From Bacteroidaceae bacterium (GTDB lineage: Bacteria; Bacteroidota; Bacteroidia; Bacteroidales; Bacteroidaceae): a stretch of 64,000 nt of DNA. This document shows positions 1-64,000 of the stretch, one piece after another (the stretch's first letter is position 1; every line of letters begins with the position of its first letter). The stretch spans positions 310,001 to 374,000 of the forward strand of contig JAFUFK010000016.1 of NCBI GenBank assembly GCA_017469925.1. Reading direction: 5' to 3'. The translations under genes and the position numbers were made by a program. Below the pieces are notes generated by a model. That model saw only the letters and a list, made by a program, of their open reading frames with translations, had not been told where the DNA came from and did no database searches.

Positions 1-375
1 GTAGAGGCAGAGGGGGCCGACAGCGTCGCACTCATCAACACGCTGATGGGTATGGCCATCGACGCGGAGAAGCGTAAGCGCATACTCTCGATAGGCACGG
101 GTGGACTATCGGGCCCCGCCGTGAAGCCCGTAGCCTTGAGGATGGTCTATCAGGTGGCCAAGGCCGTCAAGATTCCTGTAGTCGGGCTGGGAGGTATCAT
201 GACGGCAACGGATGCCGTGGAGTTCCTCTTGGCAGGAGCTACCGCCGTAGAGATAGGTACGGCCAACTTCATCGACCCCAGTGTGACGGAAAAAGTAGTG
301 CGAGGCATCGATGAATACCTCGCACGTCATGGTTTTTCCTCTGTCAAGGAGATTATCGGAGCACTGGAAGATTAG
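1..375 (+). CDS. pyrD: Dihydroorotate dehydrogenase catalytic subunit, C-terminal part
   Basis: The left edge cuts this gene; the last 124 residues are visible. PyrD oxidises dihydroorotate to orotate in pyrimidine synthesis. The visible part is the end of the TIM barrel: a Gly-rich loop (STGGLSGPAVKP-like, seen as GTGGLSGPAVKP), then VVGLGGIMTATDAVEFLLAGATAVEIGTA split over two strands, which form the FMN-phosphate binding loops of class 1B enzymes. The glycine and alanine pattern fits the NAD-linked type, which normally pairs with PyrK; that partner would lie outside the window. The stop overlaps the stop of the convergent flavodiiron gene by 4 bp. Confidence 0.93.
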   Translation, partial: VEAEGADSVALINTLMGMAIDAEKRKRILSIGTGGLSGPAVKPVALRMVYQVAKAVKIPVVGLGGIMTATDAVEFLLAGATAVEIGTANFIDPSVTEKVVRGIDEYLARHGFSSVKEIIGALED

Positions 376-1559
376 GCCAAAATGGCCTCGGCGAGAGCCT
401 CCAACTGTGGGAGGTCGCTCTCCTTCATACGACTGCGAATGGTGACCATAGGTTCTACCACTTCGCAGTCTTTCATTTGTGCAATCATTTCCTTCATGAC
501 CTTGCCGGCCGAGGGCGCCCACGAACCGTTCTCTACGAGGGCGAAGCGCCGGTGTTGGTAGTTCTTGATTTGCAGATGATAGAGGAAATCGTGCATCGGG
601 GGGAATAGGCCTGCATCGTATGAAGCTGCCAACAGCACGAGCCTCCCGTAGCGGAAAGCATCCTCGATGGCCTCGGCCTGGTCGTCGCGAGTAAGGTCGG
701 CGGTGGCGACCTTTGGGCACCCCTTTGCCTTAAGCATTTCTACGACTCTTTCGGCAACGGCCTTCGTGCCTCCGTGGATGCTGGCATAGGCCACGAACAC
801 GCCTTCGGTTTCAGGTTCATACTTACTCCAGATGTCGTAGAGGCGAAGGGCCTCGGCCAGGTCGGTGCCCTTGAGCAAGGGACCATGCAGGGGGGCAATG
901 GTGCGGATGTCGAGCGTGGCGGCCTTCTTCAGCACGTTCTGCACCTGCATACCGTACTTGCCCACGATGTTGAAGTAGTAGCGACGTGCCTCGCAAGCCC
1001 ACTCGCCCAGCGTGCCGTCGGCGTAATATTGTTCGTGGCAGAGCGCACCAAACTTGCCAAATCCGTCAGCGGCAAAGAGCACTCCCTCCGACTGCTCGTA
1101 ACTCATCAACACCTCAGGCCAGTGGACCATGGGGGCAGCAATGAACTGCAAGGTGTGACGGCCCAGGGAGAGGGTGTCGCCCTCCTTCACCACGAGCAGC
1201 CGGCCGTTGAGGTCGTCGGTGGGGAAGAAGTTGGGCAGCATCTTCGCGGCTGCGGCGGAGAGCACTATCTTGAGGTTGGGATATGTCGAGGCCACGTAAG
1301 CGATGTTGGCAGCGTGGTCGGGCTCCATGTGGTGAACAATGAGATAGTCTGGCGTGCGACCTTCGAGGGCCTCTGTCAGATTCTGGCACCATTTGGCGCT
1401 CTTGCGCTGGTCGGCGGTGTCCATAATGGCTACCTGCTCGTCGAGGACGAGATAACTATTGTAACTCATGCCTTCGGGCACGCGGTATTGGCTCTCAAAG
1501 AGATCGATGTCGAGATCATCGACACCGATGTAACGAATCGTTTCGGATATATTCATCAT
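372..1559 (-). CDS. A-type flavodiiron protein (FprA family)
   Basis: A 395-residue cytoplasmic flavodiiron protein. The family reduces oxygen to water or NO to N2O and protects anaerobes. The N-terminal metallo-beta-lactamase-like domain has the diiron motif H77-x-E79-x-D81-H82 (HHMEPDHAAN), with later His/Asp ligands in HWPEVLMSY and APLHGP. From about residue 250 there is a flavodoxin domain beginning GVFVAYASIHGGTKAVAE that binds FMN. Length is normal for the family, with no extra rubredoxin or flavin reductase domain. It is the last gene of a tight minus-strand run (trmD, zeta-like kinase, 60-aa protein) with only 2 bp to the gene before it. Confidence 0.93.
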   Translation of the reverse strand: MMNISETIRYIGVDDLDIDLFESQYRVPEGMSYNSYLVLDEQVAIMDTADQRKSAKWCQNLTEALEGRTPDYLIVHHMEPDHAANIAYVASTYPNLKIVLSAAAAKMLPNFFPTDDLNGRLLVVKEGDTLSLGRHTLQFIAAPMVHWPEVLMSYEQSEGVLFAADGFGKFGALCHEQYYADGTLGEWACEARRYYFNIVGKYGMQVQNVLKKAATLDIRTIAPLHGPLLKGTDLAEALRLYDIWSKYEPETEGVFVAYASIHGGTKAVAERVVEMLKAKGCPKVATADLTRDDQAEAIEDAFRYGRLVLLAASYDAGLFPPMHDFLYHLQIKNYQHRRFALVENGSWAPSAGKVMKEMIAQMKDCEVVEPMVTIRSRMKESDLPQLEALAEAILA

Positions 1560-1561
1560 CT

Positions 1562-1744
1562 TCAGAATTTGTTTATTTCTCGTGCAGCCACTTCACAGAC
1601 CACACCCCCTTGGCAAATCACGAACGAGAGGTCGTCGTGGAGTCCGCGGTCGAGCAGACGTCGCTGAGCCAGCAGAATGCCCTCGTCGATGCGCCTTTGC
1701 ATCACGGCCACATCGGGGCCTTCAGTTCTCTTCTTGCTGCTCAT
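1562..1744 (-). CDS. Small conserved-looking protein following the zeta-like kinase (60 aa)
   Basis: A 60-residue protein starting at the ATG at 1744 (MSSKKRTEGP), overlapping the end of the zeta-like gene by 23 bp in another frame. A longer reading in this frame exists but would run deep into the upstream gene. It is charged, with RRIDEGILLAQRRLLDRG forming a likely amphipathic helix, then a short hydrophobic stretch with cysteines. I do not recognise a family. Its overlap with the kinase suggests translational coupling, so it may be a partner or antitoxin-like protein, but this is inference from position only. Confidence 0.6.
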   Translation of the reverse strand: MSSKKRTEGPDVAVMQRRIDEGILLAQRRLLDRGLHDDLSFVICQGGVVCEVAAREINKF

Positions 1745-2333
1745 CTTGGTCTTGGTATTTGGTTCGTAGCTGCTCGAACTGTTCCTCGTCCAGCACCGTT
1801 GGCTCCTTGTCCTTCTCGCCAAAAGCAATGCGGTGGGTCGGAATGTTCGAATTGTCATAGAGTGCCCAGTAATCGACAATGGGCATATAGAGGTTGAAGA
1901 GGTTCTTGAGTCCTCCTTCGAATCGGCGATAGACCACGTCGGTCGGGATGTTGTGACCGCCCTGGCTCACGCGCTTTGCCACACGCTGTACGGCCTGCTC
2001 GGGCGTGGCCAATGAGAAAAAGAGCAACGTCACAAAGTAGCCGCGTCGCTGGGCTTGCTGGATAAGCTTCACGTACGAGCGAGTCGAGAGAGTTGTCTCA
2101 AAGGCAAACGTCTCGCCCTCCCGAAGCAGATGCAGCACGCGGTCGATCATCAGTCGGCCGGCCTGTATGGCGACACCTTCGGGATGGAAGGGCGACAGCC
2201 CGCGTGCAATCTCGTCGGCATTCACGAACTCGCGGCAGTCCAACATCTCAGGCAGTACGGTGAACGAGGCCGTCGTCTTACCGGCGCCGTTACATCCTGC
2301 GATGATGTAGAGGTTCAGTCTTTTGTCGGGCAT
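1722..2333 (-). CDS. Zeta-toxin-like P-loop kinase
   Basis: A 203-residue protein with a Walker A motif GCNGAGKT at residues 13-20, a conserved NADEIARGLSP segment and FAFETTLSTRSY, which together are the zeta-toxin signature. Epsilon/zeta toxins phosphorylate UDP-N-acetylglucosamine and block wall synthesis; many chromosomal homologues have unknown substrates. The C-terminus is acidic and Gln-rich (KYQDQDEQQEEN). No epsilon-like antitoxin lies upstream, where trmD ends 22 bp away. A 60-aa gene overlaps its end. The operon with trmD and a housekeeping flavodiiron gene suggests a domesticated kinase rather than a plasmid-style toxin, but this is not proven. Confidence 0.85.
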   Translation of the reverse strand: MPDKRLNLYIIAGCNGAGKTTASFTVLPEMLDCREFVNADEIARGLSPFHPEGVAIQAGRLMIDRVLHLLREGETFAFETTLSTRSYVKLIQQAQRRGYFVTLLFFSLATPEQAVQRVAKRVSQGGHNIPTDVVYRRFEGGLKNLFNLYMPIVDYWALYDNSNIPTHRIAFGEKDKEPTVLDEEQFEQLRTKYQDQDEQQEEN

Positions 2334-2355
2334 AATTATCTATTCTTCGTTTTTT

Positions 2356-3033
2356 TTACTTTTTCAAAAGGTCTGGGCGCAGTCGCTTCGTACGCTCCAG
2401 GCTCTGTGCCAGTTCCCATTCCTTTATCTTTGCCTCGTGGCCCGAGAGCAGGATATCTGGCACACGCCAGCCCCGATACTCCGCAGGACGTGTATAGACG
2501 GGCGCTGCTAAGAGATTGTCTTGGAACGAGTCGGAGAGCGCACTCTGCTCGTCGCCGATGGCCCCTGGCAAGATACGTACGATGGCATCTGCCATCACTG
2601 CTGCTGCCAGTTCGCCCCCCGTCAGGACGTAGTCGCCAATCGATACTTCGCGGGTTATTAGATGTTCGCGCACGCGATGGTCGATACCCTTGTAGTGGCC
2701 ACACAGGATGATGAGGTTCTCGCAGAGGCTCAGCTCGTTAGCCATCGGTTGCGAGAACTGCTCACCGTCGGGCGAGGTGAAGATGACCTCGTCGTAATGT
2801 CGTTCGCTTTGTAATTGGGAAATGCAACGGTCGATGGGCTCGCACTGCATCACCATCCCTGCGAATCCGCCAAACGGATAATCGTCCACTCGCCGCCACT
2901 TGTTCGTTGAGTAGTCGCGCAGGTTGTGCAGGTGGATTTCCACCAGCCCCTTCTTTTGTGCCCTGCCCAGAATGCTCTCGTTGAGGAACCCCTCCAACAG
3001 CTCTGGCAGCACCGTTATGATGTCAATGCGCAT
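2356..3033 (-). CDS. trmD: tRNA (guanine37-N1)-methyltransferase TrmD
   Basis: TrmD methylates G37 next to the anticodon using SAM and prevents frameshifting. The product is 225 residues, normal for the family, starting [11 protein letters not shown]. The trefoil-knot SAM site is visible in [12 protein letters not shown] and [11 protein letters not shown], followed by the ILPGAIG loop. A longer reading exists to 3225 but would start upstream of the promoter. The chosen ATG at 3033 lies about 20 bp behind a TATCTTTGC box on the minus strand. The gene heads the run trmD - zeta-like kinase - 60 aa - flavodiiron protein. Confidence 0.95.
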
Positions 3034-3055
3034 GCGTTTTTCTACGTTACGAGGG

Positions 3056-3088
3056 GCAAAGATAGTGCAAACCGAGCGAAAAAGCAAA
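3056..3088 (-). promoter_or_regulatory. Bacteroidota-type promoter of trmD
   Basis: On the minus strand a TTTG element (3085-3088) sits 20 bp upstream of TATCTTTGC (3056-3064). This matches the -33/-7 consensus of the Bacteroidota primary sigma factor. The trmD ATG at 3033 follows within about 25 bp. Confidence 0.75.
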
Positions 3089-3288
3089 TTTATTTTAAGG
3101 AAATCCGAGCCTAAGCACCTTCGGACATCATGTATCTTTGCATCGAAAAGCCCTTCCCCTGCCATAATGTCGCTTTTGCCGACAGATTTTACAATGTTTT
3201 TCCCCCTGTTGTGTTCGATTGGCACGGCCTTTGTAAGAAAGAGGTCGTGTTAAACTATCAACCGTTAAACTATTAAAATTTTAAGAAT

Positions 3289-5205
3289 ATGGGAAAGATT
3301 ATTGGAATCGACTTGGGTACCACAAACTCGTGCGTATCCGTATTTGAGGGCAACGAGCCCGTAGTTATCGCCAACTCGGAGGGCAAGCGCACAACCCCCT
3401 CGGTGGTGGCATTTGTAGAAGGTGGCGAGCGCAAGGTGGGCGACCCTGCCAAGCGTCAGGCCATCACAAACCCGAAGAAGACCATCTTCTCGATTAAGCG
3501 TTTCATGGGCGAGACCTACGATCAGGTACAGAAGGAGATTGCCCGTGTGCCATACTCCGTAGTACGTGGTGACAACAACACGCCGCGCGTTGACATCGAC
3601 GGACGTCAGTACACGCCGCAGGAAATCTCTGCCATGATTCTGCAGAAGATGAAGAAGACTGCCGAAGACTATCTGGGTCAGGAAGTTACCGAGGCCGTTA
3701 TCACCGTGCCTGCCTACTTCTCCGACTCGCAGCGCCAGGCCACTAAAGAGGCTGGTCAGATTGCCGGCCTCGACGTGAAGCGTATCGTCAACGAGCCCAC
3801 CGCAGCCGCCTTGGCTTACGGTGTCGATAAGGCCAACAAGGACATGAAGATTGCCGTCTTCGACCTCGGTGGCGGCACGTTCGATATCTCCATCCTGGAG
3901 TTCGGTAGTGGCGTCTTCGAAGTGCTCAGCACCAATGGCGACACCCATCTGGGCGGCGACGACTTCGACCAGGTTGTCATCGACTGGCTCGCCAACTCGT
4001 TTAAGGCCGAGGAAGGTGTGGACCTGAAACAAGACCCCATGGCCCTGCAGCGCCTGAAGGAGGCCGCCGAGAAGGCAAAGATTGAGCTCTCCAGCACCAC
4101 CTCCACCGAAATCAACCTGCCCTACATCACGGCCGTAGGCGGTGTGCCCAAGCACCTCGTGAAGACCCTTACCCGTGCCGAGTTCGAGCGCCTCAGCGAC
4201 AGTCTTATCCAGGCCTGCAAGGTGCCCTGCCAGAACGCCATGCGCGACGCTGGCCTCAGCAACTCCGACATCGATGAGGTCATCCTCGTAGGCGGCTCGA
4301 GCCGTATCCCTGCCGTGCAGAAGATGGTAGCCGATTTCTTCGGCAAGGAACCCTCGAAGGGTGTCAACCCCGACGAAGTAGTGGCCGTAGGTGCTAGCAT
4401 CCAGGGTGCCGTCCTCACGGGCGACAAGAGCGACATTGTATTGCTCGACGTAACGCCTCTGTCCATGGGAATCGAGACTCTCGGCGGCGTGATGACCCGT
4501 CTTATCGACGCCAACACCACCATCCCCTGCAAGAAGTCGGAGACCTTCTCCACCGCAGCCGATAACCAGACAGCCGTCACCATCCACGTCCTTCAAGGCG
4601 AGCGTCCCATGGCCAGTCAGAACAAGTCCGTCGGCCACTTCAACCTCGAAGGTATCGCCCCCGCACGCCGCGGTGTGCCCCAGATTGAGGTAACCTTCGA
4701 CATTGACGCCAACGGCATCCTTAACGTCAGCGCCAAGGACAAGGCCACAGGTAAGGAGCAGAGTATCCGCATCGAGGCCTCCAGCGGCCTCTCGAAGGAG
4801 GAAATCGAGCGCATGAAGGCCGAGGCCGAGGCCAACGCCGAAAGCGACAAGAAGGAGCGTGAGAAGATTGACAAGCTCAATCAGGCAGACTCTATGATTT
4901 TCCAGACCGAGAACATGCTGAAGGAAAGCGGCGACAAACTGCCCGCCGACGTGAAGGCTGAAGTAGAGGCTGCCCTCAACAAACTCCGCGACGCCCACAA
5001 GGCACAGGACATTGCCGCCATCGACGCTGCCACCGCCGAACTGAACAATGCAGCCCAGAAGATGTATCAGGCCGCTCAGCAGGCCGGTGCAGGTCAGCCC
5101 GGTGCAGGTTTCCAGGGCGGAGCCCAGGCCGGTCCTCAGCCCGGTAGCCAGCCTAACGGTGGCAAGGACGACATCCAGGACGCCGACTTTGAGGAGGTTA
5201 AGTAA
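3289..5205 (+). CDS. dnaK: Chaperone DnaK (Hsp70)
   Basis: A 638-residue Hsp70 that binds unfolded peptides in an ATP-controlled cycle with DnaJ and GrpE. It opens with [11 protein letters not shown] (phosphate loop 1), has [16 protein letters not shown] (phosphate 2) and [13 protein letters not shown] (adenosine loop), then the substrate-binding domain from about residue 390 and an alpha lid. The tail is Gly/Gln/Ala-rich and ends EEVK, the usual DnaK end. No dnaJ or grpE is adjacent. A TATCTTTGC box at 3133-3141 is a plausible promoter, giving a leader of about 140 bp. A hairpin terminator follows. Confidence 0.98.
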
Positions 5206-5237
5206 AGTACGATAAACAACGATAAGTAAATGATAAG

Positions 5238-5273
5238 AAAACCCGCATAAACACTGAGTTTGTGCGGGTTTTT
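5238..5273 (+). terminator. Rho-independent terminator of dnaK
   Basis: An inverted repeat with arms AAAACCCGCATAAAC (5238-5252) and GTTTGTGCGGGTTTT (5258-5272), one mismatch, 5-nt loop, followed by a T-run. It lies 33 bp behind the dnaK stop and just before the end of the convergent GH53 gene, so it may serve both. Confidence 0.85.
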
Positions 5274-5294
5274 AGTATGCCACTAAGGTATAGA

Positions 5295-6347
5295 CTACCG
5301 GGAGAAGGCATCCATGATGACGGTGGGGCGGCAGACCTTGTCGGTGGCAAGGAAGGCGCCCATATCGTAGCCCCCGTTGTAACTGAAGGGGGCCTCGGGC
5401 TCCCAATAGAGGACTCCGAGACAGTGTCCGTCGGTCTTCCTGCGGGCCTTACGAATGACGTCGGAGAGCAGGCGACGGCCCTCTTCGGGTTGCGCTACCT
5501 TGACGCCTACTTCGGCGATGAGGGTGGGCTTGCCAAAGGTGTCGAAGACGTGTCGGATGTTGGCGATGCACTTGTCGATGGCGTCCTGGGCACTGCTTAC
5601 CTTGTCGGCGTGCCACTCGACGGCTGCCAAGGGATAGAGCGACATGCCTACGAGGTCGTAATCGACGGCGTGGTCGCGCAGGATGCCCAGGTTCCAGTCG
5701 TAGAGCCGTTGGTCGAAGCCGTTGTCGAGGTGGACGATGGTCTTTGCCTCAGGGAACACGGCCTTGACCGCCTGGCAGCCAGCCTTGATGAGTCCTGCGT
5801 ATTGCTCGGGATGCTCCTGAGCACGCCCCACGGGCCAGAGGAGGCCATTGGTTGTCTCGTTACCCACCTGTACCCATTTGGGGCTGATGCCGCCTGCGCG
5901 CAGGTAGGTCAGCACTTCGGAGGTGTGGCGTCGCACGTCGTCGAGCATTTCCTCGTACCCGTGTTCAGCCCAAGCCTTGGGGATGTACTGTTTGCCGGGG
6001 TCGGCCCAGTCGTCGCTGTAGTGAAAGTCTATCATGACGTCCATGCCCAGGCGACTGGCCCGAAGCGCCTTTTCGAGGACGTCCTCCTTCGTACAGAAGC
6101 GGTTGCGGGGATTTACCCATACACGGAGACGGATGGCGTTGAGGCCGAGGTGTTTCATCAGAGCCGTACACTCCATCGTGTCGCCCTGTCGGGTGGCGAA
6201 GCGGAAACCGCGTTCCTCGAGTTCGGTCGTCCAACTGATGTCGGCGCCGAGGGCGAAGTCTTGCTTCGCGTGTTTCGACGATTTACATGCGCCCAGCGTG
6301 AGTGTAATGAGGGCGAGGCAAAGTGCTTTTCGGGTGTGCTTTTCCAT
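5295..6347 (-). CDS. GH53 endo-beta-1,4-galactanase, lipoprotein
   Basis: A 350-residue arabinogalactan endo-beta-1,4-galactanase of family GH53, which cuts beta-1,4-galactan side chains of pectin. The signal peptide ends in a lipobox LTLGAC with the acylated Cys at residue 21, so the enzyme should be anchored at the cell surface or periplasm. Typical family segments are GADISWTTELEERG, NAIRLRVWVNP and MIDFHYSDDWADPGKQ. The acid/base Glu is about residue 164 (VGNETTNG) and the nucleophile Glu about residue 279 (LIAEVGVK). It stands alone, with a TATCTTTGC box at 6384-6392 on its strand, and is probably part of the same glycan-use programme as GH51, GH30 and GH43 in this window. Confidence 0.92.
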   Translation of the reverse strand: MEKHTRKALCLALITLTLGACKSSKHAKQDFALGADISWTTELEERGFRFATRQGDTMECTALMKHLGLNAIRLRVWVNPRNRFCTKEDVLEKALRASRLGMDVMIDFHYSDDWADPGKQYIPKAWAEHGYEEMLDDVRRHTSEVLTYLRAGGISPKWVQVGNETTNGLLWPVGRAQEHPEQYAGLIKAGCQAVKAVFPEAKTIVHLDNGFDQRLYDWNLGILRDHAVDYDLVGMSLYPLAAVEWHADKVSSAQDAIDKCIANIRHVFDTFGKPTLIAEVGVKVAQPEEGRRLLSDVIRKARRKTDGHCLGVLYWEPEAPFSYNGGYDMGAFLATDKVCRPTVIMDAFSR

Positions 6348-6490
6348 GTGTCCGGGTTGTGTTCGTTAGATTGTTTCTTGGAGGCAAAGATACGGGAAAG
6401 TATTGACTTACAGAAAAAAAGTAAGCAAATATTTTGCCTTGCCAAGGGAAATGACTACATTTGTGGAGCAAACCTTTAATTAACAATATT

Positions 6491-6850
6491 ATGAGACCAC
6501 AAGACGAACAAAATCCCGTGAACCAGCCCGCCGAGGAGCCCAAGTCGAACGTAGAGCAAGTCGTTGAGGACATCAAGGGCAAGGTAGAGGACGTGATTAA
6601 CGACCTCAGTGAGAACGAAAACCTGAAAGCTGCCAAGGAAAAGGTGGAGAGCGTCATCGACGAAGCCAAGGAGAAGGTTAGCGACCTGGTGGAGGACGTG
6701 AAGAACAGCGATAGCCTGAAGGCTGCCAAGGAGAAGGTCGAGGACATCATCGAGGATGCCGGCGAACTCCTGGAGAAGGGTCAGGAAGAGGTGAAGAAGA
6801 GCGGTATCTGCGAGAAGATTAAGAGCTTCTTCGGCCTGAACAAGAAATAA
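6491..6850 (+). CDS. Small amphipathic-helix protein (LEA/YtxH-like)
   Basis: A 119-residue highly charged protein starting at the ATG at 6491 (MRPQDEQNP). A longer reading from 6461 would start at the promoter itself: TTTGCC near 6433 and TACATTTGT near 6454 form a -33/-7 pair. After a disordered Pro/Glu N-terminus it is nearly all helix, with an internal duplication: LKAAKEKVESVIDEA and LKAAKEKVEDIIEDA. It ends in KIKSFFGLNKK. The Lys/Glu/Val repeats resemble late-embryogenesis or YtxH-type stress proteins that bind membranes or protect proteins. No catalytic motif is seen. A strong palindrome follows as terminator. Confidence 0.75.
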   Translation: MRPQDEQNPVNQPAEEPKSNVEQVVEDIKGKVEDVINDLSENENLKAAKEKVESVIDEAKEKVSDLVEDVKNSDSLKAAKEKVEDIIEDAGELLEKGQEEVKKSGICEKIKSFFGLNKK

Positions 6851-6873
6851 CGGGGTAAGCCCTAAGCGCAAAG

Positions 6874-6905
6874 AGAGGGGGATGCAGACGTCTGCATCCC
6901 CCTCT
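6874..6905. terminator. Bidirectional hairpin between convergent genes
   Basis: A perfect 32-bp palindrome, 16 bp per arm, centred between 6889 and 6890 (AGAGGGGGATGCAGAC and its complement). It sits between the ends of the helical protein gene and the convergent lipoprotein gene, so it probably ends transcripts from both sides. It has no long T-run. Confidence 0.75.
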
Positions 6906-6915
6906 TCTCGTATGG

Positions 6916-7290
6916 TTACTGGAACACACCGAGTATGCCTTGGATGATGCCCCGCAGCTCGTTGCCGAAAGCACGGGCTTTGTCGAAGACGCCTTCGCGC
7001 ATGCCGTTGGCCATGTAGCCGGCGCATTTGCCTTCGAGGTCGCCTATCTCGGCCTTCTCCTCGGGCGTGTATTCGAACTCGTGCTTACTGATGCGCTTGC
7101 GAATCTTCACGAACTTCTTGCCGGCCTTTTCCCATTCCTTCACGGTGTAGTGGGAGCTGTTGTCGCGCAGTTCGTAGGAGAAGTCCTCCAGTTGGTTGAT
7201 GGCGTGTTGCTTCGTTGAGCAAGACGACATGCCGATGACCAGCAGCAGTGCCACGATGGCCGTCAGGATGGTGTGTTGTTTTCTCTTCAT
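6916..7290 (-). CDS. Small lipoprotein of unknown function
   Basis: A 124-residue protein with a lipoprotein signal: hydrophobic stretch ILTAIVALLLVIG followed by MSSC, acylated Cys at residue 24. The mature part is helical and charged (NQLEDFSYELRDNSSHYTVKEW, then KKFVKIRKRISKHEFEYTPEE). It has no recognisable enzyme motif. It is convergent with the helical protein gene and separated from it by the palindrome. Function unknown; a periplasmic-face or outer-membrane lipoprotein is the most that can be said. Confidence 0.7.
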   Translation of the reverse strand: MKRKQHTILTAIVALLLVIGMSSCSTKQHAINQLEDFSYELRDNSSHYTVKEWEKAGKKFVKIRKRISKHEFEYTPEEKAEIGDLEGKCAGYMANGMREGVFDKARAFGNELRGIIQGILGVFQ

Positions 7291-7348
7291 AGTGTTTGTC
7301 TTTAGGTGGTTTTGTGGGCAAAGTTACACAAAAGTGTGGAAACGTCCG

Positions 7349-10300
7349 CTATCGCACGACGATTTTCTTGCCCTTGCGGATGTAGAGGCCTTTTTTTAGG
7401 TGAGAGGGTAGAGGTGAGAGGGTAGAGGGTAGAGGTGAAGAGAGGATGCGGCGTCCCGCGAGGTCGTAGATGGGACCGTCTGCGCCGAGGGACGCTCTCA
7501 GGGGCGTAACGGCGGTCAGCGAGGTGTGTCCGTTGACGTAGGTCAGACGGAAGTTGTCGAAGCAGGCCCAGTCATAGACGCAGGGCGTCATCTTCCTCAG
7601 TCCCAGGCGCAGGTCGGCCGTTTCCGTGAGGCAGAAGAGCATCGACTGGCGATAGCGTCCTGCCGCGAAGGCCGTGTTGGCCTCGCCGACATTGTCGGGA
7701 TAGGTGTAGGGGCTATAGGTGTAGGCTCCCGAGGCGTCGTAGAGCGACCCTAAGGGCGTCGTGGCAAGGTCCGCATAGTCGTGGCGGTCGCCATCGTGGT
7801 CGGCATCGGCTGCCGCATAGACCTCTGTCGCGAGCACCTCCGTGCCCGTTGTATGGCGCTGGTAGGCGTTGGCAATGTTACCGTTGCGGTAGAAGCCTTG
7901 CCACTCGAGCCGATAGGTGCCGGCCGGCATGTTGTGCAGCACCTGATACGTGTCAAAGAGTTTGTAGAACTGTTCGGCCACGGTGCCGGGCGCAGCGCTG
8001 AGCAGCGTGCCCTCCCATCCCTCGGTGCCTTGGGCAAAGTCGGGGTTGACGAGCAACGAGGTGATGTCCACCTCCGTCCCGTCGCCGATGAGGGTCAGGG
8101 CCTCGGCGTTGTCCGTCGTGTCTGGTATCGGGAGCAGGGCTTCGCACGAAGTACTCTTCTCACGTGCCTTCATGTAGAGGGCTAACACCTGCTCGGGCGT
8201 GAGTGCCGAGTCATAGACCTGGAAGTCGTCGAACCACGTCTCCGTCATGCGCTTGTCGGCGGCGAAGGGGCTTCGCCCTATCCAGGCGTTGGTAGCCGCA
8301 GTTTGGGGTAGGGCGGTCGTGTTAGGCTTGCCCGTGGCCCGGAGTTCGCCATCGACGTAGAGGCTTACGAGCGAGGCGTCCGCCGTCACCGTGATGTTGT
8401 GCCACTCGCGCTGCGAGAGTCCCGATTGGGAGCGTACGGTGGTTGTGCCCGAGCGCACCTTCTCGAAGTACCAGTTGAGGTTGTTCGGTGTGTTGACCAT
8501 CCCTATGTAGCTGCTCGTGCCGTTGCAGACGGCCCATGCCCAGCAGAAGGCGTTCAGGTTGCCGCCCTCTTGCAGCATGATGTCGGTGCTGATGGAGTAA
8601 GCCTCGCCGTTCGCCAGTCCCGCAATGGCCTTCGCCACCGAGTTGCCGAGGTCGAGATAGCCGTTCCTGGCATTCTCGCCCGTATATAGGGCATGGTTTC
8701 CGTCGCTGAGTTCCATGACGGCAGCTCCGCCTTGCAGGCCCGACGTCTCCGAGCCTTCGAAGTCGTATGCTATCGCGGGTGTGGGCAGTTTGTCGGCCGG
8801 TTTAGGTGTGGTCTCCTGGCTGACGCTCGAGAGCGGAATCGTGACGACGCTGAGCGAGTAGGGCGGCACGGTGTAGTCCAAGGCGTCGGTCCCGGAGTAG
8901 GGGAGTGTCCGCTCGACAGGACTTACGTGTAAGGGGTCGGCCATCGAGTTCTCGGCCGCATTGTCCGGGTTCGACATTACGCGCACGCCTGCCTCCCCAC
9001 CTATCGTGGCATCTGCGAAGGCGAGTCGGGTTGCCACCTCGTCGCCCGAGTAGTTGATGAGTTTCACGATGGCCGTGTCCTCGGCTTCGTTCAGCGATGC
9101 ACAGAGGTAGAGCCGTTGGCCGCTGTCGCCCGATAGCGTGGCCGACTGGACGAGCTTGTCGTCGAGGTAGAGCCGGGTCAGCAGTCCGCTGCGTACGACC
9201 TTCAGTCGGTACGTTTGTCCCGTCGTGATGCTGCCCGAGGTGGTGGCGAGTGTCCGCTTTTGTCCGCCCACAGCCTGTTCGACGCCGTGCTGACCGTTCC
9301 CCCATCCGCCCAGGTTCCACCAGGCGTAGTTGCCCGAGTCGCCATAGGCGAAGGTCAGGAGGAAACCCTCGTTGCCCGACACCTTTGTGGCATCGAGTTC
9401 GATGGTGCAGTCGTCGGTGACCACGTCGAGCGTGCGATAGTTGCCATAGACGCTCTCGGGTGTGGTGATGGCCTCGTCCGATTCGAAGACCACCTCCCCC
9501 TCCCGGTTCGTTACCTTTATATTATTATAGGTCACACTCGTCCCCCACGAACCGAGGGCCAGTCGGGCACCTTCGGAGAGGTTCACGGAGTTGTCCGTCT
9601 CCGTCCACGTGATGTTCTGGTGGCCCACGGTCGAGGCCATCATCTGCTGTGTCCAGTAGGAGGGCGTGCCGAAGCAGGAGTGGGCATTATAGTGGAGCAT
9701 GTCGGGGCGCCACTGTGCCTCGTTCTCGTTCATGAAGATGGGCGCGTAGCTGGCCATTACGCATACGTCGGAGTTGCGCTCCATGCCGGCCATGTAGATG
9801 GCCTCGCCCAAGGCAGCCTTCAGGCTTCCGTTGGTGCCGAAGTCGCTCGTCACGGCGTACTCGCCGTTGTATATCTTGTGGCTTGTGCGGCTCGCGTTGT
9901 CGTACTTGCGGTAGTTCGCGGCGAACCAGTCGGGCGAGCGGTAGTAATGTTCGTCCACCAGCCCGACGGCATACTGGTTGCGCCAGGTCGGGTTGTCGGT
10001 GCCCCACGACTCGACGTTGCCGATGCACTCTACCTCCGGGAAGCGGGCCTTGATGGCATCGCGGAACTGCTTGTAGCGCTCGGCATAGTGGTCGCTTTGG
10101 TCGCTGTTGTCGGTCGCCGTGAAGTTGTAGTTCTCGTTCCCGATTTCCAGCAGCTGCAAGCCGAAGGGCTCCGGGTGGCCGTTCCTGGCACGCTGCCGGC
10201 CCCACGTGGTCGTGGTGTCGCCGTTGCAATACTCGATGGCGTCGAGTGCCTCCTCGATGTAGCCCTCGATGTGCTGATAGTCCTCGAACCAACCGTGGCC

Positions 10301-11191
10301 GATGCCTACGTTGACGACAAACAAGGGTTCGGCACCAAGGTCCTCGGCCAGTTGCAGGAACTCATGGAAGCCCATGCCGTTCGACACGGGGTAGCCCCAG
10401 TGGCTGTTGTAGAGTCCCAGGCGCTCCTCCACGGGGCCGATGGTGTGTTTCCATTGGAATCGGTTGCCGCCCTCGATGTAGCATCCGCCCGGGAAGCGCA
10501 TGAAGCGCGGCCGGAGGTCGGCCAACTTTTGGGCCAGGTCGCGGCGCATGCCGTTCGGGCGGTCCTTGAAGGTCGGCGGGAACAGGCTGACGCAATCCAG
10601 ATAGAGCGTACCGCTGCGGCTGCCTCGGATGGCCAGCCATCCCGACTGGCTCGAGCCCGTGGCCGTGATGTCGGCCGTGAGTTTCAGCCACGTCCCGGCA
10701 TTCTCCACGCGGACGACCGCATGTCCCAGGTCCTTGCCCTCGTAGTTCTCGAGCGTCAGCGTCAGGTCGCCCGTCCAGGTGGCCAAGGCCGTGCGTACCC
10801 AGAGGCTTGCCCGGTACCGCTCGCCCTCGACGACGTTGATGCCCCAGTACCCGATGTTACGGACTCCGTCGCACGCCTTCTTCAGTGTCAACTGCATGGC
10901 ACGCTTCTGGGTGCCGTTCAGCAATTTGTCCGACGCGATAGCCATCGACGCCGTGCCCACCGTCCACCAGTAGTCGGGGTTACTGCTGTTCTCCTCCATC
11001 GAACCGTTGCGCACGAGTTCGGCATAGATGCCGCCGTCGCCCGCGTGGTTAATCTCCTCGTAGAAGATGCCGTAGTGGCGGTCGCCGATGACGGGGCCGC
11101 GCCGTGCGGTGCTGAACTGGAGTGTGGTCTGGGCCGGGAGGGCCGTCGCGAGGAGTCCCGTCGCGAGGGCGGTAAGTACGATGCGTTTCAT
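7349..11191 (-). CDS. Multidomain GH51 alpha-L-arabinofuranosidase with sorting tail
   Basis: A 1280-residue secreted enzyme, about twice the usual GH51 length. Start is the ATG at 11191 (MKRIVLTAL, signal peptide to about residue 20), about 25 bp behind a TATATTTGA box; a reading from 11242 would overlap the promoter. Order: GH51 N-terminus with a carbohydrate-binding insert (GIFYEEINHAGDGGIYAEL), catalytic barrel with acid/base Glu near 352 (EIGNENYNF) and nucleophile near 444 (YNGEYAV), an inserted beta-sandwich (GNYAWWNLGGWGNGQ), a LamG-like domain near 800-980, a LLVNPDFAQGTEGWEG binding module, and a C-terminal sorting-type tail (IYDLAGRRI...KKGLYIRKGKKIVVR). It should release arabinose from arabinan or arabinogalactan. 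The tail is interrupted by a Ser/Pro/Leu micro-repeat (7398-7445). Confidence 0.9.
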   Translation of the reverse strand: MKRIVLTALATGLLATALPAQTTLQFSTARRGPVIGDRHYGIFYEEINHAGDGGIYAELVRNGSMEENSSNPDYWWTVGTASMAIASDKLLNGTQKRAMQLTLKKACDGVRNIGYWGINVVEGERYRASLWVRTALATWTGDLTLTLENYEGKDLGHAVVRVENAGTWLKLTADITATGSSQSGWLAIRGSRSGTLYLDCVSLFPPTFKDRPNGMRRDLAQKLADLRPRFMRFPGGCYIEGGNRFQWKHTIGPVEERLGLYNSHWGYPVSNGMGFHEFLQLAEDLGAEPLFVVNVGIGHGWFEDYQHIEGYIEEALDAIEYCNGDTTTTWGRQRARNGHPEPFGLQLLEIGNENYNFTATDNSDQSDHYAERYKQFRDAIKARFPEVECIGNVESWGTDNPTWRNQYAVGLVDEHYYRSPDWFAANYRKYDNASRTSHKIYNGEYAVTSDFGTNGSLKAALGEAIYMAGMERNSDVCVMASYAPIFMNENEAQWRPDMLHYNAHSCFGTPSYWTQQMMASTVGHQNITWTETDNSVNLSEGARLALGSWGTSVTYNNIKVTNREGEVVFESDEAITTPESVYGNYRTLDVVTDDCTIELDATKVSGNEGFLLTFAYGDSGNYAWWNLGGWGNGQHGVEQAVGGQKRTLATTSGSITTGQTYRLKVVRSGLLTRLYLDDKLVQSATLSGDSGQRLYLCASLNEAEDTAIVKLINYSGDEVATRLAFADATIGGEAGVRVMSNPDNAAENSMADPLHVSPVERTLPYSGTDALDYTVPPYSLSVVTIPLSSVSQETTPKPADKLPTPAIAYDFEGSETSGLQGGAAVMELSDGNHALYTGENARNGYLDLGNSVAKAIAGLANGEAYSISTDIMLQEGGNLNAFCWAWAVCNGTSSYIGMVNTPNNLNWYFEKVRSGTTTVRSQSGLSQREWHNITVTADASLVSLYVDGELRATGKPNTTALPQTAATNAWIGRSPFAADKRMTETWFDDFQVYDSALTPEQVLALYMKAREKSTSCEALLPIPDTTDNAEALTLIGDGTEVDITSLLVNPDFAQGTEGWEGTLLSAAPGTVAEQFYKLFDTYQVLHNMPAGTYRLEWQGFYRNGNIANAYQRHTTGTEVLATEVYAAADADHDGDRHDYADLATTPLGSLYDASGAYTYSPYTYPDNVGEANTAFAAGRYRQSMLFCLTETADLRLGLRKMTPCVYDWACFDNFRLTYVNGHTSLTAVTPLRASLGADGPIYDLAGRRILSSPLPSTLSPLPSHLKKGLYIRKGKKIVVR
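7398..7445 (-). repeat. In-frame pyrimidine-rich micro-repeat (family I) in GH51 tail
   Basis: On the coding strand, tandem CTCTACCCTCTCACCT-like units encode SPLPSTLSPLPSHL inside the otherwise conserved C-terminal tail, between GRRI and KKGLYI. The other tails in this window have only about 3-6 residues there. Similar repeats occur at 23211, 24281, 33805 and 40931. Confidence 0.75.
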
Positions 11192-11266
11192 GGTCGTAGC
11201 GTTAGTTTCGTGGGTCAAATATACAAAAAGATTACGATACATGCGCCAAGGTTCGGGAAAAACTTG

Positions 11267-11275
11267 TATATTTGC
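11267..11275 (+). promoter_or_regulatory. -7 box upstream of the secreted phosphatase gene
   Basis: TATATTTGC at 11267-11275, 36 bp before the ATG at 11312, fits the Bacteroidota -7 consensus. The divergent GH51 gene has TATATTTGA at 11215-11223 on the other strand, so the 120-bp gap carries two back-to-back promoters. Confidence 0.6.
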
Positions 11276-11311
11276 AATCAGTTAACCCGCTAACAAACAA
11301 TCTATAATACC

Positions 11312-14300
11312 ATGAAACGAATCGCAACCAGCCTTTTGGCGCTCTTCGTATCCCTCGGCCTCATGGCCCAGTCGGCACTTACGGCCGGCACGTATTACAT
11401 CCAGAACAAGTCGGCAGGCACCTTCCTCTCCTCGGGCGCAACCTGGGGCACCCGCGCCGTGCTCTCGCCCCACGGAGTCGATTTCCGTGTGACGGTGGCC
11501 GACGGCAAATATACGCTCACCACCCAGATTCAGGGCGCCTCGAAGGGCCTGCGCCCCAGCGACGGCTACATGGACCAAAGCGGTTCGTGGACCATTGAGC
11601 CCCAGAACGACGGCACCTACGCCCTCTTCAACGGCACCAACTACTTTGGCTATGCCGCCGACAATGCCCATCCCTGGGTGCCACGCCTCGACTACGCCGA
11701 TGCCGAAGGCGACCACACCCACTGGCGCTTCCTTTCGCGTGAGGCCTTGCTTGAGGGGCTGGCCGAGGCCACGCGGGAGAGTCCCGTCGATGCCACCTTC
11801 CTCATCCAGGCCCCCGACCTGCTCATCGGCGACTATCGCGTTACGGGCACCCACGTCTGGGGCTCCGACCTGACGGCCGTGGGCGGTATCACCGACGGTT
11901 CCAGTTACGTGCGCAACAACGCCAACGGCGAGAAGTTCAACACCGCGTCCTATAACATCACCCAGACCTTGTCGGGAATCCCCAACGGCATCTACACCTT
12001 GTCGGTGCAGGGATTCTACCGCAACGGCTCCAACTCGGTGGCTTCCGCCGCCCACAACAACGGCACGGAACAACTCCTTCCCTACCTCTATGCCGGCTCG
12101 AAGCGCACGCCCTTGCCCTCCGTCTATAGCGAGGCCAAGACCGCGGCTACGGGAGGTTGGGCCACCAGCACCGCTGCTGGTTACGTGCCCAACGGACAGA
12201 GCGATGCCGCCAAGTGCTTCGACTCCGACGCCGGTGTCTATTTGGCCACGGTCGAGGACATCGTCGTCGTCGATGGCACCCTTGCCATCGGCATTGCCAA
12301 GGACTCGAAGGCTGTCACCAGCGACTGGGCCTGTTTCGACAACTTCACCCTGCTCTACCACGGCAGCGACCTGAGCGCCGTCCAGCAGGCTGCCCTTGAA
12401 GAGATTGCCCGCTACGAGGCCCTGAACACGACGGCCGACGAAGACTTTGCCGAAGCCCTTGCAACCCAGCGCGCCGCCATCGAGGCGGCCACCTCGGAGA
12501 CCGATATTGCCCAAGCCCTGGAGGCTGTCCGTCGGGCCTACAGCATCTACTACTCGAAGCCCGAGCCTACCGACACCCCGCTCCCCCTCAACCCGTTGCT
12601 CGAGAATCCTTCCCTCGGGCTTGGTACCCAGGGTTGGGATGCCACCCTCTGGAACAACGAGGGCTACAACCAGCAGTGGACTGCGGGTCAGTCGGCAGGC
12701 ACTACGGCGCTCGAGGCCTACGCCGGTTACACCAACCACGAACTGCGTGCCTTCCAACTCCTCCAGCCCGTGACCCTTGCCCCCGGACTCTACCGCCTCA
12801 AGGGCTATGCCTTCTATCGCTACGGCACCAGTTATAACAGCGACCTGACCAACGAGGGCGAGGGCCGCAGTCTGGCCTACCTGGTTGCCGGCGAACACAC
12901 CCAGAAGGTCATGCGCCTGGGCGATATCGCACAGAGCACCTATCCCAATACCCTGACCGAGGCCGCCGCGGCCTTCGATGCGGGACAATACCTCAACTCC
13001 CTCATCTTCGAACTCGACCAGCCCACGACGCTCCTCATCGGTTTCCGCGGTGAACATAGCCGCTACCGTTCGTGGTTCGTGGCCGGTCCCGTCACGCTCG
13101 AGAAGATTAACGAACAGATTCTCGCCCAGGAGGCGGGCGACGCCTTCGAGTTGCAGAAGACGCAGTACGGCGTGCGCTGGGAGAGTTATAAGTCCATCAG
13201 TTCGCAGGCCCTCGAGCATGCCGACTTCGACCAGTTCATCGACCAGGCCAAGGCTTCGCTGCCCACCGTGGTCGACGAGGCGCAACTGGCCGAACTCGAC
13301 CAGCAGGTGTGGGCTGCCCTTACGCAACTCATCAAGAGCGGCACGACGGCTACGGGCCAGTTCGACCTGACCTCGCTCCTCGTGAACCCAGCCTTCAACC
13401 GCAACACCGACGGCTGGCAGACCGACCACGCCCTCGTCTGGGACGAATCGGGCCTGACCGAACTCTTCAACCAGCCCAGTGCCGAGGTCAGCCAAGTGCT
13501 GCCCGCGATGCCCGCCGGCCATTATACGCTGAAGGCTCAGGCCTTCTACCGCATGACCACCTACGGCACCTCGTCGCGCAACTACGAGGCTGGCCAGGAC
13601 GACGTTCGCGGACGCCTCTTCCTGAACCTCGCCTCGCAGCCCGTCAAGAGCATTAACGACGACGCCCGCTACCGCTCGTCCCGACCCGCATCCGACGTGG
13701 CCGGAGCCTTCGGTCGCAGTATCCCCAACACCCTCAACGGCGTGAACGACGCCTTCGCCGCAGGTCTCTACTGGAACATCCTTAGGGCCGACGTGGCCGA
13801 CGACGGCGACCTCAAGCTCGGACTCCAGATTAGCGACGGCCTGGCCAGCAACTGGATGCCCTTCGACAACTTCCGCCTCTACTACGGAGCCCCCACGGTC
13901 GATGTCGAGCTCTCCGCAACGGGTCGTCACACCGTCAGCGAGGACACCTATGCCAACGTAACGACCGATATCGAACTCCTGCCCGACCACCTCAACGCCG
14001 TCTGCTGGCCCTTCGACATCGACGCCTCGTACTTCCAGTCCGTCTGGACGGTCGCCAGCGTTGAGTTCGGCTCTGAAGCCCGTACCCTCGAGGGCACCCT
14101 CGTCCCCTTCCACGGACTCATGCGGGCCGGCGAGCCCTACCTCGTGCGCGTGGCCGAGCCGACGAAGGTCGAGGCGCGCGACGTCGTCCTCCACTGTGCC
14201 CAGCCCGACAGCGTGCCCGTCCTCTGGGAGGGAGCCGCCATGCAAGGGTATTACGGCCAGTCGAACCTCTCGCGCACCTATCGCTTCGAGGACGACAGTG

Positions 14301-15574
14301 AGGAGGCACAATATGCCGCCATCAAGCCACGCGTACCGGGCTATCGCTTCATGCTTAATCTGCCCACCGCCACGTCGGGCAGGGCCAAGACCATCAGCCT
14401 CCACGAGGTGAACCTCGACAGCGTGGCCATCACCGTCAACCTCGAGAACCTCCAGGCCCGAGCCTTCCTCAATGGCGTCACCTACGCCATGTCGTCGTCC
14501 AGCGTCATTGCCGACTACAACCGCTGTCCGCCGGGCCGTCGCGACCAGCCCCATAATGCCGTCGTGCCCGTGCCTCGCCTGCGTTCGATGCAGAAGCTTA
14601 CCGTCTTCCAGGGCGACGACTCGGACGAGGTGGTCTATACCCGTACCATTCCGGCCGGAACGTGGCAGGTCGAGGTGCCCAACCTGACGCCGCAGCGCAC
14701 CTATCGCTACCTCGTCACCGAGCAGGGTGGCTCGACCAGCACCCAAGGCACCATCAAGACCGAGGGCAACCTGCGCATGATCTACGTGCCCACCATCAGT
14801 AACGTCCGCGACCTGGGTGGCTGGCGCACCCAGGACGGCCTGCGCACGCGCTACGGGCTGGTCTATCGCGGTGGCGAGATGAACGCCGGCCACCAGGCCA
14901 ACGAGGCCGACCTGGCCGAACTCCAGCGCCTGGGCATCGGGGCCGAAATCGACTTGCGCGAGGACATCGACATCCAGAACTACAACGTCACGTCCAGCGC
15001 CTTCGGGGCCGACGCGCCTTATATCTACCTTAACCAGAACATCTGGGGCGACGACGCACTTGAGCAAGACACGGCCAAGTACCACCGTATCATGGACTTC
15101 CTGCTCAGCAACCTGCGCGCCGGACGCTCCGTCTATTTCCACTGCATCTGGGGGGCCGACCGCACGGGCGCCACGGCCTTCCTGCTCGAGGGCCTGCTGG
15201 GTCTGACCTACGACCAGATGTATAAGGACTACGAACTTACGTCGTTCTCCATCGCAGGCAGCCGAGTCAAGACGGGGCTCGACTCGAAGTTCACCTACAT
15301 TCGTGCCCTCACGGGCCGCACGCTTCAGGAGAAGTTCCTGACCTACTGGCGCGACCAGGCCCACGTATCCGAGGCCGACCTGCTCGAGTTTATACAGCGC
15401 ATGACCGACGGCGAGCCCAGCATCGTCACGGCCGTCGAGGAAGTCCGTGAACCGGTCAGTGGGGATGCCGCGAGCCGCACCGAGGAGTCGGTCTATGACC
15501 TCTCGGGCCGTCGCGTCGCCAAGCCTGCGAAGGGCCTTTACATCACGGGCGGCCGCAAGGTCGTGATTCGTTAA
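11312..15574 (+). CDS. Secreted multidomain protein with CX5R tyrosine-phosphatase domain
   Basis: A 1420-residue exported protein with signal peptide MKRIATSLLALFVSLGLMAQ. After an N-terminal region resembling a beta-trefoil or ricin-like fold (TYYIQNKSAGTFLSSGA) come three related glycan-binding-like modules, marked by IPNGIYTLSVQGFYRNG, LAPGLYRLKGYAFYRYG and MPAGHYTLKAQAFYRM; the third begins TSLLVNPAFNRNTDGW. Beta-rich regions follow. From about residue 1157 there is a phosphatase of the Tyr_phosphatase_3 type: NVRDLGGWRTQDG, IDLRED, and the catalytic loop HCIWGADRTG with Cys1278 and Arg1284. It ends in the sorting-type tail (VYDLSGRRVAKPAKGLYI). The substrate is unknown; a phosphorylated glycan, inositol phosphate or host phosphoprotein are all possible. 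Confidence 0.85.
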   Translation: MKRIATSLLALFVSLGLMAQSALTAGTYYIQNKSAGTFLSSGATWGTRAVLSPHGVDFRVTVADGKYTLTTQIQGASKGLRPSDGYMDQSGSWTIEPQNDGTYALFNGTNYFGYAADNAHPWVPRLDYADAEGDHTHWRFLSREALLEGLAEATRESPVDATFLIQAPDLLIGDYRVTGTHVWGSDLTAVGGITDGSSYVRNNANGEKFNTASYNITQTLSGIPNGIYTLSVQGFYRNGSNSVASAAHNNGTEQLLPYLYAGSKRTPLPSVYSEAKTAATGGWATSTAAGYVPNGQSDAAKCFDSDAGVYLATVEDIVVVDGTLAIGIAKDSKAVTSDWACFDNFTLLYHGSDLSAVQQAALEEIARYEALNTTADEDFAEALATQRAAIEAATSETDIAQALEAVRRAYSIYYSKPEPTDTPLPLNPLLENPSLGLGTQGWDATLWNNEGYNQQWTAGQSAGTTALEAYAGYTNHELRAFQLLQPVTLAPGLYRLKGYAFYRYGTSYNSDLTNEGEGRSLAYLVAGEHTQKVMRLGDIAQSTYPNTLTEAAAAFDAGQYLNSLIFELDQPTTLLIGFRGEHSRYRSWFVAGPVTLEKINEQILAQEAGDAFELQKTQYGVRWESYKSISSQALEHADFDQFIDQAKASLPTVVDEAQLAELDQQVWAALTQLIKSGTTATGQFDLTSLLVNPAFNRNTDGWQTDHALVWDESGLTELFNQPSAEVSQVLPAMPAGHYTLKAQAFYRMTTYGTSSRNYEAGQDDVRGRLFLNLASQPVKSINDDARYRSSRPASDVAGAFGRSIPNTLNGVNDAFAAGLYWNILRADVADDGDLKLGLQISDGLASNWMPFDNFRLYYGAPTVDVELSATGRHTVSEDTYANVTTDIELLPDHLNAVCWPFDIDASYFQSVWTVASVEFGSEARTLEGTLVPFHGLMRAGEPYLVRVAEPTKVEARDVVLHCAQPDSVPVLWEGAAMQGYYGQSNLSRTYRFEDDSEEAQYAAIKPRVPGYRFMLNLPTATSGRAKTISLHEVNLDSVAITVNLENLQARAFLNGVTYAMSSSSVIADYNRCPPGRRDQPHNAVVPVPRLRSMQKLTVFQGDDSDEVVYTRTIPAGTWQVEVPNLTPQRTYRYLVTEQGGSTSTQGTIKTEGNLRMIYVPTISNVRDLGGWRTQDGLRTRYGLVYRGGEMNAGHQANEADLAELQRLGIGAEIDLREDIDIQNYNVTSSAFGADAPYIYLNQNIWGDDALEQDTAKYHRIMDFLLSNLRAGRSVYFHCIWGADRTGATAFLLEGLLGLTYDQMYKDYELTSFSIAGSRVKTGLDSKFTYIRALTGRTLQEKFLTYWRDQAHVSEADLLEFIQRMTDGEPSIVTAVEEVREPVSGDAASRTEESVYDLSGRRVAKPAKGLYITGGRKVVIR

Positions 15575-15600
15575 ACGGGCCCACCACAGCCCACACTCTC

Positions 15601-15635
15601 GGAGGGAGGCTCCCCATTGCGGGCGGCCTCCCTCC
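15601..15635 (+). terminator. Hairpin after the secreted phosphatase gene
   Basis: Arms GGAGGGAGGC (15601-15610) and GCCTCCCTCC (15626-15635) form a perfect 10-bp stem 27 bp behind the stop codon. Only a weak T-run follows (TCGTTGTT). Confidence 0.65.
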
Positions 15636-15645
15636 TCGTTGTTGG

Positions 15646-15865
15646 TCGCCGGGCGCCTCCGGGCTTCCCGTCGAGCCCCTATGTACTTCCCGTCGCGCGC
15701 CTCCAGGCTTCCCGCCGAGCCCCTCCTTCTTGTCCCCGAAGCCCTTAGACGCTAAATCAAACACACCACGGTGTATTATTTATCGAACCATGGTTCGATT
15801 GACGTTGAACCATGGTTCGCTGATATTTGAACCATGGTTCGATACATGTTGAACCATGGTTCGAT
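15646..15865 (+). repeat. 22-bp lattice array A (head rows plus palindromic rows)
   Basis: Ten consecutive 22-bp rows in one register. Rows at 15646, 15668, 15690, 15712 and 15734 are GC-rich, with consensus CCGYCGAGCCCCT in the first 13 columns; the last reads CCCCGAAGCCCTTAGACG. Then come five palindromic rows: a degenerate ACACCACGGTGT (15763-15774) and four identical GAACCATGGTTC (starts 15785, 15807, 15829, 15851). All palindrome centres are exactly 22 bp apart. The 10-bp spacers differ. The array fills most of the 505-bp gap between the phosphatase gene and the cyclophilin; I see nothing else in 15866-16040. Confidence 0.85.
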
Positions 15866-16040
15866 ATACTGGGTGTGTAGGAGTTTGAGCACGGGGGAGC
15901 AGGGGCGCGAGGGGCGGCGCTTAGGCGCGTTGTACGTGGCTCCCCTTTGTTTCGCGCCTTGCGGCCAGTCGCGGGTGGGGCCGTTCCCGCGCACGCGAAT
16001 CCATATTAATAGGTATTTTAAGATTTCTTTGCGGGAGAAA

Positions 16041-16073
16041 TTTGGCCGATACCGTTCTTTTCCGTACCTTTGC
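16041..16073 (+). promoter_or_regulatory. Promoter of the cyclophilin gene
   Basis: TTTG at 16041-16044, 20 bp, then TACCTTTGC at 16065-16073. The ATG at 16080 follows after only 6 bp, so the transcript should start at or very near the start codon. Confidence 0.75.
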
Positions 16074-16079
16074 CCTCCC

Positions 16080-16742
16080 ATGAGACTGAGAAACGCCATA
16101 TTGCTCACGATGATGCTCCTGCTGACGGCGGGGGCAGAGGCCCGCAAGCCCCGTCCGGCCGTGGTAAGGCTGGAGACGACGGCCGGTGTGATTCGTGTGG
16201 AACTGAGCGACGAGACGCCGCGCCATCGCGACAACTTCCTGCGCCTGGTCCGCGAGGGTCGGCTGGACAGCACCCTGTTCCACCGCGTCATTCGCGACTT
16301 CATGATACAGGGAGGCGACCCGCGTAGCCTCGACCCCGGGCGCGACTCCGTCGATTGGACCCTGCCGGCCGAGATACAATTGCCTTGGCTCTACCACGTG
16401 CGCGGCGCATTGGCGGCGGCACGCGAACCCGACGACGTGAACCCCGAATGGAGGAGTTCCGGCTCGCAGTTCTACATCGTCTGGGGCCGTTCGTGGGGCC
16501 CGAGCTCGTTGGGCAAGGCGCGTGCGCAACTCGACGAGAAGGGCATCGAGATGAGCCGTGAGATGTGGGAGACCTACCTCCAACACGGTGGTTCGCCCCA
16601 TCTGGACGGGCAATATACGGTCTTCGGCCACGTCATCGACGGCATGAAGGTGGTGAAAGCTATCCAGACCGTGCAGACCGATGCGGCAGACCGCCCGGTG
16701 GAGGACGTCGTCCTGCTCAGGGCCGTAGAGGAACCCCGTTGA
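16080..16742 (+). CDS. Cyclophilin-type peptidyl-prolyl isomerase, exported
   Basis: A 220-residue cyclophilin that isomerises Xaa-Pro bonds. The start at 16080 (MRLRNAILLTMMLLLTAGAEA) gives a signal peptide and lies just behind a canonical promoter; a longer reading from 15834 would include the repeat array and is unlikely. Family motifs are TTAGVIRVELSDETPRH, FHRVIRDFMIQGGDP (catalytic Arg in FHRVI), SSGSQFYIV and YTVFGHVIDGM. The segment between FMIQGGDP and SQFYIV is longer than in short bacterial cyclophilins. It probably works in the periplasm or outside. The M6 protease gene follows 27 bp after the stop and may share the transcript. Confidence 0.92.
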   Translation: MRLRNAILLTMMLLLTAGAEARKPRPAVVRLETTAGVIRVELSDETPRHRDNFLRLVREGRLDSTLFHRVIRDFMIQGGDPRSLDPGRDSVDWTLPAEIQLPWLYHVRGALAAAREPDDVNPEWRSSGSQFYIVWGRSWGPSSLGKARAQLDEKGIEMSREMWETYLQHGGSPHLDGQYTVFGHVIDGMKVVKAIQTVQTDAADRPVEDVVLLRAVEEPR

Positions 16743-16769
16743 ACAACTAACGATTAAACCTGTATAAAG

Positions 16770-19010
16770 ATGAAAAGACTTTCGATGATTCTTACGTTCG
16801 CCCTCGTGGCGATGGTCGCGCTCGCAGTGCCTGCGAAGCGCGGTGTGTGGAAGACCCTGACGATGGCCGACGGCACAGAGGTCAGGGCACAACTGGTGGG
16901 CGACGAACGCCTGCACTACTGGCTGACCGAAGACGGGCAGCGCCTGGTGGGCGAGCCTCGGAGCGACCGCTTCGTGGCCGTGAGCCAGAAGCAACTGGCT
17001 CAGCGCGCCATGCGCCGGACGACGAGTATCAACAAACTACAGAAGGCCCGTCAGCAGAAGCTGCGCCGCAAGGCTGCCTTCACGGGCACGAAGCGCGGAC
17101 TGGTCATCCTGGCCCAGTACTCCGACGTGAAGTTCCAGTCGGCCCACAACAAGGCCTTGTACGAGAACATCATGAACAAGGAGGGCTACACCGACAGTAA
17201 CGGCTTCCAGGGCTCGGTGCGCGATTACTTCAAGGCACAGAGCGGGGGAGTCTTCGACCTGCAATTCGACGTCGTGGGCCCCGTCACCCTGAGCAAGGCC
17301 CAGTCCTACTATGGCAGTAACGACGACAACGGCGAAGACGAGCACGCGGCCGAGATGGTGGCCGAGGCCTGCCAGCTGGCGGATGCCCAGGGAGTTGACT
17401 TCTCCCAGTACGACTGGACGGGCGACGGCGAGGTGGACCAGGTATATGTGGTCTATGCCGGCAAAGGAGAGGCCGACAGTGGCGTCGAGGAGACCATCTG
17501 GCCTCACGAGTACTCGCTCTCCGATGCGGCTGAGTACGGCGACGGCAGCGGTGCCCTGACCCTCGACGGAGTCAAGGTCGATACCTACGCCTGCGGCAGT
17601 GAGGTGGATGCCTACAACCACATCGAGGGCATCGGAACCTTCTGTCATGAGTTCTCGCACTGCCTGGGCTACCCCGACATGTACGATACGGACTATGCCG
17701 GATACTTTGGCATGGGCGACCTCGACCTGATGTGCTCGGGTTCGTACAACGGTGACGGCTTCGTGCCGGCCGGTTACACGGCCTGGGAGAAGTGGACGGC
17801 CGGTTGGCTCGAGCCCACGGAACTGAGCGACGAGGACGTAGCGGTGGAGAACCTGAAGGCCATAAGCGAGGGCGGTGGCGCCTACGTGATTTACAACCAG
17901 GCCCACAAGGACGAGTACTACCTCGTAGAGAACCGCCAGAAGACGGGCTGGGACCGCGAACTGCCTGCCAAGGGACTGATGGTGACACACGTCGATTACG
18001 ATGCCGAGCTCTTTGCCAACAACATCGTCAACACCGTCTATCCCTATAAGGATGCCTATGCCGACGCCTACGACTACTATAGCTACTACGTCGAGCTGGG
18101 CTACATCACCGAGGACGAGTGCACGGCCTACTGCGAGGAGTACGCCGAGGCGTATGCCAACGACTACGAGCGCATGACCATCTTCCACGCCGATAACGAC
18201 GACGACCGCAAGTACTGGAGGGAGGCTACCTACTCGTACTCGAAGACCACGACCTCGACCGACCTCTATCCCTATCTGGCTAACGACAGCCTGACGAACT
18301 TCTCGCGTCCGGCTGCTACCCTGCACAATGCCAATAAAGATGGTTCCTTCTTCATGAACCGCGGCATTACGGCCATCCGCCAGAATACGGACGGGACGGT
18401 GTCGTTCCAGTTCCTGGCCTCGGTGGCCAAGAAGGAGCAGGGCGACTTCCTCTTCTATGAGTCGTTCGACCAGTGCGACGGCAAGGGTGGCAACGACGGC
18501 GCGTGGAGCGGCCAGGTGGCCAACGGCACCTTCTCGCCCGACAACGAAGGTTGGGAGTCGGAGAAGTCGTTCGGCGCCGACCAGTGTGCCAAGTTCGGCA
18601 CGGGCAGCGTAGTCGGCGAGGCCACGACGCCTGCCATACAGTTGACAGGCGAATCGACGCTGACCTTCATGGCCGGTGCCTGGAATGCCAATGCCGACAA
18701 GACAACCCTGAACGTGACCGTAACGGGTGGCACTATAGAGCCTTCGACCTTCACCATCGCGAAGGGCAGTTGGACCAACTGCGAAGCCAAGGTGACGGGT
18801 ACGGGCACCGTGCGGGTGACCTTCACCTCGGCCGGCGGACGCTTCTTCCTCGACGAGGTTACCCTGTCGAAGCCCAGTGGCGACGGCGTGATTAGCGTTA
18901 ACGTTGACGTAGAGGATAGTAACACGATATACGACCTTGCCGGTCGTCGCGTCGTGAACCCGAAGAAGGGACTTTACATTATCGGAGGCCGCAAGGTCAT
19001 CGTCCGGTAA
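16770..19010 (+). CDS. Secreted M6-family metalloprotease with sorting tail
   Basis: A 746-residue exported zinc protease related to immune inhibitor A. The signal peptide is MKRLSMILTFALVAMVALA. A propeptide-like region to about residue 105 precedes the catalytic domain. The zinc motif HEFSHCLGYPD has His293, Glu294 and His297, with the third ligand expected in GYPDMYD. Acid-rich stretches (SNDDNGEDEH, ADNDDDRKY) may bind calcium. A C-terminal beta-sandwich (SFGADQCAKFGTGS) and the sorting-type tail (IYDLAGRRVVNPKKGLYI) follow. Targets are unknown; M6 proteases in gut species degrade host or dietary protein. Its last 14 bp overlap the convergent membrane protein gene. Confidence 0.9.
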   Translation: MKRLSMILTFALVAMVALAVPAKRGVWKTLTMADGTEVRAQLVGDERLHYWLTEDGQRLVGEPRSDRFVAVSQKQLAQRAMRRTTSINKLQKARQQKLRRKAAFTGTKRGLVILAQYSDVKFQSAHNKALYENIMNKEGYTDSNGFQGSVRDYFKAQSGGVFDLQFDVVGPVTLSKAQSYYGSNDDNGEDEHAAEMVAEACQLADAQGVDFSQYDWTGDGEVDQVYVVYAGKGEADSGVEETIWPHEYSLSDAAEYGDGSGALTLDGVKVDTYACGSEVDAYNHIEGIGTFCHEFSHCLGYPDMYDTDYAGYFGMGDLDLMCSGSYNGDGFVPAGYTAWEKWTAGWLEPTELSDEDVAVENLKAISEGGGAYVIYNQAHKDEYYLVENRQKTGWDRELPAKGLMVTHVDYDAELFANNIVNTVYPYKDAYADAYDYYSYYVELGYITEDECTAYCEEYAEAYANDYERMTIFHADNDDDRKYWREATYSYSKTTTSTDLYPYLANDSLTNFSRPAATLHNANKDGSFFMNRGITAIRQNTDGTVSFQFLASVAKKEQGDFLFYESFDQCDGKGGNDGAWSGQVANGTFSPDNEGWESEKSFGADQCAKFGTGSVVGEATTPAIQLTGESTLTFMAGAWNANADKTTLNVTVTGGTIEPSTFTIAKGSWTNCEAKVTGTGTVRVTFTSAGGRFFLDEVTLSKPSGDGVISVNVDVEDSNTIYDLAGRRVVNPKKGLYIIGGRKVIVR

Positions 19011-19359
19011 GCCAGGCGAAGGGCCGTCGGCGGGCGAGGTAGTCAGCCTCGGCCGAGTGGCGGTAGGCTTCGCGTTCGAAAAGAAGTTGGGCGTAGGCAT
19101 CGTAAATGTGGTGCCTGCGCTCTCCTTTTCTGACCCAGGGGAGTGTCACTATCTTGGCCAGGAGGCGGGCCGCCCACTCCGTCAGGTACCACAGGTAGAA
19201 GGGTAGGTAGAGCATCTCGCGCATCTGCCGCGTGTGGATGGCCTCGTGGCGGAGCAGTTCGCTATCCACCCGCTGTCCCCGACGCACAAAGATGAGGCCA
19301 CAGAAGTTGATGGCCGAGAACCCGGGAATGGGTAGCAGGCGGTTGGTGATGACTCTCAT
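18997..19359 (-). CDS. Small membrane-associated HEAIH protein
   Basis: A 120-residue protein with a hydrophobic N-terminal part (LLPIPGFSAINFCGLIFV), an LRHEAIHTRQMREM segment that contains HExxH, and a second hydrophobic stretch YLPFYLWYLTEWAARLL. The C-terminus is basic (YLARRRPFAWLTGR). HExxH in a membrane setting suggests a zinc peptidase-like protein, but at 120 residues it lacks room for a known peptidase fold, and I cannot name a family. It follows the SGNH esterase gene by 2 bp on the same strand, so the two are probably co-transcribed. Confidence 0.65.
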   Translation of the reverse strand: MRVITNRLLPIPGFSAINFCGLIFVRRGQRVDSELLRHEAIHTRQMREMLYLPFYLWYLTEWAARLLAKIVTLPWVRKGERRHHIYDAYAQLLFEREAYRHSAEADYLARRRPFAWLTGR

Positions 19360-19361
19360 GG

Positions 19362-21410
19362 CTATCGGGCGTTACGACTCTTTGCACGTTTCGGTTGGTA
19401 GCGCACGCTGTTCATGCTCTGAGCCAGGTTGGCGAGTTCGGTCTTATGGGCGTCGTCGAGCGGGACGTACAGCTCGAGGCTCGACTTCAGCATACCTCCC
19501 TTGGCCAGGGCCATGGCTTCGTCGGCATTCAGGGCCGAGCGCCAGAAGAAGAGCTCCGCAAAGTGGCGCTTGGTGCCTCGGCTCGTGGCATCGCCCACCG
19601 TGAACTTCTCCACGCGCATCCGCTCTACGGCTTCGACGCACTCTGTATCGACGAACAACTGGGTCAGCCGTTGGGCATAGCGATGACTAAGGGTGACCGT
19701 GTGGGAGACCTTGTCCTCGAGAGATATCTGGCAAACTATGCTGTCGCCCTGCGTCGAGCAGTAATAGACCTTATGGTCGCGGTTTACGCCTATCCACGCC
19801 TGCCGTCCGGAGGTGGTAAGGGTAAGTATGCGCCCGCGGTCGCTACCGCGCAGGGTCAGGCTGACGGTGAAGGGGTGCAGTATGCCCTCTGGCGTGAAGG
19901 TCAGGGTGTTGCCGCGCGCGAGAGTGAGTTCCTTCGTCTTGTCGCGCACGGGCAAGGGCTTGCCGGCGGCCAGTGCATCGAATAGGGAGGGTGGGATTGC
20001 ATACATCATCTCGCGATGCCCTGATGTATTGGGGTGGGACGGGTCGTTCTCGAATCCCGATGGCCAGTGCCCCTGTCCGTCGTCAACGGTTCCCAGGAGG
20101 TTCACCGATGGCACGTCCCACTCGTGGATGAGCAGGTTGAGTCGGCGCACGTAGGCATAGTCCCTGGCATTGAAGTCGGCGCGTCCGTAGTTGTTCATGA
20201 CTACGGGCACCTTGCCGTCAGCCCGAGCCATAGCGATAAGGCGCAGCATGTTGTCGCGCCACTGTTCGAAGACGACCTGCTGGCGCTTGCTGTTGTGAAT
20301 ACCTTCGTTGCCCAGCGAAACGCCGAAGACGACGTAGCGCCCCAGGTCAAAGACAAGGTCGTTGTAGCGGTTGAGCAGATGGGTGGTCGTGTTGCCGCCT
20401 ATGCTTATGTTTGATATGGTGAAGGGCCACTGGCTGGCACCCGACTGGGTGCGCTGGCGGAGTTGTTGGTCGAAGAGCCAGGCATAGCCGTGGTCGTTGG
20501 CGGCTCCCGTACCATGAGCGACAGACGAGCCGAAGACCGATATGCGACATGTATCGAGGTATCGGTAGGAGTCGGTCTGGGGCGTGACGCCCTCTGGCTT
20601 TGTCAGGGCGTCATGGGCCGCCTGTCGGGCTATGATGGCCAAAGGTTCGCTGATGGTCTTCGGCCGAAAGGTTAGGCCTACCGGCGAGACGCCAGTCAAC
20701 GCCTCCAGCCAGGTGCAGGCTGCCGTGTATCGGCCTACCGTCTTGTCCAGGTGGTAACCGTCGCGGTTGAGATGGTCGCCGAGTACGCTGGTCCGTGCGT
20801 TTTGTATGGCCGTGCCGGTGGGTATGATGAAGGCCAGTTCCCGATGTCCTCGGCGTGCCTTGCCGACGGCCTCCACGATACTCTCATACATCCGCCACTG
20901 GTCGCCCTCGTAGTTGGCAAAGCCTGCATGTGTGGCATTTTGTGCGTAGGCCCATGTCTGGTGGAATCCGTAGCGCACCTGATGGTCACCGAGCTTTTGC
21001 CTGACGTGGGTCAGCAGGTTTCGTAGGAAGGGAACGTAGGTGATGTATAGGCCCGCGTCCTGGCTTACCTGTTGCAGGGTAACGATGTCCCACGGCTCGT
21101 CGGTCAGAATGCTGTCCAAGGCCGTCTCCTTCCTGTTCGTCCGCGTGCCGCCTACCACCTTCCGGTACTCGAAGGCCTTCTCCCCCTTGCTTACTGCATT
21201 CCAGTGCGACTCCAGCCCTTGTCCACCTCGGTAGGCATTGCCGATAATAAGGTTGTAGCCAGCCTCGCGCCCCAGTTCATACAGGTTCTGCTCGACAGCG
21301 TCCTCGGAGAAAGAGTTGCCGATGGCCAGCACGCGCAGGGTGGTCTGGGCCACCGCAAGGGCGGGCATCAGGGTCGTGAAGAGTAGGACTGCCAGAAGTA
21401 TGCGTTTCAT
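19362..21410 (-). CDS. Secreted protein with two SGNH-type domains and a LamG-like end
   Basis: A 682-residue protein starting at the ATG at 21410 (MKRILLAVLLFTTLMPALAVAQ, signal peptide); an ATG 24 bp upstream abuts the TATCTTTGC box at 21435-21443. The first half resembles DUF4886: VLAIGNSFSEDAVEQN, then LQQVSQDAG and DGYHLDKTVGRY. The second half is a GDSL/SGNH hydrolase: SVFGSSVAHGTGA, SIGGNTTTHLL, SLGNEG, and a Ser-His catalytic end DPSHPNTSGH. A beta-sandwich resembling LamG closes it. Such pairs remove acetyl or other esters from glycans. GH29 is transcribed divergently from the same gap. Confidence 0.82.
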   Translation of the reverse strand: MKRILLAVLLFTTLMPALAVAQTTLRVLAIGNSFSEDAVEQNLYELGREAGYNLIIGNAYRGGQGLESHWNAVSKGEKAFEYRKVVGGTRTNRKETALDSILTDEPWDIVTLQQVSQDAGLYITYVPFLRNLLTHVRQKLGDHQVRYGFHQTWAYAQNATHAGFANYEGDQWRMYESIVEAVGKARRGHRELAFIIPTGTAIQNARTSVLGDHLNRDGYHLDKTVGRYTAACTWLEALTGVSPVGLTFRPKTISEPLAIIARQAAHDALTKPEGVTPQTDSYRYLDTCRISVFGSSVAHGTGAANDHGYAWLFDQQLRQRTQSGASQWPFTISNISIGGNTTTHLLNRYNDLVFDLGRYVVFGVSLGNEGIHNSKRQQVVFEQWRDNMLRLIAMARADGKVPVVMNNYGRADFNARDYAYVRRLNLLIHEWDVPSVNLLGTVDDGQGHWPSGFENDPSHPNTSGHREMMYAIPPSLFDALAAGKPLPVRDKTKELTLARGNTLTFTPEGILHPFTVSLTLRGSDRGRILTLTTSGRQAWIGVNRDHKVYYCSTQGDSIVCQISLEDKVSHTVTLSHRYAQRLTQLFVDTECVEAVERMRVEKFTVGDATSRGTKRHFAELFFWRSALNADEAMALAKGGMLKSSLELYVPLDDAHKTELANLAQSMNSVRYQPKRAKSRNAR

Positions 21411-21488
21411 CACGTGTCGTCTGTCGTTGTGCATGCAAAGATACTTATTTAATTACGAATGGGCAATGGATAATTGACAATTATTTTA

Positions 21489-21497
21489 TATCTTTGC
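21489..21497 (+). promoter_or_regulatory. -7 box of GH29 gene
   Basis: TATCTTTGC at 21489-21497 is 7 bp before the ATG at 21505. The AT-rich sequence just upstream (21450-21488) has TAATTGACAATTATTTT, a string that recurs before the flippase gene at 45499-45540. Confidence 0.6.
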
Positions 21498-21504
21498 CTT
21501 CGGT

Positions 21505-22779
21505 ATGAAGAAATTGTTACTCCTTATCGTGGCCTTGTCGTCGGTGACGACGAGCCTGCGGGCCGCTTACGAGCCGACCCAAGAGAACCTGCAACATCGT
21601 CGTGACTTCGAGGAGATGCGCTTTGGCATCTTCCTGCACTGGGGCATCTACAGTATGTTTGCTCAGGGCGAATGGTATCTGAACTCGGGCCTGCAACAGG
21701 CGGAGTACTCGAAGGTGGCCGACGCGTTCTACCCCCATCGCTTCGACGCCCGCGAGTGGGTGCGGGCCATCAAGGCCTCGGGCGCTCGCTACATCACGCT
21801 GACGAGCCGCCATCACGACGGTTTCTCGCTCTGGCCTACGCAGGAGAGCAACTACAATGTGGTGGCCGCCACCCCCTTCGGGCGCGACGTCATCCGTGAA
21901 CTCTCCGACGCCTGCCGCGAGGAGGGCATCGCTTTCCACCTCTACTACAGCATCCTCGACTGGATGCGGCCCGACTATCCCCTGGGGCGAACGGGACTGC
22001 GCACCGGGCGCACGCCGCAGCCCGACTACGACCACTACTTCCAGTTCATGAAGCGGCAGTTGCGCGAACTTCTGATGCAGTACGACAACGTCGGTGCGCT
22101 CTGGTTCGACGGCTATTGGGACCACGACCAGGACTCCGTGCCCTTCGACTGGCGCATGCCCGAACTCTATGCCTACTGCCACTCGCTGAAACCTTCGTTG
22201 CTCATCGGCAACAACCACCATATCTCGCCGCTCGAGGGCGAGGATTTCCAGATGTTCGAGCGCGACCTGCCTGGCGAGAACACGGCAGGCCTCTCGGGCC
22301 AGGACATCAGCCACCTGCCCCTGGAGATGTGCCAGACGATGAACGGCATGTGGGGCTATAAGGTCTCGGACACCAATTACAAGTCGGCTCAGGAACTCAT
22401 CCGCCTGCTTGTGCGTGCGGCCGGCAAGGGCAGCAACCTGCTCCTGAACATCGGTCCGCAGCCCAACGGCGAACTGCCAGCCCAGTCACTCGAGCGTCTG
22501 CAACAGATGGGCACCTGGATGAAAGCCAATGGACATACCATCTACGGCACCACGCGCACACCTCTGGGCGAGGGCGATTGGGGCACGACGACGCAGCGGG
22601 ATGGGGTAGTCTATGTCCACGTGCTCGACCCCGACAGCCGACAGCTGAGCCTGCCGATGGCGAAGCGCCCGCACAAGGTGTCGGCCTCCTCGAAGTACGA
22701 CAAGCGGACTCGGGCATTAACAATCTACCTCCCCGAACACGCCGAGGAGGTAGATTATATCGTCACCATCAAGTTATAA
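21505..22779 (+). CDS. GH29 alpha-L-fucosidase
   Basis: A 424-residue exported fucosidase (signal peptide MKKLLLLIVALSSVTTSLRA). GH29 enzymes release alpha-L-fucose from plant or host glycans. Family marks are RFGIFLHWGIYSMFAQGEWY, LTSRHHDGFSLW, FHLYYSILDW, and ALWFDGYWDH, where Asp202 is the likely nucleophile. The enzyme is short, with only a small C-terminal beta domain after about residue 340 and no extra binding module. It could act on fucosylated arabinogalactan or xyloglucan, or on mucin; the sequence does not decide. It is convergent with the transglutaminase-like gene 26 bp away. Confidence 0.93.
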   Translation: MKKLLLLIVALSSVTTSLRAAYEPTQENLQHRRDFEEMRFGIFLHWGIYSMFAQGEWYLNSGLQQAEYSKVADAFYPHRFDAREWVRAIKASGARYITLTSRHHDGFSLWPTQESNYNVVAATPFGRDVIRELSDACREEGIAFHLYYSILDWMRPDYPLGRTGLRTGRTPQPDYDHYFQFMKRQLRELLMQYDNVGALWFDGYWDHDQDSVPFDWRMPELYAYCHSLKPSLLIGNNHHISPLEGEDFQMFERDLPGENTAGLSGQDISHLPLEMCQTMNGMWGYKVSDTNYKSAQELIRLLVRAAGKGSNLLLNIGPQPNGELPAQSLERLQQMGTWMKANGHTIYGTTRTPLGEGDWGTTTQRDGVVYVHVLDPDSRQLSLPMAKRPHKVSASSKYDKRTRALTIYLPEHAEEVDYIVTIKL

Positions 22780-22805
22780 GCCGGTCGGCGAGTCGCCTTC
22801 AGGGC

Positions 22806-25424
22806 TTAATCCCGCAGTTTCTTTATCGTCCATTGCAACTGTTCGCCCAGGCCGATGGTGTAGCCCTGCGAACAGAAGACGACGCGATTGAACGTGTCGG
22901 CTATCAGGAAGATGGGCAACTGGCCCGTGCCGCCGAGTTTCATCTGGGCGGCTATCTGGTGGCGAATACTTCCGTCCCTGTCGATGCCGAAGATGGTCTG
23001 CCTGGGCAACTGACCATAGTCCGAGGCCCTGAACTTACGCACCTCCTCCTCGCTCTCGAAGAGCAACAGCATCGGGCGGCCCCACTGGTCGAAGTCTTGG
23101 GCAACCTTGCAGATGTCGCGCAGGGCGTGGTTGGTGGGCTCCTGGCCCATGCCTATGAGTCCGACGACGAAGTAGCCCCGGCCGGTCTGGCTGAGGATGG
23201 AGGATTTGGAGGTTAGGGGTGAGAGGTTAGAGGTGAGGGGCGTATAGGTCGATTCCGAGTCGAACGTGCCGATGACGCTCACCTCCTCGTCGGTGTGGCG
23301 CAGGACGAGGGGGAGGGTAGTGGTCTGTCCCTCGGAGATGGTGAACAGGCGGTTCGTGGCCAGTACACTGCCATTGGCCAGTCGGGTGCCGGTCGTCAGC
23401 AGATAGGTGCCCACGTCGAGTCGGGCTCCATCGCGGAACGTCGAGGCCCAGCTGGTGCCGCCGCCCATGTCCAACTGCCCTTCCTCGAAGTTGAGCAGAC
23501 TGGTGGCTCCGCCGGGCGTGATGCGCGAGATGGTGAAGTGACTGTAGTACTTCGGGTTGTCGATGTAGCGGTTCGGCTCGAAGGTCAGCACCAGCGTGCC
23601 TTGCTTGGCTGTCACCTGCTCGGTGGTCTCGAAGTCCACGTCGAGCCAGGCCTGACGGGTCTTGTACTGCACCTTGCCCGTCACTACGTCCTTGCGGGCC
23701 TCGATGCCAAGGCTACGGGCCAGCGATACGAAGAAGATGTCGCGCGAACGTGTGTCTGTCACACGCGATTCCCATACACCGACGGGCGTCTGTGCAATGC
23801 GGAGGGCGCGCGTGTCGGGGTTCATTCGGATGCTGTCCTTTACCCACTTCACCAGGAGCGACGGGTCGGCCTGCATTCTGGCCTTGGTACCATTGTCGAA
23901 AGCGCCTTGCAGCAGGTGCTTGTAGGGATGCAGAATCATCTCGTTCTCTACACGCGGACAGAGTTGACTGCTCTCGGCCAGTAGGTTGTCCTCCAGAATG
24001 TCCATGGGCATGTCGCGCAGGTCCTTGTCGGTGAGCGTGGCCAGCAGGCTATCGACACGTCCTTCGCGCGCGCGATACCTATTTATAAAGTCCTCGATGG
24101 TGCGCCAGTTGCCCCGGGCCTTGGCCAGGTAGGGATGGTTGCCCTGGTAGAAGGTGGCCTCGTAGGCATGTCGGAGCGAGTCTTCGTAGGCCAGTCGGCG
24201 CTGGTTCTCCTGCTTCAGTGCGGTGGGCACCTCGGGTATGAGCACGCGCTCGGCAGGCGGCACGACGTTGAGTTCTTCCAGTTGGGGGTTGAGAGGCGAA
24301 AGGTTAGAGGTTAGACGTATCGTCAGCTCGTCGGTCTTGCCGAACGAGGCCTTTGTCCAACCGAAACGCCCGTCCTTCGAGGCCCACACCAGCATGTCGC
24401 CCTTGCCTGCCGTCAGGAAGGTTCGCCCCTCGCCGTCGGTGTATTTCGTGGCCACGGTGCAGAATTCGGCGTAGTTGTATATCTTGAAATCGACCCGGGC
24501 ATCTCGGACCGGGCGCCCCTCTTCGTCAAGGATGCGGAAGTCGATGCGGGCGCTCGACCCGTAGTTGTCGATAAGGTTAATCTCGGTGAAGCACGACGTT
24601 CGGAGCATCACCTCTTCGGGGCCACGGTAGTCACCGAAGGCGCGGGTGTGCATGAGCATGGCCCGCGAGGCTGGGGCATTAAACCATCCGAGGTTCAGGA
24701 CAGGCTCAGGCTCGCAGGCACCTAGGAAGTACCACTGCCCGTCGGCCCATGCCTCTACCCAGGCGTGGTTGTCGTCGGTGTGGGCCCAGCGGGGCGTATA
24801 GACTTGTCGGGCAGGGATGCCTATCGAGCGCAGTGCAGCCACGGTCAGGGTCGATTCCTCGCCACATCGCCCGAGCGCATTCTTGATGCAGGCCAAGGGC
24901 GAGAGTGTCCGTCCGTCCGACGGGGCGTAAGTCACCCGTTCGTGGCACCAATGGTTGACCTCCAGTATGGCCTGCTTCATCGACAGCCCCCGGACGCGCT
25001 CCTTCAGTTCGCGGAAGAAGACCACACGCGACGAGTCGAGTGCCTCGTTGTTGACGCGGATGGGCAGCACGAAATGGCGGAACAGAAGTTCGGGTACCTC
25101 ACGCCCCCAGGGCATCTCCTCGCGGGCACGGAAACTGGCGCGCACGTTCATGAGGTGGTACTCCAGTGGGTAGTCGGTGATGTCGGCCAGTGGCATGTAG
25201 GCATAGAGGAAGCGCAGGGCCTCTATCTCGTAACTGTTCGACAGAATATCTATCTTGTTAGTGTATTGATTTCCAATGATTTGTTTCTTTTTGTTGAAGG
25301 CATTCATTACCTCTTCCCTATAGCCGTCGTCGGTGATGAAGTGAGGCCACGACTGGGCTGTGCAGAAGTGGAGAAAGTAGGAAAAGGAGAAGGCGATGAG
25401 CAGGATTAAGCGTTTCATGGTCAT
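22806..25424 (-). CDS. Secreted transglutaminase-like protein
   Basis: An 872-residue exported protein (MTMKRLILLIAFSFSYFLHF signal). The transglutaminase-like core has the Cys in GRCGEES (about residue 187) and the His in DDNHAWVEAW (about residue 220). The usual third Asp is not obvious: the matching strand reads YFLGACEPEP. Beta-rich regions follow, and the last 150 residues look like a thioredoxin-like fold without a CXXC pair (LLLFESEEEVRKFRASD). Its start overlaps the stop of cutC by 4 bp (ATGA), so the two are an operon. Two Ser/Pro/Leu micro-repeats lie in frame (near 23211 and 24281). Function unknown: a protease or a protein cross-linker are possible. Confidence 0.8.
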   Translation of the reverse strand: MTMKRLILLIAFSFSYFLHFCTAQSWPHFITDDGYREEVMNAFNKKKQIIGNQYTNKIDILSNSYEIEALRFLYAYMPLADITDYPLEYHLMNVRASFRAREEMPWGREVPELLFRHFVLPIRVNNEALDSSRVVFFRELKERVRGLSMKQAILEVNHWCHERVTYAPSDGRTLSPLACIKNALGRCGEESTLTVAALRSIGIPARQVYTPRWAHTDDNHAWVEAWADGQWYFLGACEPEPVLNLGWFNAPASRAMLMHTRAFGDYRGPEEVMLRTSCFTEINLIDNYGSSARIDFRILDEEGRPVRDARVDFKIYNYAEFCTVATKYTDGEGRTFLTAGKGDMLVWASKDGRFGWTKASFGKTDELTIRLTSNLSPLNPQLEELNVVPPAERVLIPEVPTALKQENQRRLAYEDSLRHAYEATFYQGNHPYLAKARGNWRTIEDFINRYRAREGRVDSLLATLTDKDLRDMPMDILEDNLLAESSQLCPRVENEMILHPYKHLLQGAFDNGTKARMQADPSLLVKWVKDSIRMNPDTRALRIAQTPVGVWESRVTDTRSRDIFFVSLARSLGIEARKDVVTGKVQYKTRQAWLDVDFETTEQVTAKQGTLVLTFEPNRYIDNPKYYSHFTISRITPGGATSLLNFEEGQLDMGGGTSWASTFRDGARLDVGTYLLTTGTRLANGSVLATNRLFTISEGQTTTLPLVLRHTDEEVSVIGTFDSESTYTPLTSNLSPLTSKSSILSQTGRGYFVVGLIGMGQEPTNHALRDICKVAQDFDQWGRPMLLLFESEEEVRKFRASDYGQLPRQTIFGIDRDGSIRHQIAAQMKLGGTGQLPIFLIADTFNRVVFCSQGYTIGLGEQLQWTIKKLRD
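23211..23240 (-). repeat. In-frame micro-repeat (family I), copy in transglutaminase-like gene
   Basis: The coding strand has alternating CTCACCTCTAACC units that encode TPLTSNLSPLTSKSS. It is the same string type as at 7398, 24281, 33805 and 40931. Confidence 0.7.
24281..24317 (-). repeat. In-frame micro-repeat (family I), degenerate second copy
   Basis: On the coding strand CTAACCTCTAACCTTTCGCC-type units encode TSNLSPLNPQLEEL between two structured regions of the transglutaminase-like protein. It is more diverged than the copy at 23211. Confidence 0.55.
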
Positions 25425-26134
25425 GATGGTTTAAGTGCTTGGATGGTGTTGCGGACACGTCGCTCGGTTGTCAGCATGCGGTCGCCAAATTCAGGGTCGT
25501 GGCTGACGGCCTCGCGCGCCGAGAAGTGGAACTCGCTGATGCCAGTCTCCTGATGGATGCGTAGGATGTTCCCTTCGTTCACCCCGCTGCCTGCCAGGAG
25601 GATAATGCGCCCTTGGGCTCTTTCGTGCAGTTCCTTGAGCAGAGGGATGCCCGCCTCGGCCGTGGGCTGCTGGCCAGAAGTCAGTATGCGGTGGAAGCCC
25701 AGTGCGATGATGTCCTCCAAGGCCTGTCGTGGGTCTCTCGCCCGGTCGAAGGCGCGGTGGAAGGTCACCGACATGTCTCCGCAGGCCTCCTTCAGCCGTT
25801 GGCACAAGGCCTTATCGACATCGCCCTCGGGCGTGAGGCACCCGAACACCACGCCATCGACGCCCAGCGCCCGGCACAGACTAATGTCGGCCAGCATGCG
25901 GCCAACCTCCAGTTCGGAATACACGAAGTTACCTCCACGCGGACGGATGATGACGTGCAGTCGTGTCATGGTCAGCAACTGCCGTGCCTGTTCTATTTCG
26001 CCCATCGAGGGCGTCGTGCCCCCTTCGGGAATGCCAGCACACAACTCTACGCGGTCGGCTCCGCCCGCTTGTGCTGCCAGGCAACTCTCTACGCCGTTGG
26101 CGCAAATCTCAAATTGGAATGCAGCGTATTTCAT
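25421..26134 (-). CDS. cutC: CutC family protein
   Basis: A 237-residue TIM-barrel protein of the CutC family, named for copper homeostasis though its reaction is unsettled. Family segments are FEICANGVESCLAAQAGGADRVELC (split here), EGGTTPSMG, VIIRPRGGNFVYS, VTFHRAFDRARDP and ILTSGQQPTAEAG. The start at 26134 (MKYAAFQ) is chosen because a TATCTTTGC box lies at 26146-26154; the ATG at 26143 would be only 2 bp from it, and the longer reading to 26275 starts upstream of the promoter. Operon with the transglutaminase-like gene, which overlaps by 4 bp. Confidence 0.92.
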   Translation of the reverse strand: MKYAAFQFEICANGVESCLAAQAGGADRVELCAGIPEGGTTPSMGEIEQARQLLTMTRLHVIIRPRGGNFVYSELEVGRMLADISLCRALGVDGVVFGCLTPEGDVDKALCQRLKEACGDMSVTFHRAFDRARDPRQALEDIIALGFHRILTSGQQPTAEAGIPLLKELHERAQGRIILLAGSGVNEGNILRIHQETGISEFHFSAREAVSHDPEFGDRMLTTERRVRNTIQALKPS

Positions 26135-26201
26135 AATCTTCATGTGCAAAGATAGTACTAATTCTTGATTATTCCGACTAAAAGGACTAACTTTGTCCCT
26201 A

Positions 26202-27155
26202 ATGAGACCCATTTTCTTGTTTGTGCTCGCGTTAATGCCGCTCTTTGCGACGGCGCAACCACGCTTCCGCGTCATGACGTGGAATGTAGAGAACCTGTTC
26301 GACTGTCGGCACGACTCGCTGAAGCAGGACGAGGAGTTCCTGCCCGAGAGCGAGCGGCAGTGGACATGGGGACGTTATTGGCGAAAGGTGGAGGACGTGA
26401 GCCGCGTGATAATGGGCCTTGGAGGCGATGCGGCACCAGCACTTGTGGCTTTGCAGGAAATCGAGAACGACAGCGTCATGATAACCCTTTCCCGTAGGGG
26501 AAGTCTGCGTGCAATGGGCTATGAATACGTAATGACCAACAGCGCAGACCGCCGTGGAGTGGACGTGGCGCTGATGTATCTGCCCGTACTATTTCGTCTG
26601 GTGGGCAGTGAGTCGATGCGCGTACCCTCAGAGGAGAATGGGCTACGACCCACACGCGACCTGTTGCACGTCTGGGGACTCATGCCTACGGGCGATACGT
26701 TGCACGTCGTGGTGTGCCATCTGCCCAGTAGGGCAGGGGGGAGTAAGGAAAATCGGCGTAACCGCCAGTTGGCCGTAGAGACCATGCGAAGGCTTGTCGA
26801 TTCGCTACTGACGGGTCATGAGGAACGGAAACTCGTCGTAATGGGCGACTTCAATACATCCCTGCGCGATAAAGCCCTGAAACCATTGAAGGAGCATTTG
26901 TATCCCCTGACGCCCGTCGAACGTCGTCCTAAGAGCGGGACTTACCGTTTCCAAGGCAATTGGAGTTGGCTCGACCATATCATGGTCGGACCTTCGTTGC
27001 GTGCTGAGGGCATCGAGGCACGGCTCTACACCCAACCCTGGATGCAACGTCCGATGAGCGACGGTTCGTGGTATCCGCGTCGTACATATCTGGGCACCCG
27101 TTACGCTGGAGGCGTGAGCGACCACGTGCCCATCTACTGCGACCTCCTTTATTAA
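26202..27155 (+). CDS. Exported endonuclease/exonuclease/phosphatase (EEP) family protein
   Basis: A 317-residue protein with signal peptide MRPIFLFVLALMPLFATAQ. EEP-fold motifs: MTWNVENLFD (metal and catalytic Asn/Glu), ALQEIEN, VVCHLPSRAGGS, MGDFNTS and GVSDHVPIYCD with the C-terminal catalytic His. The fold covers nucleases, sphingomyelinases and inositol phosphatases; the sequence does not show the substrate. Export suggests use of external nucleic acid or phosphate esters. A TAACTTTGT box at 26188-26196 is 5 bp before the ATG, so the mRNA has almost no leader; the in-frame TTG at 26193 lies inside the box and is rejected. Confidence 0.9.
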   Translation: MRPIFLFVLALMPLFATAQPRFRVMTWNVENLFDCRHDSLKQDEEFLPESERQWTWGRYWRKVEDVSRVIMGLGGDAAPALVALQEIENDSVMITLSRRGSLRAMGYEYVMTNSADRRGVDVALMYLPVLFRLVGSESMRVPSEENGLRPTRDLLHVWGLMPTGDTLHVVVCHLPSRAGGSKENRRNRQLAVETMRRLVDSLLTGHEERKLVVMGDFNTSLRDKALKPLKEHLYPLTPVERRPKSGTYRFQGNWSWLDHIMVGPSLRAEGIEARLYTQPWMQRPMSDGSWYPRRTYLGTRYAGGVSDHVPIYCDLLY

Positions 27156-27214
27156 ATAATGTTATAAACGGCTAATTATCTGGGGTTCGGAGTGCAGGGT
27201 GCCGAAAAAGTTTG

Positions 27215-27223
27215 TAACTTTGC
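27215..27223 (+). promoter_or_regulatory. -7 box with start codon at the expected transcript start
   Basis: TAACTTTGC at 27215-27223 is followed by 4 bp and then the ATG at 27228. This places transcription start on or beside the start codon, an apparently leaderless gene. Confidence 0.6.
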
Positions 27224-27227
27224 AGGC

Positions 27228-28037
27228 ATGAAACGGATACAAGCAATTGTCTTTGCCCTCCTGTTGGCAGTCAGTCTGCCCTTGGGCGCCCAGAATAGTT
27301 ACAGCCGGGCCCTGACCCGCTATGTGCGAAGCAACCGAATGGCCTGTGTGGTGCCGCCCGAATCACTCCGAAAGAACCTGACGGAACTGACCGACCGGGC
27401 CCTGAAGGACAAGAAAGGGTTTGCCACGGCGACGCTGGTTGACTACTACATGCGCGAGCAGTTCATGCCCGATATGGTGCAGTTTGCCCTGCTGCCAGCC
27501 TATAGCAAGCACGTGGTGGAGAGCGAACTGAACCAACTCTCGAAGCTCTATGAGACGCCGGCAGGCAAGGCCTTCGTGGCGCACATGCTTGAATGGCAGA
27601 AGCGGATGGACCCCGTCGTCGGCGAGTTGCTCTCGTGGCAGGCCGAGGAGATGGACCAGGGCAACGAACTATTGCCCATCGACCCCGACCCAGGTTGCCC
27701 TAAGGAGTACATCGACCTCTATTATACCTACTACGACCTGGCGCGCCCGAACGCAGCCCTGAACGCGATGGAGCAGAGCGAGACGTATAGGATGGGCAAC
27801 GACGAACTGCGCAAAATCTTCGACACGATGCTGCCTTACCTCAGGGCAAACCTGCGCATCATCTCCCTGAATATGGCCTATGGCGTGCTGACGGAAGACG
27901 ACTTGCGATTCGGCAAAAAGGTAGCCTCCACCGAGGCTTACCAGCGTGCGACTGATGCTTCGGTAGAGGCTGCTTGCACGATGCAGACGGCGAATCGCCT
28001 GCTTTACATGAAATACTTAGACTGGCTTACAAAGTAA
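27228..28037 (+). CDS. Exported helical protein, DUF2059-like
   Basis: A 269-residue protein with signal peptide MKRIQAIVFALLLAVSLPLGAQ. The segment SELNQLSKLYETPAGKAFVAHMLEW resembles the conserved core of DUF2059 proteins (a short helix hairpin ending in a xSPxG-type turn). The rest is helical, with PIDPDPGCPKEYIDLYYTYYD and MLPYLRANLRIISLNMAYG. No catalytic motif is visible. Start chosen at the ATG directly behind the promoter. Its last 11 bp overlap the convergent kbl gene. Function unknown. Confidence 0.75.
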   Translation: MKRIQAIVFALLLAVSLPLGAQNSYSRALTRYVRSNRMACVVPPESLRKNLTELTDRALKDKKGFATATLVDYYMREQFMPDMVQFALLPAYSKHVVESELNQLSKLYETPAGKAFVAHMLEWQKRMDPVVGELLSWQAEEMDQGNELLPIDPDPGCPKEYIDLYYTYYDLARPNAALNAMEQSETYRMGNDELRKIFDTMLPYLRANLRIISLNMAYGVLTEDDLRFGKKVASTEAYQRATDASVEAACTMQTANRLLYMKYLDWLTK

Positions 28038-29217
28038 GTACTCCCAGTTCGCGGCCGACCTTAATGAAGGCCTGGATGCACTTGTCGAGGTGCTCGCGTC
28101 GGTGACCGGCAGAGAGCTGGACGCGGATGCGGGCTTGGCCCTTCGGCACGACAGGATAGTAGAATCCCGTGACGTAGATACCCTCTTCCTGCATGCGGGC
28201 AGCAAAGACCTGCGAGAGCTTGGCGTCGTAGAGCATGACGGCACAGATGGCCGACTGCGTGGGCTTGATGTCGAAGCCGGCAGCCATCATCCGGTCGCGG
28301 AAGTAGTTGACGTTCTCCACGAGGCGGTCGTGCAGTTCGTTGCTCTCCTTGAGCATACGGAACACTTCGAGGCTTGCACCGATGATGCCGGGAGCCAGTG
28401 AGTTGCTGAACAGGTAGGGACGCGAGCGTTGGCGCAGCAGGTCGATGATTTCCTTGCGACCTGTCGTGAAGCCGCCCAGTGCGCCACCGAAGGCCTTGCC
28501 CAGAGTACCCGTGTAGATATCGACCCGACCATAGGTCTTGAAGAATTCGCTGACGCCATGGCCCGTCTGGCCTACGACACCTGCCGAGTGACTCTCGTCC
28601 ACCATTACCAGGGCATCGTACCGCTCGGCCAGGTCACAAATCTTATCGACGGGGGCCACATTGCCGTCCATCGAGAAGACGCCGTCGGTCACGATAATGC
28701 GGAAGCACTGGGCCTGAGCCTCTTGCAGACACTTCTCCAGTTCCGCCATATCGGCATTGGCATAGCGATAGCGTTTAGCCTTGCAGAGGCGCACGCCGTC
28801 GATGATGCTGGCGTGGTTCAGTGCGTCGCTGATGATGGCATCCTCTTCGGTAAAGAGGGGTTCGAAGACACCGCCGTTGGCATCGAAGCAGGCGGCGTAG
28901 AGGATGGTGTCCTCCGTGTGGAAGTAGTCGCTAATGGCGGCTTCCAGTTGCTTGTGGATGTCCTGAGTGCCACAGATGAAGCGCACACTCGACATACCGA
29001 AGCCACGTTCGTCCATCATTCGTTTCGAGGCCTCGATGAGCCGGGGATGGTCGGACAGACCGAGATAGTTGTTGGCACAGAAGTTCAGCACTTCCTGACC
29101 TTTTACCTGGATGGCCGCACGTTGTGGGGTCTCGATGAGGCGCTCTTCCTTGTAGAGCCCTGCCTCGCGAATCTCTGCAAGCGTTTGGCAGAGATGTTCC
29201 TTCATTTTTCCGTACAT
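28027..29217 (-). CDS. kbl: Glycine C-acetyltransferase (2-amino-3-ketobutyrate CoA ligase)
   Basis: A 396-residue PLP enzyme that cleaves 2-amino-3-ketobutyrate with CoA to glycine and acetyl-CoA. Start at 29217 (MYGKMKEHLCQ), the usual start in Bacteroidales; the reading to 29286 would cross the promoter. Motifs: FCANNYLGLSDHP, SVRFICGTQDIHKQLE, VDESHSAGVVG and the PLP-lysine loop TGTLGKAFGGALGG. The divergent neighbour is the matching threonine dehydrogenase, so both steps of threonine breakdown are encoded back to back. Confidence 0.96.
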   Translation of the reverse strand: MYGKMKEHLCQTLAEIREAGLYKEERLIETPQRAAIQVKGQEVLNFCANNYLGLSDHPRLIEASKRMMDERGFGMSSVRFICGTQDIHKQLEAAISDYFHTEDTILYAACFDANGGVFEPLFTEEDAIISDALNHASIIDGVRLCKAKRYRYANADMAELEKCLQEAQAQCFRIIVTDGVFSMDGNVAPVDKICDLAERYDALVMVDESHSAGVVGQTGHGVSEFFKTYGRVDIYTGTLGKAFGGALGGFTTGRKEIIDLLRQRSRPYLFSNSLAPGIIGASLEVFRMLKESNELHDRLVENVNYFRDRMMAAGFDIKPTQSAICAVMLYDAKLSQVFAARMQEEGIYVTGFYYPVVPKGQARIRVQLSAGHRREHLDKCIQAFIKVGRELGVLTL

Positions 29218-29306
29218 AAGATTAGATTTAATGGTAAGTTTGATACAAAAGTACAAATTATTTTGTATTTTTGTGTCGAAAATCAATAAAAACTAAGATA
29301 AACATC

Positions 29307-30260
29307 ATGAAAAACATTCTTGTCATCGGTTCGACGGGCCAGATAGGCTCCGAGTTGACCCGAGTATTGAGAGCACGTTATGGCGGAAGCCACGTTGTGG
29401 CAGGTTACATTGTGGGTGCTGAGCCCAAGGGCGATTTGTTGGAGGGCGGACCGGCTGCCATTGCCGACGTAACCGACGGGCAGCACATTGCCGACGTCGT
29501 CAGGGAATACAAGATTGACACCATCTACAACCTGGCTGCCCTGCTGAGTGTCGTGGCCGAGTCGCGTCCCCGTCTGGCCTGGAAGATTGGCATCGACGGC
29601 CTGTGGAAAGTCCTCGAGGTGGCTCGTGAACATCAGTGCGCCGTCTTCACGCCCAGTTCGATAGGTTCGTTTGGCCTCGATACGCCCCACGATAATACAC
29701 CGCAGGACACCATACAGCGCCCGCGCACCATCTATGGCATCTCGAAGGTGACCACCGAGCTGCTCAGCGACTACTACCACCTGAAGTACGGTGTCGATAC
29801 CCGCAGTGTGCGCTTCCCCGGCATCATCTCCTACATGACACCTCCGGGCGGTGGCACCACCGACTATGCCGTCGATATCTACTATTCGGCCGTTAGGGGG
29901 CAGAAGTTCCAGTGCCCCATTGCCAAGGGCACGCTGATGGATATGATGTATATGCCCGACGCCTTGAAGGCCGCCATCCACATCATGGAGGCCGACGGTA
30001 GCCGCCTGGTCCACCACAACGGCTTCAACGTAGCCTCGATGAGCTTCGACCCCGAGACCATCTTCCAGGCCATCAAGCGCCACTGTCCTGAGTTCGAGAT
30101 GGAGTATCAGGTTGACCCTCTTCGCCAGTCCATCGCCGACTCGTGGCCTAACAAGATGGACGACTCCTGCGCCCGCCGCGAGTGGGATTGGTCGCCCGAC
30201 TACGACTTGGAGTCGATGACCGTCGATATGCTCAAGAACCTTCGGGCACGCCTTCTCTAA
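29307..30260 (+). CDS. tdh: SDR-type L-threonine 3-dehydrogenase
   Basis: A 317-residue extended short-chain dehydrogenase that oxidises L-threonine to 2-amino-3-ketobutyrate with NAD. The Rossmann motif is IGSTGQIGSEL at the N-terminus; the catalytic Tyr-x3-Lys is in YGISKVTTELL. FTPSSIGSFG and RFPGIISYMTPPGGGTTDYA are typical of the epimerase-like TDH group rather than the zinc-dependent type. Start ATG at 29307, downstream of TATTTTTGT near 29266. It is divergent from kbl across a 90-bp AT-rich promoter region. GH30 follows 16 bp after the stop. Confidence 0.92.
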   Translation: MKNILVIGSTGQIGSELTRVLRARYGGSHVVAGYIVGAEPKGDLLEGGPAAIADVTDGQHIADVVREYKIDTIYNLAALLSVVAESRPRLAWKIGIDGLWKVLEVAREHQCAVFTPSSIGSFGLDTPHDNTPQDTIQRPRTIYGISKVTTELLSDYYHLKYGVDTRSVRFPGIISYMTPPGGGTTDYAVDIYYSAVRGQKFQCPIAKGTLMDMMYMPDALKAAIHIMEADGSRLVHHNGFNVASMSFDPETIFQAIKRHCPEFEMEYQVDPLRQSIADSWPNKMDDSCARREWDWSPDYDLESMTVDMLKNLRARLL

Positions 30261-30276
30261 CCCTAACCGATTAGAT

Positions 30277-32682
30277 ATGAAACGAATACCCTTAGCCTGC
30301 TGCCTAATCCTTTGGGCGGTGGGCTTTTTTGCTCAAACGGACGAGACCTACGTCATGCACTCCAGCGGTCTCTTTCTCGCGAAAAGCACATCTGGTGACC
30401 GGGGAGCCATCTTCACGGGCCAGGAGTCGAACGTCAAGGCCTTGCAGTTCCAGTCGAACGACGACGGGACCTTCTGCATTGCATATCCCGCCGACGAGGG
30501 GTGGCTCTATCTGACGCTCGACGGTTCGTGGAACACCACCTTTCTCAGCGACCCGACGAGCGACAAAGCCCACTTCACGATGGAGACCTCAGGAAGCAAC
30601 GTGAAGTTTCGCTGCAAGGCTAATGGTAAGTATCTGGGCACCGACGGCACGTCGTCGGGCAGCTACGTCTATGCCGACAAGGACGGCAGCAACACGCTCC
30701 ATCAGTGGCGGCTTGCCTCGTCGCCCGACGAAGAACTGACGCCCGACACACTCGCCTACATCGTCAATCCCGCTCGCCGTCTTCAGCGCAACGAGGGGTG
30801 GGGTGTATCGCTCTGCTGGTGGGCCAACATGTGCGGAAAGTGGACCGATGCCAAGATAGACCAAATCATCGACTGGCTGGTCAGTCCGACGGGACTCAAC
30901 AACAACATCTTCCGCTACAACATCGGCGGAGGCGACGACCCGCTGAACCGTAACTGTACTCCCCACCACATGGGGAGCGGCAAGGGCCTGCGCGCCGAGA
31001 TGGAGGGCTTCAAGGACTCCACCGAGGACGTCTATCACTGGGACCGTGATGCAGCCCAGCGCAAGATTATGCTGAAGATTCGGGAGAGACGTCCCGATGC
31101 CATCTTTGAAGCCTTCTCGAACTCCGCCCCCTATTACATGACCTACAGCGGCTGCGTGGCCGGTGCTCAGAACGGAGGCAACGACAACCTCCGCCCCGAG
31201 TATTACGAGGAGTTTGCCCACTATCTGGTCGATGTCTGCAAGCATTACTACGACGAGTATGGTATCGTCTTCAAGACCCTCGAACCCTTCAACGAACCCA
31301 ATACCAGCTACTGGTCGGCCAACGGCAGCCAGGAGGGATGCCACTTCGGCTTTGATAGCCAGATAGCCTTCCTGCGCGTCCTGGCGCCCATACTGGCCGA
31401 GTCGGGCCTCCCCACCATTATCTCGGCTTCCGACGAGACCAGTGTCGGCACCTCCGTTGGCGGCTTCAAGGCCTATCAGCAGGCAGGCGTACTCGACCTC
31501 GTAGGCCAGTGGAACACCCACACCTACAGCGCCTCGACGAGAGACCGCGCCCAAGTAGGCACCCTCGCACGTTCCGAGGGCAAACTCCTCTGGCAGAGCG
31601 AGACCGGTAGTGGAGGCTCGGGATTGGCCGGGAACCTCGCCCTCATGCAGCGTGCTATCGACGACATCCGCAACATCATGCCCGACGCATGGGTAGATTG
31701 GCAGTACGTCGAGGAGTCGGGCGACCAGTGGTGTACCGTCCGCGGAAACTTCAGTCGCCAGACCTACCAGAAGGTCAAGAGTTACTACGTCCACCAACAG
31801 CTCACCCGCTTCATACCCGCAGGCTACACCTACGTCAGTTCGCTCCAGGGCACCACGCTTGCCGCCCTCAGTCCCGGGGCCGACACGCTCGTCCTCGTGG
31901 CCATCAACAGCCAGTCGCTGCCCGTTTGCCACAGGCCGCAATTTGTCTTCGCCGAACCTACTGACAACGTCAAGGCCTGGCGCACCAGCGAAACGGAGGA
32001 CCTCAGACAGGTCACCATCGTCCGTCGGGACAGCTCGGGAAGGCTCTACTTCGAACTCCCTGCCCAGAGCATCACGACCCTGCAGATTCCCCTTACCGAC
32101 GTCGGGCAGCCCACCCTCGGACTCGAGCCCGACACTCCCTATCTCATCCTGCCCCAGTACAACGTAGCCACGCCCCTGACCGCCAGTGCCGACGGAGCAC
32201 TCACCATCGAGTTGGCCGACCGTCGCGCAGGCCAGGTATGGTACTTCCGCGACCAGTCGGGCGGCTACGTCCTGCAGAACCAGGCGGGCCAGTACATCAA
32301 TGACGGAGGCTCGTCCTATGCGATGAAGGCCGTCACTGACCCCTCGCAGGCCACCCTCGTCAACGTCATCGACCTCGACCCCTACTTCTGCCGCATCATG
32401 ACCGACGCCACCCGCGCCTTCGACCTCGAGAACGAAGCCTACGCCTCAGGCACCCGGGTAGGCCACTACGCCTACGGATCCAGTGTCTCCGCCGGTCATC
32501 GCAACTGGCAACTCATGCCACTCCCCATAGATGTAGAGGATGGTCTGGCTGACGTTGATGTTGAGGTTGACGTTAACGTTGACGTACCCTCCGCCATCTA
32601 CGACCTCTCGGGTCGTCGCGTCGGCAAGCCTACGCGGGCGGGCGTGTATATTATAGGAAACAGGAAAGTCCTCGTCCGTTAG
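30277..32682 (+). CDS. GH30 glycosidase (endo-beta-1,6-galactanase-like) with sorting tail
   Basis: An 801-residue exported enzyme. A signal peptide (MKRIPLACCLILWAVGFFAQ) is followed by a ricin/fascin-like beta-trefoil region to about residue 155, then a GH30 barrel: NEGWGVSLCWWANMCGKW, NIFRYNIGGGDDP, acid/base Glu340 in EPFNEPNT and nucleophile Glu442 in LLWQSETGSGG. The WGVSLCWWA start fits subfamily 5, beta-1,6-galactanases acting on arabinogalactan. A second trefoil-like region near 610-760 precedes an acidic linker (DVDVEVDVNVDV) and the sorting-type tail IYDLSGRRVGKP...GVYIIGNRKVLVR. With GH53, GH51 and GH43 here, arabinogalactan is a good candidate substrate; other GH30 activities are possible. 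Confidence 0.88.
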   Translation: MKRIPLACCLILWAVGFFAQTDETYVMHSSGLFLAKSTSGDRGAIFTGQESNVKALQFQSNDDGTFCIAYPADEGWLYLTLDGSWNTTFLSDPTSDKAHFTMETSGSNVKFRCKANGKYLGTDGTSSGSYVYADKDGSNTLHQWRLASSPDEELTPDTLAYIVNPARRLQRNEGWGVSLCWWANMCGKWTDAKIDQIIDWLVSPTGLNNNIFRYNIGGGDDPLNRNCTPHHMGSGKGLRAEMEGFKDSTEDVYHWDRDAAQRKIMLKIRERRPDAIFEAFSNSAPYYMTYSGCVAGAQNGGNDNLRPEYYEEFAHYLVDVCKHYYDEYGIVFKTLEPFNEPNTSYWSANGSQEGCHFGFDSQIAFLRVLAPILAESGLPTIISASDETSVGTSVGGFKAYQQAGVLDLVGQWNTHTYSASTRDRAQVGTLARSEGKLLWQSETGSGGSGLAGNLALMQRAIDDIRNIMPDAWVDWQYVEESGDQWCTVRGNFSRQTYQKVKSYYVHQQLTRFIPAGYTYVSSLQGTTLAALSPGADTLVLVAINSQSLPVCHRPQFVFAEPTDNVKAWRTSETEDLRQVTIVRRDSSGRLYFELPAQSITTLQIPLTDVGQPTLGLEPDTPYLILPQYNVATPLTASADGALTIELADRRAGQVWYFRDQSGGYVLQNQAGQYINDGGSSYAMKAVTDPSQATLVNVIDLDPYFCRIMTDATRAFDLENEAYASGTRVGHYAYGSSVSAGHRNWQLMPLPIDVEDGLADVDVEVDVNVDVPSAIYDLSGRRVGKPTRAGVYIIGNRKVLVR

Positions 32683-32694
32683 CCTTTCGCAGGC

Positions 32695-33807
32695 ATGGAA
32701 CCCACCGAACGCAAGATAATCCACATCGACATGGACGCCTTCTTCGCCAGTGTCGAGCAGCGCGACCATCCCGAACTCCGTGGGCTCCCCATAGCCGTCG
32801 GCCACGACGGGCCGCGAGGTGTCGTGGCCACAGCCAGCTACGAGGCACGCCGCTTCGGCGTCCACTCCGCCCTCCCCATTCTTACGGCCAAGCGCCGCTG
32901 CCCCGGACTCATCATTGTCGATGGCCGTTATCGGGTCTATAAGGAAGTGTCGGCCCAGATGCACGCCATCTTCCATGAATACACCGACCTCGTTGAACCC
33001 ATCTCCCTCGACGAAGCCTTCCTCGACGTCACCGAGAACAAACCCCACATCCCCCTGGCCACCGACATCGCCCGGGAGATAAAGGAGAAGATACACTCGC
33101 GCCTCTCGCTCACGGCCTCGGCCGGCGTCTCCTACAACAAGTTCCTGGCCAAGATAGCCAGTGACCAACGGAAGCCCGACGGCCTCACCGTCATCCACCC
33201 CCTCCGGGCCCAAGCCTTCATCGACCGCCTGCGCGTCGAGAAGTTCTGGGGCGTCGGTCCCCGCACGGCGGATCAGATGCACCGCTTTGGCATCTTCACC
33301 GGACGCGACCTGCGCGAGAAGTCCGAGGCCTACCTCCTCCAGCATTTTGGCAAGATGGGCCACCTGCTCTACGGCTTTGCCCGAGGCATCGACCCCCGGC
33401 CCGTCGTCTCCGAGTGGGAGCGCAAGAGCGTCAGCTGCGAACACACCTTCGAACGTGACCTTCGCGACGAAGACCAACTTACCGAGCGCCTCCGCCTCGT
33501 CGTCGATGACCTCGTGGCCCGCCTCCGCCGTACCGACTTCCGTGGCCACACTCTCACCCTCAAGGTCAAGTTTGCCGACTTCCGGCAGATTACGCGCAGC
33601 ACCACCGTGGCCCAACAACTCGAGCCCGACGCCCCCCGCCTCCTCGCAATGGCCCGCCGGCTCCTCTCCGACGTCGAGTACGCCACCCATCCCATCCGCC
33701 TCCTCGGCCTCGGCGTGGGCAACCCCCTCCATAACACGGACGACCCCGCGGCCCGTGCCCAATGGATACAGCTCGAGTTCGACTTCGACCACCCCTACGC
33801 CCCATAA
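32695..33807 (+). CDS. dinB: DNA polymerase IV (Y-family)
   Basis: A 370-residue translesion polymerase. The first catalytic carboxylates are in IHIDMDAFFASVEQ; the second pair is SLDEAFLDVT. The YEARRFGV finger segment, thumb helix-hairpin-helix (FWGVGPRTADQMHRFGI) and little-finger domain are present. The C-terminus IQLEFDF matches a beta-clamp binding motif. The start is 12 bp after the GH30 stop, so it may be read from the same transcript, an odd partner for a glycosidase. A family I micro-repeat begins at the stop codon. Confidence 0.96.
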   Translation: MEPTERKIIHIDMDAFFASVEQRDHPELRGLPIAVGHDGPRGVVATASYEARRFGVHSALPILTAKRRCPGLIIVDGRYRVYKEVSAQMHAIFHEYTDLVEPISLDEAFLDVTENKPHIPLATDIAREIKEKIHSRLSLTASAGVSYNKFLAKIASDQRKPDGLTVIHPLRAQAFIDRLRVEKFWGVGPRTADQMHRFGIFTGRDLREKSEAYLLQHFGKMGHLLYGFARGIDPRPVVSEWERKSVSCEHTFERDLRDEDQLTERLRLVVDDLVARLRRTDFRGHTLTLKVKFADFRQITRSTTVAQQLEPDAPRLLAMARRLLSDVEYATHPIRLLGLGVGNPLHNTDDPAARAQWIQLEFDFDHPYAP

Positions 33808-33826
33808 CCTCTCACCCCTAACCAAC
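33805..33826 (+). repeat. Family I micro-repeat at the end of dinB
   Basis: TAACCTCTCACCCCTAACC begins at the dinB stop codon. It is the same pyrimidine-rich string found in frame in three genes of this window, but here in a non-coding position. Confidence 0.6.
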
Positions 33827-33848
33827 GCTTATACCAGTGCGAAGTGCT

Positions 33849-34046
33849 CCCCGCAGCGCTTAGATGTTCTATGACTTGCTTCTATATGTCTGTGCCGAAA
33901 GACGCGCGTCTTTCGGCTGCAAGATGCGCGTCTTTCACCTGTAAGATGCGCGTCTTTCACTTGTAAGATGCGCGTCTTACATCACAGGCTATTAATCGTT
34001 TCTCCAGAGGCAATTAGGTGTTTCGGGCAAAGCGCTTATAAGAAGA
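33849..34046 (+). repeat. 22-bp lattice array B
   Basis: Rows of 22 bp in one register: a head row CCCCGCAGCGCTTAGATG (33849), a degenerate row (33871), then four palindromic rows with AAGACGCGCGTCTT (33899) and three AAGATGCGCGTCTT (33921, 33943, 33965). Spacers are 8 bp. Rows at 33981 and 34003 lose the palindrome but keep the TTTC end in register. The head row matches the head row of array A at 16 of 22 positions, and in both arrays it lies two rows before the first strong palindrome. The last row runs into the hairpin at 34038. Confidence 0.82.
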
Positions 34047-34085
34047 GACCGAAGGAAAACGGGCTTTCCTTCGGTCTCTTCTTAT
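34038..34085. terminator. Strong hairpin beside tRNA-Arg
   Basis: A perfect 21-bp inverted repeat (34038-34058 and 34065-34085) with a 6-nt loop; arms begin ATAAGAAGAGACC. It lies 8 bp past the 3' end of the minus-strand tRNA-Arg and can also end plus-strand transcripts from dinB. Confidence 0.8.
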
Positions 34086-34093
34086 TTGCTGTG

Positions 34094-34167
34094 TGACTCC
34101 TGCGGGATTCAAACCCACAACCTTCTGATCCGTAGTCAGATGCTCTATTCAGTTGAGCTAAGGAGCC
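34094..34167 (-). tRNA. tRNA-Arg (anticodon ACG)
   Basis: The minus strand reads as a 74-nt cloverleaf. The acceptor stem GGCTCCT pairs with AGGAGTC (one G-T pair), the D stem is GCTC/GAGC, the anticodon stem-loop is TCTGA-CTACGGA-TCAGA with ACG at the anticodon, and the T stem-loop is GTGGG-TTTGAAT-CCCGC. The discriminator is A. CCA is not encoded. ACG would be read as ICG for CGN arginine codons. Confidence 0.95.
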
Positions 34168-34248
34168 ATCTCTTCTCGCGCGCTTGGCGAGTGCAAAGGT
34201 ACGAAATAATTACGAATTACGAGTTAGAAGTTACGAATTATTTGCAAA

Positions 34249-36303
34249 TTATTTGATAAATTCCACGCTACGGCGTACGAAGCGGGTGAGGGCTTCGCCA
34301 CGGAGCATGCCGTTCTGCAGGAGGGCCAGGTCGATGAGTTGGTGGACGCGCTCGCTCTGCTTGCCGTAGTCGGAGAGGATGGCGTTCTTCTGGTCACGCT
34401 GGGCCTGAATGTCCTCGCCGCACTTCCGGAGGTCTTCCTTCTCGGCGTCGGTCACCTCCTCGGGCTTCTTCTTGTCCTGCTCCTGGCGCAGCACGGCCTG
34501 ACGAGCCGAGAGTCCCTTGATTTCGGCCTCGATGGGGCGAATCTTCTCCAGTGTCTCGGCCTCGCTGTCCTCCAGCACACTCTTAATCAGCGGCGCGTCG
34601 GTGTTCAGGACGAGGGTCAGCATGTCAGGCATGTCGCCGTAGAACGACATACCGGGCTGTAGGCGCGACATCTCCTTCATACGGCGCATGTACTCGCTCT
34701 GCGTAAGCATGACGGGCAACTGGTCCTCGCCCAGGGCCTGTGTCTCGACGTGGAAGTCGAGTTTGTCGGTGCGCGGCATCTGGCTATTGAAAATGCTGGT
34801 CAGGCGGTCCGAGCGCTCGGCCTCCAGGAGTTCGCGCTTCGTGTCCTCCTTTTGGATGAGGCGGTCGATGACGTCGGCATCCACGCGGGTGAAGGTAGTC
34901 TTCTCCAACTTGCGCTCGAGCATGGAGACGAGGGGCGTGTCGAGCTGGCCGTCCATCAGCAAGACGTTGTAGCCCTTGTCCTTGGCGGCCTGGATATAGG
35001 TGTATTGGCTTTCGGGGTCTTGGGCGTAGAGATAGACGAGCTGGCCGTCCTTGTTGGTCTGGTTGTCCTTGATGAGGGTCTGGTATTCGTCCAGCGTGTA
35101 ATACTTGCCGTCCACTTCCTTCAGCAGGGCGTATGCCTTGGCCTTGTCGTAGAAGTCGTCTTCGGAGAGCATACCATAGTGGATGAAGAGCTTGATGTCG
35201 TCCCACTTCCGTTCAAAGTCGGGGCGGTCCTGCTTGAAGATGCTCTGCAGGCGGTCGCTGACCTTCTTAGTGATGTAGCCGCTGATTTTCTTCACGTTCT
35301 GGTCGCTCTGCAGGTACGAGCGGCTGACATTCAGGGGGATGTCGGGCGAGTCGATGACGCCGTGCAGCAGCATCAGGAACTCCGGCACGATGCCCTCCAC
35401 ATTGTCCGTCACGAACACCTGATTGCAGTAGAGTTGGATGCGGTTGCGCTGGAGGTCGAGGTTCGACTTAATCTTCGGGAAGTACAGCACGCCGGTGAGG
35501 TTGAAGGGGTAATCGACGTTCAGGTGAATCCAGAACAGCGGCTCGTCGCTCATGGGGTAGAGTTGGCGGTAGAACTGCTTGTAGTCTTCGTCCTTGAGGT
35601 CGGCGGGCTTGCGGGTCCACAGCGGCTCTACGTCGTTTATGATGTTGTCCTCCTCGGTATCCACTTGCTTGCCGTCTTTCCATTCGGTTTTCTTTCCGAA
35701 TGCCACGGGGATGGGCAGGAAGTGGCAGTACTTCTTCAAGAGGCCCTCCATCTTGTCCCGTTCCAGGAAGTCCTTGCAGTCGTCGTCGATGTGCATGACG
35801 ATGTCCGTTCCGCGGTCTTCCTTCGTGGTCTCCTCCAGTGTGAACTCGGGGCTGCCGTCGCACGACCATTTCTGTGCCACGGCACCCTCCTGATAACTCC
35901 GCGTGATGATATCGACACGCTTCGAGACCATGAAGGCCGAGTAGAAGCCCAAGCCGAAGTGGCCGATGATGGCGTTAGCGTCGTCCTTGTACTTGTCCAG
36001 GAAGTCGTTGGCGCCGGAGAAGGCTATCTGGTTGATGTACTTGTCAATTTCCTCGGCGGTCATGCCAATGCCTCGGTCCGAGACAGTGATGGTGCCGGCC
36101 TCCTTGTCGATGCTGACGGTGACCTTCAGGTCGCCCAGTTCGCCTTTGAACTCTCCCTTGCCAGCCAGTGTCTTCAGTTTCTGGGTGGCGTCGATGGCGT
36201 TGCTGACGATTTCGCGGATGAATATCTCGTGGTCTGAGTAGAGAAACTTTTTGATAACGGGGAAGATGTTCTCTGTCGTAACCCCTATGTTACCTTTTTG
36301 CAT
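34249..36303 (-). CDS. htpG: Chaperone HtpG (Hsp90)
   Basis: A 684-residue bacterial Hsp90. The GHKL ATPase N-terminus shows IREIVSNAIDAT (Asn/Glu pocket), VSDRGIGMTAEEID and GHFGLGFYSAFMVS. The middle domain has the FPKIKSNLDLQRNRIQLYCNQVFV region, and a helical C-terminal dimer domain follows. The gene begins 12 bp after the clpC stop, so the two stress chaperones are probably one operon. The region 3' of the stop is AT-rich with repeated ATTACGAATTA strings. Confidence 0.97.
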   Translation of the reverse strand: MQKGNIGVTTENIFPVIKKFLYSDHEIFIREIVSNAIDATQKLKTLAGKGEFKGELGDLKVTVSIDKEAGTITVSDRGIGMTAEEIDKYINQIAFSGANDFLDKYKDDANAIIGHFGLGFYSAFMVSKRVDIITRSYQEGAVAQKWSCDGSPEFTLEETTKEDRGTDIVMHIDDDCKDFLERDKMEGLLKKYCHFLPIPVAFGKKTEWKDGKQVDTEEDNIINDVEPLWTRKPADLKDEDYKQFYRQLYPMSDEPLFWIHLNVDYPFNLTGVLYFPKIKSNLDLQRNRIQLYCNQVFVTDNVEGIVPEFLMLLHGVIDSPDIPLNVSRSYLQSDQNVKKISGYITKKVSDRLQSIFKQDRPDFERKWDDIKLFIHYGMLSEDDFYDKAKAYALLKEVDGKYYTLDEYQTLIKDNQTNKDGQLVYLYAQDPESQYTYIQAAKDKGYNVLLMDGQLDTPLVSMLERKLEKTTFTRVDADVIDRLIQKEDTKRELLEAERSDRLTSIFNSQMPRTDKLDFHVETQALGEDQLPVMLTQSEYMRRMKEMSRLQPGMSFYGDMPDMLTLVLNTDAPLIKSVLEDSEAETLEKIRPIEAEIKGLSARQAVLRQEQDKKKPEEVTDAEKEDLRKCGEDIQAQRDQKNAILSDYGKQSERVHQLIDLALLQNGMLRGEALTRFVRRSVEFIK

Positions 36304-36315
36304 GGTTATGTTGTA

Positions 36316-38826
36316 TTAATTATTAATTCTTATACTATCCCCTTCGGCATCGGCCGTGATGGTTGCTCCCGGCTGGGGGGCCTGGTCGCTAATCAGAAGT
36401 TCGCAGATGGGGTCTTCGAGCAGGGTCTGCAGGGCACGCTTCAGGGGGCGGGCACCGTACTGCACGTCGTAACCCTTCCGGGCCAGGAGAGCCTTGGCTG
36501 CATCGGTAAGCTGGAGGGTGTAGCCCATCTCGGCGATGCGCTTCGAGAGTGGGGCGACCTCGATATCGACAATCTGCTTGATGCTCTCCTCGGAGAGTTG
36601 GTCGAAGAAGACGATGTCGTCGAGGCGGTTAAGGAATTCGGGGGCGAAGAGTTTGTTGATGCTCTTCTGAATGACGCTGCGTGCCTTGGCCCGGTCCTGG
36701 CTGATGTCGGCGGGGGCTGAGAATCCGATGCCTTGGCCAAAGTCTTTCAGCTGGCGCGTGCCGCAGTTCGAGGTCATGATGATGATGGTATTGCGGAAGT
36801 CAATGGTCGTACCGTTTCCGTCGGTCAGTCGGCCTTCGTCCATTACCTGAAGAAGGATGTTGAAGACGTCGTGATGGGCCTTCTCTATCTCGTCGAGCAG
36901 GACGATGGAGTAGGGCTGGCGGCGAACCTTTTCGGTCAGCTGGCCACCTTCTTCGTAACCCACATAGCCCGGAGGCGCGCCCACCATGCGGGAGACGGTG
37001 TGCTTCTCGCCGTATTCCGACATATCGATGCGAATGAGCGACTTGTCCGAACCGAACATCTCCTCGGCCAACTTCTTCGTGAGGTAGGTCTTGCCCACTC
37101 CCGTAGGACCAACCAGAAGGAAGGTGCCAATGGGCTTCGTGGGGTCTTTCAGTCCGACACGACTGCGCTGGATGGCTCGCGTAATGGTTCGTATGGCATC
37201 GTCCTGGCCGATAACCTGGCGGCGTAGGGATTCGTCGAGATGGCGCAGGCGGTTGTGTTCCTCCTGCCCGATGCGCTGGACGGGAATCCCCGTCATCATC
37301 GAGACGACGTTGGCTACATGTTCCTCATCGACCGTCTGGCGCTCGTCCTTCAGAGTGGCTTCCCACTCGCGTTTCTTCTGCTCGAGGGCAGCGGAGAGCG
37401 TCTTCAACTGGTCGTTGTATTCGGCGGCCATCTTGAACTCTTCGGCCTTGATGGCGCGCTCTTTCAGGTCCTTTAACTCCGAAGCCTGCTTCTCCATAAA
37501 CTCTACGTCGGGCGAGACGGGCACGTTCATGATGTGCAAGCGCGAACCGGCTTCGTCCATTGCATCAATGGCTTTGTCGGGGAAACAGCGGTCGCTGACA
37601 TAGCGCTCCGTCAGCCTGACGCAGGCCTCCAGGGCCTCGTCAGTGTAGCGGACGTTGTGGTGCGACTCGTAGCGCGACTTCAGGTTTTGTAGGATTTGTA
37701 GGGTCTCCTCGCTTGTCGTAGGGCTTACCAGGACCTTCTGGAAGCGGCGCTCCAGTGCACCGTCTTTCTCGATGGACTTGCGATATTCGTCGAGCGTCGT
37801 GGCACCGATGCACTGAATCTCGCCACGCGAGAGCGCGGGCTTCAGCATGTTGGCAGCATCCATTGTGCCAGCGGCCGAACCAGCTCCGATAAGTGTATGA
37901 ATTTCGTCGATGAAGACGATTACCTCGGGATGTTTTTGCAATTCGAGCATAATGGCGCGCATGCGTTCCTCAAACTGACCGCGATACTTCGTTCCGGCCA
38001 CTACGGCTCCAAGGTCGAGCACGACGACTCGCTTGTCCCAAAGCATGCGCGAAATACGATGTTCGACGATGCGCTGGGCCAGTCCCTCGACAATGGCACT
38101 CTTTCCGACACCAGGTTCTCCGATAAGGATGGGGTTGTTCTTCTTGCGGCGCGAGAGGATTTGTGCCACGCGCTCAATCTCACGCTCACGTCCTACGACG
38201 GGGTCGAGCAGGTGTTCGCTGGCGGCCTGAGTCAGGTCGGTTCCGTACTTGTCGAGCACGGGCGTTTGCGATCCAGGCTTTTGGTTGGCACTGGCCGTCT
38301 CTACGCCTCCTTGGGTAGCGTTCGGAGTTCCGTCCCCGTCTTCGTCGTCCTCGTCTTCCGTGAATCCGTAACCATCCTGGATGTTCAACTCGGGATTCAG
38401 CATCTTGGCCAATCCGGGATAGGTCACATTCTGTTCGGCCAAGACTTCCGACACCCGGTTCTTCTGTTCACGAAGGATGCCCAGGAGTATGTGCTCCATA
38501 TCCACGACATCGCTCTTCGAGACAACGGCCTCGAGCACGCCAAGGCGGATGATGCGGTCGGAGGTCATGTCGAGCACAATCTCGTCGGTGGAGTAGGGAC
38601 GTCCGTTGCTTTCCTCGCGCGCTACCTGTTCGAGACGTTGCTTGAGAGCCTCGAGGTCAACGCCCAGACGATTGAGTGCATCGAGCGCATGACCGCGACC
38701 GAAGCGAATCATCCCCAGCATCATGTGGACGGGTGTCACTTTGTCATTATAGAGTCGGAGGGCTTCTTCGCGACTAAGCGAGAGCATGGTCGTAACCTCC
38801 GAAGAGAATCGCTTGCTTATCATCAT
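36316..38826 (-). CDS. clpC: ATP-dependent Clp protease ATPase subunit (ClpC-like)
   Basis: An 836-residue AAA+ unfoldase. It has a Clp N domain (residues 1-140), an acidic linker ([10 protein letters not shown]), ATPase domain 1 with Walker A GEPGVGKS and sensor region [10 protein letters not shown], a UVR-type coiled middle region ([12 protein letters not shown]-like, [16 protein letters not shown]), then ATPase domain 2 with GPTGVGKT and [10 protein letters not shown]. The short middle region favours ClpC over ClpB, and it should feed ClpP. The start at 38826 has two adjacent ATG codons. It heads the clpC-htpG operon. Confidence 0.93.
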
Positions 38827-38931
38827 ATCTTACGAGTCTATACAAATCGGGGGAATACAAAGTGCGTGCCAAATCATGAATGGAAAGAGAAAAAAGTCGT
38901 GCAATAGTTTCGTCATGTCCCTTTTTTCCGT

Positions 38932-38940
38932 TATCTTTGC
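38932..38940 (+). promoter_or_regulatory. -7 box of the GH43 gene
   Basis: TATCTTTGC at 38932-38940, 7 bp before the ATG at 38948. It supports that start over the longer in-frame reading from 38786, which would overlap the divergent clpC gene. Confidence 0.6.
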
Positions 38941-38947
38941 TCCCATT

Positions 38948-40489
38948 ATGAAACGTTTAGCAACCTTATTGCTGTGGCTGGGCATGTCCCTCGCTATGGT
39001 GCAGGCTCAAGAGCCGCAACGCCCATTCCTATGGGCCGACTATCCCGACCCCGACATTATCCGTGTCGGCGATTACTATTACCTCGTTACTACCACGATG
39101 CACCTGATGCCGGGTGCCCCTGTCATGCGGAGCCAGGACCTTCAGCACTGGGAGACGGTAAGTTACCTGTTCCCCGAGTTGCACGACGATCCTTACTACG
39201 ACCTTGATGGCGGAACACATTACGGACAAGGTCAGTGGGCCACCTCGTTGCGCTATCACAAGGGTACCTTTTACGCGCTTTTCGTGACCAATGGTGTGCC
39301 GGGCTCATGGATTTACAGCACCGACGACCCTGCCAAAGGTTGGAGGCTGCATAGTCACCTGAAAGGTTTCTATCACGACCCCTCGCTCTTCTTTGACGAT
39401 GACGGCCGTGCCTATGTGTTCAGTGGCTCGGGCAGCGTGGAGATTGTGGAACTGGAACCCGACCTTTCCGCTGAGAAACCCAATGGAAGCCGCATCCACG
39501 TGACGGTGCGCGATAAGGAGGAAAACGGATTGCTCGAGGGCAGTCGTGTCATCAAGCATAATGGTTACTATTACCTTATTATGATATCATGGCCGTCGAC
39601 GGGGCGCCAGCAGTTGGCCTATCGAGCAAAGAGCCTCGAAGGACTATGGGAGAAACGCGTCATTCTGAAGGACAACTTCGACCGTTTCGGCTATGTGGGA
39701 CAGGGAACTGTCGTCGATGGCAAGCATGGAGAGTGGTGGGGACTCATCTTCCAGGACCGTCAGGGCGTTGGTCGTATCCTGACGCTTAGTCCTTGTCGTT
39801 GGGTTGACGATTGGCCCATGATTGGCGACGAACAGGGGCGCGTGACGGAGGCTTTGCAACCTACGGAGGTAACGCTTGACCGTCAGTGGAACCACAATCC
39901 CGTACGCGAGGCCTTCTCTTATGATGCCCGTCGCCAAAGACTCGAGCTTCGCACCTCCGCACTCGCCGACAATATTTTCACGGCTCGCAATACCCTCTCA
40001 TGGCGCATGTTCGGCCCGGAGGACGCTGACACCATTTTGCTCGACATCTCGAAGATGCGCGACGGCGACCGTGCCGGCTTCTCTGCCTTCAATGGCGATG
40101 CAGGTTTGCTCACCATACGCCGCGATGGTAAGCAAACGACCCTTGTGATGACGGAAGAGAGCGTCGAACTGGATAATCGGAAGCGAGTGACCGCCGACCG
40201 TGTCACGGAGCGGGCAAGTGTGGACATTACGGGTAAGCGGCGCATATGGTTGGCTATTCACGGCGACTTCCGTTTGGGACGCGATATTGCGACCTTCCAT
40301 TATAGCCTCGACGGACGTAATTGGCAACAACTGGGGGCCGACTTCCGCATGCGTTTCGACTATCGCCGTCTCTTTATGGGCACGCGCTTTGCCGTATTTA
40401 ACTATGCCACACGAAAGGCGGGGGGCCGCATCCGTGTGCTTGACTTCGAATTTGCAGAAAGAGATTACAATCCCCAGACACTCAAGTAG
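38948..40489 (+). CDS. GH43 family glycosidase (xylosidase/arabinofuranosidase type)
   Basis: A 513-residue exported enzyme (signal MKRLATLLLWLGMSLAMVQA). The five-bladed propeller begins WADYPDPDIIRVGDYYYLV, with the base Asp in DYPDPD; FYHDPSLFFDDDG carries the pKa-modulating Asp; LLEGSRVIKHNGYYYL supplies the acid Glu. From about residue 320 a beta-sandwich typical of xylosidase-like GH43 members closes the active site (ISKMRDGDRAGFSAFNG). It probably trims arabinose or xylose side chains. Its 3' end overlaps the convergent glycosyltransferase gene by 25 bp. Confidence 0.92.
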   Translation: MKRLATLLLWLGMSLAMVQAQEPQRPFLWADYPDPDIIRVGDYYYLVTTTMHLMPGAPVMRSQDLQHWETVSYLFPELHDDPYYDLDGGTHYGQGQWATSLRYHKGTFYALFVTNGVPGSWIYSTDDPAKGWRLHSHLKGFYHDPSLFFDDDGRAYVFSGSGSVEIVELEPDLSAEKPNGSRIHVTVRDKEENGLLEGSRVIKHNGYYYLIMISWPSTGRQQLAYRAKSLEGLWEKRVILKDNFDRFGYVGQGTVVDGKHGEWWGLIFQDRQGVGRILTLSPCRWVDDWPMIGDEQGRVTEALQPTEVTLDRQWNHNPVREAFSYDARRQRLELRTSALADNIFTARNTLSWRMFGPEDADTILLDISKMRDGDRAGFSAFNGDAGLLTIRRDGKQTTLVMTEESVELDNRKRVTADRVTERASVDITGKRRIWLAIHGDFRLGRDIATFHYSLDGRNWQQLGADFRMRFDYRRLFMGTRFAVFNYATRKAGGRIRVLDFEFAERDYNPQTLK

Positions 40490-41559
40490 CGTTCAGCCAC
40501 GCGAATCGGGTCGTGGTGACGACGCACATAGCGTTGGCTGTCGAGCGAAAGCTGACGAATGTCGTCGGGATGTTGCAGAAGGCGTTTTTCTATTTGTAGG
40601 AAGACGTCTTCTTCTGTTGGTTGCACATTGATGATGGGTTGTAACTCGTGTTCGCCCAAAAGGTCGTAGTGCTCAGGCTCGGCACCTCCCACAAGGACAA
40701 GGCCTTTCGACATTGCCAAAAGCCCGTTCATGGCTGGTGTGTAGCTATAGAGTTGGTCGAGCAAGACTTGGCTCTCGTCCATCATCTTCTGGTATTGGGC
40801 GAAGGGGACACTCTCGGCCTTCACAACGCGCATCTGGGTGGGATATTTCGCATGCAACTTCTCGAGGGCACGAAGCATGATGTCGGTGCCCTTGTACTCC
40901 GAACGCTTGCGCTGAATACCTATGAAGAAGGTGAGAGGTGAGGGGTGAGAGGTGCGAGGTGAGGGGTGAGAAGGTGAGGAAACGGGAAAGGGAATGAAGT
41001 GAAGCTTCTCGGCATACTTCGGCTGGCAACAACGATAGTTCTCATAGAGCCCGGCGATGATGCCGTCGCAATCATGGGCAATCGTGTCGAAGAGTTCCCC
41101 TTTCGGTCCCATCCAGTCGGCTTCCATCTCAGCCGTGAAACTGTTGTGCCGACGCTGTCCGAAGAGGTAGAAGTCGCTATAGCGGAACGTGTCGGGCTTC
41201 AGACCTTCCTCCACCCATGGCTTGTCGATGCCGAACGATCCCAAGAACATACGTCCATTGCGTTTCCGAAGCTTTTCATAGTAGGGCAGGATGCGCTCGG
41301 CGCGCAGGTCGAGAAAGACGGGATTGATAAGTTGCACGACATCGTAGTCGCAAAGGCGAGGCCACGTTCGCTTGAGGTCGAAGAGATAACGAAGGGTGTC
41401 GATACGCCCAAGGGAACGTCGGCGAAGGTCTATGTCGCGTTGGTAACCCTTCCAATGGTCTCCGTCACTTAAGACCGTGGCCTTATGGCCCAAAGCCTTA
41501 AGGCCTTCGGCCAAAGCCCAATGGACATTGCTGTATTCGCCTACGAGCAGAATTTTCAT
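40465..41559 (-). CDS. Glycosyltransferase, GT4/GT1-like
   Basis: A 364-residue cytoplasmic glycosyltransferase of GT-B type. The N-terminus MKILLVGEYSNVHWALAEGL is the usual Gly-rich opening; the C-terminal half has the nucleotide-sugar region around SYTPAMNGLLAMSKGLVLVGGAEPE. The donor and acceptor cannot be read from sequence. The start overlaps the stop of the large GH128-like gene by 4 bp (ATGA). A family I micro-repeat encodes SHPSPRTSHPSPLTF between the two Rossmann domains (40931-40980), where an insertion is least harmful. Confidence 0.85.
   Translation of the reverse strand: MKILLVGEYSNVHWALAEGLKALGHKATVLSDGDHWKGYQRDIDLRRRSLGRIDTLRYLFDLKRTWPRLCDYDVVQLINPVFLDLRAERILPYYEKLRKRNGRMFLGSFGIDKPWVEEGLKPDTFRYSDFYLFGQRRHNSFTAEMEADWMGPKGELFDTIAHDCDGIIAGLYENYRCCQPKYAEKLHFIPFPVSSPSHPSPRTSHPSPLTFFIGIQRKRSEYKGTDIMLRALEKLHAKYPTQMRVVKAESVPFAQYQKMMDESQVLLDQLYSYTPAMNGLLAMSKGLVLVGGAEPEHYDLLGEHELQPIINVQPTEEDVFLQIEKRLLQHPDDIRQLSLDSQRYVRRHHDPIRVAERYLSVWGL
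40931..40980 (-). repeat. In-frame micro-repeat (family I) in glycosyltransferase
   Basis: About four CTCACCCCTCACC units on the coding strand, giving a Ser/Pro/His stretch at the hinge between the two halves of the enzyme. It is the longest and most regular copy in the window. Confidence 0.75.
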
Positions 41560-44500
41560 AGCCTGACAATCTTCCTGCCGTCCTTGATGTAGAAGCCCTT
41601 AATGGGTCTTGTTATGCGCCGCCCACTAAGGTCGTAGATGTATCCGTCTGTTATGACCTTTGCCTCGACAGGATCTACTCCGTCGGGAAGAGGTTCGACA
41701 TACTTCCACGAGAGCCCAAAGTCATCGGCGCTCCACCATCCGCTTCCTCCCGTGATGTCGGCCTTCATGGTGATGCGTAGGGTGTCGCCCGGACGGATGA
41801 TAACGAATGGCGTTTCGGCCTTTACCCATCCGTAGCGAATGCCGCCCGTATTACCTGTGGGCGTGATGGTGGCGGCAGCACTGTTCTCTTCGTCACTCTT
41901 GGGGCTGATGACACTTGCCGTGAGGGTGATGTCAGCTGAAGTACTGCCACGAAGTAGGGCGTTGACGGAGTACTCTCCCTCGGGCAGGTAGGTGATGTCT
42001 TGCGTCATGCTGCTCGAGAAGGCGCTTCCCTTCCACAGATTCCAATAGGCATTGGAGGAGACTCCGTCGCTGGGTTCTCCCGTATTCGTCCCGTTGTTCG
42101 TAACGGTCCATCCGTAGGTGTCCTGACGCTGGCAGCTGGGATTGATGACGTAGGCCGAAGCGTCGGAATCGTCCTGGAAGAAGGTCTCTCTTGCAAAGGC
42201 CTCTGCCTTGGTGCGAGCCTCTATGTACTGGCGATGGCTATCGGCGTCGAGGTCGCCCGTGCGAATCAGTTTGAAATCGTCACCACCCGCCCATCGGGCA
42301 CTCATCTCGCCCAGATTCTTGATGCCTATGCGCATCTTTCCGCCCAACACCACGATGCCGGGAATGGAGAGACGATGCGAACGGTCGATTTCGCTATCGA
42401 CGGTGACGGGAGCCAGATACTGTATCGTGTCGGCTTGGGCATAAAGCACTACGCTGCCGTTGACTGTGGCCCCAGCTACATTGTCGCTCGTATTGAAGAC
42501 GCAGGCCGACAGCTCATAGACGCCCGCGGGCAGGTCTTCGATGTCCTGATGATAGTCGAACTGCATGCCCTCGGCCGTAGCGTTCCACACCTCCAGATAG
42601 GTGTCGCCAGTGGCTTTCGTATAGCCATTGGCAGCACTTCGCTCGCACTCCCAGCCAGGTACTTCGTCCTTTGTGGTCGTGTTGATGCCGGGATTTTGGA
42701 TGTAGCCCGTAGAGGTGGCGGCACTCGTAACCTCATCGCCAACCGTTCGTTTGATATAAACGCGAAGTTGGGTATCCTCGACGTCGAAGTCGGAGAGGGG
42801 GAATGAATACTTCAGCGTCTCGGCGTCGAATTTGTAGCGTTCCGTCTCTGTGTAATAGTCTTCCCACTGGCCAGTGGAGGTGTTGAGGCGTTGGATGGTC
42901 ATCTGGTCTGTCACATCACCGTTTTGGTTTAAGATAGTCACAGAGAGTGTCTGGTCAATTTCGTTTACGCGAACACTCATGGTTGGTGTCTTCAGGGAAG
43001 GTGTCCACCAAACGGGTGTGAACTGCACGGAAGCGTTGTAGGCGAAGTCCGACTTCGAGTCACGATAAACCTTTCCGGCAGGAAGCACGTTGCCGTCGTC
43101 CCAGTTAATCATTGCGCGGTAGTAGGTGTCCCAGTTGTAGATGGCGTAGCGCTCGACAAACGAACAGGTGTCGAGCACGTTCAGGATTTCCTTGATGGCT
43201 TTGCGTTGCTTCTCCAGTTTGTCGCTATAGCCGCTTGGCCAACTCTCCGAAGTCCATGAGGCACCATTGTTCCACTCCGTAATCCAGATGGGGCGCTTCG
43301 TGTTGTTATAGATAGCCTTCAATTGATTGTACCAGCTTTGGGCGTTGGCCGCCTCGTTCGTGCCCCAATAGGCATGAATCGCCACGAAGTCGCATCGATA
43401 GGCCATGTTGTTGCAATTCTGGATATATTCCGTCAGCCAACTGCCGTCAGTTGGGGCGGGACTGCCGATGCGCATACCCGAAGATTGGAAATCGGGCGTA
43501 TAAGTACACGACGACCAAGCCGATATCGTGCCACCACAGCTGCACTTGTCGCTTGTGTGCTGTTCGCTGTGTTCGGGCTCGTTGAACGAGAGACAGGCAG
43601 TCGATTCCGTCTGACCAGAGATTTGCGACATCGAAGGCCAGTAGATATGCTGGCGGATGGGGATGTACTCCGTGTCATAGGTCGAAGCACGGTCGGCGCT
43701 CCAGGTATAGAACCATGTGGCGCGCATCTTCTTACACTCTGTGGCGATGGAACTGTTCGACGTCGTGCTGCACCAACCTTTCTTGCTCACGTACTGCCAC
43801 TTCTTGACGACGATACTCGTGATGCGGCCGTAGAGGGCCTTGGGCAGGACGGGAATCTCGATATCTGCGTGGTCGGCCACATAGACACGGCTATAGCCAC
43901 TGCCAGATGTCCCGCTGGCCAGCGTCGCCATGTAGCCCCGCTTCAGGCGAAGCGAACGTATGCGGTTGGCGTTCTTGCCCAAGCCGTTATAGGAACCTAC
44001 TTTGTATTCAAGTGCTTCACCCGTGTATTGCTCACCGTCGTAACCTGTCAGGACAGGCTCATTGGCGTCGTAGGGCATCACCATCGCACCATTCAGGTAG
44101 ATAACTACACGACAGTTCGAATTTACCTTGGCTGCTTGCCCATTGATGTGGACTTGTGACAGATAGGTGCTTATGACCTCGCTGGGTAGGGTGTTGTCGA
44201 AGATGAGCCAGGCGCGTTCGTTGGCCAAGTTAATGGTGCAGCGGGTGAGTGGGGCACTCTCCGAAATCAGGTGGAAGTCGATAGGCTCCGTAAGATCCAT
44301 CTTTATGCCCGATAGCGACACTACCGTACGGGTGTTGTTCCCATACTTGTCGGTGGTCACTCCACCGCTCTTCGTGACAGCCTTCGTTTCGCTTAGGATT
44401 TCTGGCAATCCGCCACTCATGCGGCTCTTGCGGATTATGGTCCATTCGGCTTCGGTGCCTTGTGCCGTAATCTGTGGAACGTAGTAGGTGGGGAGTGTCT

Positions 44501-45467
44501 GCAAGCGCACTCCGTCACGATAGACGATGACCTGTGCGTCCTGATAGACAAAGGCATAGCTACCTTCCTCCTTGACGGCATAGCGTAAGCCTCGCCCTAA
44601 CTTGTTACGCAATAGGACGTAGATGGAGTCGCCTTCGTATTTGTCGCCAATGGTCAGGTCGGCAATACCCAGAGAGAATGTATTGCCGAACGATTGCATG
44701 TCGGCTTCCGTCAGCAGTACGTTGCTCTCGTAGCTGGTCATCATGGCCAGTGAGTCGCGCAGGATGAAAGTCTTCTCGAGCAGTTCGTCAGTCGTCTTTG
44801 TATCGGGATTGGCGAGCCAGTATTGTGCCACTTCGAGGCTCTTAGGCAAACGGGTACGATAAAGTAGAGGGTAGCCTGTATTCGGTAGTTCCTGGCTGAT
44901 GTAGTCTGTGACGTTTCGCAACTCGCGGGTGGCCCAAGCCTTACGGCTCGACTCCATACCCTCGCCGTTACTCTCAAAGATTTGGAAACGGCTCGTCTCC
45001 GTACCTTGCGACTTGTCGTACCAAACGCCGATGTACTCGCCCGTCTCGTCTGTATCGACACCCAATGCCGCACTCGTATTGCGAAGGCTCACCAACTGGC
45101 CCGCAATGCCTGGTCTCGCACTCCACTGATAGGCGTTGCCAGTACCAGATGAAGTTATAAGTGACGTACTATAAGAGTTTGATGTCGATGCAGTTAAATA
45201 TCGGCCACTCACCTTGTGCTTTAGGATTACATAGCCTGCTGTCGGAGCCGTTGAGGCTGTAAACAGATACTGCTCGTCCTGCTCCTTGTCGTAGCTTACG
45301 AGGCGTGGTTGAGATAGGTCGGCACTGGGACCAAGCGGGCGGTTATAGTAGGTGTTGAAGATGTAGTAGTCGTGTCCCTCTATGAGAGTATAGATGCTAT
45401 TGTCTTCTGCTTTTGCCCCCAAAACAGTCAGGCACGCGATTATTGCCAAAAAGAGTCGTTTCTTCAT
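41556..45467 (-). CDS. Very large exported GH128-like glycosidase with sorting tail
   Basis: A 1303-residue exported protein starting at ATG 45467 (MKKRLFLAIIACLTVLGAKA); the TTG at 45491 lies inside the TATCTTTGC box at 45488-45496. The N-terminal half is beta-rich, with a trefoil-like start (YYIFNTYYNRPLGPSADL). A catalytic domain near 590-850 resembles GH128/Asl1-type beta-1,3-glucanases: ACLSFNEPEHSEQ (acid Glu), MRIGSPAPTDGSWL, FVAIHAYWGTN and RPIWITEWNNG (nucleophile Glu). It includes extra cysteines (SDKCSCGGT). Two binding modules follow (LPAGVYELSACVFN, LPEGEYSVNALLRG), then the tail IYDLSGRRITRPIKGFYI. Substrate probably a beta-1,3-glucan, not certain. Operon with the glycosyltransferase. 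Confidence 0.82.
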   Translation of the reverse strand: MKKRLFLAIIACLTVLGAKAEDNSIYTLIEGHDYYIFNTYYNRPLGPSADLSQPRLVSYDKEQDEQYLFTASTAPTAGYVILKHKVSGRYLTASTSNSYSTSLITSSGTGNAYQWSARPGIAGQLVSLRNTSAALGVDTDETGEYIGVWYDKSQGTETSRFQIFESNGEGMESSRKAWATRELRNVTDYISQELPNTGYPLLYRTRLPKSLEVAQYWLANPDTKTTDELLEKTFILRDSLAMMTSYESNVLLTEADMQSFGNTFSLGIADLTIGDKYEGDSIYVLLRNKLGRGLRYAVKEEGSYAFVYQDAQVIVYRDGVRLQTLPTYYVPQITAQGTEAEWTIIRKSRMSGGLPEILSETKAVTKSGGVTTDKYGNNTRTVVSLSGIKMDLTEPIDFHLISESAPLTRCTINLANERAWLIFDNTLPSEVISTYLSQVHINGQAAKVNSNCRVVIYLNGAMVMPYDANEPVLTGYDGEQYTGEALEYKVGSYNGLGKNANRIRSLRLKRGYMATLASGTSGSGYSRVYVADHADIEIPVLPKALYGRITSIVVKKWQYVSKKGWCSTTSNSSIATECKKMRATWFYTWSADRASTYDTEYIPIRQHIYWPSMSQISGQTESTACLSFNEPEHSEQHTSDKCSCGGTISAWSSCTYTPDFQSSGMRIGSPAPTDGSWLTEYIQNCNNMAYRCDFVAIHAYWGTNEAANAQSWYNQLKAIYNNTKRPIWITEWNNGASWTSESWPSGYSDKLEKQRKAIKEILNVLDTCSFVERYAIYNWDTYYRAMINWDDGNVLPAGKVYRDSKSDFAYNASVQFTPVWWTPSLKTPTMSVRVNEIDQTLSVTILNQNGDVTDQMTIQRLNTSTGQWEDYYTETERYKFDAETLKYSFPLSDFDVEDTQLRVYIKRTVGDEVTSAATSTGYIQNPGINTTTKDEVPGWECERSAANGYTKATGDTYLEVWNATAEGMQFDYHQDIEDLPAGVYELSACVFNTSDNVAGATVNGSVVLYAQADTIQYLAPVTVDSEIDRSHRLSIPGIVVLGGKMRIGIKNLGEMSARWAGGDDFKLIRTGDLDADSHRQYIEARTKAEAFARETFFQDDSDASAYVINPSCQRQDTYGWTVTNNGTNTGEPSDGVSSNAYWNLWKGSAFSSSMTQDITYLPEGEYSVNALLRGSTSADITLTASVISPKSDEENSAAATITPTGNTGGIRYGWVKAETPFVIIRPGDTLRITMKADITGGSGWWSADDFGLSWKYVEPLPDGVDPVEAKVITDGYIYDLSGRRITRPIKGFYIKDGRKIVRL

Positions 45468-45557
45468 ATCTGTCAGTAGTTTATTGGGCAAAGATACATA
45501 ATAATTGACAATTTACAATTGATAATTGATAATTATTTTGTAATTTTGCGGGGTTTT

Positions 45558-46994
45558 ATGGAAAGAAGAGAACAAGACGACAGCTACCGCCACGTACTGA
45601 AGTACACAGGGGTGTTTGGTGGTGTGCAAGGCCTGAAGATAATTGTGGCCCTTGTGCGCAACAAACTGACGGCTAAGTTGTTGGGAGAAGCTGGCATGGG
45701 ACTCAACAAGCGCTTCCTCAACATCTCGGAAGTGCTGAATTCCTGGACTAACTTCGGAATCTCGTTCTATGCCGTACAACGTATCTCTGAACTTTATGAG
45801 GAAGGCACCGACGACGACCTGCGTCGCTTCGTCCGTGTCATCCGTACGTGGAGTGTCTGGTCGGCCCTGTTGGGTGCGGGCCTGTGCTTTCTGTTAGCCT
45901 CGTGGCTCAACAACTATTATATGCCTGGCGAGATACATACGCTGGAGATAATGCTTCTCTCCTTGTTTGTGGCCTCAATGCCCATCGAGGCGGTGGAGTG
46001 TTCGATACTAAAGGGCCTGCGCCAGTTGCGTACGGTGGCTTTCATCGAGGTGCTGGCAGCCCTTTCGACTTTCCTTTTCACCATACCCGTCTATTTCCTG
46101 TTCGGTTTGCGAGGTATCGTACTTTCGCTCGTTTTGTGTGGATGGGCAGTGGCACTCATCCACCTCTATTTCTCCGTGCGCATCTATCGTTACCACATCA
46201 GCCTCCTTTCGTCCAGCGTCATTCGCGAAGGCTGGCCCTTGATTCGCATCGGTATCCCCTACGTATTGGCTGGTGTAGCTGGTTCGATGGCCGGTGGTGA
46301 GGTGTTCCGTTCGTTGGGCGACGATGCCACTGTGGGACTTTATAGTGTGGGCTACGGCCTGATGGTTACCTATGCCAGCATGGTATTCAAGGCCGTCGAT
46401 GCCGACTTCTTCCCTCGTATTTCGAGTATCAACCACGACACCCTTCGGCTCAATCACGCCATCAACCAACAGATTGACGTCTGTGTTCTGCTGATGGCGC
46501 CAATTCTCATCGTCTTTGCACTCTTCATGCCGTTGGTCATCCGTGTGCTCTACACCTCTAACTTCCTACCTGCGGTCCCGATGGCCATCTGCGCCGTTTT
46601 CTACATGTTCTTCAAGGCCGTTACGACGCCCATTGCCTACACATCACTGGCCAAGGGTGACTCGTGGCTCTACCTCATCATGGAGTGTGTCTACGACGTA
46701 GCCTTCGTGCTCCTGCTTCGCTATGGCTTCGACCGTTGGGGGCTGACGGGAGCCGGAGTGGCCCTGTCGGCAGCCTCCTTCTTCGACCTGCTGCTCATCA
46801 CCAGCGTCTATGGACTTTACTACAAAACCCGAGTACGCGCGGCTACGCTCCGTCTTATCCTTCCGCAAGGTTTATTGCTGGCCGTCGTGGTGGGCGTATG
46901 CCTATTTGCGAGTCCCCTGTGGAAGTACCCTGTGGGCGCGCTCTGCCTCCTCTTGTCGGGACTTATTTCTTGGCTGAAAATTGGTAAACGATGA
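45558..46994 (+). CDS. Oligosaccharide flippase, Wzx/MATE-like
   Basis: A 478-residue polytopic membrane protein with about 12-14 hydrophobic helices, fitting the polysaccharide flippase group of the MOP superfamily that moves lipid-linked sugars across the inner membrane. The cytoplasmic start is charged (MERREQDDSYRHVLKY), followed by VFGGVQGLKIIVALVRNKL, a typical first helix. Start ATG 45558 lies 8 bp behind TAATTTTGC (45541-45549). The GT2 gene overlaps its end by 4 bp, so the pair probably builds and exports a surface glycan. Confidence 0.9.
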   Translation: MERREQDDSYRHVLKYTGVFGGVQGLKIIVALVRNKLTAKLLGEAGMGLNKRFLNISEVLNSWTNFGISFYAVQRISELYEEGTDDDLRRFVRVIRTWSVWSALLGAGLCFLLASWLNNYYMPGEIHTLEIMLLSLFVASMPIEAVECSILKGLRQLRTVAFIEVLAALSTFLFTIPVYFLFGLRGIVLSLVLCGWAVALIHLYFSVRIYRYHISLLSSSVIREGWPLIRIGIPYVLAGVAGSMAGGEVFRSLGDDATVGLYSVGYGLMVTYASMVFKAVDADFFPRISSINHDTLRLNHAINQQIDVCVLLMAPILIVFALFMPLVIRVLYTSNFLPAVPMAICAVFYMFFKAVTTPIAYTSLAKGDSWLYLIMECVYDVAFVLLLRYGFDRWGLTGAGVALSAASFFDLLLITSVYGLYYKTRVRAATLRLILPQGLLLAVVVGVCLFASPLWKYPVGALCLLLSGLISWLKIGKR

Positions 46995-47980
46995 CTGCCG
47001 AACATCCCCTTGTCTCCGTCTTGATGGCTGTCTATAACGCTGAGGCTTGGCTTGACCAGGCGCTCGACTCTGTGCTCGACCACCAGACGATGCGCGAGGT
47101 AGAGGTGCTGGCTGTTGACGACGCCTCTACCGATGGCTCGTGGCCCATCCTGCAACGCCGTCGTGAGGCTGACCCGCGCCTGCGCATCTTCCGTCAGGAG
47201 ATGAACCAGGGACAAGCCGTAGCCCGCAATCGTGCCCTCAAGGAGGCTCGTGGGGAGTACGTCATGATGCTCGATGCCGACGACTGGCTCTCAGGCGATG
47301 CCCTTCGGGAGGCTGTGGAGGTTTTTCGGAAATATCCCCAGACGGATAGCGTATTTTTTCGTCTAATACTGCATTGGCAAGAAGATGGAAGAGAAGAAGA
47401 TTATTCTCCTTCTCATGTGACAGGTCAGAAATTCGACGTAAGAGTCCAATACCCTGCGGTGCTTACTGGCATTGAAGCTTTGCGGTTATCGGTTGAGTGG
47501 AAACTTCATGGTTACTATCTTGTGCGCCGCGAGCTCCATCAACATTACCCCTACGACGATTCCTTGCCCCTCTATAGCGACGACAATACCACCCATCTCC
47601 ACTACCTCCATAGCCGCGAAGTGCGACCCTGCGCGGGTATCTATTATTGGCGTCAGCACGCACGGAGTTCAACGACAGCTCTTTCGCCTCGTCGTTTCCT
47701 CTTGATGGAGTCGAACCTTGTCTTGCGCAATCGCCTCAGGCAGGAAGGCGTCCCCCGGGACATCCTTGAGCGTTACGAACGCCATCGCTGGCATAACTAT
47801 CTGGGTCAACTTTGGCTCTACTTCGACTCACGCGGGCAATTGGATAAGGAAACACGCACGCGCTTGTGCGAAACGTTCCGTCGTATCTACCATACATTCC
47901 CTCGTCGCCTGCCCTTTGGACTTTTTCGGGCAGGGCAGTGGCTTCGTTGGGTGCGTCGCCGGCTAATGGCGAAGTGGTAA
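46991..47980 (+). CDS. Glycosyltransferase family 2
   Basis: A 329-residue GT-A enzyme. The opening PLVSVLMAVYNAEAWLDQALDSVL and VLAVDDASTDGSW bind the nucleotide sugar, and MMLDADDWLSG holds the DxD-type metal site. The C-terminal third is basic with a short hydrophobic stretch that may touch the membrane. It is translationally coupled to the flippase (ATGA overlap). The bases 47330-47520 are more AT-rich than the flanks, perhaps from recombination in a surface-glycan gene. Confidence 0.92.
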   Translation: MTAEHPLVSVLMAVYNAEAWLDQALDSVLDHQTMREVEVLAVDDASTDGSWPILQRRREADPRLRIFRQEMNQGQAVARNRALKEARGEYVMMLDADDWLSGDALREAVEVFRKYPQTDSVFFRLILHWQEDGREEDYSPSHVTGQKFDVRVQYPAVLTGIEALRLSVEWKLHGYYLVRRELHQHYPYDDSLPLYSDDNTTHLHYLHSREVRPCAGIYYWRQHARSSTTALSPRRFLLMESNLVLRNRLRQEGVPRDILERYERHRWHNYLGQLWLYFDSRGQLDKETRTRLCETFRRIYHTFPRRLPFGLFRAGQWLRWVRRRLMAKW

Positions 47981-47996
47981 TTTTGTACGGAAGAAT

Positions 47997-48028
47997 TTTG
48001 TCGAATCCTCGTTTTTCCTTAAATTTGC
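47997..48028 (+). promoter_or_regulatory. Promoter of aspS
   Basis: TTTG at 47997-48000, 19 bp, then TAAATTTGC at 48020-48028. The aspS ATG lies 41 bp further on. The leader contains CATAATTCATGACTCGTAATTCAT split by short spacers, another of the AT-rich repeat strings. Confidence 0.7.
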
Positions 48029-48069
48029 AACTCATAATTCATGACTCGTAATTCATAACCTTAATAAAT

Positions 48070-49827
48070 ATGTTTAGAACAAAGACCTGTGGCGAGCTGC
48101 GGCTGGCCAATGTGGGAGAGACGGTAACACTAAGTGGATGGGTGCAGCGCACCCGAAAGATGGGCGGCATGACCTTTGCCGACCTGCGCGACCGCTATGG
48201 CATCACACAGTTGGTGTTCGACGAATCGAAGGACAGCGTCCTCTGTGAGCGTGCCAACCGTATGGGCCGTGAGTGGGTCATCCAGGTTATTGGCGAGGTA
48301 AGCGAGCGCCAGTCGAAGAACAAGAACCTGCCTACGGGCGACGTAGAAATCATCGTGCGCGAACTGAACGTGCTGAACGAGGCACAGACGCCTCCCTTCA
48401 CCATCGAGGAACAGTCCGACGGCGGCGACGACCTGCGTATGAAGTATCGCTATCTGGACCTTCGTCGTCCCAACGTACGCAAGAATCTGGAACTGCGCCA
48501 TAAGTTTGCCTTCGAGGTGCGTCGCTATCTCGACGAGCAGGGCTTCATGGAGATAGAGACCCCCGTCTTGGTGAACTCCACGCCGGAGGGCGCCCGCGAC
48601 TTCGTAGTGCCCTCCCGAATGAATCCCGGTCAGTTCTACGCTCTGCCGCAGAGCCCACAGACGCTGAAGCAGCTCCTGATGGTGGCAGGTATGGATCGCT
48701 ACTTCCAGATTGTTAAGTGCTTCCGCGACGAAGACCTCCGTGCCGACCGTCAGCCGGAGTTTACGCAGATAGACTGCGAGATGTCGTTCGTTGAACAGGA
48801 GGACATCCTCCAGACCTTCGAGGGCATGAGCCGCCACCTGTTCAAGACCATCCTGGGCATCAACATTCCCACCCTGCCGCGCATGACCTGGGCCGACGCC
48901 ATGAAGTATTACGGAAGTGACAAGCCCGACACACGCTTCGACATGAAGTTCGTCGAACTTATGGACGTGCTGAAGGGCACGGGTGAATTCTCCGTCTTCA
49001 ATGAAGCCGAGTACATCGGCGGCATCTGCTGTGAGGGTCAGGCTGTCTATACCCGTAAGCAGCTCGACCAGCTGACGGACTTCGTGCGCCGTCCGCAAAT
49101 CGGTGCCAAGGGCCTTGTATATGCCCGGGTCGGTGAGGACGGAAGCGTGAAGTCCAGCGTCGATAAGTTCTACTCGCCGGAAGTGCTGGAGAACCTGAAA
49201 AAGGCCATGAATGCCAAGCCCGGCGACCTTATCCTCATCATCAGTGGTCCAGACACGCTGAAGGCTCGCAAGCAACTCTGCGAACTTCGCTTGGAGATGG
49301 GCTCGCGCATGGGCCTGCGTCCCAAGGACAAGTTCTCCTGCCTATGGGTCATCGACTTCCCCATGTACGAGTGGAGCGACGAGGAACAGCGTCTCATGGC
49401 CATGCACCATCCCTTCACCTCGCCGAAGCCCGAGGACATACCCCTCCTCGACACCGACCCGGCAAGCGTGCGCGCCAATGCCTATGATATGGTCATCAAC
49501 GGCGTAGAGGTCGGCGGCGGCAGCATCCGTATCCACGACGCCAAGCTCCAGCAGAAGATATTCGAAATCCTCGGCTTCACGCCCGAACAGGCCCAGCAGA
49601 AGTTTGGCTTCCTGATGAATGCCTTCAAGTACGGTGCGCCCCCTCACGGAGGACTTGCCTACGGCCTCGACCGCTTCGTCAGCCTCTTTGCCGGTCTCGA
49701 CTCCATCCGAGACTGCATCGCCTTCCCGAAGAACAATAGCGGGCGCGACGTCATGCTCGATGCCCCTGGCGTGATTGACCAGATTCAGCTCGACGAACTG
49801 CAGCTTCAAATAAACTTGAAGAACTAA
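48070..49827 (+). CDS. aspS: Aspartyl-tRNA synthetase
   Basis: A 585-residue class II synthetase charging tRNA-Asp. The N-terminal OB fold ([23 protein letters not shown] in two strands) binds the anticodon. Motif 2 is [18 protein letters not shown] and motif 3 lies in [19 protein letters not shown] insertion is present between motifs 2 and 3. Length is normal for bacteria. A hairpin terminator follows; the flanking rlmD is convergent. Confidence 0.97.
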
Positions 49828-49849
49828 TGACAGGAGGCAAAGGAAGAAG

Positions 49850-49880
49850 AAAGACGGCTAAAACCCTTAGCCGTCTTTTC
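49850..49880. terminator. Terminator between aspS and rlmD
   Basis: Arms AAAGACGGCTA (49850-49860) and TAGCCGTCTTT (49868-49878), 7-nt loop, followed by T-rich sequence. It lies between convergent genes and can work in both directions. Confidence 0.85.
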
Positions 49881-49887
49881 TTTTACC

Positions 49888-51390
49888 TTAGCCCTTAACC
49901 CTTCGTTGGAGCTGAACCACGTTTTCGACGTGTTGCGTGTGGGGGAACATATCGACGGGTTGAACCCGTACGACCTGATATGCTTCATCCATGAGGGCCA
50001 GGTCGCGAGCCTGAGTGGCAGGGTTGCACGAGACATAGACGATGCGCTCCGGTGCCGAACGCAGGATGGTCTCTACCACGTCGGGATGCATGCCGGCGCG
50101 GGGCGGGTCGGTGATGATGATGTCGGGGCGACCGTGCTCTTGGATGAAGTCGTCCGTAAGTATGTCCTTCATGTCTCCGGCATAGAAGAGTGTGTTTCTG
50201 ATGCCGTTCAGTTCCGAATTTACTTTCGCATCCTCTATGGCCTCTGGCACGTATTCTATGCCAATGACCTGACGCGCCTCGCGCGCTACGAAGTTAGCAA
50301 TCGTGCCCGTGCCCGTATAAAGGTCGTAGATGAGGGGACCCTCCTCCATACCTTCCCCCATAATGGGGGAGGCTTCTCTGAGCGCAAAATCCCTCACGAC
50401 CTTATATAGTTCGTGAGCCTGCTCGGTATTTGTCTGGTAGAACGACTTCGGACCAACCTTGAAGCGCAGGTCCTCCATCAGTTCGTAGATGTAGGGCGTG
50501 CCGCAGTAGCACTTGACGTCCAGGTCGCCAAACGTGTCGTTGCATTTAGGGTTATAGACGTACATCAGGCTGGATATCTGGGGGAATCGCATGTGCATCG
50601 ACTCCAGCAGGCGCATGGCCTCTGCCTTGTCGAACAGGCTTTCCGTCCGGCTCTCCTCTTCGGCAGCCTCCTTGCTGGCCTCGACGCGTGCCCGCGGGCC
50701 GAATTGTACGGTCACCATCCACTCGCCGGAAAGTGAGTTCCTTATGATCAGGCCGCGCAGCAGACCCTCCTGAGCCCTGAGGTCGTAGAAGGTGAGCCCC
50801 TGGTCGAGGGCATACTGGTAGAGCCAGTTGCGGATGTCGTTGTTCAGGCCCGCCATCAGGGCGCAGTCGCTTATGGGCAGCACCTTGTCGAAGGCCCCGC
50901 TGATGTGGAAGCCGATACCAGGTTCGAAGGGTACGCCCTCGCGCATCTGCTCCCAGGTGAGCCACTGCTTGTTCGAGCATCCAAAGTCCAGTTTGTTCCT
51001 GTACTCGCGTGTCTTGCGGCTACCCAGTATGGGTTGGCAGGGGGGCAGTTCGACCTTGCCGATGCGCTCCAGGGCATCTACGACCTGTTTCTGCTTCCAT
51101 CGGAGTTGCTCCTGGTAGGGCAGCATCTGCCACTTACAGCCGCCGCACGTGCCGAAGTGCCGGCAGAAGGGCTCCGTGCGCCGTTCGCTCCGTTTGTGGA
51201 ACTTGACAGCCTCGGCCTCGGCGTAGTGGTGCTTCCGCTTCGTCAGTTTCAGGTCAACCACGTCGCCCGGCACCACCCAAGGCACGAATACCACCATGTC
51301 ATCGACCCTGGCCAGGGCCCGGCCCTCGGCCGCCACGTCCGTTATCTCTATCTGCTCCAGTATTGGGAGTTCCTTACGCTTTCTGCTCAT
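49888..51390 (-). CDS. rlmD: 23S rRNA (uracil-C5)-methyltransferase, RlmD-like
   Basis: A 500-residue class I SAM methyltransferase of the RlmD/RumA group, which makes 5-methyluridine in 23S rRNA. It has an N-terminal TRAM domain (EITDVAAEGRALAR), a likely Fe-S cluster site CRHFGTCGGCKW with a later Cys in ISDCALM, the SAM motif DLYTGTGTIANFV, DPPRAGMHPDVV, and the catalytic Cys in YVSCNPATQARDL. An extra stretch ASPIMGEGMEEG just before the SAM motif is encoded by a palindromic micro-repeat (50351-50372) and looks like an insertion. Confidence 0.92.
   Translation of the reverse strand: MSRKRKELPILEQIEITDVAAEGRALARVDDMVVFVPWVVPGDVVDLKLTKRKHHYAEAEAVKFHKRSERRTEPFCRHFGTCGGCKWQMLPYQEQLRWKQKQVVDALERIGKVELPPCQPILGSRKTREYRNKLDFGCSNKQWLTWEQMREGVPFEPGIGFHISGAFDKVLPISDCALMAGLNNDIRNWLYQYALDQGLTFYDLRAQEGLLRGLIIRNSLSGEWMVTVQFGPRARVEASKEAAEEESRTESLFDKAEAMRLLESMHMRFPQISSLMYVYNPKCNDTFGDLDVKCYCGTPYIYELMEDLRFKVGPKSFYQTNTEQAHELYKVVRDFALREASPIMGEGMEEGPLIYDLYTGTGTIANFVAREARQVIGIEYVPEAIEDAKVNSELNGIRNTLFYAGDMKDILTDDFIQEHGRPDIIITDPPRAGMHPDVVETILRSAPERIVYVSCNPATQARDLALMDEAYQVVRVQPVDMFPHTQHVENVVQLQRRVKG
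50351..50372. repeat. Palindromic micro-repeat (family II) inside rlmD
   Basis: CCTTCCCCCATAATGGGGG is nearly self-complementary. It encodes SPIMGEGME in a loop of the methyltransferase. Two related copies lie in the kinase gene at 62779 and 62830. Confidence 0.65.
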
Positions 51391-51470
51391 GTCTGTCAGT
51401 TTTTCGCTGCAAAGATACGAATAAAAGTTTAATCGTTTAATCGTTTAACCGTTTATTTTCTCGGCCCTCT

Positions 51471-51615
51471 TATCGTTCGGCCGCGGTCGAACGATGATTC
51501 GTCCGCGGTGGAACGTTCGTTCGTCCACGGCCGAACGACGAGAACCTTTCGTCGTTCGATGCCGATGGAATGTTCGTTCAATGCGCATCGAACGAACGAC
51601 CGATGCGCATTGAAC
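51471..51615. repeat. 22-bp lattice array C
   Basis: Palindromes of the form GTTCGNCCRCGGNSGAAC are centred at 51483.5, 51505.5 and 51527.5, exactly 22 bp apart. A second set of the form GTTCRATGCGCATCGAAC is centred at 51562.5, 51584.5 and 51606.5, again 22 bp apart but shifted relative to the first set. Between them lies a 10-bp stem hairpin (51532-51558). The array is in the 341-bp gap between divergent rlmD and ppdK. No CTTAG head row is visible here. Confidence 0.75.
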
Positions 51616-51656
51616 GATGGGATTTTCTCTTGTCAATACTATTTTGGGGCTTATAA

Positions 51657-51689
51657 TTTGGTATTTCACGCTATTTTCATTATCTTTGC
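51657..51689 (+). promoter_or_regulatory. Promoter of ppdK
   Basis: TTTG at 51657-51660, 20 bp, then TATCTTTGC at 51681-51689. The ATG is at 51732. It lies directly downstream of array C. Confidence 0.75.
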
Positions 51690-51731
51690 AAGCACTGATA
51701 ATATTCACTAATTATTAATAAGACAAACAAC

Positions 51732-54452
51732 ATGAGTCAAAAGAGAGTTTACACCTTCGGCAACGGACAGGCCGAGGGTAATGCCCAGATGCGTGAACAA
51801 CTGGGCGGCAAGGGTGCCAACCTGGCTGAAATGAACCACATTGGCGTGCCCGTTCCTCCTGGTTTCACCATCACCACCGATGTCTGCAACGAGTACTACG
51901 AGGTTGGTCAGGAGAAGATTATGGAACTGCTGAACGACGACGTTATGGCCGCCGTACGGCATATCGAGACCCTGATGAACTGCAAGTTCGGCGACCAGGA
52001 GAATCCCCTGCTCGTCAGCGTTCGCTCGGGTGCCCGCGCTTCGATGCCCGGTATGATGGACACCATCCTGAACCTGGGTCTGAACGACGAGGTGGCCGAG
52101 GGTATGGTCCGCAAGACCCAGAATCCTCACTTCGTATATGACAGCTACCGCCGCTTCGTACAGATGTACGGCGATGTGGTGCTGGAGATGAAGCCCGTGA
52201 ACAAGACCGACATCGACCCGTTCGAGGAAATCATCGAGCAGGTGAAGGCCATCCGTGGCGTGAAACTCGACAAGGACCTCTCGGTAGAAGAACTGAAGGA
52301 ACTGGTCGTTCGCTTCAAGAAGGCCATCAAGGAGCGTACAGGCAAGGACTTCCCCAACGACCCCGTAGAACAACTCTGGGGCGCCATCTGCGCCGTATTC
52401 CGTTCGTGGATGAACGAGCGCGCCATCCTCTATCGTAAGATGGAAGGCATACCCGACGAGTGGGGTACCGCCGTCAGCGTCATGGCCATGGTATTCGGTA
52501 ATATGGGCGACACCTCGGCTACGGGCGTATGCTTCAGCCGCGACGCTGCCAACGGCGAGAACCTCTTCAACGGCGAGTACCTGGTAAATGCCCAGGGCGA
52601 GGACGTTGTGGCTGGTATCCGCACCCCGCAGCAGATTACCAAGATTGGCAGCCAGCGCTGGGCTGAGCGTGCCGGCATCTCGGAGGAGGAGCGCGTAGCC
52701 AAGTACCCCTCGATGGAGGAGGCTATGCCCGAGATTTATGCTCAACTCGATGCCCTTCAGGACAAACTGGAGAAGCACTATCGCGACATGCAGGACATGG
52801 AGTTCACCGTACAGGAGGGCAAGCTGTGGTTCCTCCAGACCCGTAACGGTAAGCGCACGGGCGCTGCCATGGTGAAGATTGCCATCGACCTCCTGCACGA
52901 GGGCATGATTGACGAGAAGACCGCCATCCTGCGCTGCGAGCCCCAGAAACTCGACGAACTGCTTCACCCCGTATTCGACAAGAAGGCCCTCACGCAGGCT
53001 AAGGTCATTGCCCAGGGTCTGCCCGCCAGCCCCGGTGCCGGTTGTGGCCAGATTGTCTTCCACGCTGATGACGCTCAGGCATGGCACGCCGATGGTCACA
53101 AGGTTGTTCTCGTCCGCATCGAGACCAGCCCCGAAGACCTCGCCGGTATGTCTGCCGCAGAGGGCATCCTGACCGCTCGTGGCGGCATGACCAGTCACGC
53201 TGCCGTTGTGGCTCGTGGTATGGGTAAGTGCTGCGTATCGGGCGTGGGTAGCCTGAATGTGGACTACAAGGCCAAGACCGTTGAAATCGACGGCATCGTA
53301 TATAAGGAAGGCGACTACATCAGCATCAACGGTACGACCGGTCAGGTCTATGCCGGCGAAGTGCCTACGAAGGCTGCTGAACTTTCGGGCGACTTCAAGG
53401 AACTGATGGACCTCTGCGACAAATATACCAAACTGCAGGTTCGCACCAACGCCGACACGCCCCACGACGCTGAGGTGGCTCGCGCATTCGGTGCCAAGGG
53501 TATCGGCCTGACTCGTACCGAGCACATGTTCTTCGACGACCAGAAGATTATCGCCATGCGCCAGATGATTCTGGCTGACACGGCTGAAGGTCGTGAGAAG
53601 GCTCTGGCCAAGTTGCTGCCTTACCAGAAGGCCGACTTCAAGGGCATCCTGAAGGCTATGGACGGACTGCCCGTCAACATCCGCCTCTTGGATCCCCCTC
53701 TCCACGAGTTCGTACCCCACGACATCGCTGGTCAGGAGACCATGGCAAAGGAGATGGGCGTTGACCTCCAGACCATCCAGCGCCGCGTAGCCTCTCTGGC
53801 TGAGAACAACCCCATGCTGGGTCACCGCGGTTGCCGCTTGGGCATCACCTTCCCCGAAATCACTGCCATGCAGACGCGCGCCATCCTGAGCGCAGCATGT
53901 GAGTTGAAGAAGGAAGGCTTCGACCCGAAGCCCGAAATCATGGTGCCCCTGATTGGTATCCTCTACGAGCTGAAGCAGCAGAAGGCTATCATCCAGAAGG
54001 TGGCCAAGGAAGTCTTCGAGGAGTACGGCATCGAAGTAGAGTTCGAAATCGGTACGATGATTGAGATTCCGCGTGCTGCCCTGACCGCTGACCGCATTGC
54101 CACCGAGGCCGAGTACTTCTCGTTCGGTACCAACGACCTGACGCAGATGACCTTCGGTTACTCGCGCGACGACATCGCCTCCTTCCTGCCCGCATATCTG
54201 GAGAAGAAGATCCTGAAGGTTGACCCCTTCCAGGTTCTCGACCAGAACGGTGTCGGCAAGCTCGTGAAGTACGCCGTCGAGAAGGGTCGTCAGGTTCGTC
54301 CCAACCTGCGCACCGGTATCTGCGGTGAGCACGGCGGCGAGCCCACCAGCGTGAAGTTCTGCGCCAAGATTGGTCTGAACTACGCCTCCTGCTCGCCCTT
54401 CCGCGTGCCTATTGCACGCCTTGCTGCCGCGCAGGCTGCTGTGGAAGCATAA
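51732..54452 (+). CDS. ppdK: Pyruvate, phosphate dikinase
   Basis: A 906-residue enzyme interconverting pyruvate, ATP and phosphate with PEP, AMP and pyrophosphate, central to anaerobic sugar metabolism. The N-terminal ATP-grasp domain includes GGKGANLAEM and SVRSGARASMPGMMDT. The swivelling His is in GGMTSHAAVVARGMGK at about residue 489. The C-terminal PEP-binding barrel has GLTRTEHMFF and RTGICGEHGGEP. Length matches the family. The codon use is that of a highly expressed gene. A hairpin terminator follows. Confidence 0.97.
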   Translation: MSQKRVYTFGNGQAEGNAQMREQLGGKGANLAEMNHIGVPVPPGFTITTDVCNEYYEVGQEKIMELLNDDVMAAVRHIETLMNCKFGDQENPLLVSVRSGARASMPGMMDTILNLGLNDEVAEGMVRKTQNPHFVYDSYRRFVQMYGDVVLEMKPVNKTDIDPFEEIIEQVKAIRGVKLDKDLSVEELKELVVRFKKAIKERTGKDFPNDPVEQLWGAICAVFRSWMNERAILYRKMEGIPDEWGTAVSVMAMVFGNMGDTSATGVCFSRDAANGENLFNGEYLVNAQGEDVVAGIRTPQQITKIGSQRWAERAGISEEERVAKYPSMEEAMPEIYAQLDALQDKLEKHYRDMQDMEFTVQEGKLWFLQTRNGKRTGAAMVKIAIDLLHEGMIDEKTAILRCEPQKLDELLHPVFDKKALTQAKVIAQGLPASPGAGCGQIVFHADDAQAWHADGHKVVLVRIETSPEDLAGMSAAEGILTARGGMTSHAAVVARGMGKCCVSGVGSLNVDYKAKTVEIDGIVYKEGDYISINGTTGQVYAGEVPTKAAELSGDFKELMDLCDKYTKLQVRTNADTPHDAEVARAFGAKGIGLTRTEHMFFDDQKIIAMRQMILADTAEGREKALAKLLPYQKADFKGILKAMDGLPVNIRLLDPPLHEFVPHDIAGQETMAKEMGVDLQTIQRRVASLAENNPMLGHRGCRLGITFPEITAMQTRAILSAACELKKEGFDPKPEIMVPLIGILYELKQQKAIIQKVAKEVFEEYGIEVEFEIGTMIEIPRAALTADRIATEAEYFSFGTNDLTQMTFGYSRDDIASFLPAYLEKKILKVDPFQVLDQNGVGKLVKYAVEKGRQVRPNLRTGICGEHGGEPTSVKFCAKIGLNYASCSPFRVPIARLAAAQAAVEA

Positions 54453-54466
54453 GCCAACCGATAATC

Positions 54467-54500
54467 AAGGGGCCTGCCCAGTGACGGGTAGGCCCCTTTT
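54467..54500 (+). terminator. Terminator of ppdK
   Basis: Arms AAGGGGCCTGCCC and GGGTAGGCCCCTT with one mismatch and a 6-nt loop, followed by a T-run. Confidence 0.85.
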
Positions 54501-54511
54501 CTTTTAAGCCC

Positions 54512-54691
54512 ATGAACGAACTGCCCGAAGACCCCATGATGCTCTATTCGGCCGTGAACATGAAACTGCGCGACCGATACAACTCGCTGGACGAACTCTG
54601 TGCCGACCTCGGCATCGACCGCCGCGACCTCGAAAGCCGCCTCGCGGAGGTCGGCTTCGAATATAGTCCTAAACTCAATAAATTCTGGTAA
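54512..54691 (+). CDS. DUF4250 family small protein (59 aa)
   Basis: A 59-residue protein (MNELPEDPMMLYSAVNMKLR ...) with the DUF4250 pattern: DP-hydrophobic-LYS-VNMKLRD, a central helix YNSLDELCADLGID, and the end EYSPKLNKFW. The centre resembles a helix-turn-helix. Function unknown. It lies between the ppdK terminator and a GH43 gene that starts 3 bp after its stop, so it may be co-transcribed with that enzyme. Confidence 0.85.
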   Translation: MNELPEDPMMLYSAVNMKLRDRYNSLDELCADLGIDRRDLESRLAEVGFEYSPKLNKFW

Positions 54692-54694
54692 GCC

Positions 54695-55677
54695 ATGCGA
54701 CGATTGCTCTCCTTACTCCTAATAGCCTTGGGGCTATCAATGCCAGACGGTCTGTCTGCCCAGCGGGTGCGCTACGGCGTTCCCCTCGATTCCATCCGCC
54801 TCAGCGACCCAGCCATCCTGGCCGACTCCGTGACGCACATGTACTACATGACGGGCACCGGTGGTCAGATGTGGACGAGTCGCGACCTGCGCCTTTGGGA
54901 CGGACCCTTCCGCGTCGCGCAAACCGACCCCGAGGGGTGGATGGGGCCGCGTCCGATGATTTGGGCGGCCGAACTGCATCAGTACAAGGGCAAGTACTAT
55001 TACTTCGCGACGTTTACCAATCGCGACGTCATTGTCAGCGAGTATCGTGGCAACAAGATCGAGCGACGCGCCTCGCAGGTCTTGGTCAGCGACTCGGCAC
55101 GTGGCCCGTATCATCAGTTTGGCGATGCCGCCTACCTGCCAGCCGACCGCCCGACGCTGGACGGCACCTTCTGGGTCGATACCGATGGCCGGCCCTACAT
55201 GGTCTTCTGTGGCGAATGGCTGGCCAACTGGAACGGCACGATTGAGAAGGTGGAGCTGAAGCCCGACCTCAGTGGCGTCGTGGGCGAACCTCAGGTGCTC
55301 TTCCGTGCGAGCGATTCGCCGTGGAGCCGCGAACGCGACGAAGAGGGCAACGTCATCTTTAATAAGGTGACCGATGGTCCTTGGCTGTTCCGCACCGCAA
55401 CAGGCCGCTTGGGCATGCTCTGGACCTCGTGGGTCTATAAGGACTACACGCAGGGCGTGGCCTACTCCCTCAGCGGCACGCTCGACGGACCTTGGGTGCA
55501 GGAGCCCGAGCCCATTACGCCGCCCAACTACGGCCACTCGATGCTCTTCCGCACCTTTGAGGGAGAGTGGATGATGTCCGTCCACCACCACGCCACTGAC
55601 GAAAGGGGGCGCACTCGTCGTACGCCCATCTGTTCCCCATCGACCTCTCGGGCGACAAGTTACGCGTGATATATTAA
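54695..55677 (+). pseudogene. GH43-like glycosidase with a C-terminal frameshift
   Basis: A secreted GH43-type enzyme (signal MRRLLSLLLIALGLSMPDGLSA). Blade motifs: LSDPAILADSVTHMYYM, IWAAELHQYKGKYYYF, LDGTFWVDTDGRPYMVF, FNKVTDGPWLF. The zero-frame reading ends at 55669 with an unlikely Arg/Ser/Pro tail after HHHATDERG. A -1 shift near 55607 (GAAAGGGGG) restores KGAHSSYAHLFPIDLSGDKL and ends at 55677, the expected GH43 ending. Either one A was lost from the A/G run or the sequence has an error. Only the last 20-25 residues are affected, so activity may remain. Confidence 0.72.
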
Positions 55678-55697
55678 GAGAAAGAGTGTTCCTGTCT

Positions 55698-56150
55698 TTA
55701 CTTCGTAAATTGCTTCATGTCCTCCAGCGTGATTGTGCCGGAGATGTTGATGAGGCTTAGTTGTTCGTCGTCCACTTGCAGCAGGGCAAACTCGCTTTTG
55801 CCGTTTTTCAGGGAACGCTGGTAGATGGTGACCTGCTCGCCATCCTCGCTCACGCGCATCATTTCTTCATATTCGTCGCGCTTGTAGGCTGCCAGTGCTG
55901 CCTTCTTGATTTCTGCGGCCAACGACTTTTTTTCGCAGTTGAGGATGCGCACTGCGTCCATTTTACTTGCCATCTTTCCTAACTTCTTATCGCCAATCGA
56001 GGCAAAACCGCCAGCCAGATTCAGCATGGCTTTCGAGATGAAGACGGTGGTCACGTCTTTCGTGTCCTCGTATTTGTCAAAAACTTCTTTCTGTGCATTG
56101 GCCGTCGCGCCGATGAGCACGAGCAGGGCCATCAAAATTATCCTTTTCAT
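55698..56150 (-). CDS. DUF4252 domain protein, copy 1
   Basis: A 150-residue exported protein (MKRIILMALLVLIGATANAQ). The DUF4252 core reads VFISKAMLNLAGG, RILNCEKKSLA, YEEMMRVSEDGEQVTIYQR and SLINISGTITLEDM. The family is found next to ECF sigma operons in Bacteroidota and its role is unknown. This is the last gene of the set DUF4252 - sigma - anti-sigma - DUF4252. It differs from copy 2 (57000-57422) by an extra segment near residues 48-62 (ASIGDKKLGKMASK). Confidence 0.88.
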   Translation of the reverse strand: MKRIILMALLVLIGATANAQKEVFDKYEDTKDVTTVFISKAMLNLAGGFASIGDKKLGKMASKMDAVRILNCEKKSLAAEIKKAALAAYKRDEYEEMMRVSEDGEQVTIYQRSLKNGKSEFALLQVDDEQLSLINISGTITLEDMKQFTK

Positions 56151-56154
56151 ATTC

Positions 56155-56499
56155 CTAATTCTGATTATCGATAAAACTAATTCCTTTGTTAATGCTCTCT
56201 GAGAAGGCCGCGAGGGCGCGCTCTGTCTCGCGTTCGGTGTGCCGGTAGGTCATGAAGGCCAGGCCGAAGAGGATGAGCAGCGAAGCCGCCACACCGCTAA
56301 TCCAGCGCATCATGACCGTGCGCCCGCGTCGTTCGGTGAGCCTTTCCACCTTGTTCCAGCCGTCTATCTGTCGGCTTAGTCGCTCCTCCAGACCCGTCGG
56401 GGCGTTGTCGGCAAAGAACCTGGTCAGTTCCCGTTCCTCCTGCTCCGTCGTCTCGGCGCGGAGGTAATGTTCCAGCTTATCTTCTATATTGTTTTTCAT
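56155..56499 (-). CDS. Probable anti-sigma factor, single membrane span
   Basis: A 114-residue protein with a charged N-terminal helical part (YLRAETTEQEERELTRFFAD) and one membrane helix (WISGVAASLLILFGLAFMTY). The cytosolic helix followed by one span is the layout of small membrane anti-sigma factors. It overlaps the sigma gene by 4 bp. No zinc-binding HxxxCxxC motif is present. The periplasmic end is only about 30 residues, too short for the long anti-sigma type used in SusC-linked signalling. Confidence 0.78.
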   Translation of the reverse strand: MKNNIEDKLEHYLRAETTEQEERELTRFFADNAPTGLEERLSRQIDGWNKVERLTERRGRTVMMRWISGVAASLLILFGLAFMTYRHTERETERALAAFSESINKGISFIDNQN

Positions 56500-56990
56500 A
56501 ATTCACGGTTAAAGTGTTGTCTTATCGCCCGTCGGGCTCGGCTCAGCAGGGCGCGTACGTTTACTTGGGTCAGTCCTGTCGTCTGGGCTATCTCGTCGTA
56601 GTCCCTGTCCTCCACGTCACGCAGGGTGATGACGCGACGCTGGTTCTCGGGCAGTTCGTCAATGAGGCGCCGGACCAGTTCTGCATGGTCGCGCAGTTCG
56701 GCTTCACGGTAGAGGTCGTCGCCTGAGGGTAGGAGGGACGCGTCGGTGGGCAGTGAGGTTTCGGGGTGACGTACACGGCGCAGGTCGAGGAATCGCCTTT
56801 GCACGAGCCTGACGCAATAGGCTTCGGCATTCTGAATCTCGGGAAGCGTGTCGCGTTGTGTCCAGAGTCGGAGGAACACGTCCTGCACCAGGTCTTCTGC
56901 CTCCTGTCGGTTCTCCGTCAGTCGCCATGCCGCCCAGTACATCCGTCGGCTCTGGGGCAGGAAGGTCCTCTTGAACTCGCTCGCTTCCAT
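56496..56990 (-). CDS. ECF-type RNA polymerase sigma factor
   Basis: A 164-residue sigma-70 family protein. Region 2 is YWAAWRLTENRQEAEDLVQDVFLRLW; region 4 is LPENQRRVITLRDVEDRDYDEIAQ followed by a helix-turn-helix (TGLTQVNVRALLSRARRAI). It is the second gene of the four-gene set, 9 bp after copy 2 of DUF4252 and overlapping the anti-sigma gene. It probably controls its own operon and perhaps other surface-stress genes. Confidence 0.93.
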   Translation of the reverse strand: MEASEFKRTFLPQSRRMYWAAWRLTENRQEAEDLVQDVFLRLWTQRDTLPEIQNAEAYCVRLVQRRFLDLRRVRHPETSLPTDASLLPSGDDLYREAELRDHAELVRRLIDELPENQRRVITLRDVEDRDYDEIAQTTGLTQVNVRALLSRARRAIRQHFNREL

Positions 56991-56999
56991 TCCCTCGGT

Positions 57000-57422
57000 T
57001 TAGTCAAGCATGTCGTTTATGGCGTTTAATTCCTCCAACGAGAGGTTGCCCGTCACGTTCACAAGGGCCAGTTCGTCGTCCATGGCCAGGATGGCGTACT
57101 CGTTCTTGTTGCCCTTTAGGGGGCGGTGGTAGATAATCACCTGCTCGTCCCCGTCCTTCACACGCATCATCTCTTCGTAGCCGTCCCGTTTGTAGGCGGT
57201 CAGGGCATCAGCCTTTATCTTCAAGGCCACGTCCTTCCTTTCGCAGGTCATCACGCGCAGGCCGCTCACCTTGTCGCCCAGCGATGCCATGCGCATCAAG
57301 AACTTGGGGATGCGAATTGTAGTCACGCCCTCCGCATCCTGATATTTCTGGAACACATCCTTTTGTGCCTGGGCTCCCAAGCTCATCAGCGCGAGCAGGG
57401 CCACCATCATAATCCTTTTCAT
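57000..57422 (-). CDS. DUF4252 domain protein, copy 2
   Basis: A 140-residue exported protein (MKRIMMVALLALMSLGAQAQ). It parallels copy 1: VTTIRIPKFLMRMA, RVMTCERKDVALK, YEEMMRVKDGDEQVIIYHR and ALVNVTGNLSLEEL. It is the first gene of the operon, 9 bp before the sigma gene. Two paralogs flanking a sigma/anti-sigma pair suggest a sensor or effector role, not shown by sequence. Confidence 0.88.
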   Translation of the reverse strand: MKRIMMVALLALMSLGAQAQKDVFQKYQDAEGVTTIRIPKFLMRMASLGDKVSGLRVMTCERKDVALKIKADALTAYKRDGYEEMMRVKDGDEQVIIYHRPLKGNKNEYAILAMDDELALVNVTGNLSLEELNAINDMLD

Positions 57423-57525
57423 TGTCTTTCGTCTTTAGATTGTTTGTCCGTTTCGAGAACGCTCTCAACTATTCAGACGAAGTGGCGCCGCGTTTTGTGA
57501 CACGAGGTGACAGATTTTCGCTATA

Positions 57526-57870
57526 TTAGAATGGTTGTGATATACTTTTCAGTCGTTCGAGAACACGGAATATTTGGTTCCGAGGATAGTTGCCTCGTTC
57601 CAAATAATGCCGTTCCTCGTCCATCCATAAATAATCAACTACTTTCTTAATATCAGACAAAATCTCTTCCGTTAGCAAAGGTTGTACAATAAATTCCGCA
57701 GTTGAGAAATGTGCCTCAGTTATCCATAGGTTGTTTTCAAGCAAGTTTTTGACAGCCTCTTGTTTGTTTTTACCGTTGGCACACCCTAATACTTGACAAT
57801 TTTCAACCTCCACCACTTCATTAGGGGCAGTGGTATGTCCCTCGGTGGTATATATAATGTATTTATTCAT
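57526..57870 (-). CDS. Hypothetical protein next to the DpnI-type gene
   Basis: A 114-residue protein of unknown family (MNKYIIYTTEGHTTAPNEVVEVENCQ in two parts, then NGKNKQEAVKNLLENNLW). It looks cytosolic, with alpha/beta character and no metal or catalytic motif. Its start is 2 bp after the stop of the endonuclease gene, so it is translated from the same message. Base use is clearly more AT-rich than the neighbouring genes, like the endonuclease, which suggests they arrived together. Confidence 0.7.
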   Translation of the reverse strand: MNKYIIYTTEGHTTAPNEVVEVENCQVLGCANGKNKQEAVKNLLENNLWITEAHFSTAEFIVQPLLTEEILSDIKKVVDYLWMDEERHYLERGNYPRNQIFRVLERLKSISQPF

Positions 57871-57872
57871 AG

Positions 57873-58643
57873 TTATAGTTTCTTATAATGCCCCGGCTTT
57901 GTAAATTCAATAAATCCCTTATCTCTGAGATATTGTAATTGTTGGCGAATTTTGTCACGGATAAAGTTGTTGTCAGGGTGTTTCGCTTGTAATTCATCAG
58001 CAAAAGCATAGACCTGATTTAAGGTGAATGCATTATCGGGAATTCGTTCTACACACTTCAATACATCCATTAGCCAGCCTCGACCGTCCAGTCTTGAGGT
58101 TTGTAGTGAGAGTGTCCGTTGATATCGCTCTACCACTCGTTCTTTATCTTCCTCCACTCCATTTCGGACAATGAATATTCGGCCACTTTCTGGGATGTTT
58201 CCTATTTCGATATTACATCCTACCCAACCAGCTCTTCGAGCCGTATCCTTTAAGGGAGGACGTTTCTCTATAATCTCGGGAACAAAGAAATAGTTGGGAA
58301 TAATGAGCAAATTATTTACGGTCCAATTGGTGTAAGTCATTACGAATAGGTGGGGATTACGAAACGATGTAATGCGGTCTATCATAGTGCGGTATGCGCC
58401 ATCTGCAATCTTATGTCCTATAGTAGCTGTCTTGCTCTCTTTACTCTTTAACTCGAAATCTGATTTGCATCTTTCGCAGAAGAAGTCTGCCACGGGTCTG
58501 TTGGCTTCATAGTGACCAAGTATTGTAGCACCACATACAGGACAATACATGTTGTGAGCCAGCCAGTCCTCGGTCAGTACACGTGATATTTGTGAAGCAC
58601 TTTTATATCCCTTCTCCAACTCTATATTAAAGTGTAAATCCAT
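57873..58643 (-). CDS. DpnI-type methyl-dependent restriction endonuclease
   Basis: A 256-residue protein matching DpnI along its length. DpnI cuts GATC only when adenine is methylated. Start ATG 58643 gives MDLHFNIELEKGYKS, as in DpnI; the TTG at 58661 is not needed. A zinc site is formed by Cys34, Cys37, Cys56 and Cys59 (CPVCG, CERC). The PD-(D/E)xK site is Asp53 in RPVADFF and Glu64-Leu-Lys66 in FELKSK. TARRAGWVGCNIEI is a further family block. The C-terminal winged helix ends FIRDKIRQQLQYLRDKGFIEF. A truncated dam gene lies just upstream, and a 114-aa gene follows. Confidence 0.93.
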   Translation of the reverse strand: MDLHFNIELEKGYKSASQISRVLTEDWLAHNMYCPVCGATILGHYEANRPVADFFCERCKSDFELKSKESKTATIGHKIADGAYRTMIDRITSFRNPHLFVMTYTNWTVNNLLIIPNYFFVPEIIEKRPPLKDTARRAGWVGCNIEIGNIPESGRIFIVRNGVEEDKERVVERYQRTLSLQTSRLDGRGWLMDVLKCVERIPDNAFTLNQVYAFADELQAKHPDNNFIRDKIRQQLQYLRDKGFIEFTKPGHYKKL

Positions 58644-58685
58644 GTTTTCTCTATTTAACAAGGCATAGAAATCTTTAATTCCTGT

Positions 58686-58859
58686 TCAATTCAGAAAGCG
58701 CTGCAACATAAAGAACAGCATGGCACCACCGCCCACGAAAGGTTCCACATAGGTGAATGGTTCGTGTTCTAACTCGGCAGGCAACAAAGATTCCAACTGC
58801 CAGAGAAGTTGACCTTTTCCACCTACCCATTTAATGAATGGACTTGCTTTTCTTTTCAT
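58686..58859 (-). pseudogene. Truncated DNA adenine methylase (dam-type) N-terminus
   Basis: A 57-codon reading frame, MKRKASPFIKWVGGKGQLLW, then FTYVEPFVGGGAMLFFML, ending RFLN and a stop. FIKWVGGKGQLL and EPFVGGGAMLF are the two SAM-binding motifs at the start of Dam/DpnM-type methylases, which are normally about 270-285 residues. The rest, including DPPY, is gone. It lies 42 bp upstream of the DpnI-type gene, same strand. It looks like the remnant of a GATC-methylating cassette that is incompatible with DpnI activity. Confidence 0.85.
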
Positions 58860-58872
58860 GCGTCATTGGCAG

Positions 58873-59268
58873 TTATAGTTCCCGCTTCAGCCTTACTGTC
58901 ACTTCCTGCGCCCAGGTGGCATCGCGACCGACGGGCAGGTGCAGCGTGCGTTCCCGCGTGGCGAGCACGATTTGGTAGTCGTTGGGGAAGTAGGGGATGG
59001 CAGCGTTGTTGAAGGTCACGTCCCTGATGTCCTGCTTCGTGATGCGCTGTCCGTTGTAGATGATGTGGTCGGCATAGACGAGGATGGCTCCGTCGGGTTC
59101 GTTGCCGCGCAGAGGGTCAAGTACAATGATGTCGTTGGGTTCTCCGTTCACGTCTATAAGGTCATCGAGGGTCGGGCGCGGTGCCTCGTCCTTCTTTTTC
59201 TTGTTTAGGTACACGCCGCCCAAGGGCAGGCACAGGGCGACGGCAATGATGAAGAGTAAAAGTGTCAT
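58873..59268 (-). CDS. Membrane-anchored protein of unknown function
   Basis: A 131-residue protein with one N-terminal membrane helix (MTLLLFIIAVALCLPLGGVYL) and a soluble beta-rich part (DDIIVLDPLRGNEPDG-like, ILVYADHIIYNGQRITKQDI, YQIVLATRERTLHLPVG) that could be a PH-like fold. It starts 15 bp after the GH31 stop, so it may be co-transcribed. Its 3' end lies 13 bp from the dam remnant, the edge of the AT-richer island. Confidence 0.7.
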   Translation of the reverse strand: MTLLLFIIAVALCLPLGGVYLNKKKKDEAPRPTLDDLIDVNGEPNDIIVLDPLRGNEPDGAILVYADHIIYNGQRITKQDIRDVTFNNAAIPYFPNDYQIVLATRERTLHLPVGRDATWAQEVTVRLKREL

Positions 59269-59283
59269 TGACGTGCTTTTATA

Positions 59284-61650
59284 TTACAATTTAATGCTTA
59301 CGGCCTTGCCCTCGTAGGTGACCGTCTTCACGTCCTGGTGGCCGGCGAGGCGGATGCGGAAGGTGCGCTGCTGGAGCATGCCAGGGAACTGGCCCTCGCG
59401 GCGGCCGATGGTGAGTTGGTGCTTCTTGTCGTTCCACTGGAAACGGATGGTCGAGCGCTGGCCCTGCTCGTATCGGTACGAGTCGCCCTCGTCCTCATAG
59501 AGCTCGAACTTAGCATCCTCGCCCGGATAGACACGGATTTCGAGGTCGTCCCACTGACGCTCCTGGGCGTATTGCATAACGGGGGCCAGGGGCAGGATAG
59601 AGCCCGCGCGTACCATCATCGGGGTGTCGCCGAGCGTGGTCCTGAGTGTAACCTCCTGACCGCCCTGGTGGGGTTGCTCCGTCAGGAAGTCGTACCACGT
59701 GGTGCCCTTGGGGAGGTAGCGGGTGATGGCCTTGGGCTGACTGAAGTCAACCGCATTGGCCGGGCGCGTGTCTTCCGTAGTGTATTGCGGACGCACTACG
59801 GGCAGGGCCAGGATGCTCCGGCCGAAGAGGAACTCGTCGCCCAGGTCCCACGTGCGCTGGTCCTCGGGGAAGTCATAGACGAGTGCGCGCATGAAGCTGT
59901 CGCCCTCGTGGCTTACGGCCCAGGCCGTGCTATAGATGTAGGGCATGAGCTGGTAGCGCAGGCGTATGGTCTGCTCTATGGCATCGAAGGCGGGTTCTCC
60001 ACGCCGGCCAAACTGGTATATCTCGCGCGGTGCGTCGGCCCCATGGCTTCGGAAGACGGGACAGAAGAGTCCGAACTGCATCCAGCGGACGTACAACTCC
60101 TGATAGTTAGGATTCTTGGGTGCGTTGCTACCGCCATAGCGGCCGCAGAAGAAGCCGCCGATGTCGGTGTTTATGTAGGGCGCGCCCGTCATCGTATAGT
60201 TGAGGCATAGGGGTATCTGGCGGCGCAGGACGTCCCACGACGAGGTGATGTCGCCGCTCCACAGGCCGCCTGCGTAGCGTTGCTGTCCGGCGAAGGCTGA
60301 GCGTGTCATGATGAACACGCGCTTGTCCCCGGTCGTCCGGCGCTGGTTGTCATAGACTCCGCCTACGGAGGCCAGGGGGAAGGCGTTGCGATGCGAGCGC
60401 CACGTGCCCTGAGCCGCTATGCCCAGCGAGGGCGACGCCCCGACGGGGCGGTTGTAGTCCTCGTCCTTCGGACCCACGTAGTCGGGGTCGGTCGAGTCCA
60501 TCCACCAGGCATCGACGCCATAGTCGAGCAGTTTCCTGAGGTACTTCCAGTAGATGTTGCGCGCCTCCTGGCTATAGGGGTCATAGACGCGCACGCCGCT
60601 CGGGTACTCCCGCTTCGGGGGCCAGATACCCGAGCCGCTTTGCGGCCACGTCTCGAAGTCGAAGAGCAGGCCCTTCTCGTCCAGTTCCTTGTACTGGTGG
60701 GTCATAGGTCCGAAGCTGGCCCAGATACTAATCATCAGGTGGGCATTCTGCTCGTGTACGCGCTTGACCATACGCTCTCCGTCGGCAAACTCCTCGTTGA
60801 GGAAGTCCATTGCATTCCACAGATAGTTCGAGCCCCAGTATTGCCAGTCCTGGATGATACCGTCGAGGGGCACCCCGTTCTGGCGGTGCCAATCGACGAC
60901 CTCAAGGAGTTCGCGACTCGACTTATAGCGTTCGCGGCACTGCCAGTAGCCGTAGGTCCACAGGGGCATAAGCGGAGCCTGGCCCGACAGCTGGCGCATC
61001 AGGCGGTTCACCCCGTCGGCCGACTCTCCGTACATAAAGTAGTAGTCCACTCTCTCGCCAGTCTCGGGCGCGAAGGTCATGCCCTCCCCGTTGTCCACAA
61101 AGTCGGCCCGCGAGTAATGGTCCCAGTAGATGCCCCAGCCCTTTAGGGACTGGACGACGTACTGAAAGTCCTCCAGGTTCGACTGCTCCATCATCCGCCG
61201 CTCCGTGCCTCGGCGGTTCATCCGTCCGTCCTGCATGGCCCCCAGGCCATAGATGGGTTCGTCGGGGGAGAGCATGTAGGTCACCGTCGGGCGCGGCTCC
61301 AGTCCGCACGTCTTCTCCTTTAGTAATAAGGAAGCACGCGCGCGCGAGGCGAAGCTCACGAGTCCCGTCCTTTGGTCGATGGTGGCCGAGAGTTGGCTGC
61401 TTTGGGCCGTAGTCTCCGTGGCCGAGTGCCGGACGCTGACCTTCAGGTCGCGCTGGGGTTCCAGGGTCACGACAAGGCTCCGCGCGGGCTCCTTCGCCTG
61501 GGCGGTGGTGTGCTCTACGCGCACGATGGTGGGCGAGAGGAAGGTCAGGCGTGTCACGCCCCCCGGTGTCTCTACGCTGATGGGCAGGTTCTCGGCGTGT
61601 GCTCCCAGGGCGATGGCCACGAGCAGCAGCAGGCTTGCGATTCGTCTCAT
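59284..61650 (-). CDS. GH31 family alpha-glycosidase (alpha-xylosidase/glucosidase type)
   Basis: A 788-residue exported enzyme (MRRIASLLLLVAIALGAHA). An N-terminal beta-sandwich ends with EPIYGLGAMQDGRMNRRG; the barrel has GIIQDWQYWGSNYLW, the nucleophile Asp in DAWWMDSTDPDYVG and the acid Asp in the FRSHGAD-ITSSWDVLR region. A C-terminal beta domain with DEFLFGRSILALPVV follows. GH31 members cut alpha-glucose, alpha-xylose or alpha-galactose; the STDPD form is common in xylosidase-like clades. Upstream lies TATATTTGT at 61689-61697 and array D. Confidence 0.92.
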   Translation of the reverse strand: MRRIASLLLLVAIALGAHAENLPISVETPGGVTRLTFLSPTIVRVEHTTAQAKEPARSLVVTLEPQRDLKVSVRHSATETTAQSSQLSATIDQRTGLVSFASRARASLLLKEKTCGLEPRPTVTYMLSPDEPIYGLGAMQDGRMNRRGTERRMMEQSNLEDFQYVVQSLKGWGIYWDHYSRADFVDNGEGMTFAPETGERVDYYFMYGESADGVNRLMRQLSGQAPLMPLWTYGYWQCRERYKSSRELLEVVDWHRQNGVPLDGIIQDWQYWGSNYLWNAMDFLNEEFADGERMVKRVHEQNAHLMISIWASFGPMTHQYKELDEKGLLFDFETWPQSGSGIWPPKREYPSGVRVYDPYSQEARNIYWKYLRKLLDYGVDAWWMDSTDPDYVGPKDEDYNRPVGASPSLGIAAQGTWRSHRNAFPLASVGGVYDNQRRTTGDKRVFIMTRSAFAGQQRYAGGLWSGDITSSWDVLRRQIPLCLNYTMTGAPYINTDIGGFFCGRYGGSNAPKNPNYQELYVRWMQFGLFCPVFRSHGADAPREIYQFGRRGEPAFDAIEQTIRLRYQLMPYIYSTAWAVSHEGDSFMRALVYDFPEDQRTWDLGDEFLFGRSILALPVVRPQYTTEDTRPANAVDFSQPKAITRYLPKGTTWYDFLTEQPHQGGQEVTLRTTLGDTPMMVRAGSILPLAPVMQYAQERQWDDLEIRVYPGEDAKFELYEDEGDSYRYEQGQRSTIRFQWNDKKHQLTIGRREGQFPGMLQQRTFRIRLAGHQDVKTVTYEGKAVSIKL

Positions 61651-61748
61651 AGTGGATTGGGTTTTATGGTTTCAGATTGTTTTCGCTCACAAATATACGC
61701 ATTTTTCCGCACACCGCCACACGTTTCGCCCAGAATCCTTCGTCGCCG

Positions 61749-62078
61749 CCGGCCAAGCGCCTGGGCGGTGGGGGCGGAACGCCTAATAGTCCGGCCCCGA
61801 ACGCCTAATAGTTCAGCCTCGAACGCCTAATAGTTTGAGCCAAAAGATATATATGTTAGCGGAAACGGATAACTATCTTATCGCAATAAGATAGTTATCT
61901 TTCAGGCAAAAGATAGTTATCTTACACCTGTAAGATAGTTATCTTATCTCATGAAGACCTAAGAGATTTCGAGCGAAGACCTAAGAGATTGCGGCCAAAC
62001 GCCTAAGAGATTTCGGCCAAACGCCTAAGAGATTGTGACCGAAGGCATAGGTGTCCCTGGCCAAACGCCTAAGAGCCT
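61749..62078 (-). repeat. 22-bp lattice array D, fifteen rows in three blocks
   Basis: Fifteen 22-bp rows in one unbroken register. Block 1 (61749-61836): four rows with ACGCCTAATAG, the first degenerate. Block 2 (61837-61946): five rows with AAGATAGTTATCTT or degenerate forms, at 61844, 61866, 61888, 61910 and 61932. Block 3 (61947-62078): six rows with CCTAAGAGATT, the fifth degenerate. Many rows share GGCCAAA in the first half, as in GCGGCCAAACGCC. Blocks 1 and 3 stay in phase across block 2. Read on the minus strand, CTTAG falls in the same columns as in the head rows of A and B, ahead of the palindromes. The array fills most of the 463-bp gap between the kinase and GH31. Confidence 0.85.
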
Positions 62079-62113
62079 TTGGCCAGGCATGGGGGCGCCC
62101 AGTTGGGGACGCC

Positions 62114-62998
62114 CTACGCGTGGTGGAGCAGGTATTGGGCCATACCCTCGATGGGACGGAGCAGTATGCGCCCGAGGCGGAAGCCCTCCAGGCGGGCAGC
62201 CTCCTGGAGTTCGTCGCGATACGAGTGGGCTACGCCGCCGACGAAGTGGACCTCGAGGTCGGGCCTGCGGTAGAGGGCGACGTTGCGACGGAAGAATCGG
62301 CGGAACTCGTCGGTGAGTAGATTGTGGACCGCCTCGTCCTCGCGGTGCCGTCCCAGGAAGGGTACGAGCGAGGCCAGGAAGCGGTTGGGCAGGGGTTCGC
62401 GATAGACCTTGCGGATGATGTCGGGCGCCGTGAGTCCCGTCTCCTCTTGGAAGGCGCGGAGCAGTTGGGCGTCTGTCTGGCCCTTCAGCAGGTCACCCAC
62501 GAGACGGCGGCCGAGTACGGCGCCGCTGCCCTCGTCGCCCAGGATGTAGCCCAGGGGCGAGACGTTCTCCACGATTCGGCGTCCGTCGTAGAGACACGAG
62601 TTGCTTCCCGTCCCGAGTATGCAGGCGATGCCCTCGGCGTCGGCGCACAGGGCCTGGGCCGCCCCCAGGAGGTCGCTCTCGACCCTGACTTCGGCCCCGG
62701 GGAATCGCTGGCGCAGGAGGCCCTCCAGCACGGCGGAGTAGGGGGGGATGCACCCTGCGCCGTAGAAGTGGACCCGGACCCTCTCCCCGGCCCTTCCCCA
62801 TAATGGGGAGGGGGTCGTCTGGGTGTTTGGGCCTTCCCCATTAGGGAGGGAGGTTTGGGGGAGGGCTCGCAGCATCTGCTCCTCCGTGTCGCGGACGGGG
62901 TTGATGCCCAGTGTCTCGAACTCGGTGCGGCGGCCTTCGGCGTCGATGCTGAGCCAGGAGGTCTTCGTGCTGCCGCTGTCGGCTATCAGTAGGTTCAT
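62114..62998 (-). CDS. BadF/BadG-type sugar kinase (N-acetylglucosamine kinase-like)
   Basis: A 294-residue ATPase of the actin-like fold. Start ATG 62998 gives MNLLIADSGSTKTSW, the phosphate-1 loop. Further marks are GILGTGSNSCLY-like (IACILGTGSNSCLYDG), GYILGDEGSGAVLGR and EVHFVGGVAHSY. The family phosphorylates glucosamine or N-acetylglucosamine in sugar recycling. Two palindromic micro-repeats encode an extra Pro/Gly/Arg stretch (SLPNGEGPNTQ, then SPLWGRAGERV) near residue 48-75, a surface loop that homologues should lack. Confidence 0.85.
   Translation of the reverse strand: MNLLIADSGSTKTSWLSIDAEGRRTEFETLGINPVRDTEEQMLRALPQTSLPNGEGPNTQTTPSPLWGRAGERVRVHFYGAGCIPPYSAVLEGLLRQRFPGAEVRVESDLLGAAQALCADAEGIACILGTGSNSCLYDGRRIVENVSPLGYILGDEGSGAVLGRRLVGDLLKGQTDAQLLRAFQEETGLTAPDIIRKVYREPLPNRFLASLVPFLGRHREDEAVHNLLTDEFRRFFRRNVALYRRPDLEVHFVGGVAHSYRDELQEAARLEGFRLGRILLRPIEGMAQYLLHHA
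62779..62865. repeat. Palindromic micro-repeats (family II) inside the kinase gene
   Basis: Two copies: CCTTCCCCATAATGGGGAGG near 62791-62810, and CCTTCCCCATTAGGGAGGG near 62832-62850. Both are partly self-complementary, stay in frame, and relate to the copy in rlmD (50351). Confidence 0.7.
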
Positions 62999-63138
62999 GT
63001 GTCTCGGGGTTTGCTCCTGCAAAGTTACGAAATGTCGCCCGCATGGCCAAGCCGGGGCGCGCTTTTTTCGCCTGCAGTGCTCCGGGACGCCCGGGGATAG
63101 TCAAAAGGTGGGAATTATTAGGCAAAAGGGACGATTTG

Positions 63139-63171
63139 TTTGGAGTTTTAGGGAGTTTTCCCTATATTTGC
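63139..63171 (+). promoter_or_regulatory. Promoter of the AraC-type gene
   Basis: TTTG at 63139-63142, 20 bp, then TATATTTGC at 63163-63171. The ATG at 63192 follows after 20 bp. Confidence 0.75.
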
Positions 63172-63191
63172 ATTTCAAAAGGTCTGATACT

Positions 63192-64000
63192 ATGAAGAAG
63201 AAACAACTAACTAACGAGGGACTGCACCCCGTAATGGCTCACGCCGAGGAGATTGAGCGCAATGGTGTCCTTGTCATCGATAATGTGACCAGCGTGCCTG
63301 GCAAGAACGAAATCTTTGCAACGCCCAACCTCATCGTGGTCATCTGCCACGAGGGCAGTGCGCGGAACCTCTACGACAGCATGCCCGTGCTGATGGGCCC
63401 CCACGACATCGCCGTGATTTATCCCCAACATACCGTACAGAATTGTGACAAGACGCCCGACTACCAGGCCACGCTCATCTGCGTGTCGCCGCGCGTGCTC
63501 GAGGAGGTGCGATACCTCAGTCCGAGGCACTACCAACTGGAGTACATGAAACTGCCCGGCTGCCACCTCGACGCCCAGCACTACGAGACGGTGCTCGACT
63601 GCCTGAAGGTGCTCAGGGCCGTCTGCCAGACCCAGGGTGCCAACCGCGAACCGCTGATGGCCAAGATGCTCGACGTCATGTCGCTCCTGCTCGACAACTA
63701 TCGCTTCCGCGACTCCGATGCCCAGGCCGACCCCACGGGCAGCAAGGAACTGTTCTACCAGTTCTACGACGATCTGGTACACCACTATCAGGAGTCGCAC
63801 GAGGTCAACTTCTACGCCCAGCGCTGCGGCCTTACGCCCAAGTACTTCGCCAGCGTGATAAAGGGCGAGACGGGCGTGACGGCCAGCACCTGGATATCCC
63901 GCTACCTGGCCACTCAGGCCAAGACGCTGCTGCGCAATCCTGCCCTCGAGGTGAAGGAAGTGTGCGATACGTTGGGATTCCCCTGCCAGTCGTCGTTCAG
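63192..64000 (+). CDS. AraC-family transcriptional regulator, cut by the window end
   Basis: The first 269 residues are visible; the right edge cuts the gene. The N-terminal part (MKKKQLTNEGLHPVM ...) is a cupin-like sensing domain: FATPNLIVVICHEGSARNLYD and MGPHDIAVIYPQHTVQN. The C-terminal part is the AraC helix-turn-helix: HHYQESHEVNFYAQRCGLTPKYF, then VTASTWISRYLATQAKTLL and VKEVCDTLGFPCQSSF, the start of the second helix-turn-helix. The ligand is unknown. It is divergent from the kinase across a 193-bp gap. Confidence 0.92.
   Translation, partial: MKKKQLTNEGLHPVMAHAEEIERNGVLVIDNVTSVPGKNEIFATPNLIVVICHEGSARNLYDSMPVLMGPHDIAVIYPQHTVQNCDKTPDYQATLICVSPRVLEEVRYLSPRHYQLEYMKLPGCHLDAQHYETVLDCLKVLRAVCQTQGANREPLMAKMLDVMSLLLDNYRFRDSDAQADPTGSKELFYQFYDDLVHHYQESHEVNFYAQRCGLTPKYFASVIKGETGVTASTWISRYLATQAKTLLRNPALEVKEVCDTLGFPCQSSF

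Follow-up and report, generated by a model that had tools for sequence, protein, structure and literature searches.

REP and BIME elements, together with their Y1 (RAYT) transposases, are short, dispersed intergenic palindromes with a fast turnover, and the iterons of plasmid R6K are 22-bp direct, non-palindromic repeats at one origin. Porphyromonas gingivalis, which belongs to the same bacterial order as the host of the arrays considered here, carries the minisatellite/MITE BrickBuilt. In the part of the published account drawn on here, BrickBuilt is a tandem 23-nt unit at 19 intergenic sites in one genome, restricted to the species and with predicted stem-loops, in which one unit sequence occurs in 1 to 22.8 copies with a leader and a tail that carry terminal inverted repeats (PMC4596501). 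Operator clusters of Lrp/AsnC proteins, according to the portions of the sources used, contain several palindromes of 13-17 bp at intervals of two or three helical turns, with the DNA wound round an octamer that consists of four dimers (PMC2995911, PMC10201364). A search of the open-access PMC literature, judged in part by titles, found no description of arrays such as those reported below; the subscription literature was mostly outside this scope, and absence from print is not implied.

The DNA derives from a Bacteroidaceae bacterium (GCA_017469925.1, contig JAFUFK010000016.1, positions 310,001-374,000 of the forward strand), and this whole stretch of 64,000 nt is referred to as the window. 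The host group of the arrays are gut bacteria. The source genome is 86% complete and the genus genomes used in the comparison are 61-92% complete.

A 22-bp period in intergenic DNA

With periods 12-44 scanned, four regions of the window show a period of 22 (15608-15884, 33871-34018, 51450-51541 and 61734-62091), and an equal level was reached at other periods only for 44, the echo, and for 33 in one region (6517-6615). The top window match is 58/66 as compared with a maximum of 36 in 200 dinucleotide shuffles, the threshold being reached in 0/200. A scan of the source genome for non-simple non-coding arrays with periods of 13-45 (0.78 Mb covered) gave period 22 as the top with 23 arrays, 20-21 of which are palindromic, followed by period 23 with 10 arrays and by at most seven arrays at each other period. 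In the sampled part of the genome 22-bp palindrome arrays thus far outnumber those in shuffled DNA and those at any other period; this result and the recurrence of the head row described below are contrary to both outcomes that the initial annotation had named as refuting it. Inspected arrays with units of 16 and 21 bp were mostly 8-mer/7-mer repeats or coding, period-15 and period-18 arrays were coding for the most part, and period 14 comprised seven non-coding arrays.

The four arrays of the window, A to D, consist of the following features, which have no strand unless one is given.

15646..15757, array A, outer rows: five rows of degenerate sequence that keep to the 22-bp lattice (TRF period 22 at 15647-15726), four of them identified by eye
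dyad between 15746 and 15747, array A, last near-side outer row AGCCCTTAGACG, the head row of the initial annotation, with its lattice phase tested
15785..15862, array A, core: four copies of GAACCATGGTTC (15785-15796, 15807-15818, 15829-15840, 15851-15862)
15918..15927, array A, far-side outer row in the region of CGCTTAGGCG, dyad between 15922 and 15923, at a distance of six periods from the core's first dyad
33851..33872, array B, outer row (head row), dyad between 33861 and 33862, two periods ahead of the core
33899..33978, array B, core: AAGA(C/T)GCGCGTCTT in four rows (33899, 33921, 33943, 33965)
33834..34038, plus strand, stretch of array B common to two more loci of the source genome (identity 83% and 80%), including an outer row with its dyad between 34015 and 34016
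51475..51536, array C, first half: palindromes of the GTTCGNCCRCGG..CGAAC type with dyads at 51483 and 51527, a weaker row lying between them
51550..51617, array C, second half: palindromes of the GTTCRATGCGCATYGAAC type with a dyad at 51584, adjacent 22-bp rows by eye
61775..61840, array D, near-side outer rows: three rows of GAACGCCTAATAGTT on the lattice
61844..61945, array D, core: one degenerate row and one inverted-centre row (..GATAACTATCTT), both identified by eye, then AAGATAGTTATCTT three times (61888, 61910, 61932)
61953..62078, array D, far-side outer rows: ACGCCTAAGAGATT and variants, five with motif words on the lattice and one degenerate (by eye)

The drift-free lattice that had been proposed for all four gaps holds for A, B and D and fails in C, where two periods separate dyad 51483 from dyad 51527 and the next strong dyad, at 51584, lies 57 bp further, 13 off the lattice and in a different palindrome.

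Palindrome families and copying of whole cores

The palindromes, initially taken to be locus-specific, are family-specific. GAACCATGGTTC occurs 13 times at four loci of the source genome (contigs 1, 6 and 10), 22 or 44 bp apart within a locus; AAGATGCGCGTCTT is present at 8 loci, with four core rows in 8/8, and AACCAGTSACTGGTT at 16 or more loci and in 0/40 other genomes. At least eight palindrome types are found in this one genome, which also has 23-bp palindrome arrays. When arrays with at least three matching rows were listed from several species, four core rows were present in 33/43 distinct arrays of ten families, and 10/43 had three, five or six matching rows (five and six at L170 and L173; three in 2/3 arrays of genome G001).

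The 16 AACCAGTSACTGGTT loci read retain their spacers and a change in row 3 by position with few exceptions, and therefore the core is copied as a whole; some copies have nothing obvious in common outside this core, which extends over 81 bp from the first to the last palindrome. The centre base in 61 AACCAGTSACTGGTT rows with matching arms is G in 32 and C in 29, never A or T, which is what a two-fold axis in duplex DNA would predict. Small inversions are visible in spacers, with AAGCCGA turned into TCGGCTT in L044 and with TCGCCGA/TCGGCGA and AAAATTT/AAATTTT alternating elsewhere. Viral carriers were rejected, with 0 exact matches to the AACCAGTSACTGGTT pair in viral contigs.

Other members of the genus retain the pitch and have different palindromes, among them one species with TGAAAATNNATTTTCA rows, and the sampled other families of the order yielded one array in 395 kb. 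We infer that the elements multiply within a species and turn over fast between species. The proposal of a constant lattice with a changing palindrome is in this respect supported, but 22 bp is not universal, as 23-bp arrays reside in the same genome and a 21-bp family in another species.

A second palindrome in register with the core

The head rows of A and B were said to lie two rows ahead of the first strong palindrome, and the distance from their dyads forward to the first dyad of the core is indeed exactly 44 bp. Each head row is a single copy of a second palindrome, which is found to either side of the cores and in both orientations. Within 200 bp of the cores, 53/55 dyads of this outer palindrome fall on the 22-bp lattice of the core, with 7.5 expected, so that the head row recurs elsewhere in exact register in the genome part sampled; at five loci with flanks unseen at the choice of the motif words, 20/21 outer centres are on the lattice. 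Outer motifs are spaced by 22 (23 pairs), 44 (13), 66 (11) or 88 bp (4), and each other distance from 5 to 120 bp occurs at most twice. This register is kept although the non-core rows of different loci are near random in sequence (identity 0.32 for the same row, 0.29 for other rows and 0.26 off the lattice), the information of a row being concentrated in the palindrome arms.

The head row is accordingly one visible copy of a decayed second palindrome array that flanks the cores. Of the view that A, B and D are one oriented element with a conserved head, the common row type stands, while orientation and head do not, as this row type flanks both sides in either orientation. Array D is a case in point, where the head motif (CCTAAT/CCTAAG) falls on the palindrome lattice on both sides of the palindromes.

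Gene context

The 35 arrays assigned by gene context lie between co-directional (13), convergent (9) and divergent genes (9), with 4 unplaced, against a background of 83 co-directional, 26 convergent and 37 divergent gaps of 150 bp or more; with contexts this mixed, no single regulatory role is evident. The flanking genes were discarded as a clue to function, as among the 30/52 listed neighbour proteins that were scanned three have no Pfam family and the others belong to mixed families.

A proposed row of dimer sites and its alternatives

What is established is the pitch, that each row has dyad symmetry, that a core usually has four rows, that whole cores are copied to many loci, and that two different palindrome types are in exact register. 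The account that we favour, with even confidence, is that the arrays are dispersed non-coding intergenic repeats in which the selected feature is an even row of putative dimer sites on duplex DNA. The suggestion that 22 bp, about two helical turns, places protein sites on the same face is supported as the likely logic. Each row would be a predicted site for a dimeric DNA-binding protein, and adjacent dimers would touch, by which the exact spacing would be selected and the letters may drift along with the protein. The strong sites at which the row of dimers nucleates may be the four matching rows of the core, from which it would extend onto the weaker flanking CCCAAACNCNTANGNGTTTGGG rows. The rows are set at a fixed pitch of about two helical turns, which is 22 bp here and 23 or 21 in some families. 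The arrays look like the footprint of an undescribed protein-on-DNA scaffold that spreads as repeats. On the other side, the 23-bp families of the source genome would shift progressively round the helix on DNA that is not wrapped, and the register break of array C and the 10/43 arrays without four rows count against this account. G/C-only centres and flipped spacers could alternatively originate from small inversions in hairpins, and the register could be caused by growth and shrinkage by whole units instead of selection.

That the arrays are selfish MITE- or REP-like repeats moved by a host enzyme, with the palindromes as its recognition sites and no host function, is rather unlikely, even if whole cores are present at many loci of one species and absent in the relatives searched, the divergent gene pair around array C has no such array in 17/18 relatives, and some AACCAGTSACTGGTT copies are alike only over the 81-bp core. 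Inspection by eye showed neither terminal inverted repeats beyond the palindromes nor a target duplication at the AACCAGTSACTGGTT copies compared within one genome, nor at the ends of the 205-bp shared stretch of array B, and the 30 flanking proteins scanned contain no transposase family at E 0.001. The Y1 transposase family PF01797 is above the cut-off in 4/25 genus genomes (G003, G010, G013, G021), but not in the source genome (one match below the cut-off), G001, G012, G016 and G020, all of which bear arrays; as the genomes are 61-92% complete, a Y1 gene may have been missed. RAYT mobilisation was dismissed with no PF01797 match above the cut-off in the source genome. Mobility also leaves two palindrome types on one lattice unexplained. 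Neutral minisatellites, in which the arrays arise when a 22-bp unit undergoes slippage or unequal exchange and palindromy is a by-product of hairpin-prone replication, would fit the varying row number of a few arrays and the inverted spacers, but explain neither the frequent core of four, nor one pitch for many unrelated units, nor the in-register mixture of two palindromes, and appear most improbable.

With respect to a role in RNA, transcribed arrays may act as hairpins, for example as terminators or 3'-end stabilisers. Four arrays folded on both strands fold strongly (z -6.1 to -13.4), and three of them pair row 1 with 2 and row 3 with 4; yet rows of palindromes fold by construction, and in array A row 1 pairs with row 4 and row 2 with row 3, with which a conserved fold was rejected. 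T runs are found at most 9 nt from the core in 5/6 arrays of G020 and 2/2 of G012, compared with 6% per side for intergenic positions picked at random, but beside only 0/10 AAGATGCGCGTCTT, 2/12 AACCAGTSACTGGTT and 1/4 GAACCATGGTTC arrays, and intrinsic terminators are not a general explanation across families. The AACCAGTSACTGGTT arrays prefer gene 3' ends (among the 12 placed, 6 are convergent, 6 co-directional and none divergent; 4 more lie at contig edges), whereas divergent genes surround 9/35 arrays overall. At the gathering threshold Rfam matches a tRNA alone in the window and nothing in six further stretches. Selection on one RNA strand was also rejected, as G-T and A-C mismatches are balanced over 61 arrays (45 vs 47; other mismatches 111), single arrays looking polarised because their rows are copied from each other. 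Altogether we consider RNA-level elements improbable. We give still less credence to Lrp/AsnC-type operators, in which an octamer of four dimers wraps DNA with several palindromes of 13-17 bp at intervals of about two turns, although four rows would suit four dimers and the TGAAAATNNATTTTCA rows resemble what we take to be a published Lrp-type site. We know of no operators block-copied to 16 loci, and two Lrp/AsnC genes were found in the 86%-complete genome against at least eight palindrome types, by which one Lrp per palindrome family was discarded. The geometry agrees with the published clusters as far as the parts of the sources used describe them (PMC2995911, PMC10201364).

Returning to the row of dimer sites, we tentatively extend it to a genus-wide lattice, in which a putative protein family may form dimer rows at a two-turn pitch on about 100 intergenic platforms per genome, the pitch being kept, the palindrome repeatedly replaced between species, and two site types, a strong core of four and weaker flanks, held in one register.

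Significance and comparison with known systems

Selection usually keeps letters, whereas here the letters change and it is the spacing that appears to be kept. Should a row of proteins be the cause, the genus would be a natural series of array types in which specificity changes at constant geometry, and direct tests would become possible of how such rows assemble cooperatively and how DNA specificity evolves. A period of 21-23 combined with dyads is a simple signal by which such systems could be detected in intergenic DNA that has no annotation.

The arrays share with REP/BIME elements that they are dispersed short intergenic palindromes, and differ from them, as these are generally known, in the fixed 22-bp lattice of four and in that Y1 was not found in several array-bearing genomes. 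As in iterons, copies are about two turns apart on one face; the likeness drawn in the initial annotation is nevertheless a poor fit, since the arrays are palindromic, numerous and scattered over ordinary intergenic gaps of the chromosome. Lrp/AsnC operators, in the source portions used, serve particular promoters, while the arrays are present as many dispersed copies alongside few Lrp genes. BrickBuilt and the arrays have in common tandem units at intergenic sites, restriction to a species and predicted stem-loops. Compared with BrickBuilt as far as its account is drawn on here, the arrays combine changing palindromes at one pitch with a second palindrome in register, features not seen there, and, by inspection, their units are palindromes different from the BrickBuilt unit AGAYCATARTATCCTCTCRTRTG with its leader and tail.

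Intergenic arrays on a 22-bp lattice

Intergenic arrays of dyads on a 22-bp lattice fall into recurrent palindrome families, hold two palindromes in one register and recur in several members of the genus. In the window, 64 kb of a 2.87 Mb genome in 28 contigs, a 66-base scan found period-22 self-match in four regions, each corresponding to one of the arrays:

15646, intergenic palindrome array A
33849, intergenic palindrome array B
51471, intergenic palindrome array C
61749, intergenic palindrome array D

No other period between 12 and 44 came up to this level except 33, in one region, and 44, as an echo, and none of 200 dinucleotide shuffles of 500-base blocks reached 40 of 66 (maximum 36 versus 58 observed). 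The periodicity proposed for these four gaps by the initial annotation is thereby recovered, while its absence of drift applies to arrays A, B and D, where the lattice is exact, and fails at array C, because the strong dyads 51483 and 51527 are two periods apart and the next one, 51584, of another palindrome, comes 57 bp after 51527. Arrays of 8-bp units (GTTTAATC/GTTTAACC), a separate repeat type, occupy gaps at 51427-51455 of the window, directly ahead of array C, and in two sampled stretches (L013 7514-7728; L030 1358-1571).

The pitch was surveyed in the window and 39 further stretches of the same genome, with arrays defined by a self-match of at least 60.6% over three periods and simple repeats excluded, coding status assigned by a home-made gene caller and palindromy tested against column-shuffled rows. 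In this sample of 777,878 bases, partly chosen around earlier matches, period 22 gave 23 arrays, all non-coding and 21 palindromic (20 on repetition with different random numbers), period 23 gave 10, all non-coding and six palindromic, period 21 gave two, one of them non-coding and palindromic, and each remaining period from 13 to 45 gave at most seven non-coding arrays (period 14), at most two of those palindromic. From these counts, 22 bp is therefore the main pitch and 23 bp a real second pitch, represented by the types AGGTTAAYWTAACCT, CTGCCATACTRTGGCAG and TGTCAC..GTGACA. Less biased stretches (338,494 bases) contain nine arrays at 22 and five at 23, approximately one per 24 kb, which extrapolates to roughly 100 arrays in the genome. 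Two 23-bp arrays of different palindrome types adjoin DUF6078 genes (L029 226-786; L042 1064-1537).

Palindrome families

The palindromes are not locus-specific, contrary to the initial annotation: the same palindrome returns at several loci, GAACCATGGTTC for example in 13 places at four loci. BLAST located AAGATGCGCGTCTT at eight loci of the same genome, in 8/8 as exactly four rows spaced 22, 22 and 22 bp, and it is present at three loci of another genome, G001, with four rows at one and three rows at two. AAGATAGTTATCTT is found in array D and on contig 13, and 205 bp of array B are common to two further loci. Four is the number of matching rows in 33 of the 43 distinct arrays from ten families, a tally that leaves out arrays with fewer than three matching rows and uses row patterns set by the analyst.

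Adjacent pairs of AACCAGTSACTGGTT (at most two mismatches) occupy 53 forward places in this genome versus none for the control, and none were found in 40 other genomes at the same tolerance. The family has at least 16 loci, and of the 12 distinct ones in the ten-family comparison ten have four matching rows and two have five and six. Because rows and spacers are kept by position at most loci, including an altered left arm of row 3, the block has been copied as a unit; exceptions to the usual order are L167, L170 and L173. An alternating purine-pyrimidine tract of 30-40 bp (..ACGCGTACGCTCGCACATGCGCGTTGG) lies left of the core, the matching rows, in at least 9 of 16 AACCAGTSACTGGTT arrays (L019, L021, L023, L027, L032, L044, L047, L168 and L169), and a similar tract is located downstream of htpG in genome G020 (L140).

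A second palindrome in register

A second motif, with the consensus CCCAAACGCCTAAGAGTTTGGG, is a near-palindrome occupying the whole 22-bp unit, as derived from 48 rows chosen by their central six letters, so that the centre is fixed by word choice and the outer letters are free. When eight hexamers of this motif were located within 200 bp of 14 cores from three families, 53 of 55 centres fell on the core lattice within 1.5 bp versus 7.5 expected, among them 20 of the 21 at five loci with flanks uninspected beforehand. The row two periods before the core in arrays A and B, previously taken for a conserved head, does represent a row type that returns in core register, but belongs to this second motif, whose centres lie on either side of the cores and in either orientation.

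Across the full sample second motifs are spaced by 22 (23 pairs), 44 (13), 66 (11), 88 (4) and 110 bp (2), with at most two pairs at any other distance, whereas backward control words, whose centres are almost three times as numerous, give three pairs at 22 and two at 44. CCTAAG pairs at 22 bp number 26 genome-wide versus 0 for the backward control; 29 other genus genomes have 0 or 1 each, except G018 with five (control 0 to 3). The register is kept although the degenerate outer rows differ between loci almost as random sequence would, with an identity of 0.32 for the same row, 0.29 for other rows and 0.26 off the lattice.

Distribution and turnover

In other genus members, palindrome arrays of 22 bp occur with sequences of their own, as AAGACGSSCGTCTT in G020, as ATACGACCGGTCRTAT types in G016 and as GGTTAACC types in G012, and three loci of G013 carry a family, TGAAAATNNATTTTCA, with a pitch of 21 bp; no arrays were found in 60 kb of G004 or 15 kb of G003. 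A 16-row 22-bp lattice in G001 (L067 17379-17736) has three row kinds, one type at the left, AAGACGCGCGTCTT in the middle and another type at the right. The surroundings of four conserved genes in other genus genomes (111 loci, a few overlapping, 443,359 bases) held 14 arrays at period 22, 6/14 palindrome-positive, and at most five at other periods. Other families of the order yielded one palindromic array (15 genomes, 395,300 bases), and the rest of the class one array at 21 and one at 23, 0/2 palindromic (ten stretches, 200,000 bases). The 22-bp palindrome array CAACGTTCTTGCAAGAACC at L100 11584-11700, in another family of the order, suggests that the class may not be restricted to the genus.

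At one locus, the array C gap, turnover is fast. This gap of 341 bp separates the starts of the pyruvate phosphate dikinase (PPDK) gene and a divergent TRAM-domain methyltransferase gene, a pair kept, by a motif test, in 18 of 26 relatives' loci, not in seven, and with a start missing in one. A 21-23-bp array is absent from the gap in 17 of the 18 loci keeping the pair, and these 17, among them G045 with an unreliable start call, have gaps of 111-209 bp in 15 and 383 bp in one. G020 carries a different 22-bp array here, which failed the palindrome test.

Duplex DNA or RNA

Folded as RNA, four arrays give strong structures, pairing rows 1-2 and 3-4 in three and rows 1-4 and 2-3 in array A, and T runs stand beside 5/6 cores in G020 and 2/2 in G012, being infrequent in the families of the genome under study. 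In 61 rows of AACCAGTSACTGGTT the centre base is always G (32 rows) or C (29 rows), and some spacers appear reverse-complemented in matching row position; the G/C-only centre and the flipped spacers fit either the two-fold axis of a DNA duplex or small inversions at hairpins. The arrays share no single gene context, with 13 between co-directional genes, 9 between convergent ones, 9 between divergent ones and 4 unplaced, and the 30 flanking proteins scanned, of 52 listed, contain no transposase and include PPDK, a sigma-70 factor, GreA, MraW, glycosidases and two HU-HIG proteins. Genes for HU-HIG DNA-binding proteins (L013 19363-19833; L175 2086-2571) adjoin a GAACCATGGTTC array and a AAGATGCGCGTCTT array. 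We infer that the arrays are occupied on duplex DNA, where putative protein dimers would sit on the array rows and interact with one another along them.
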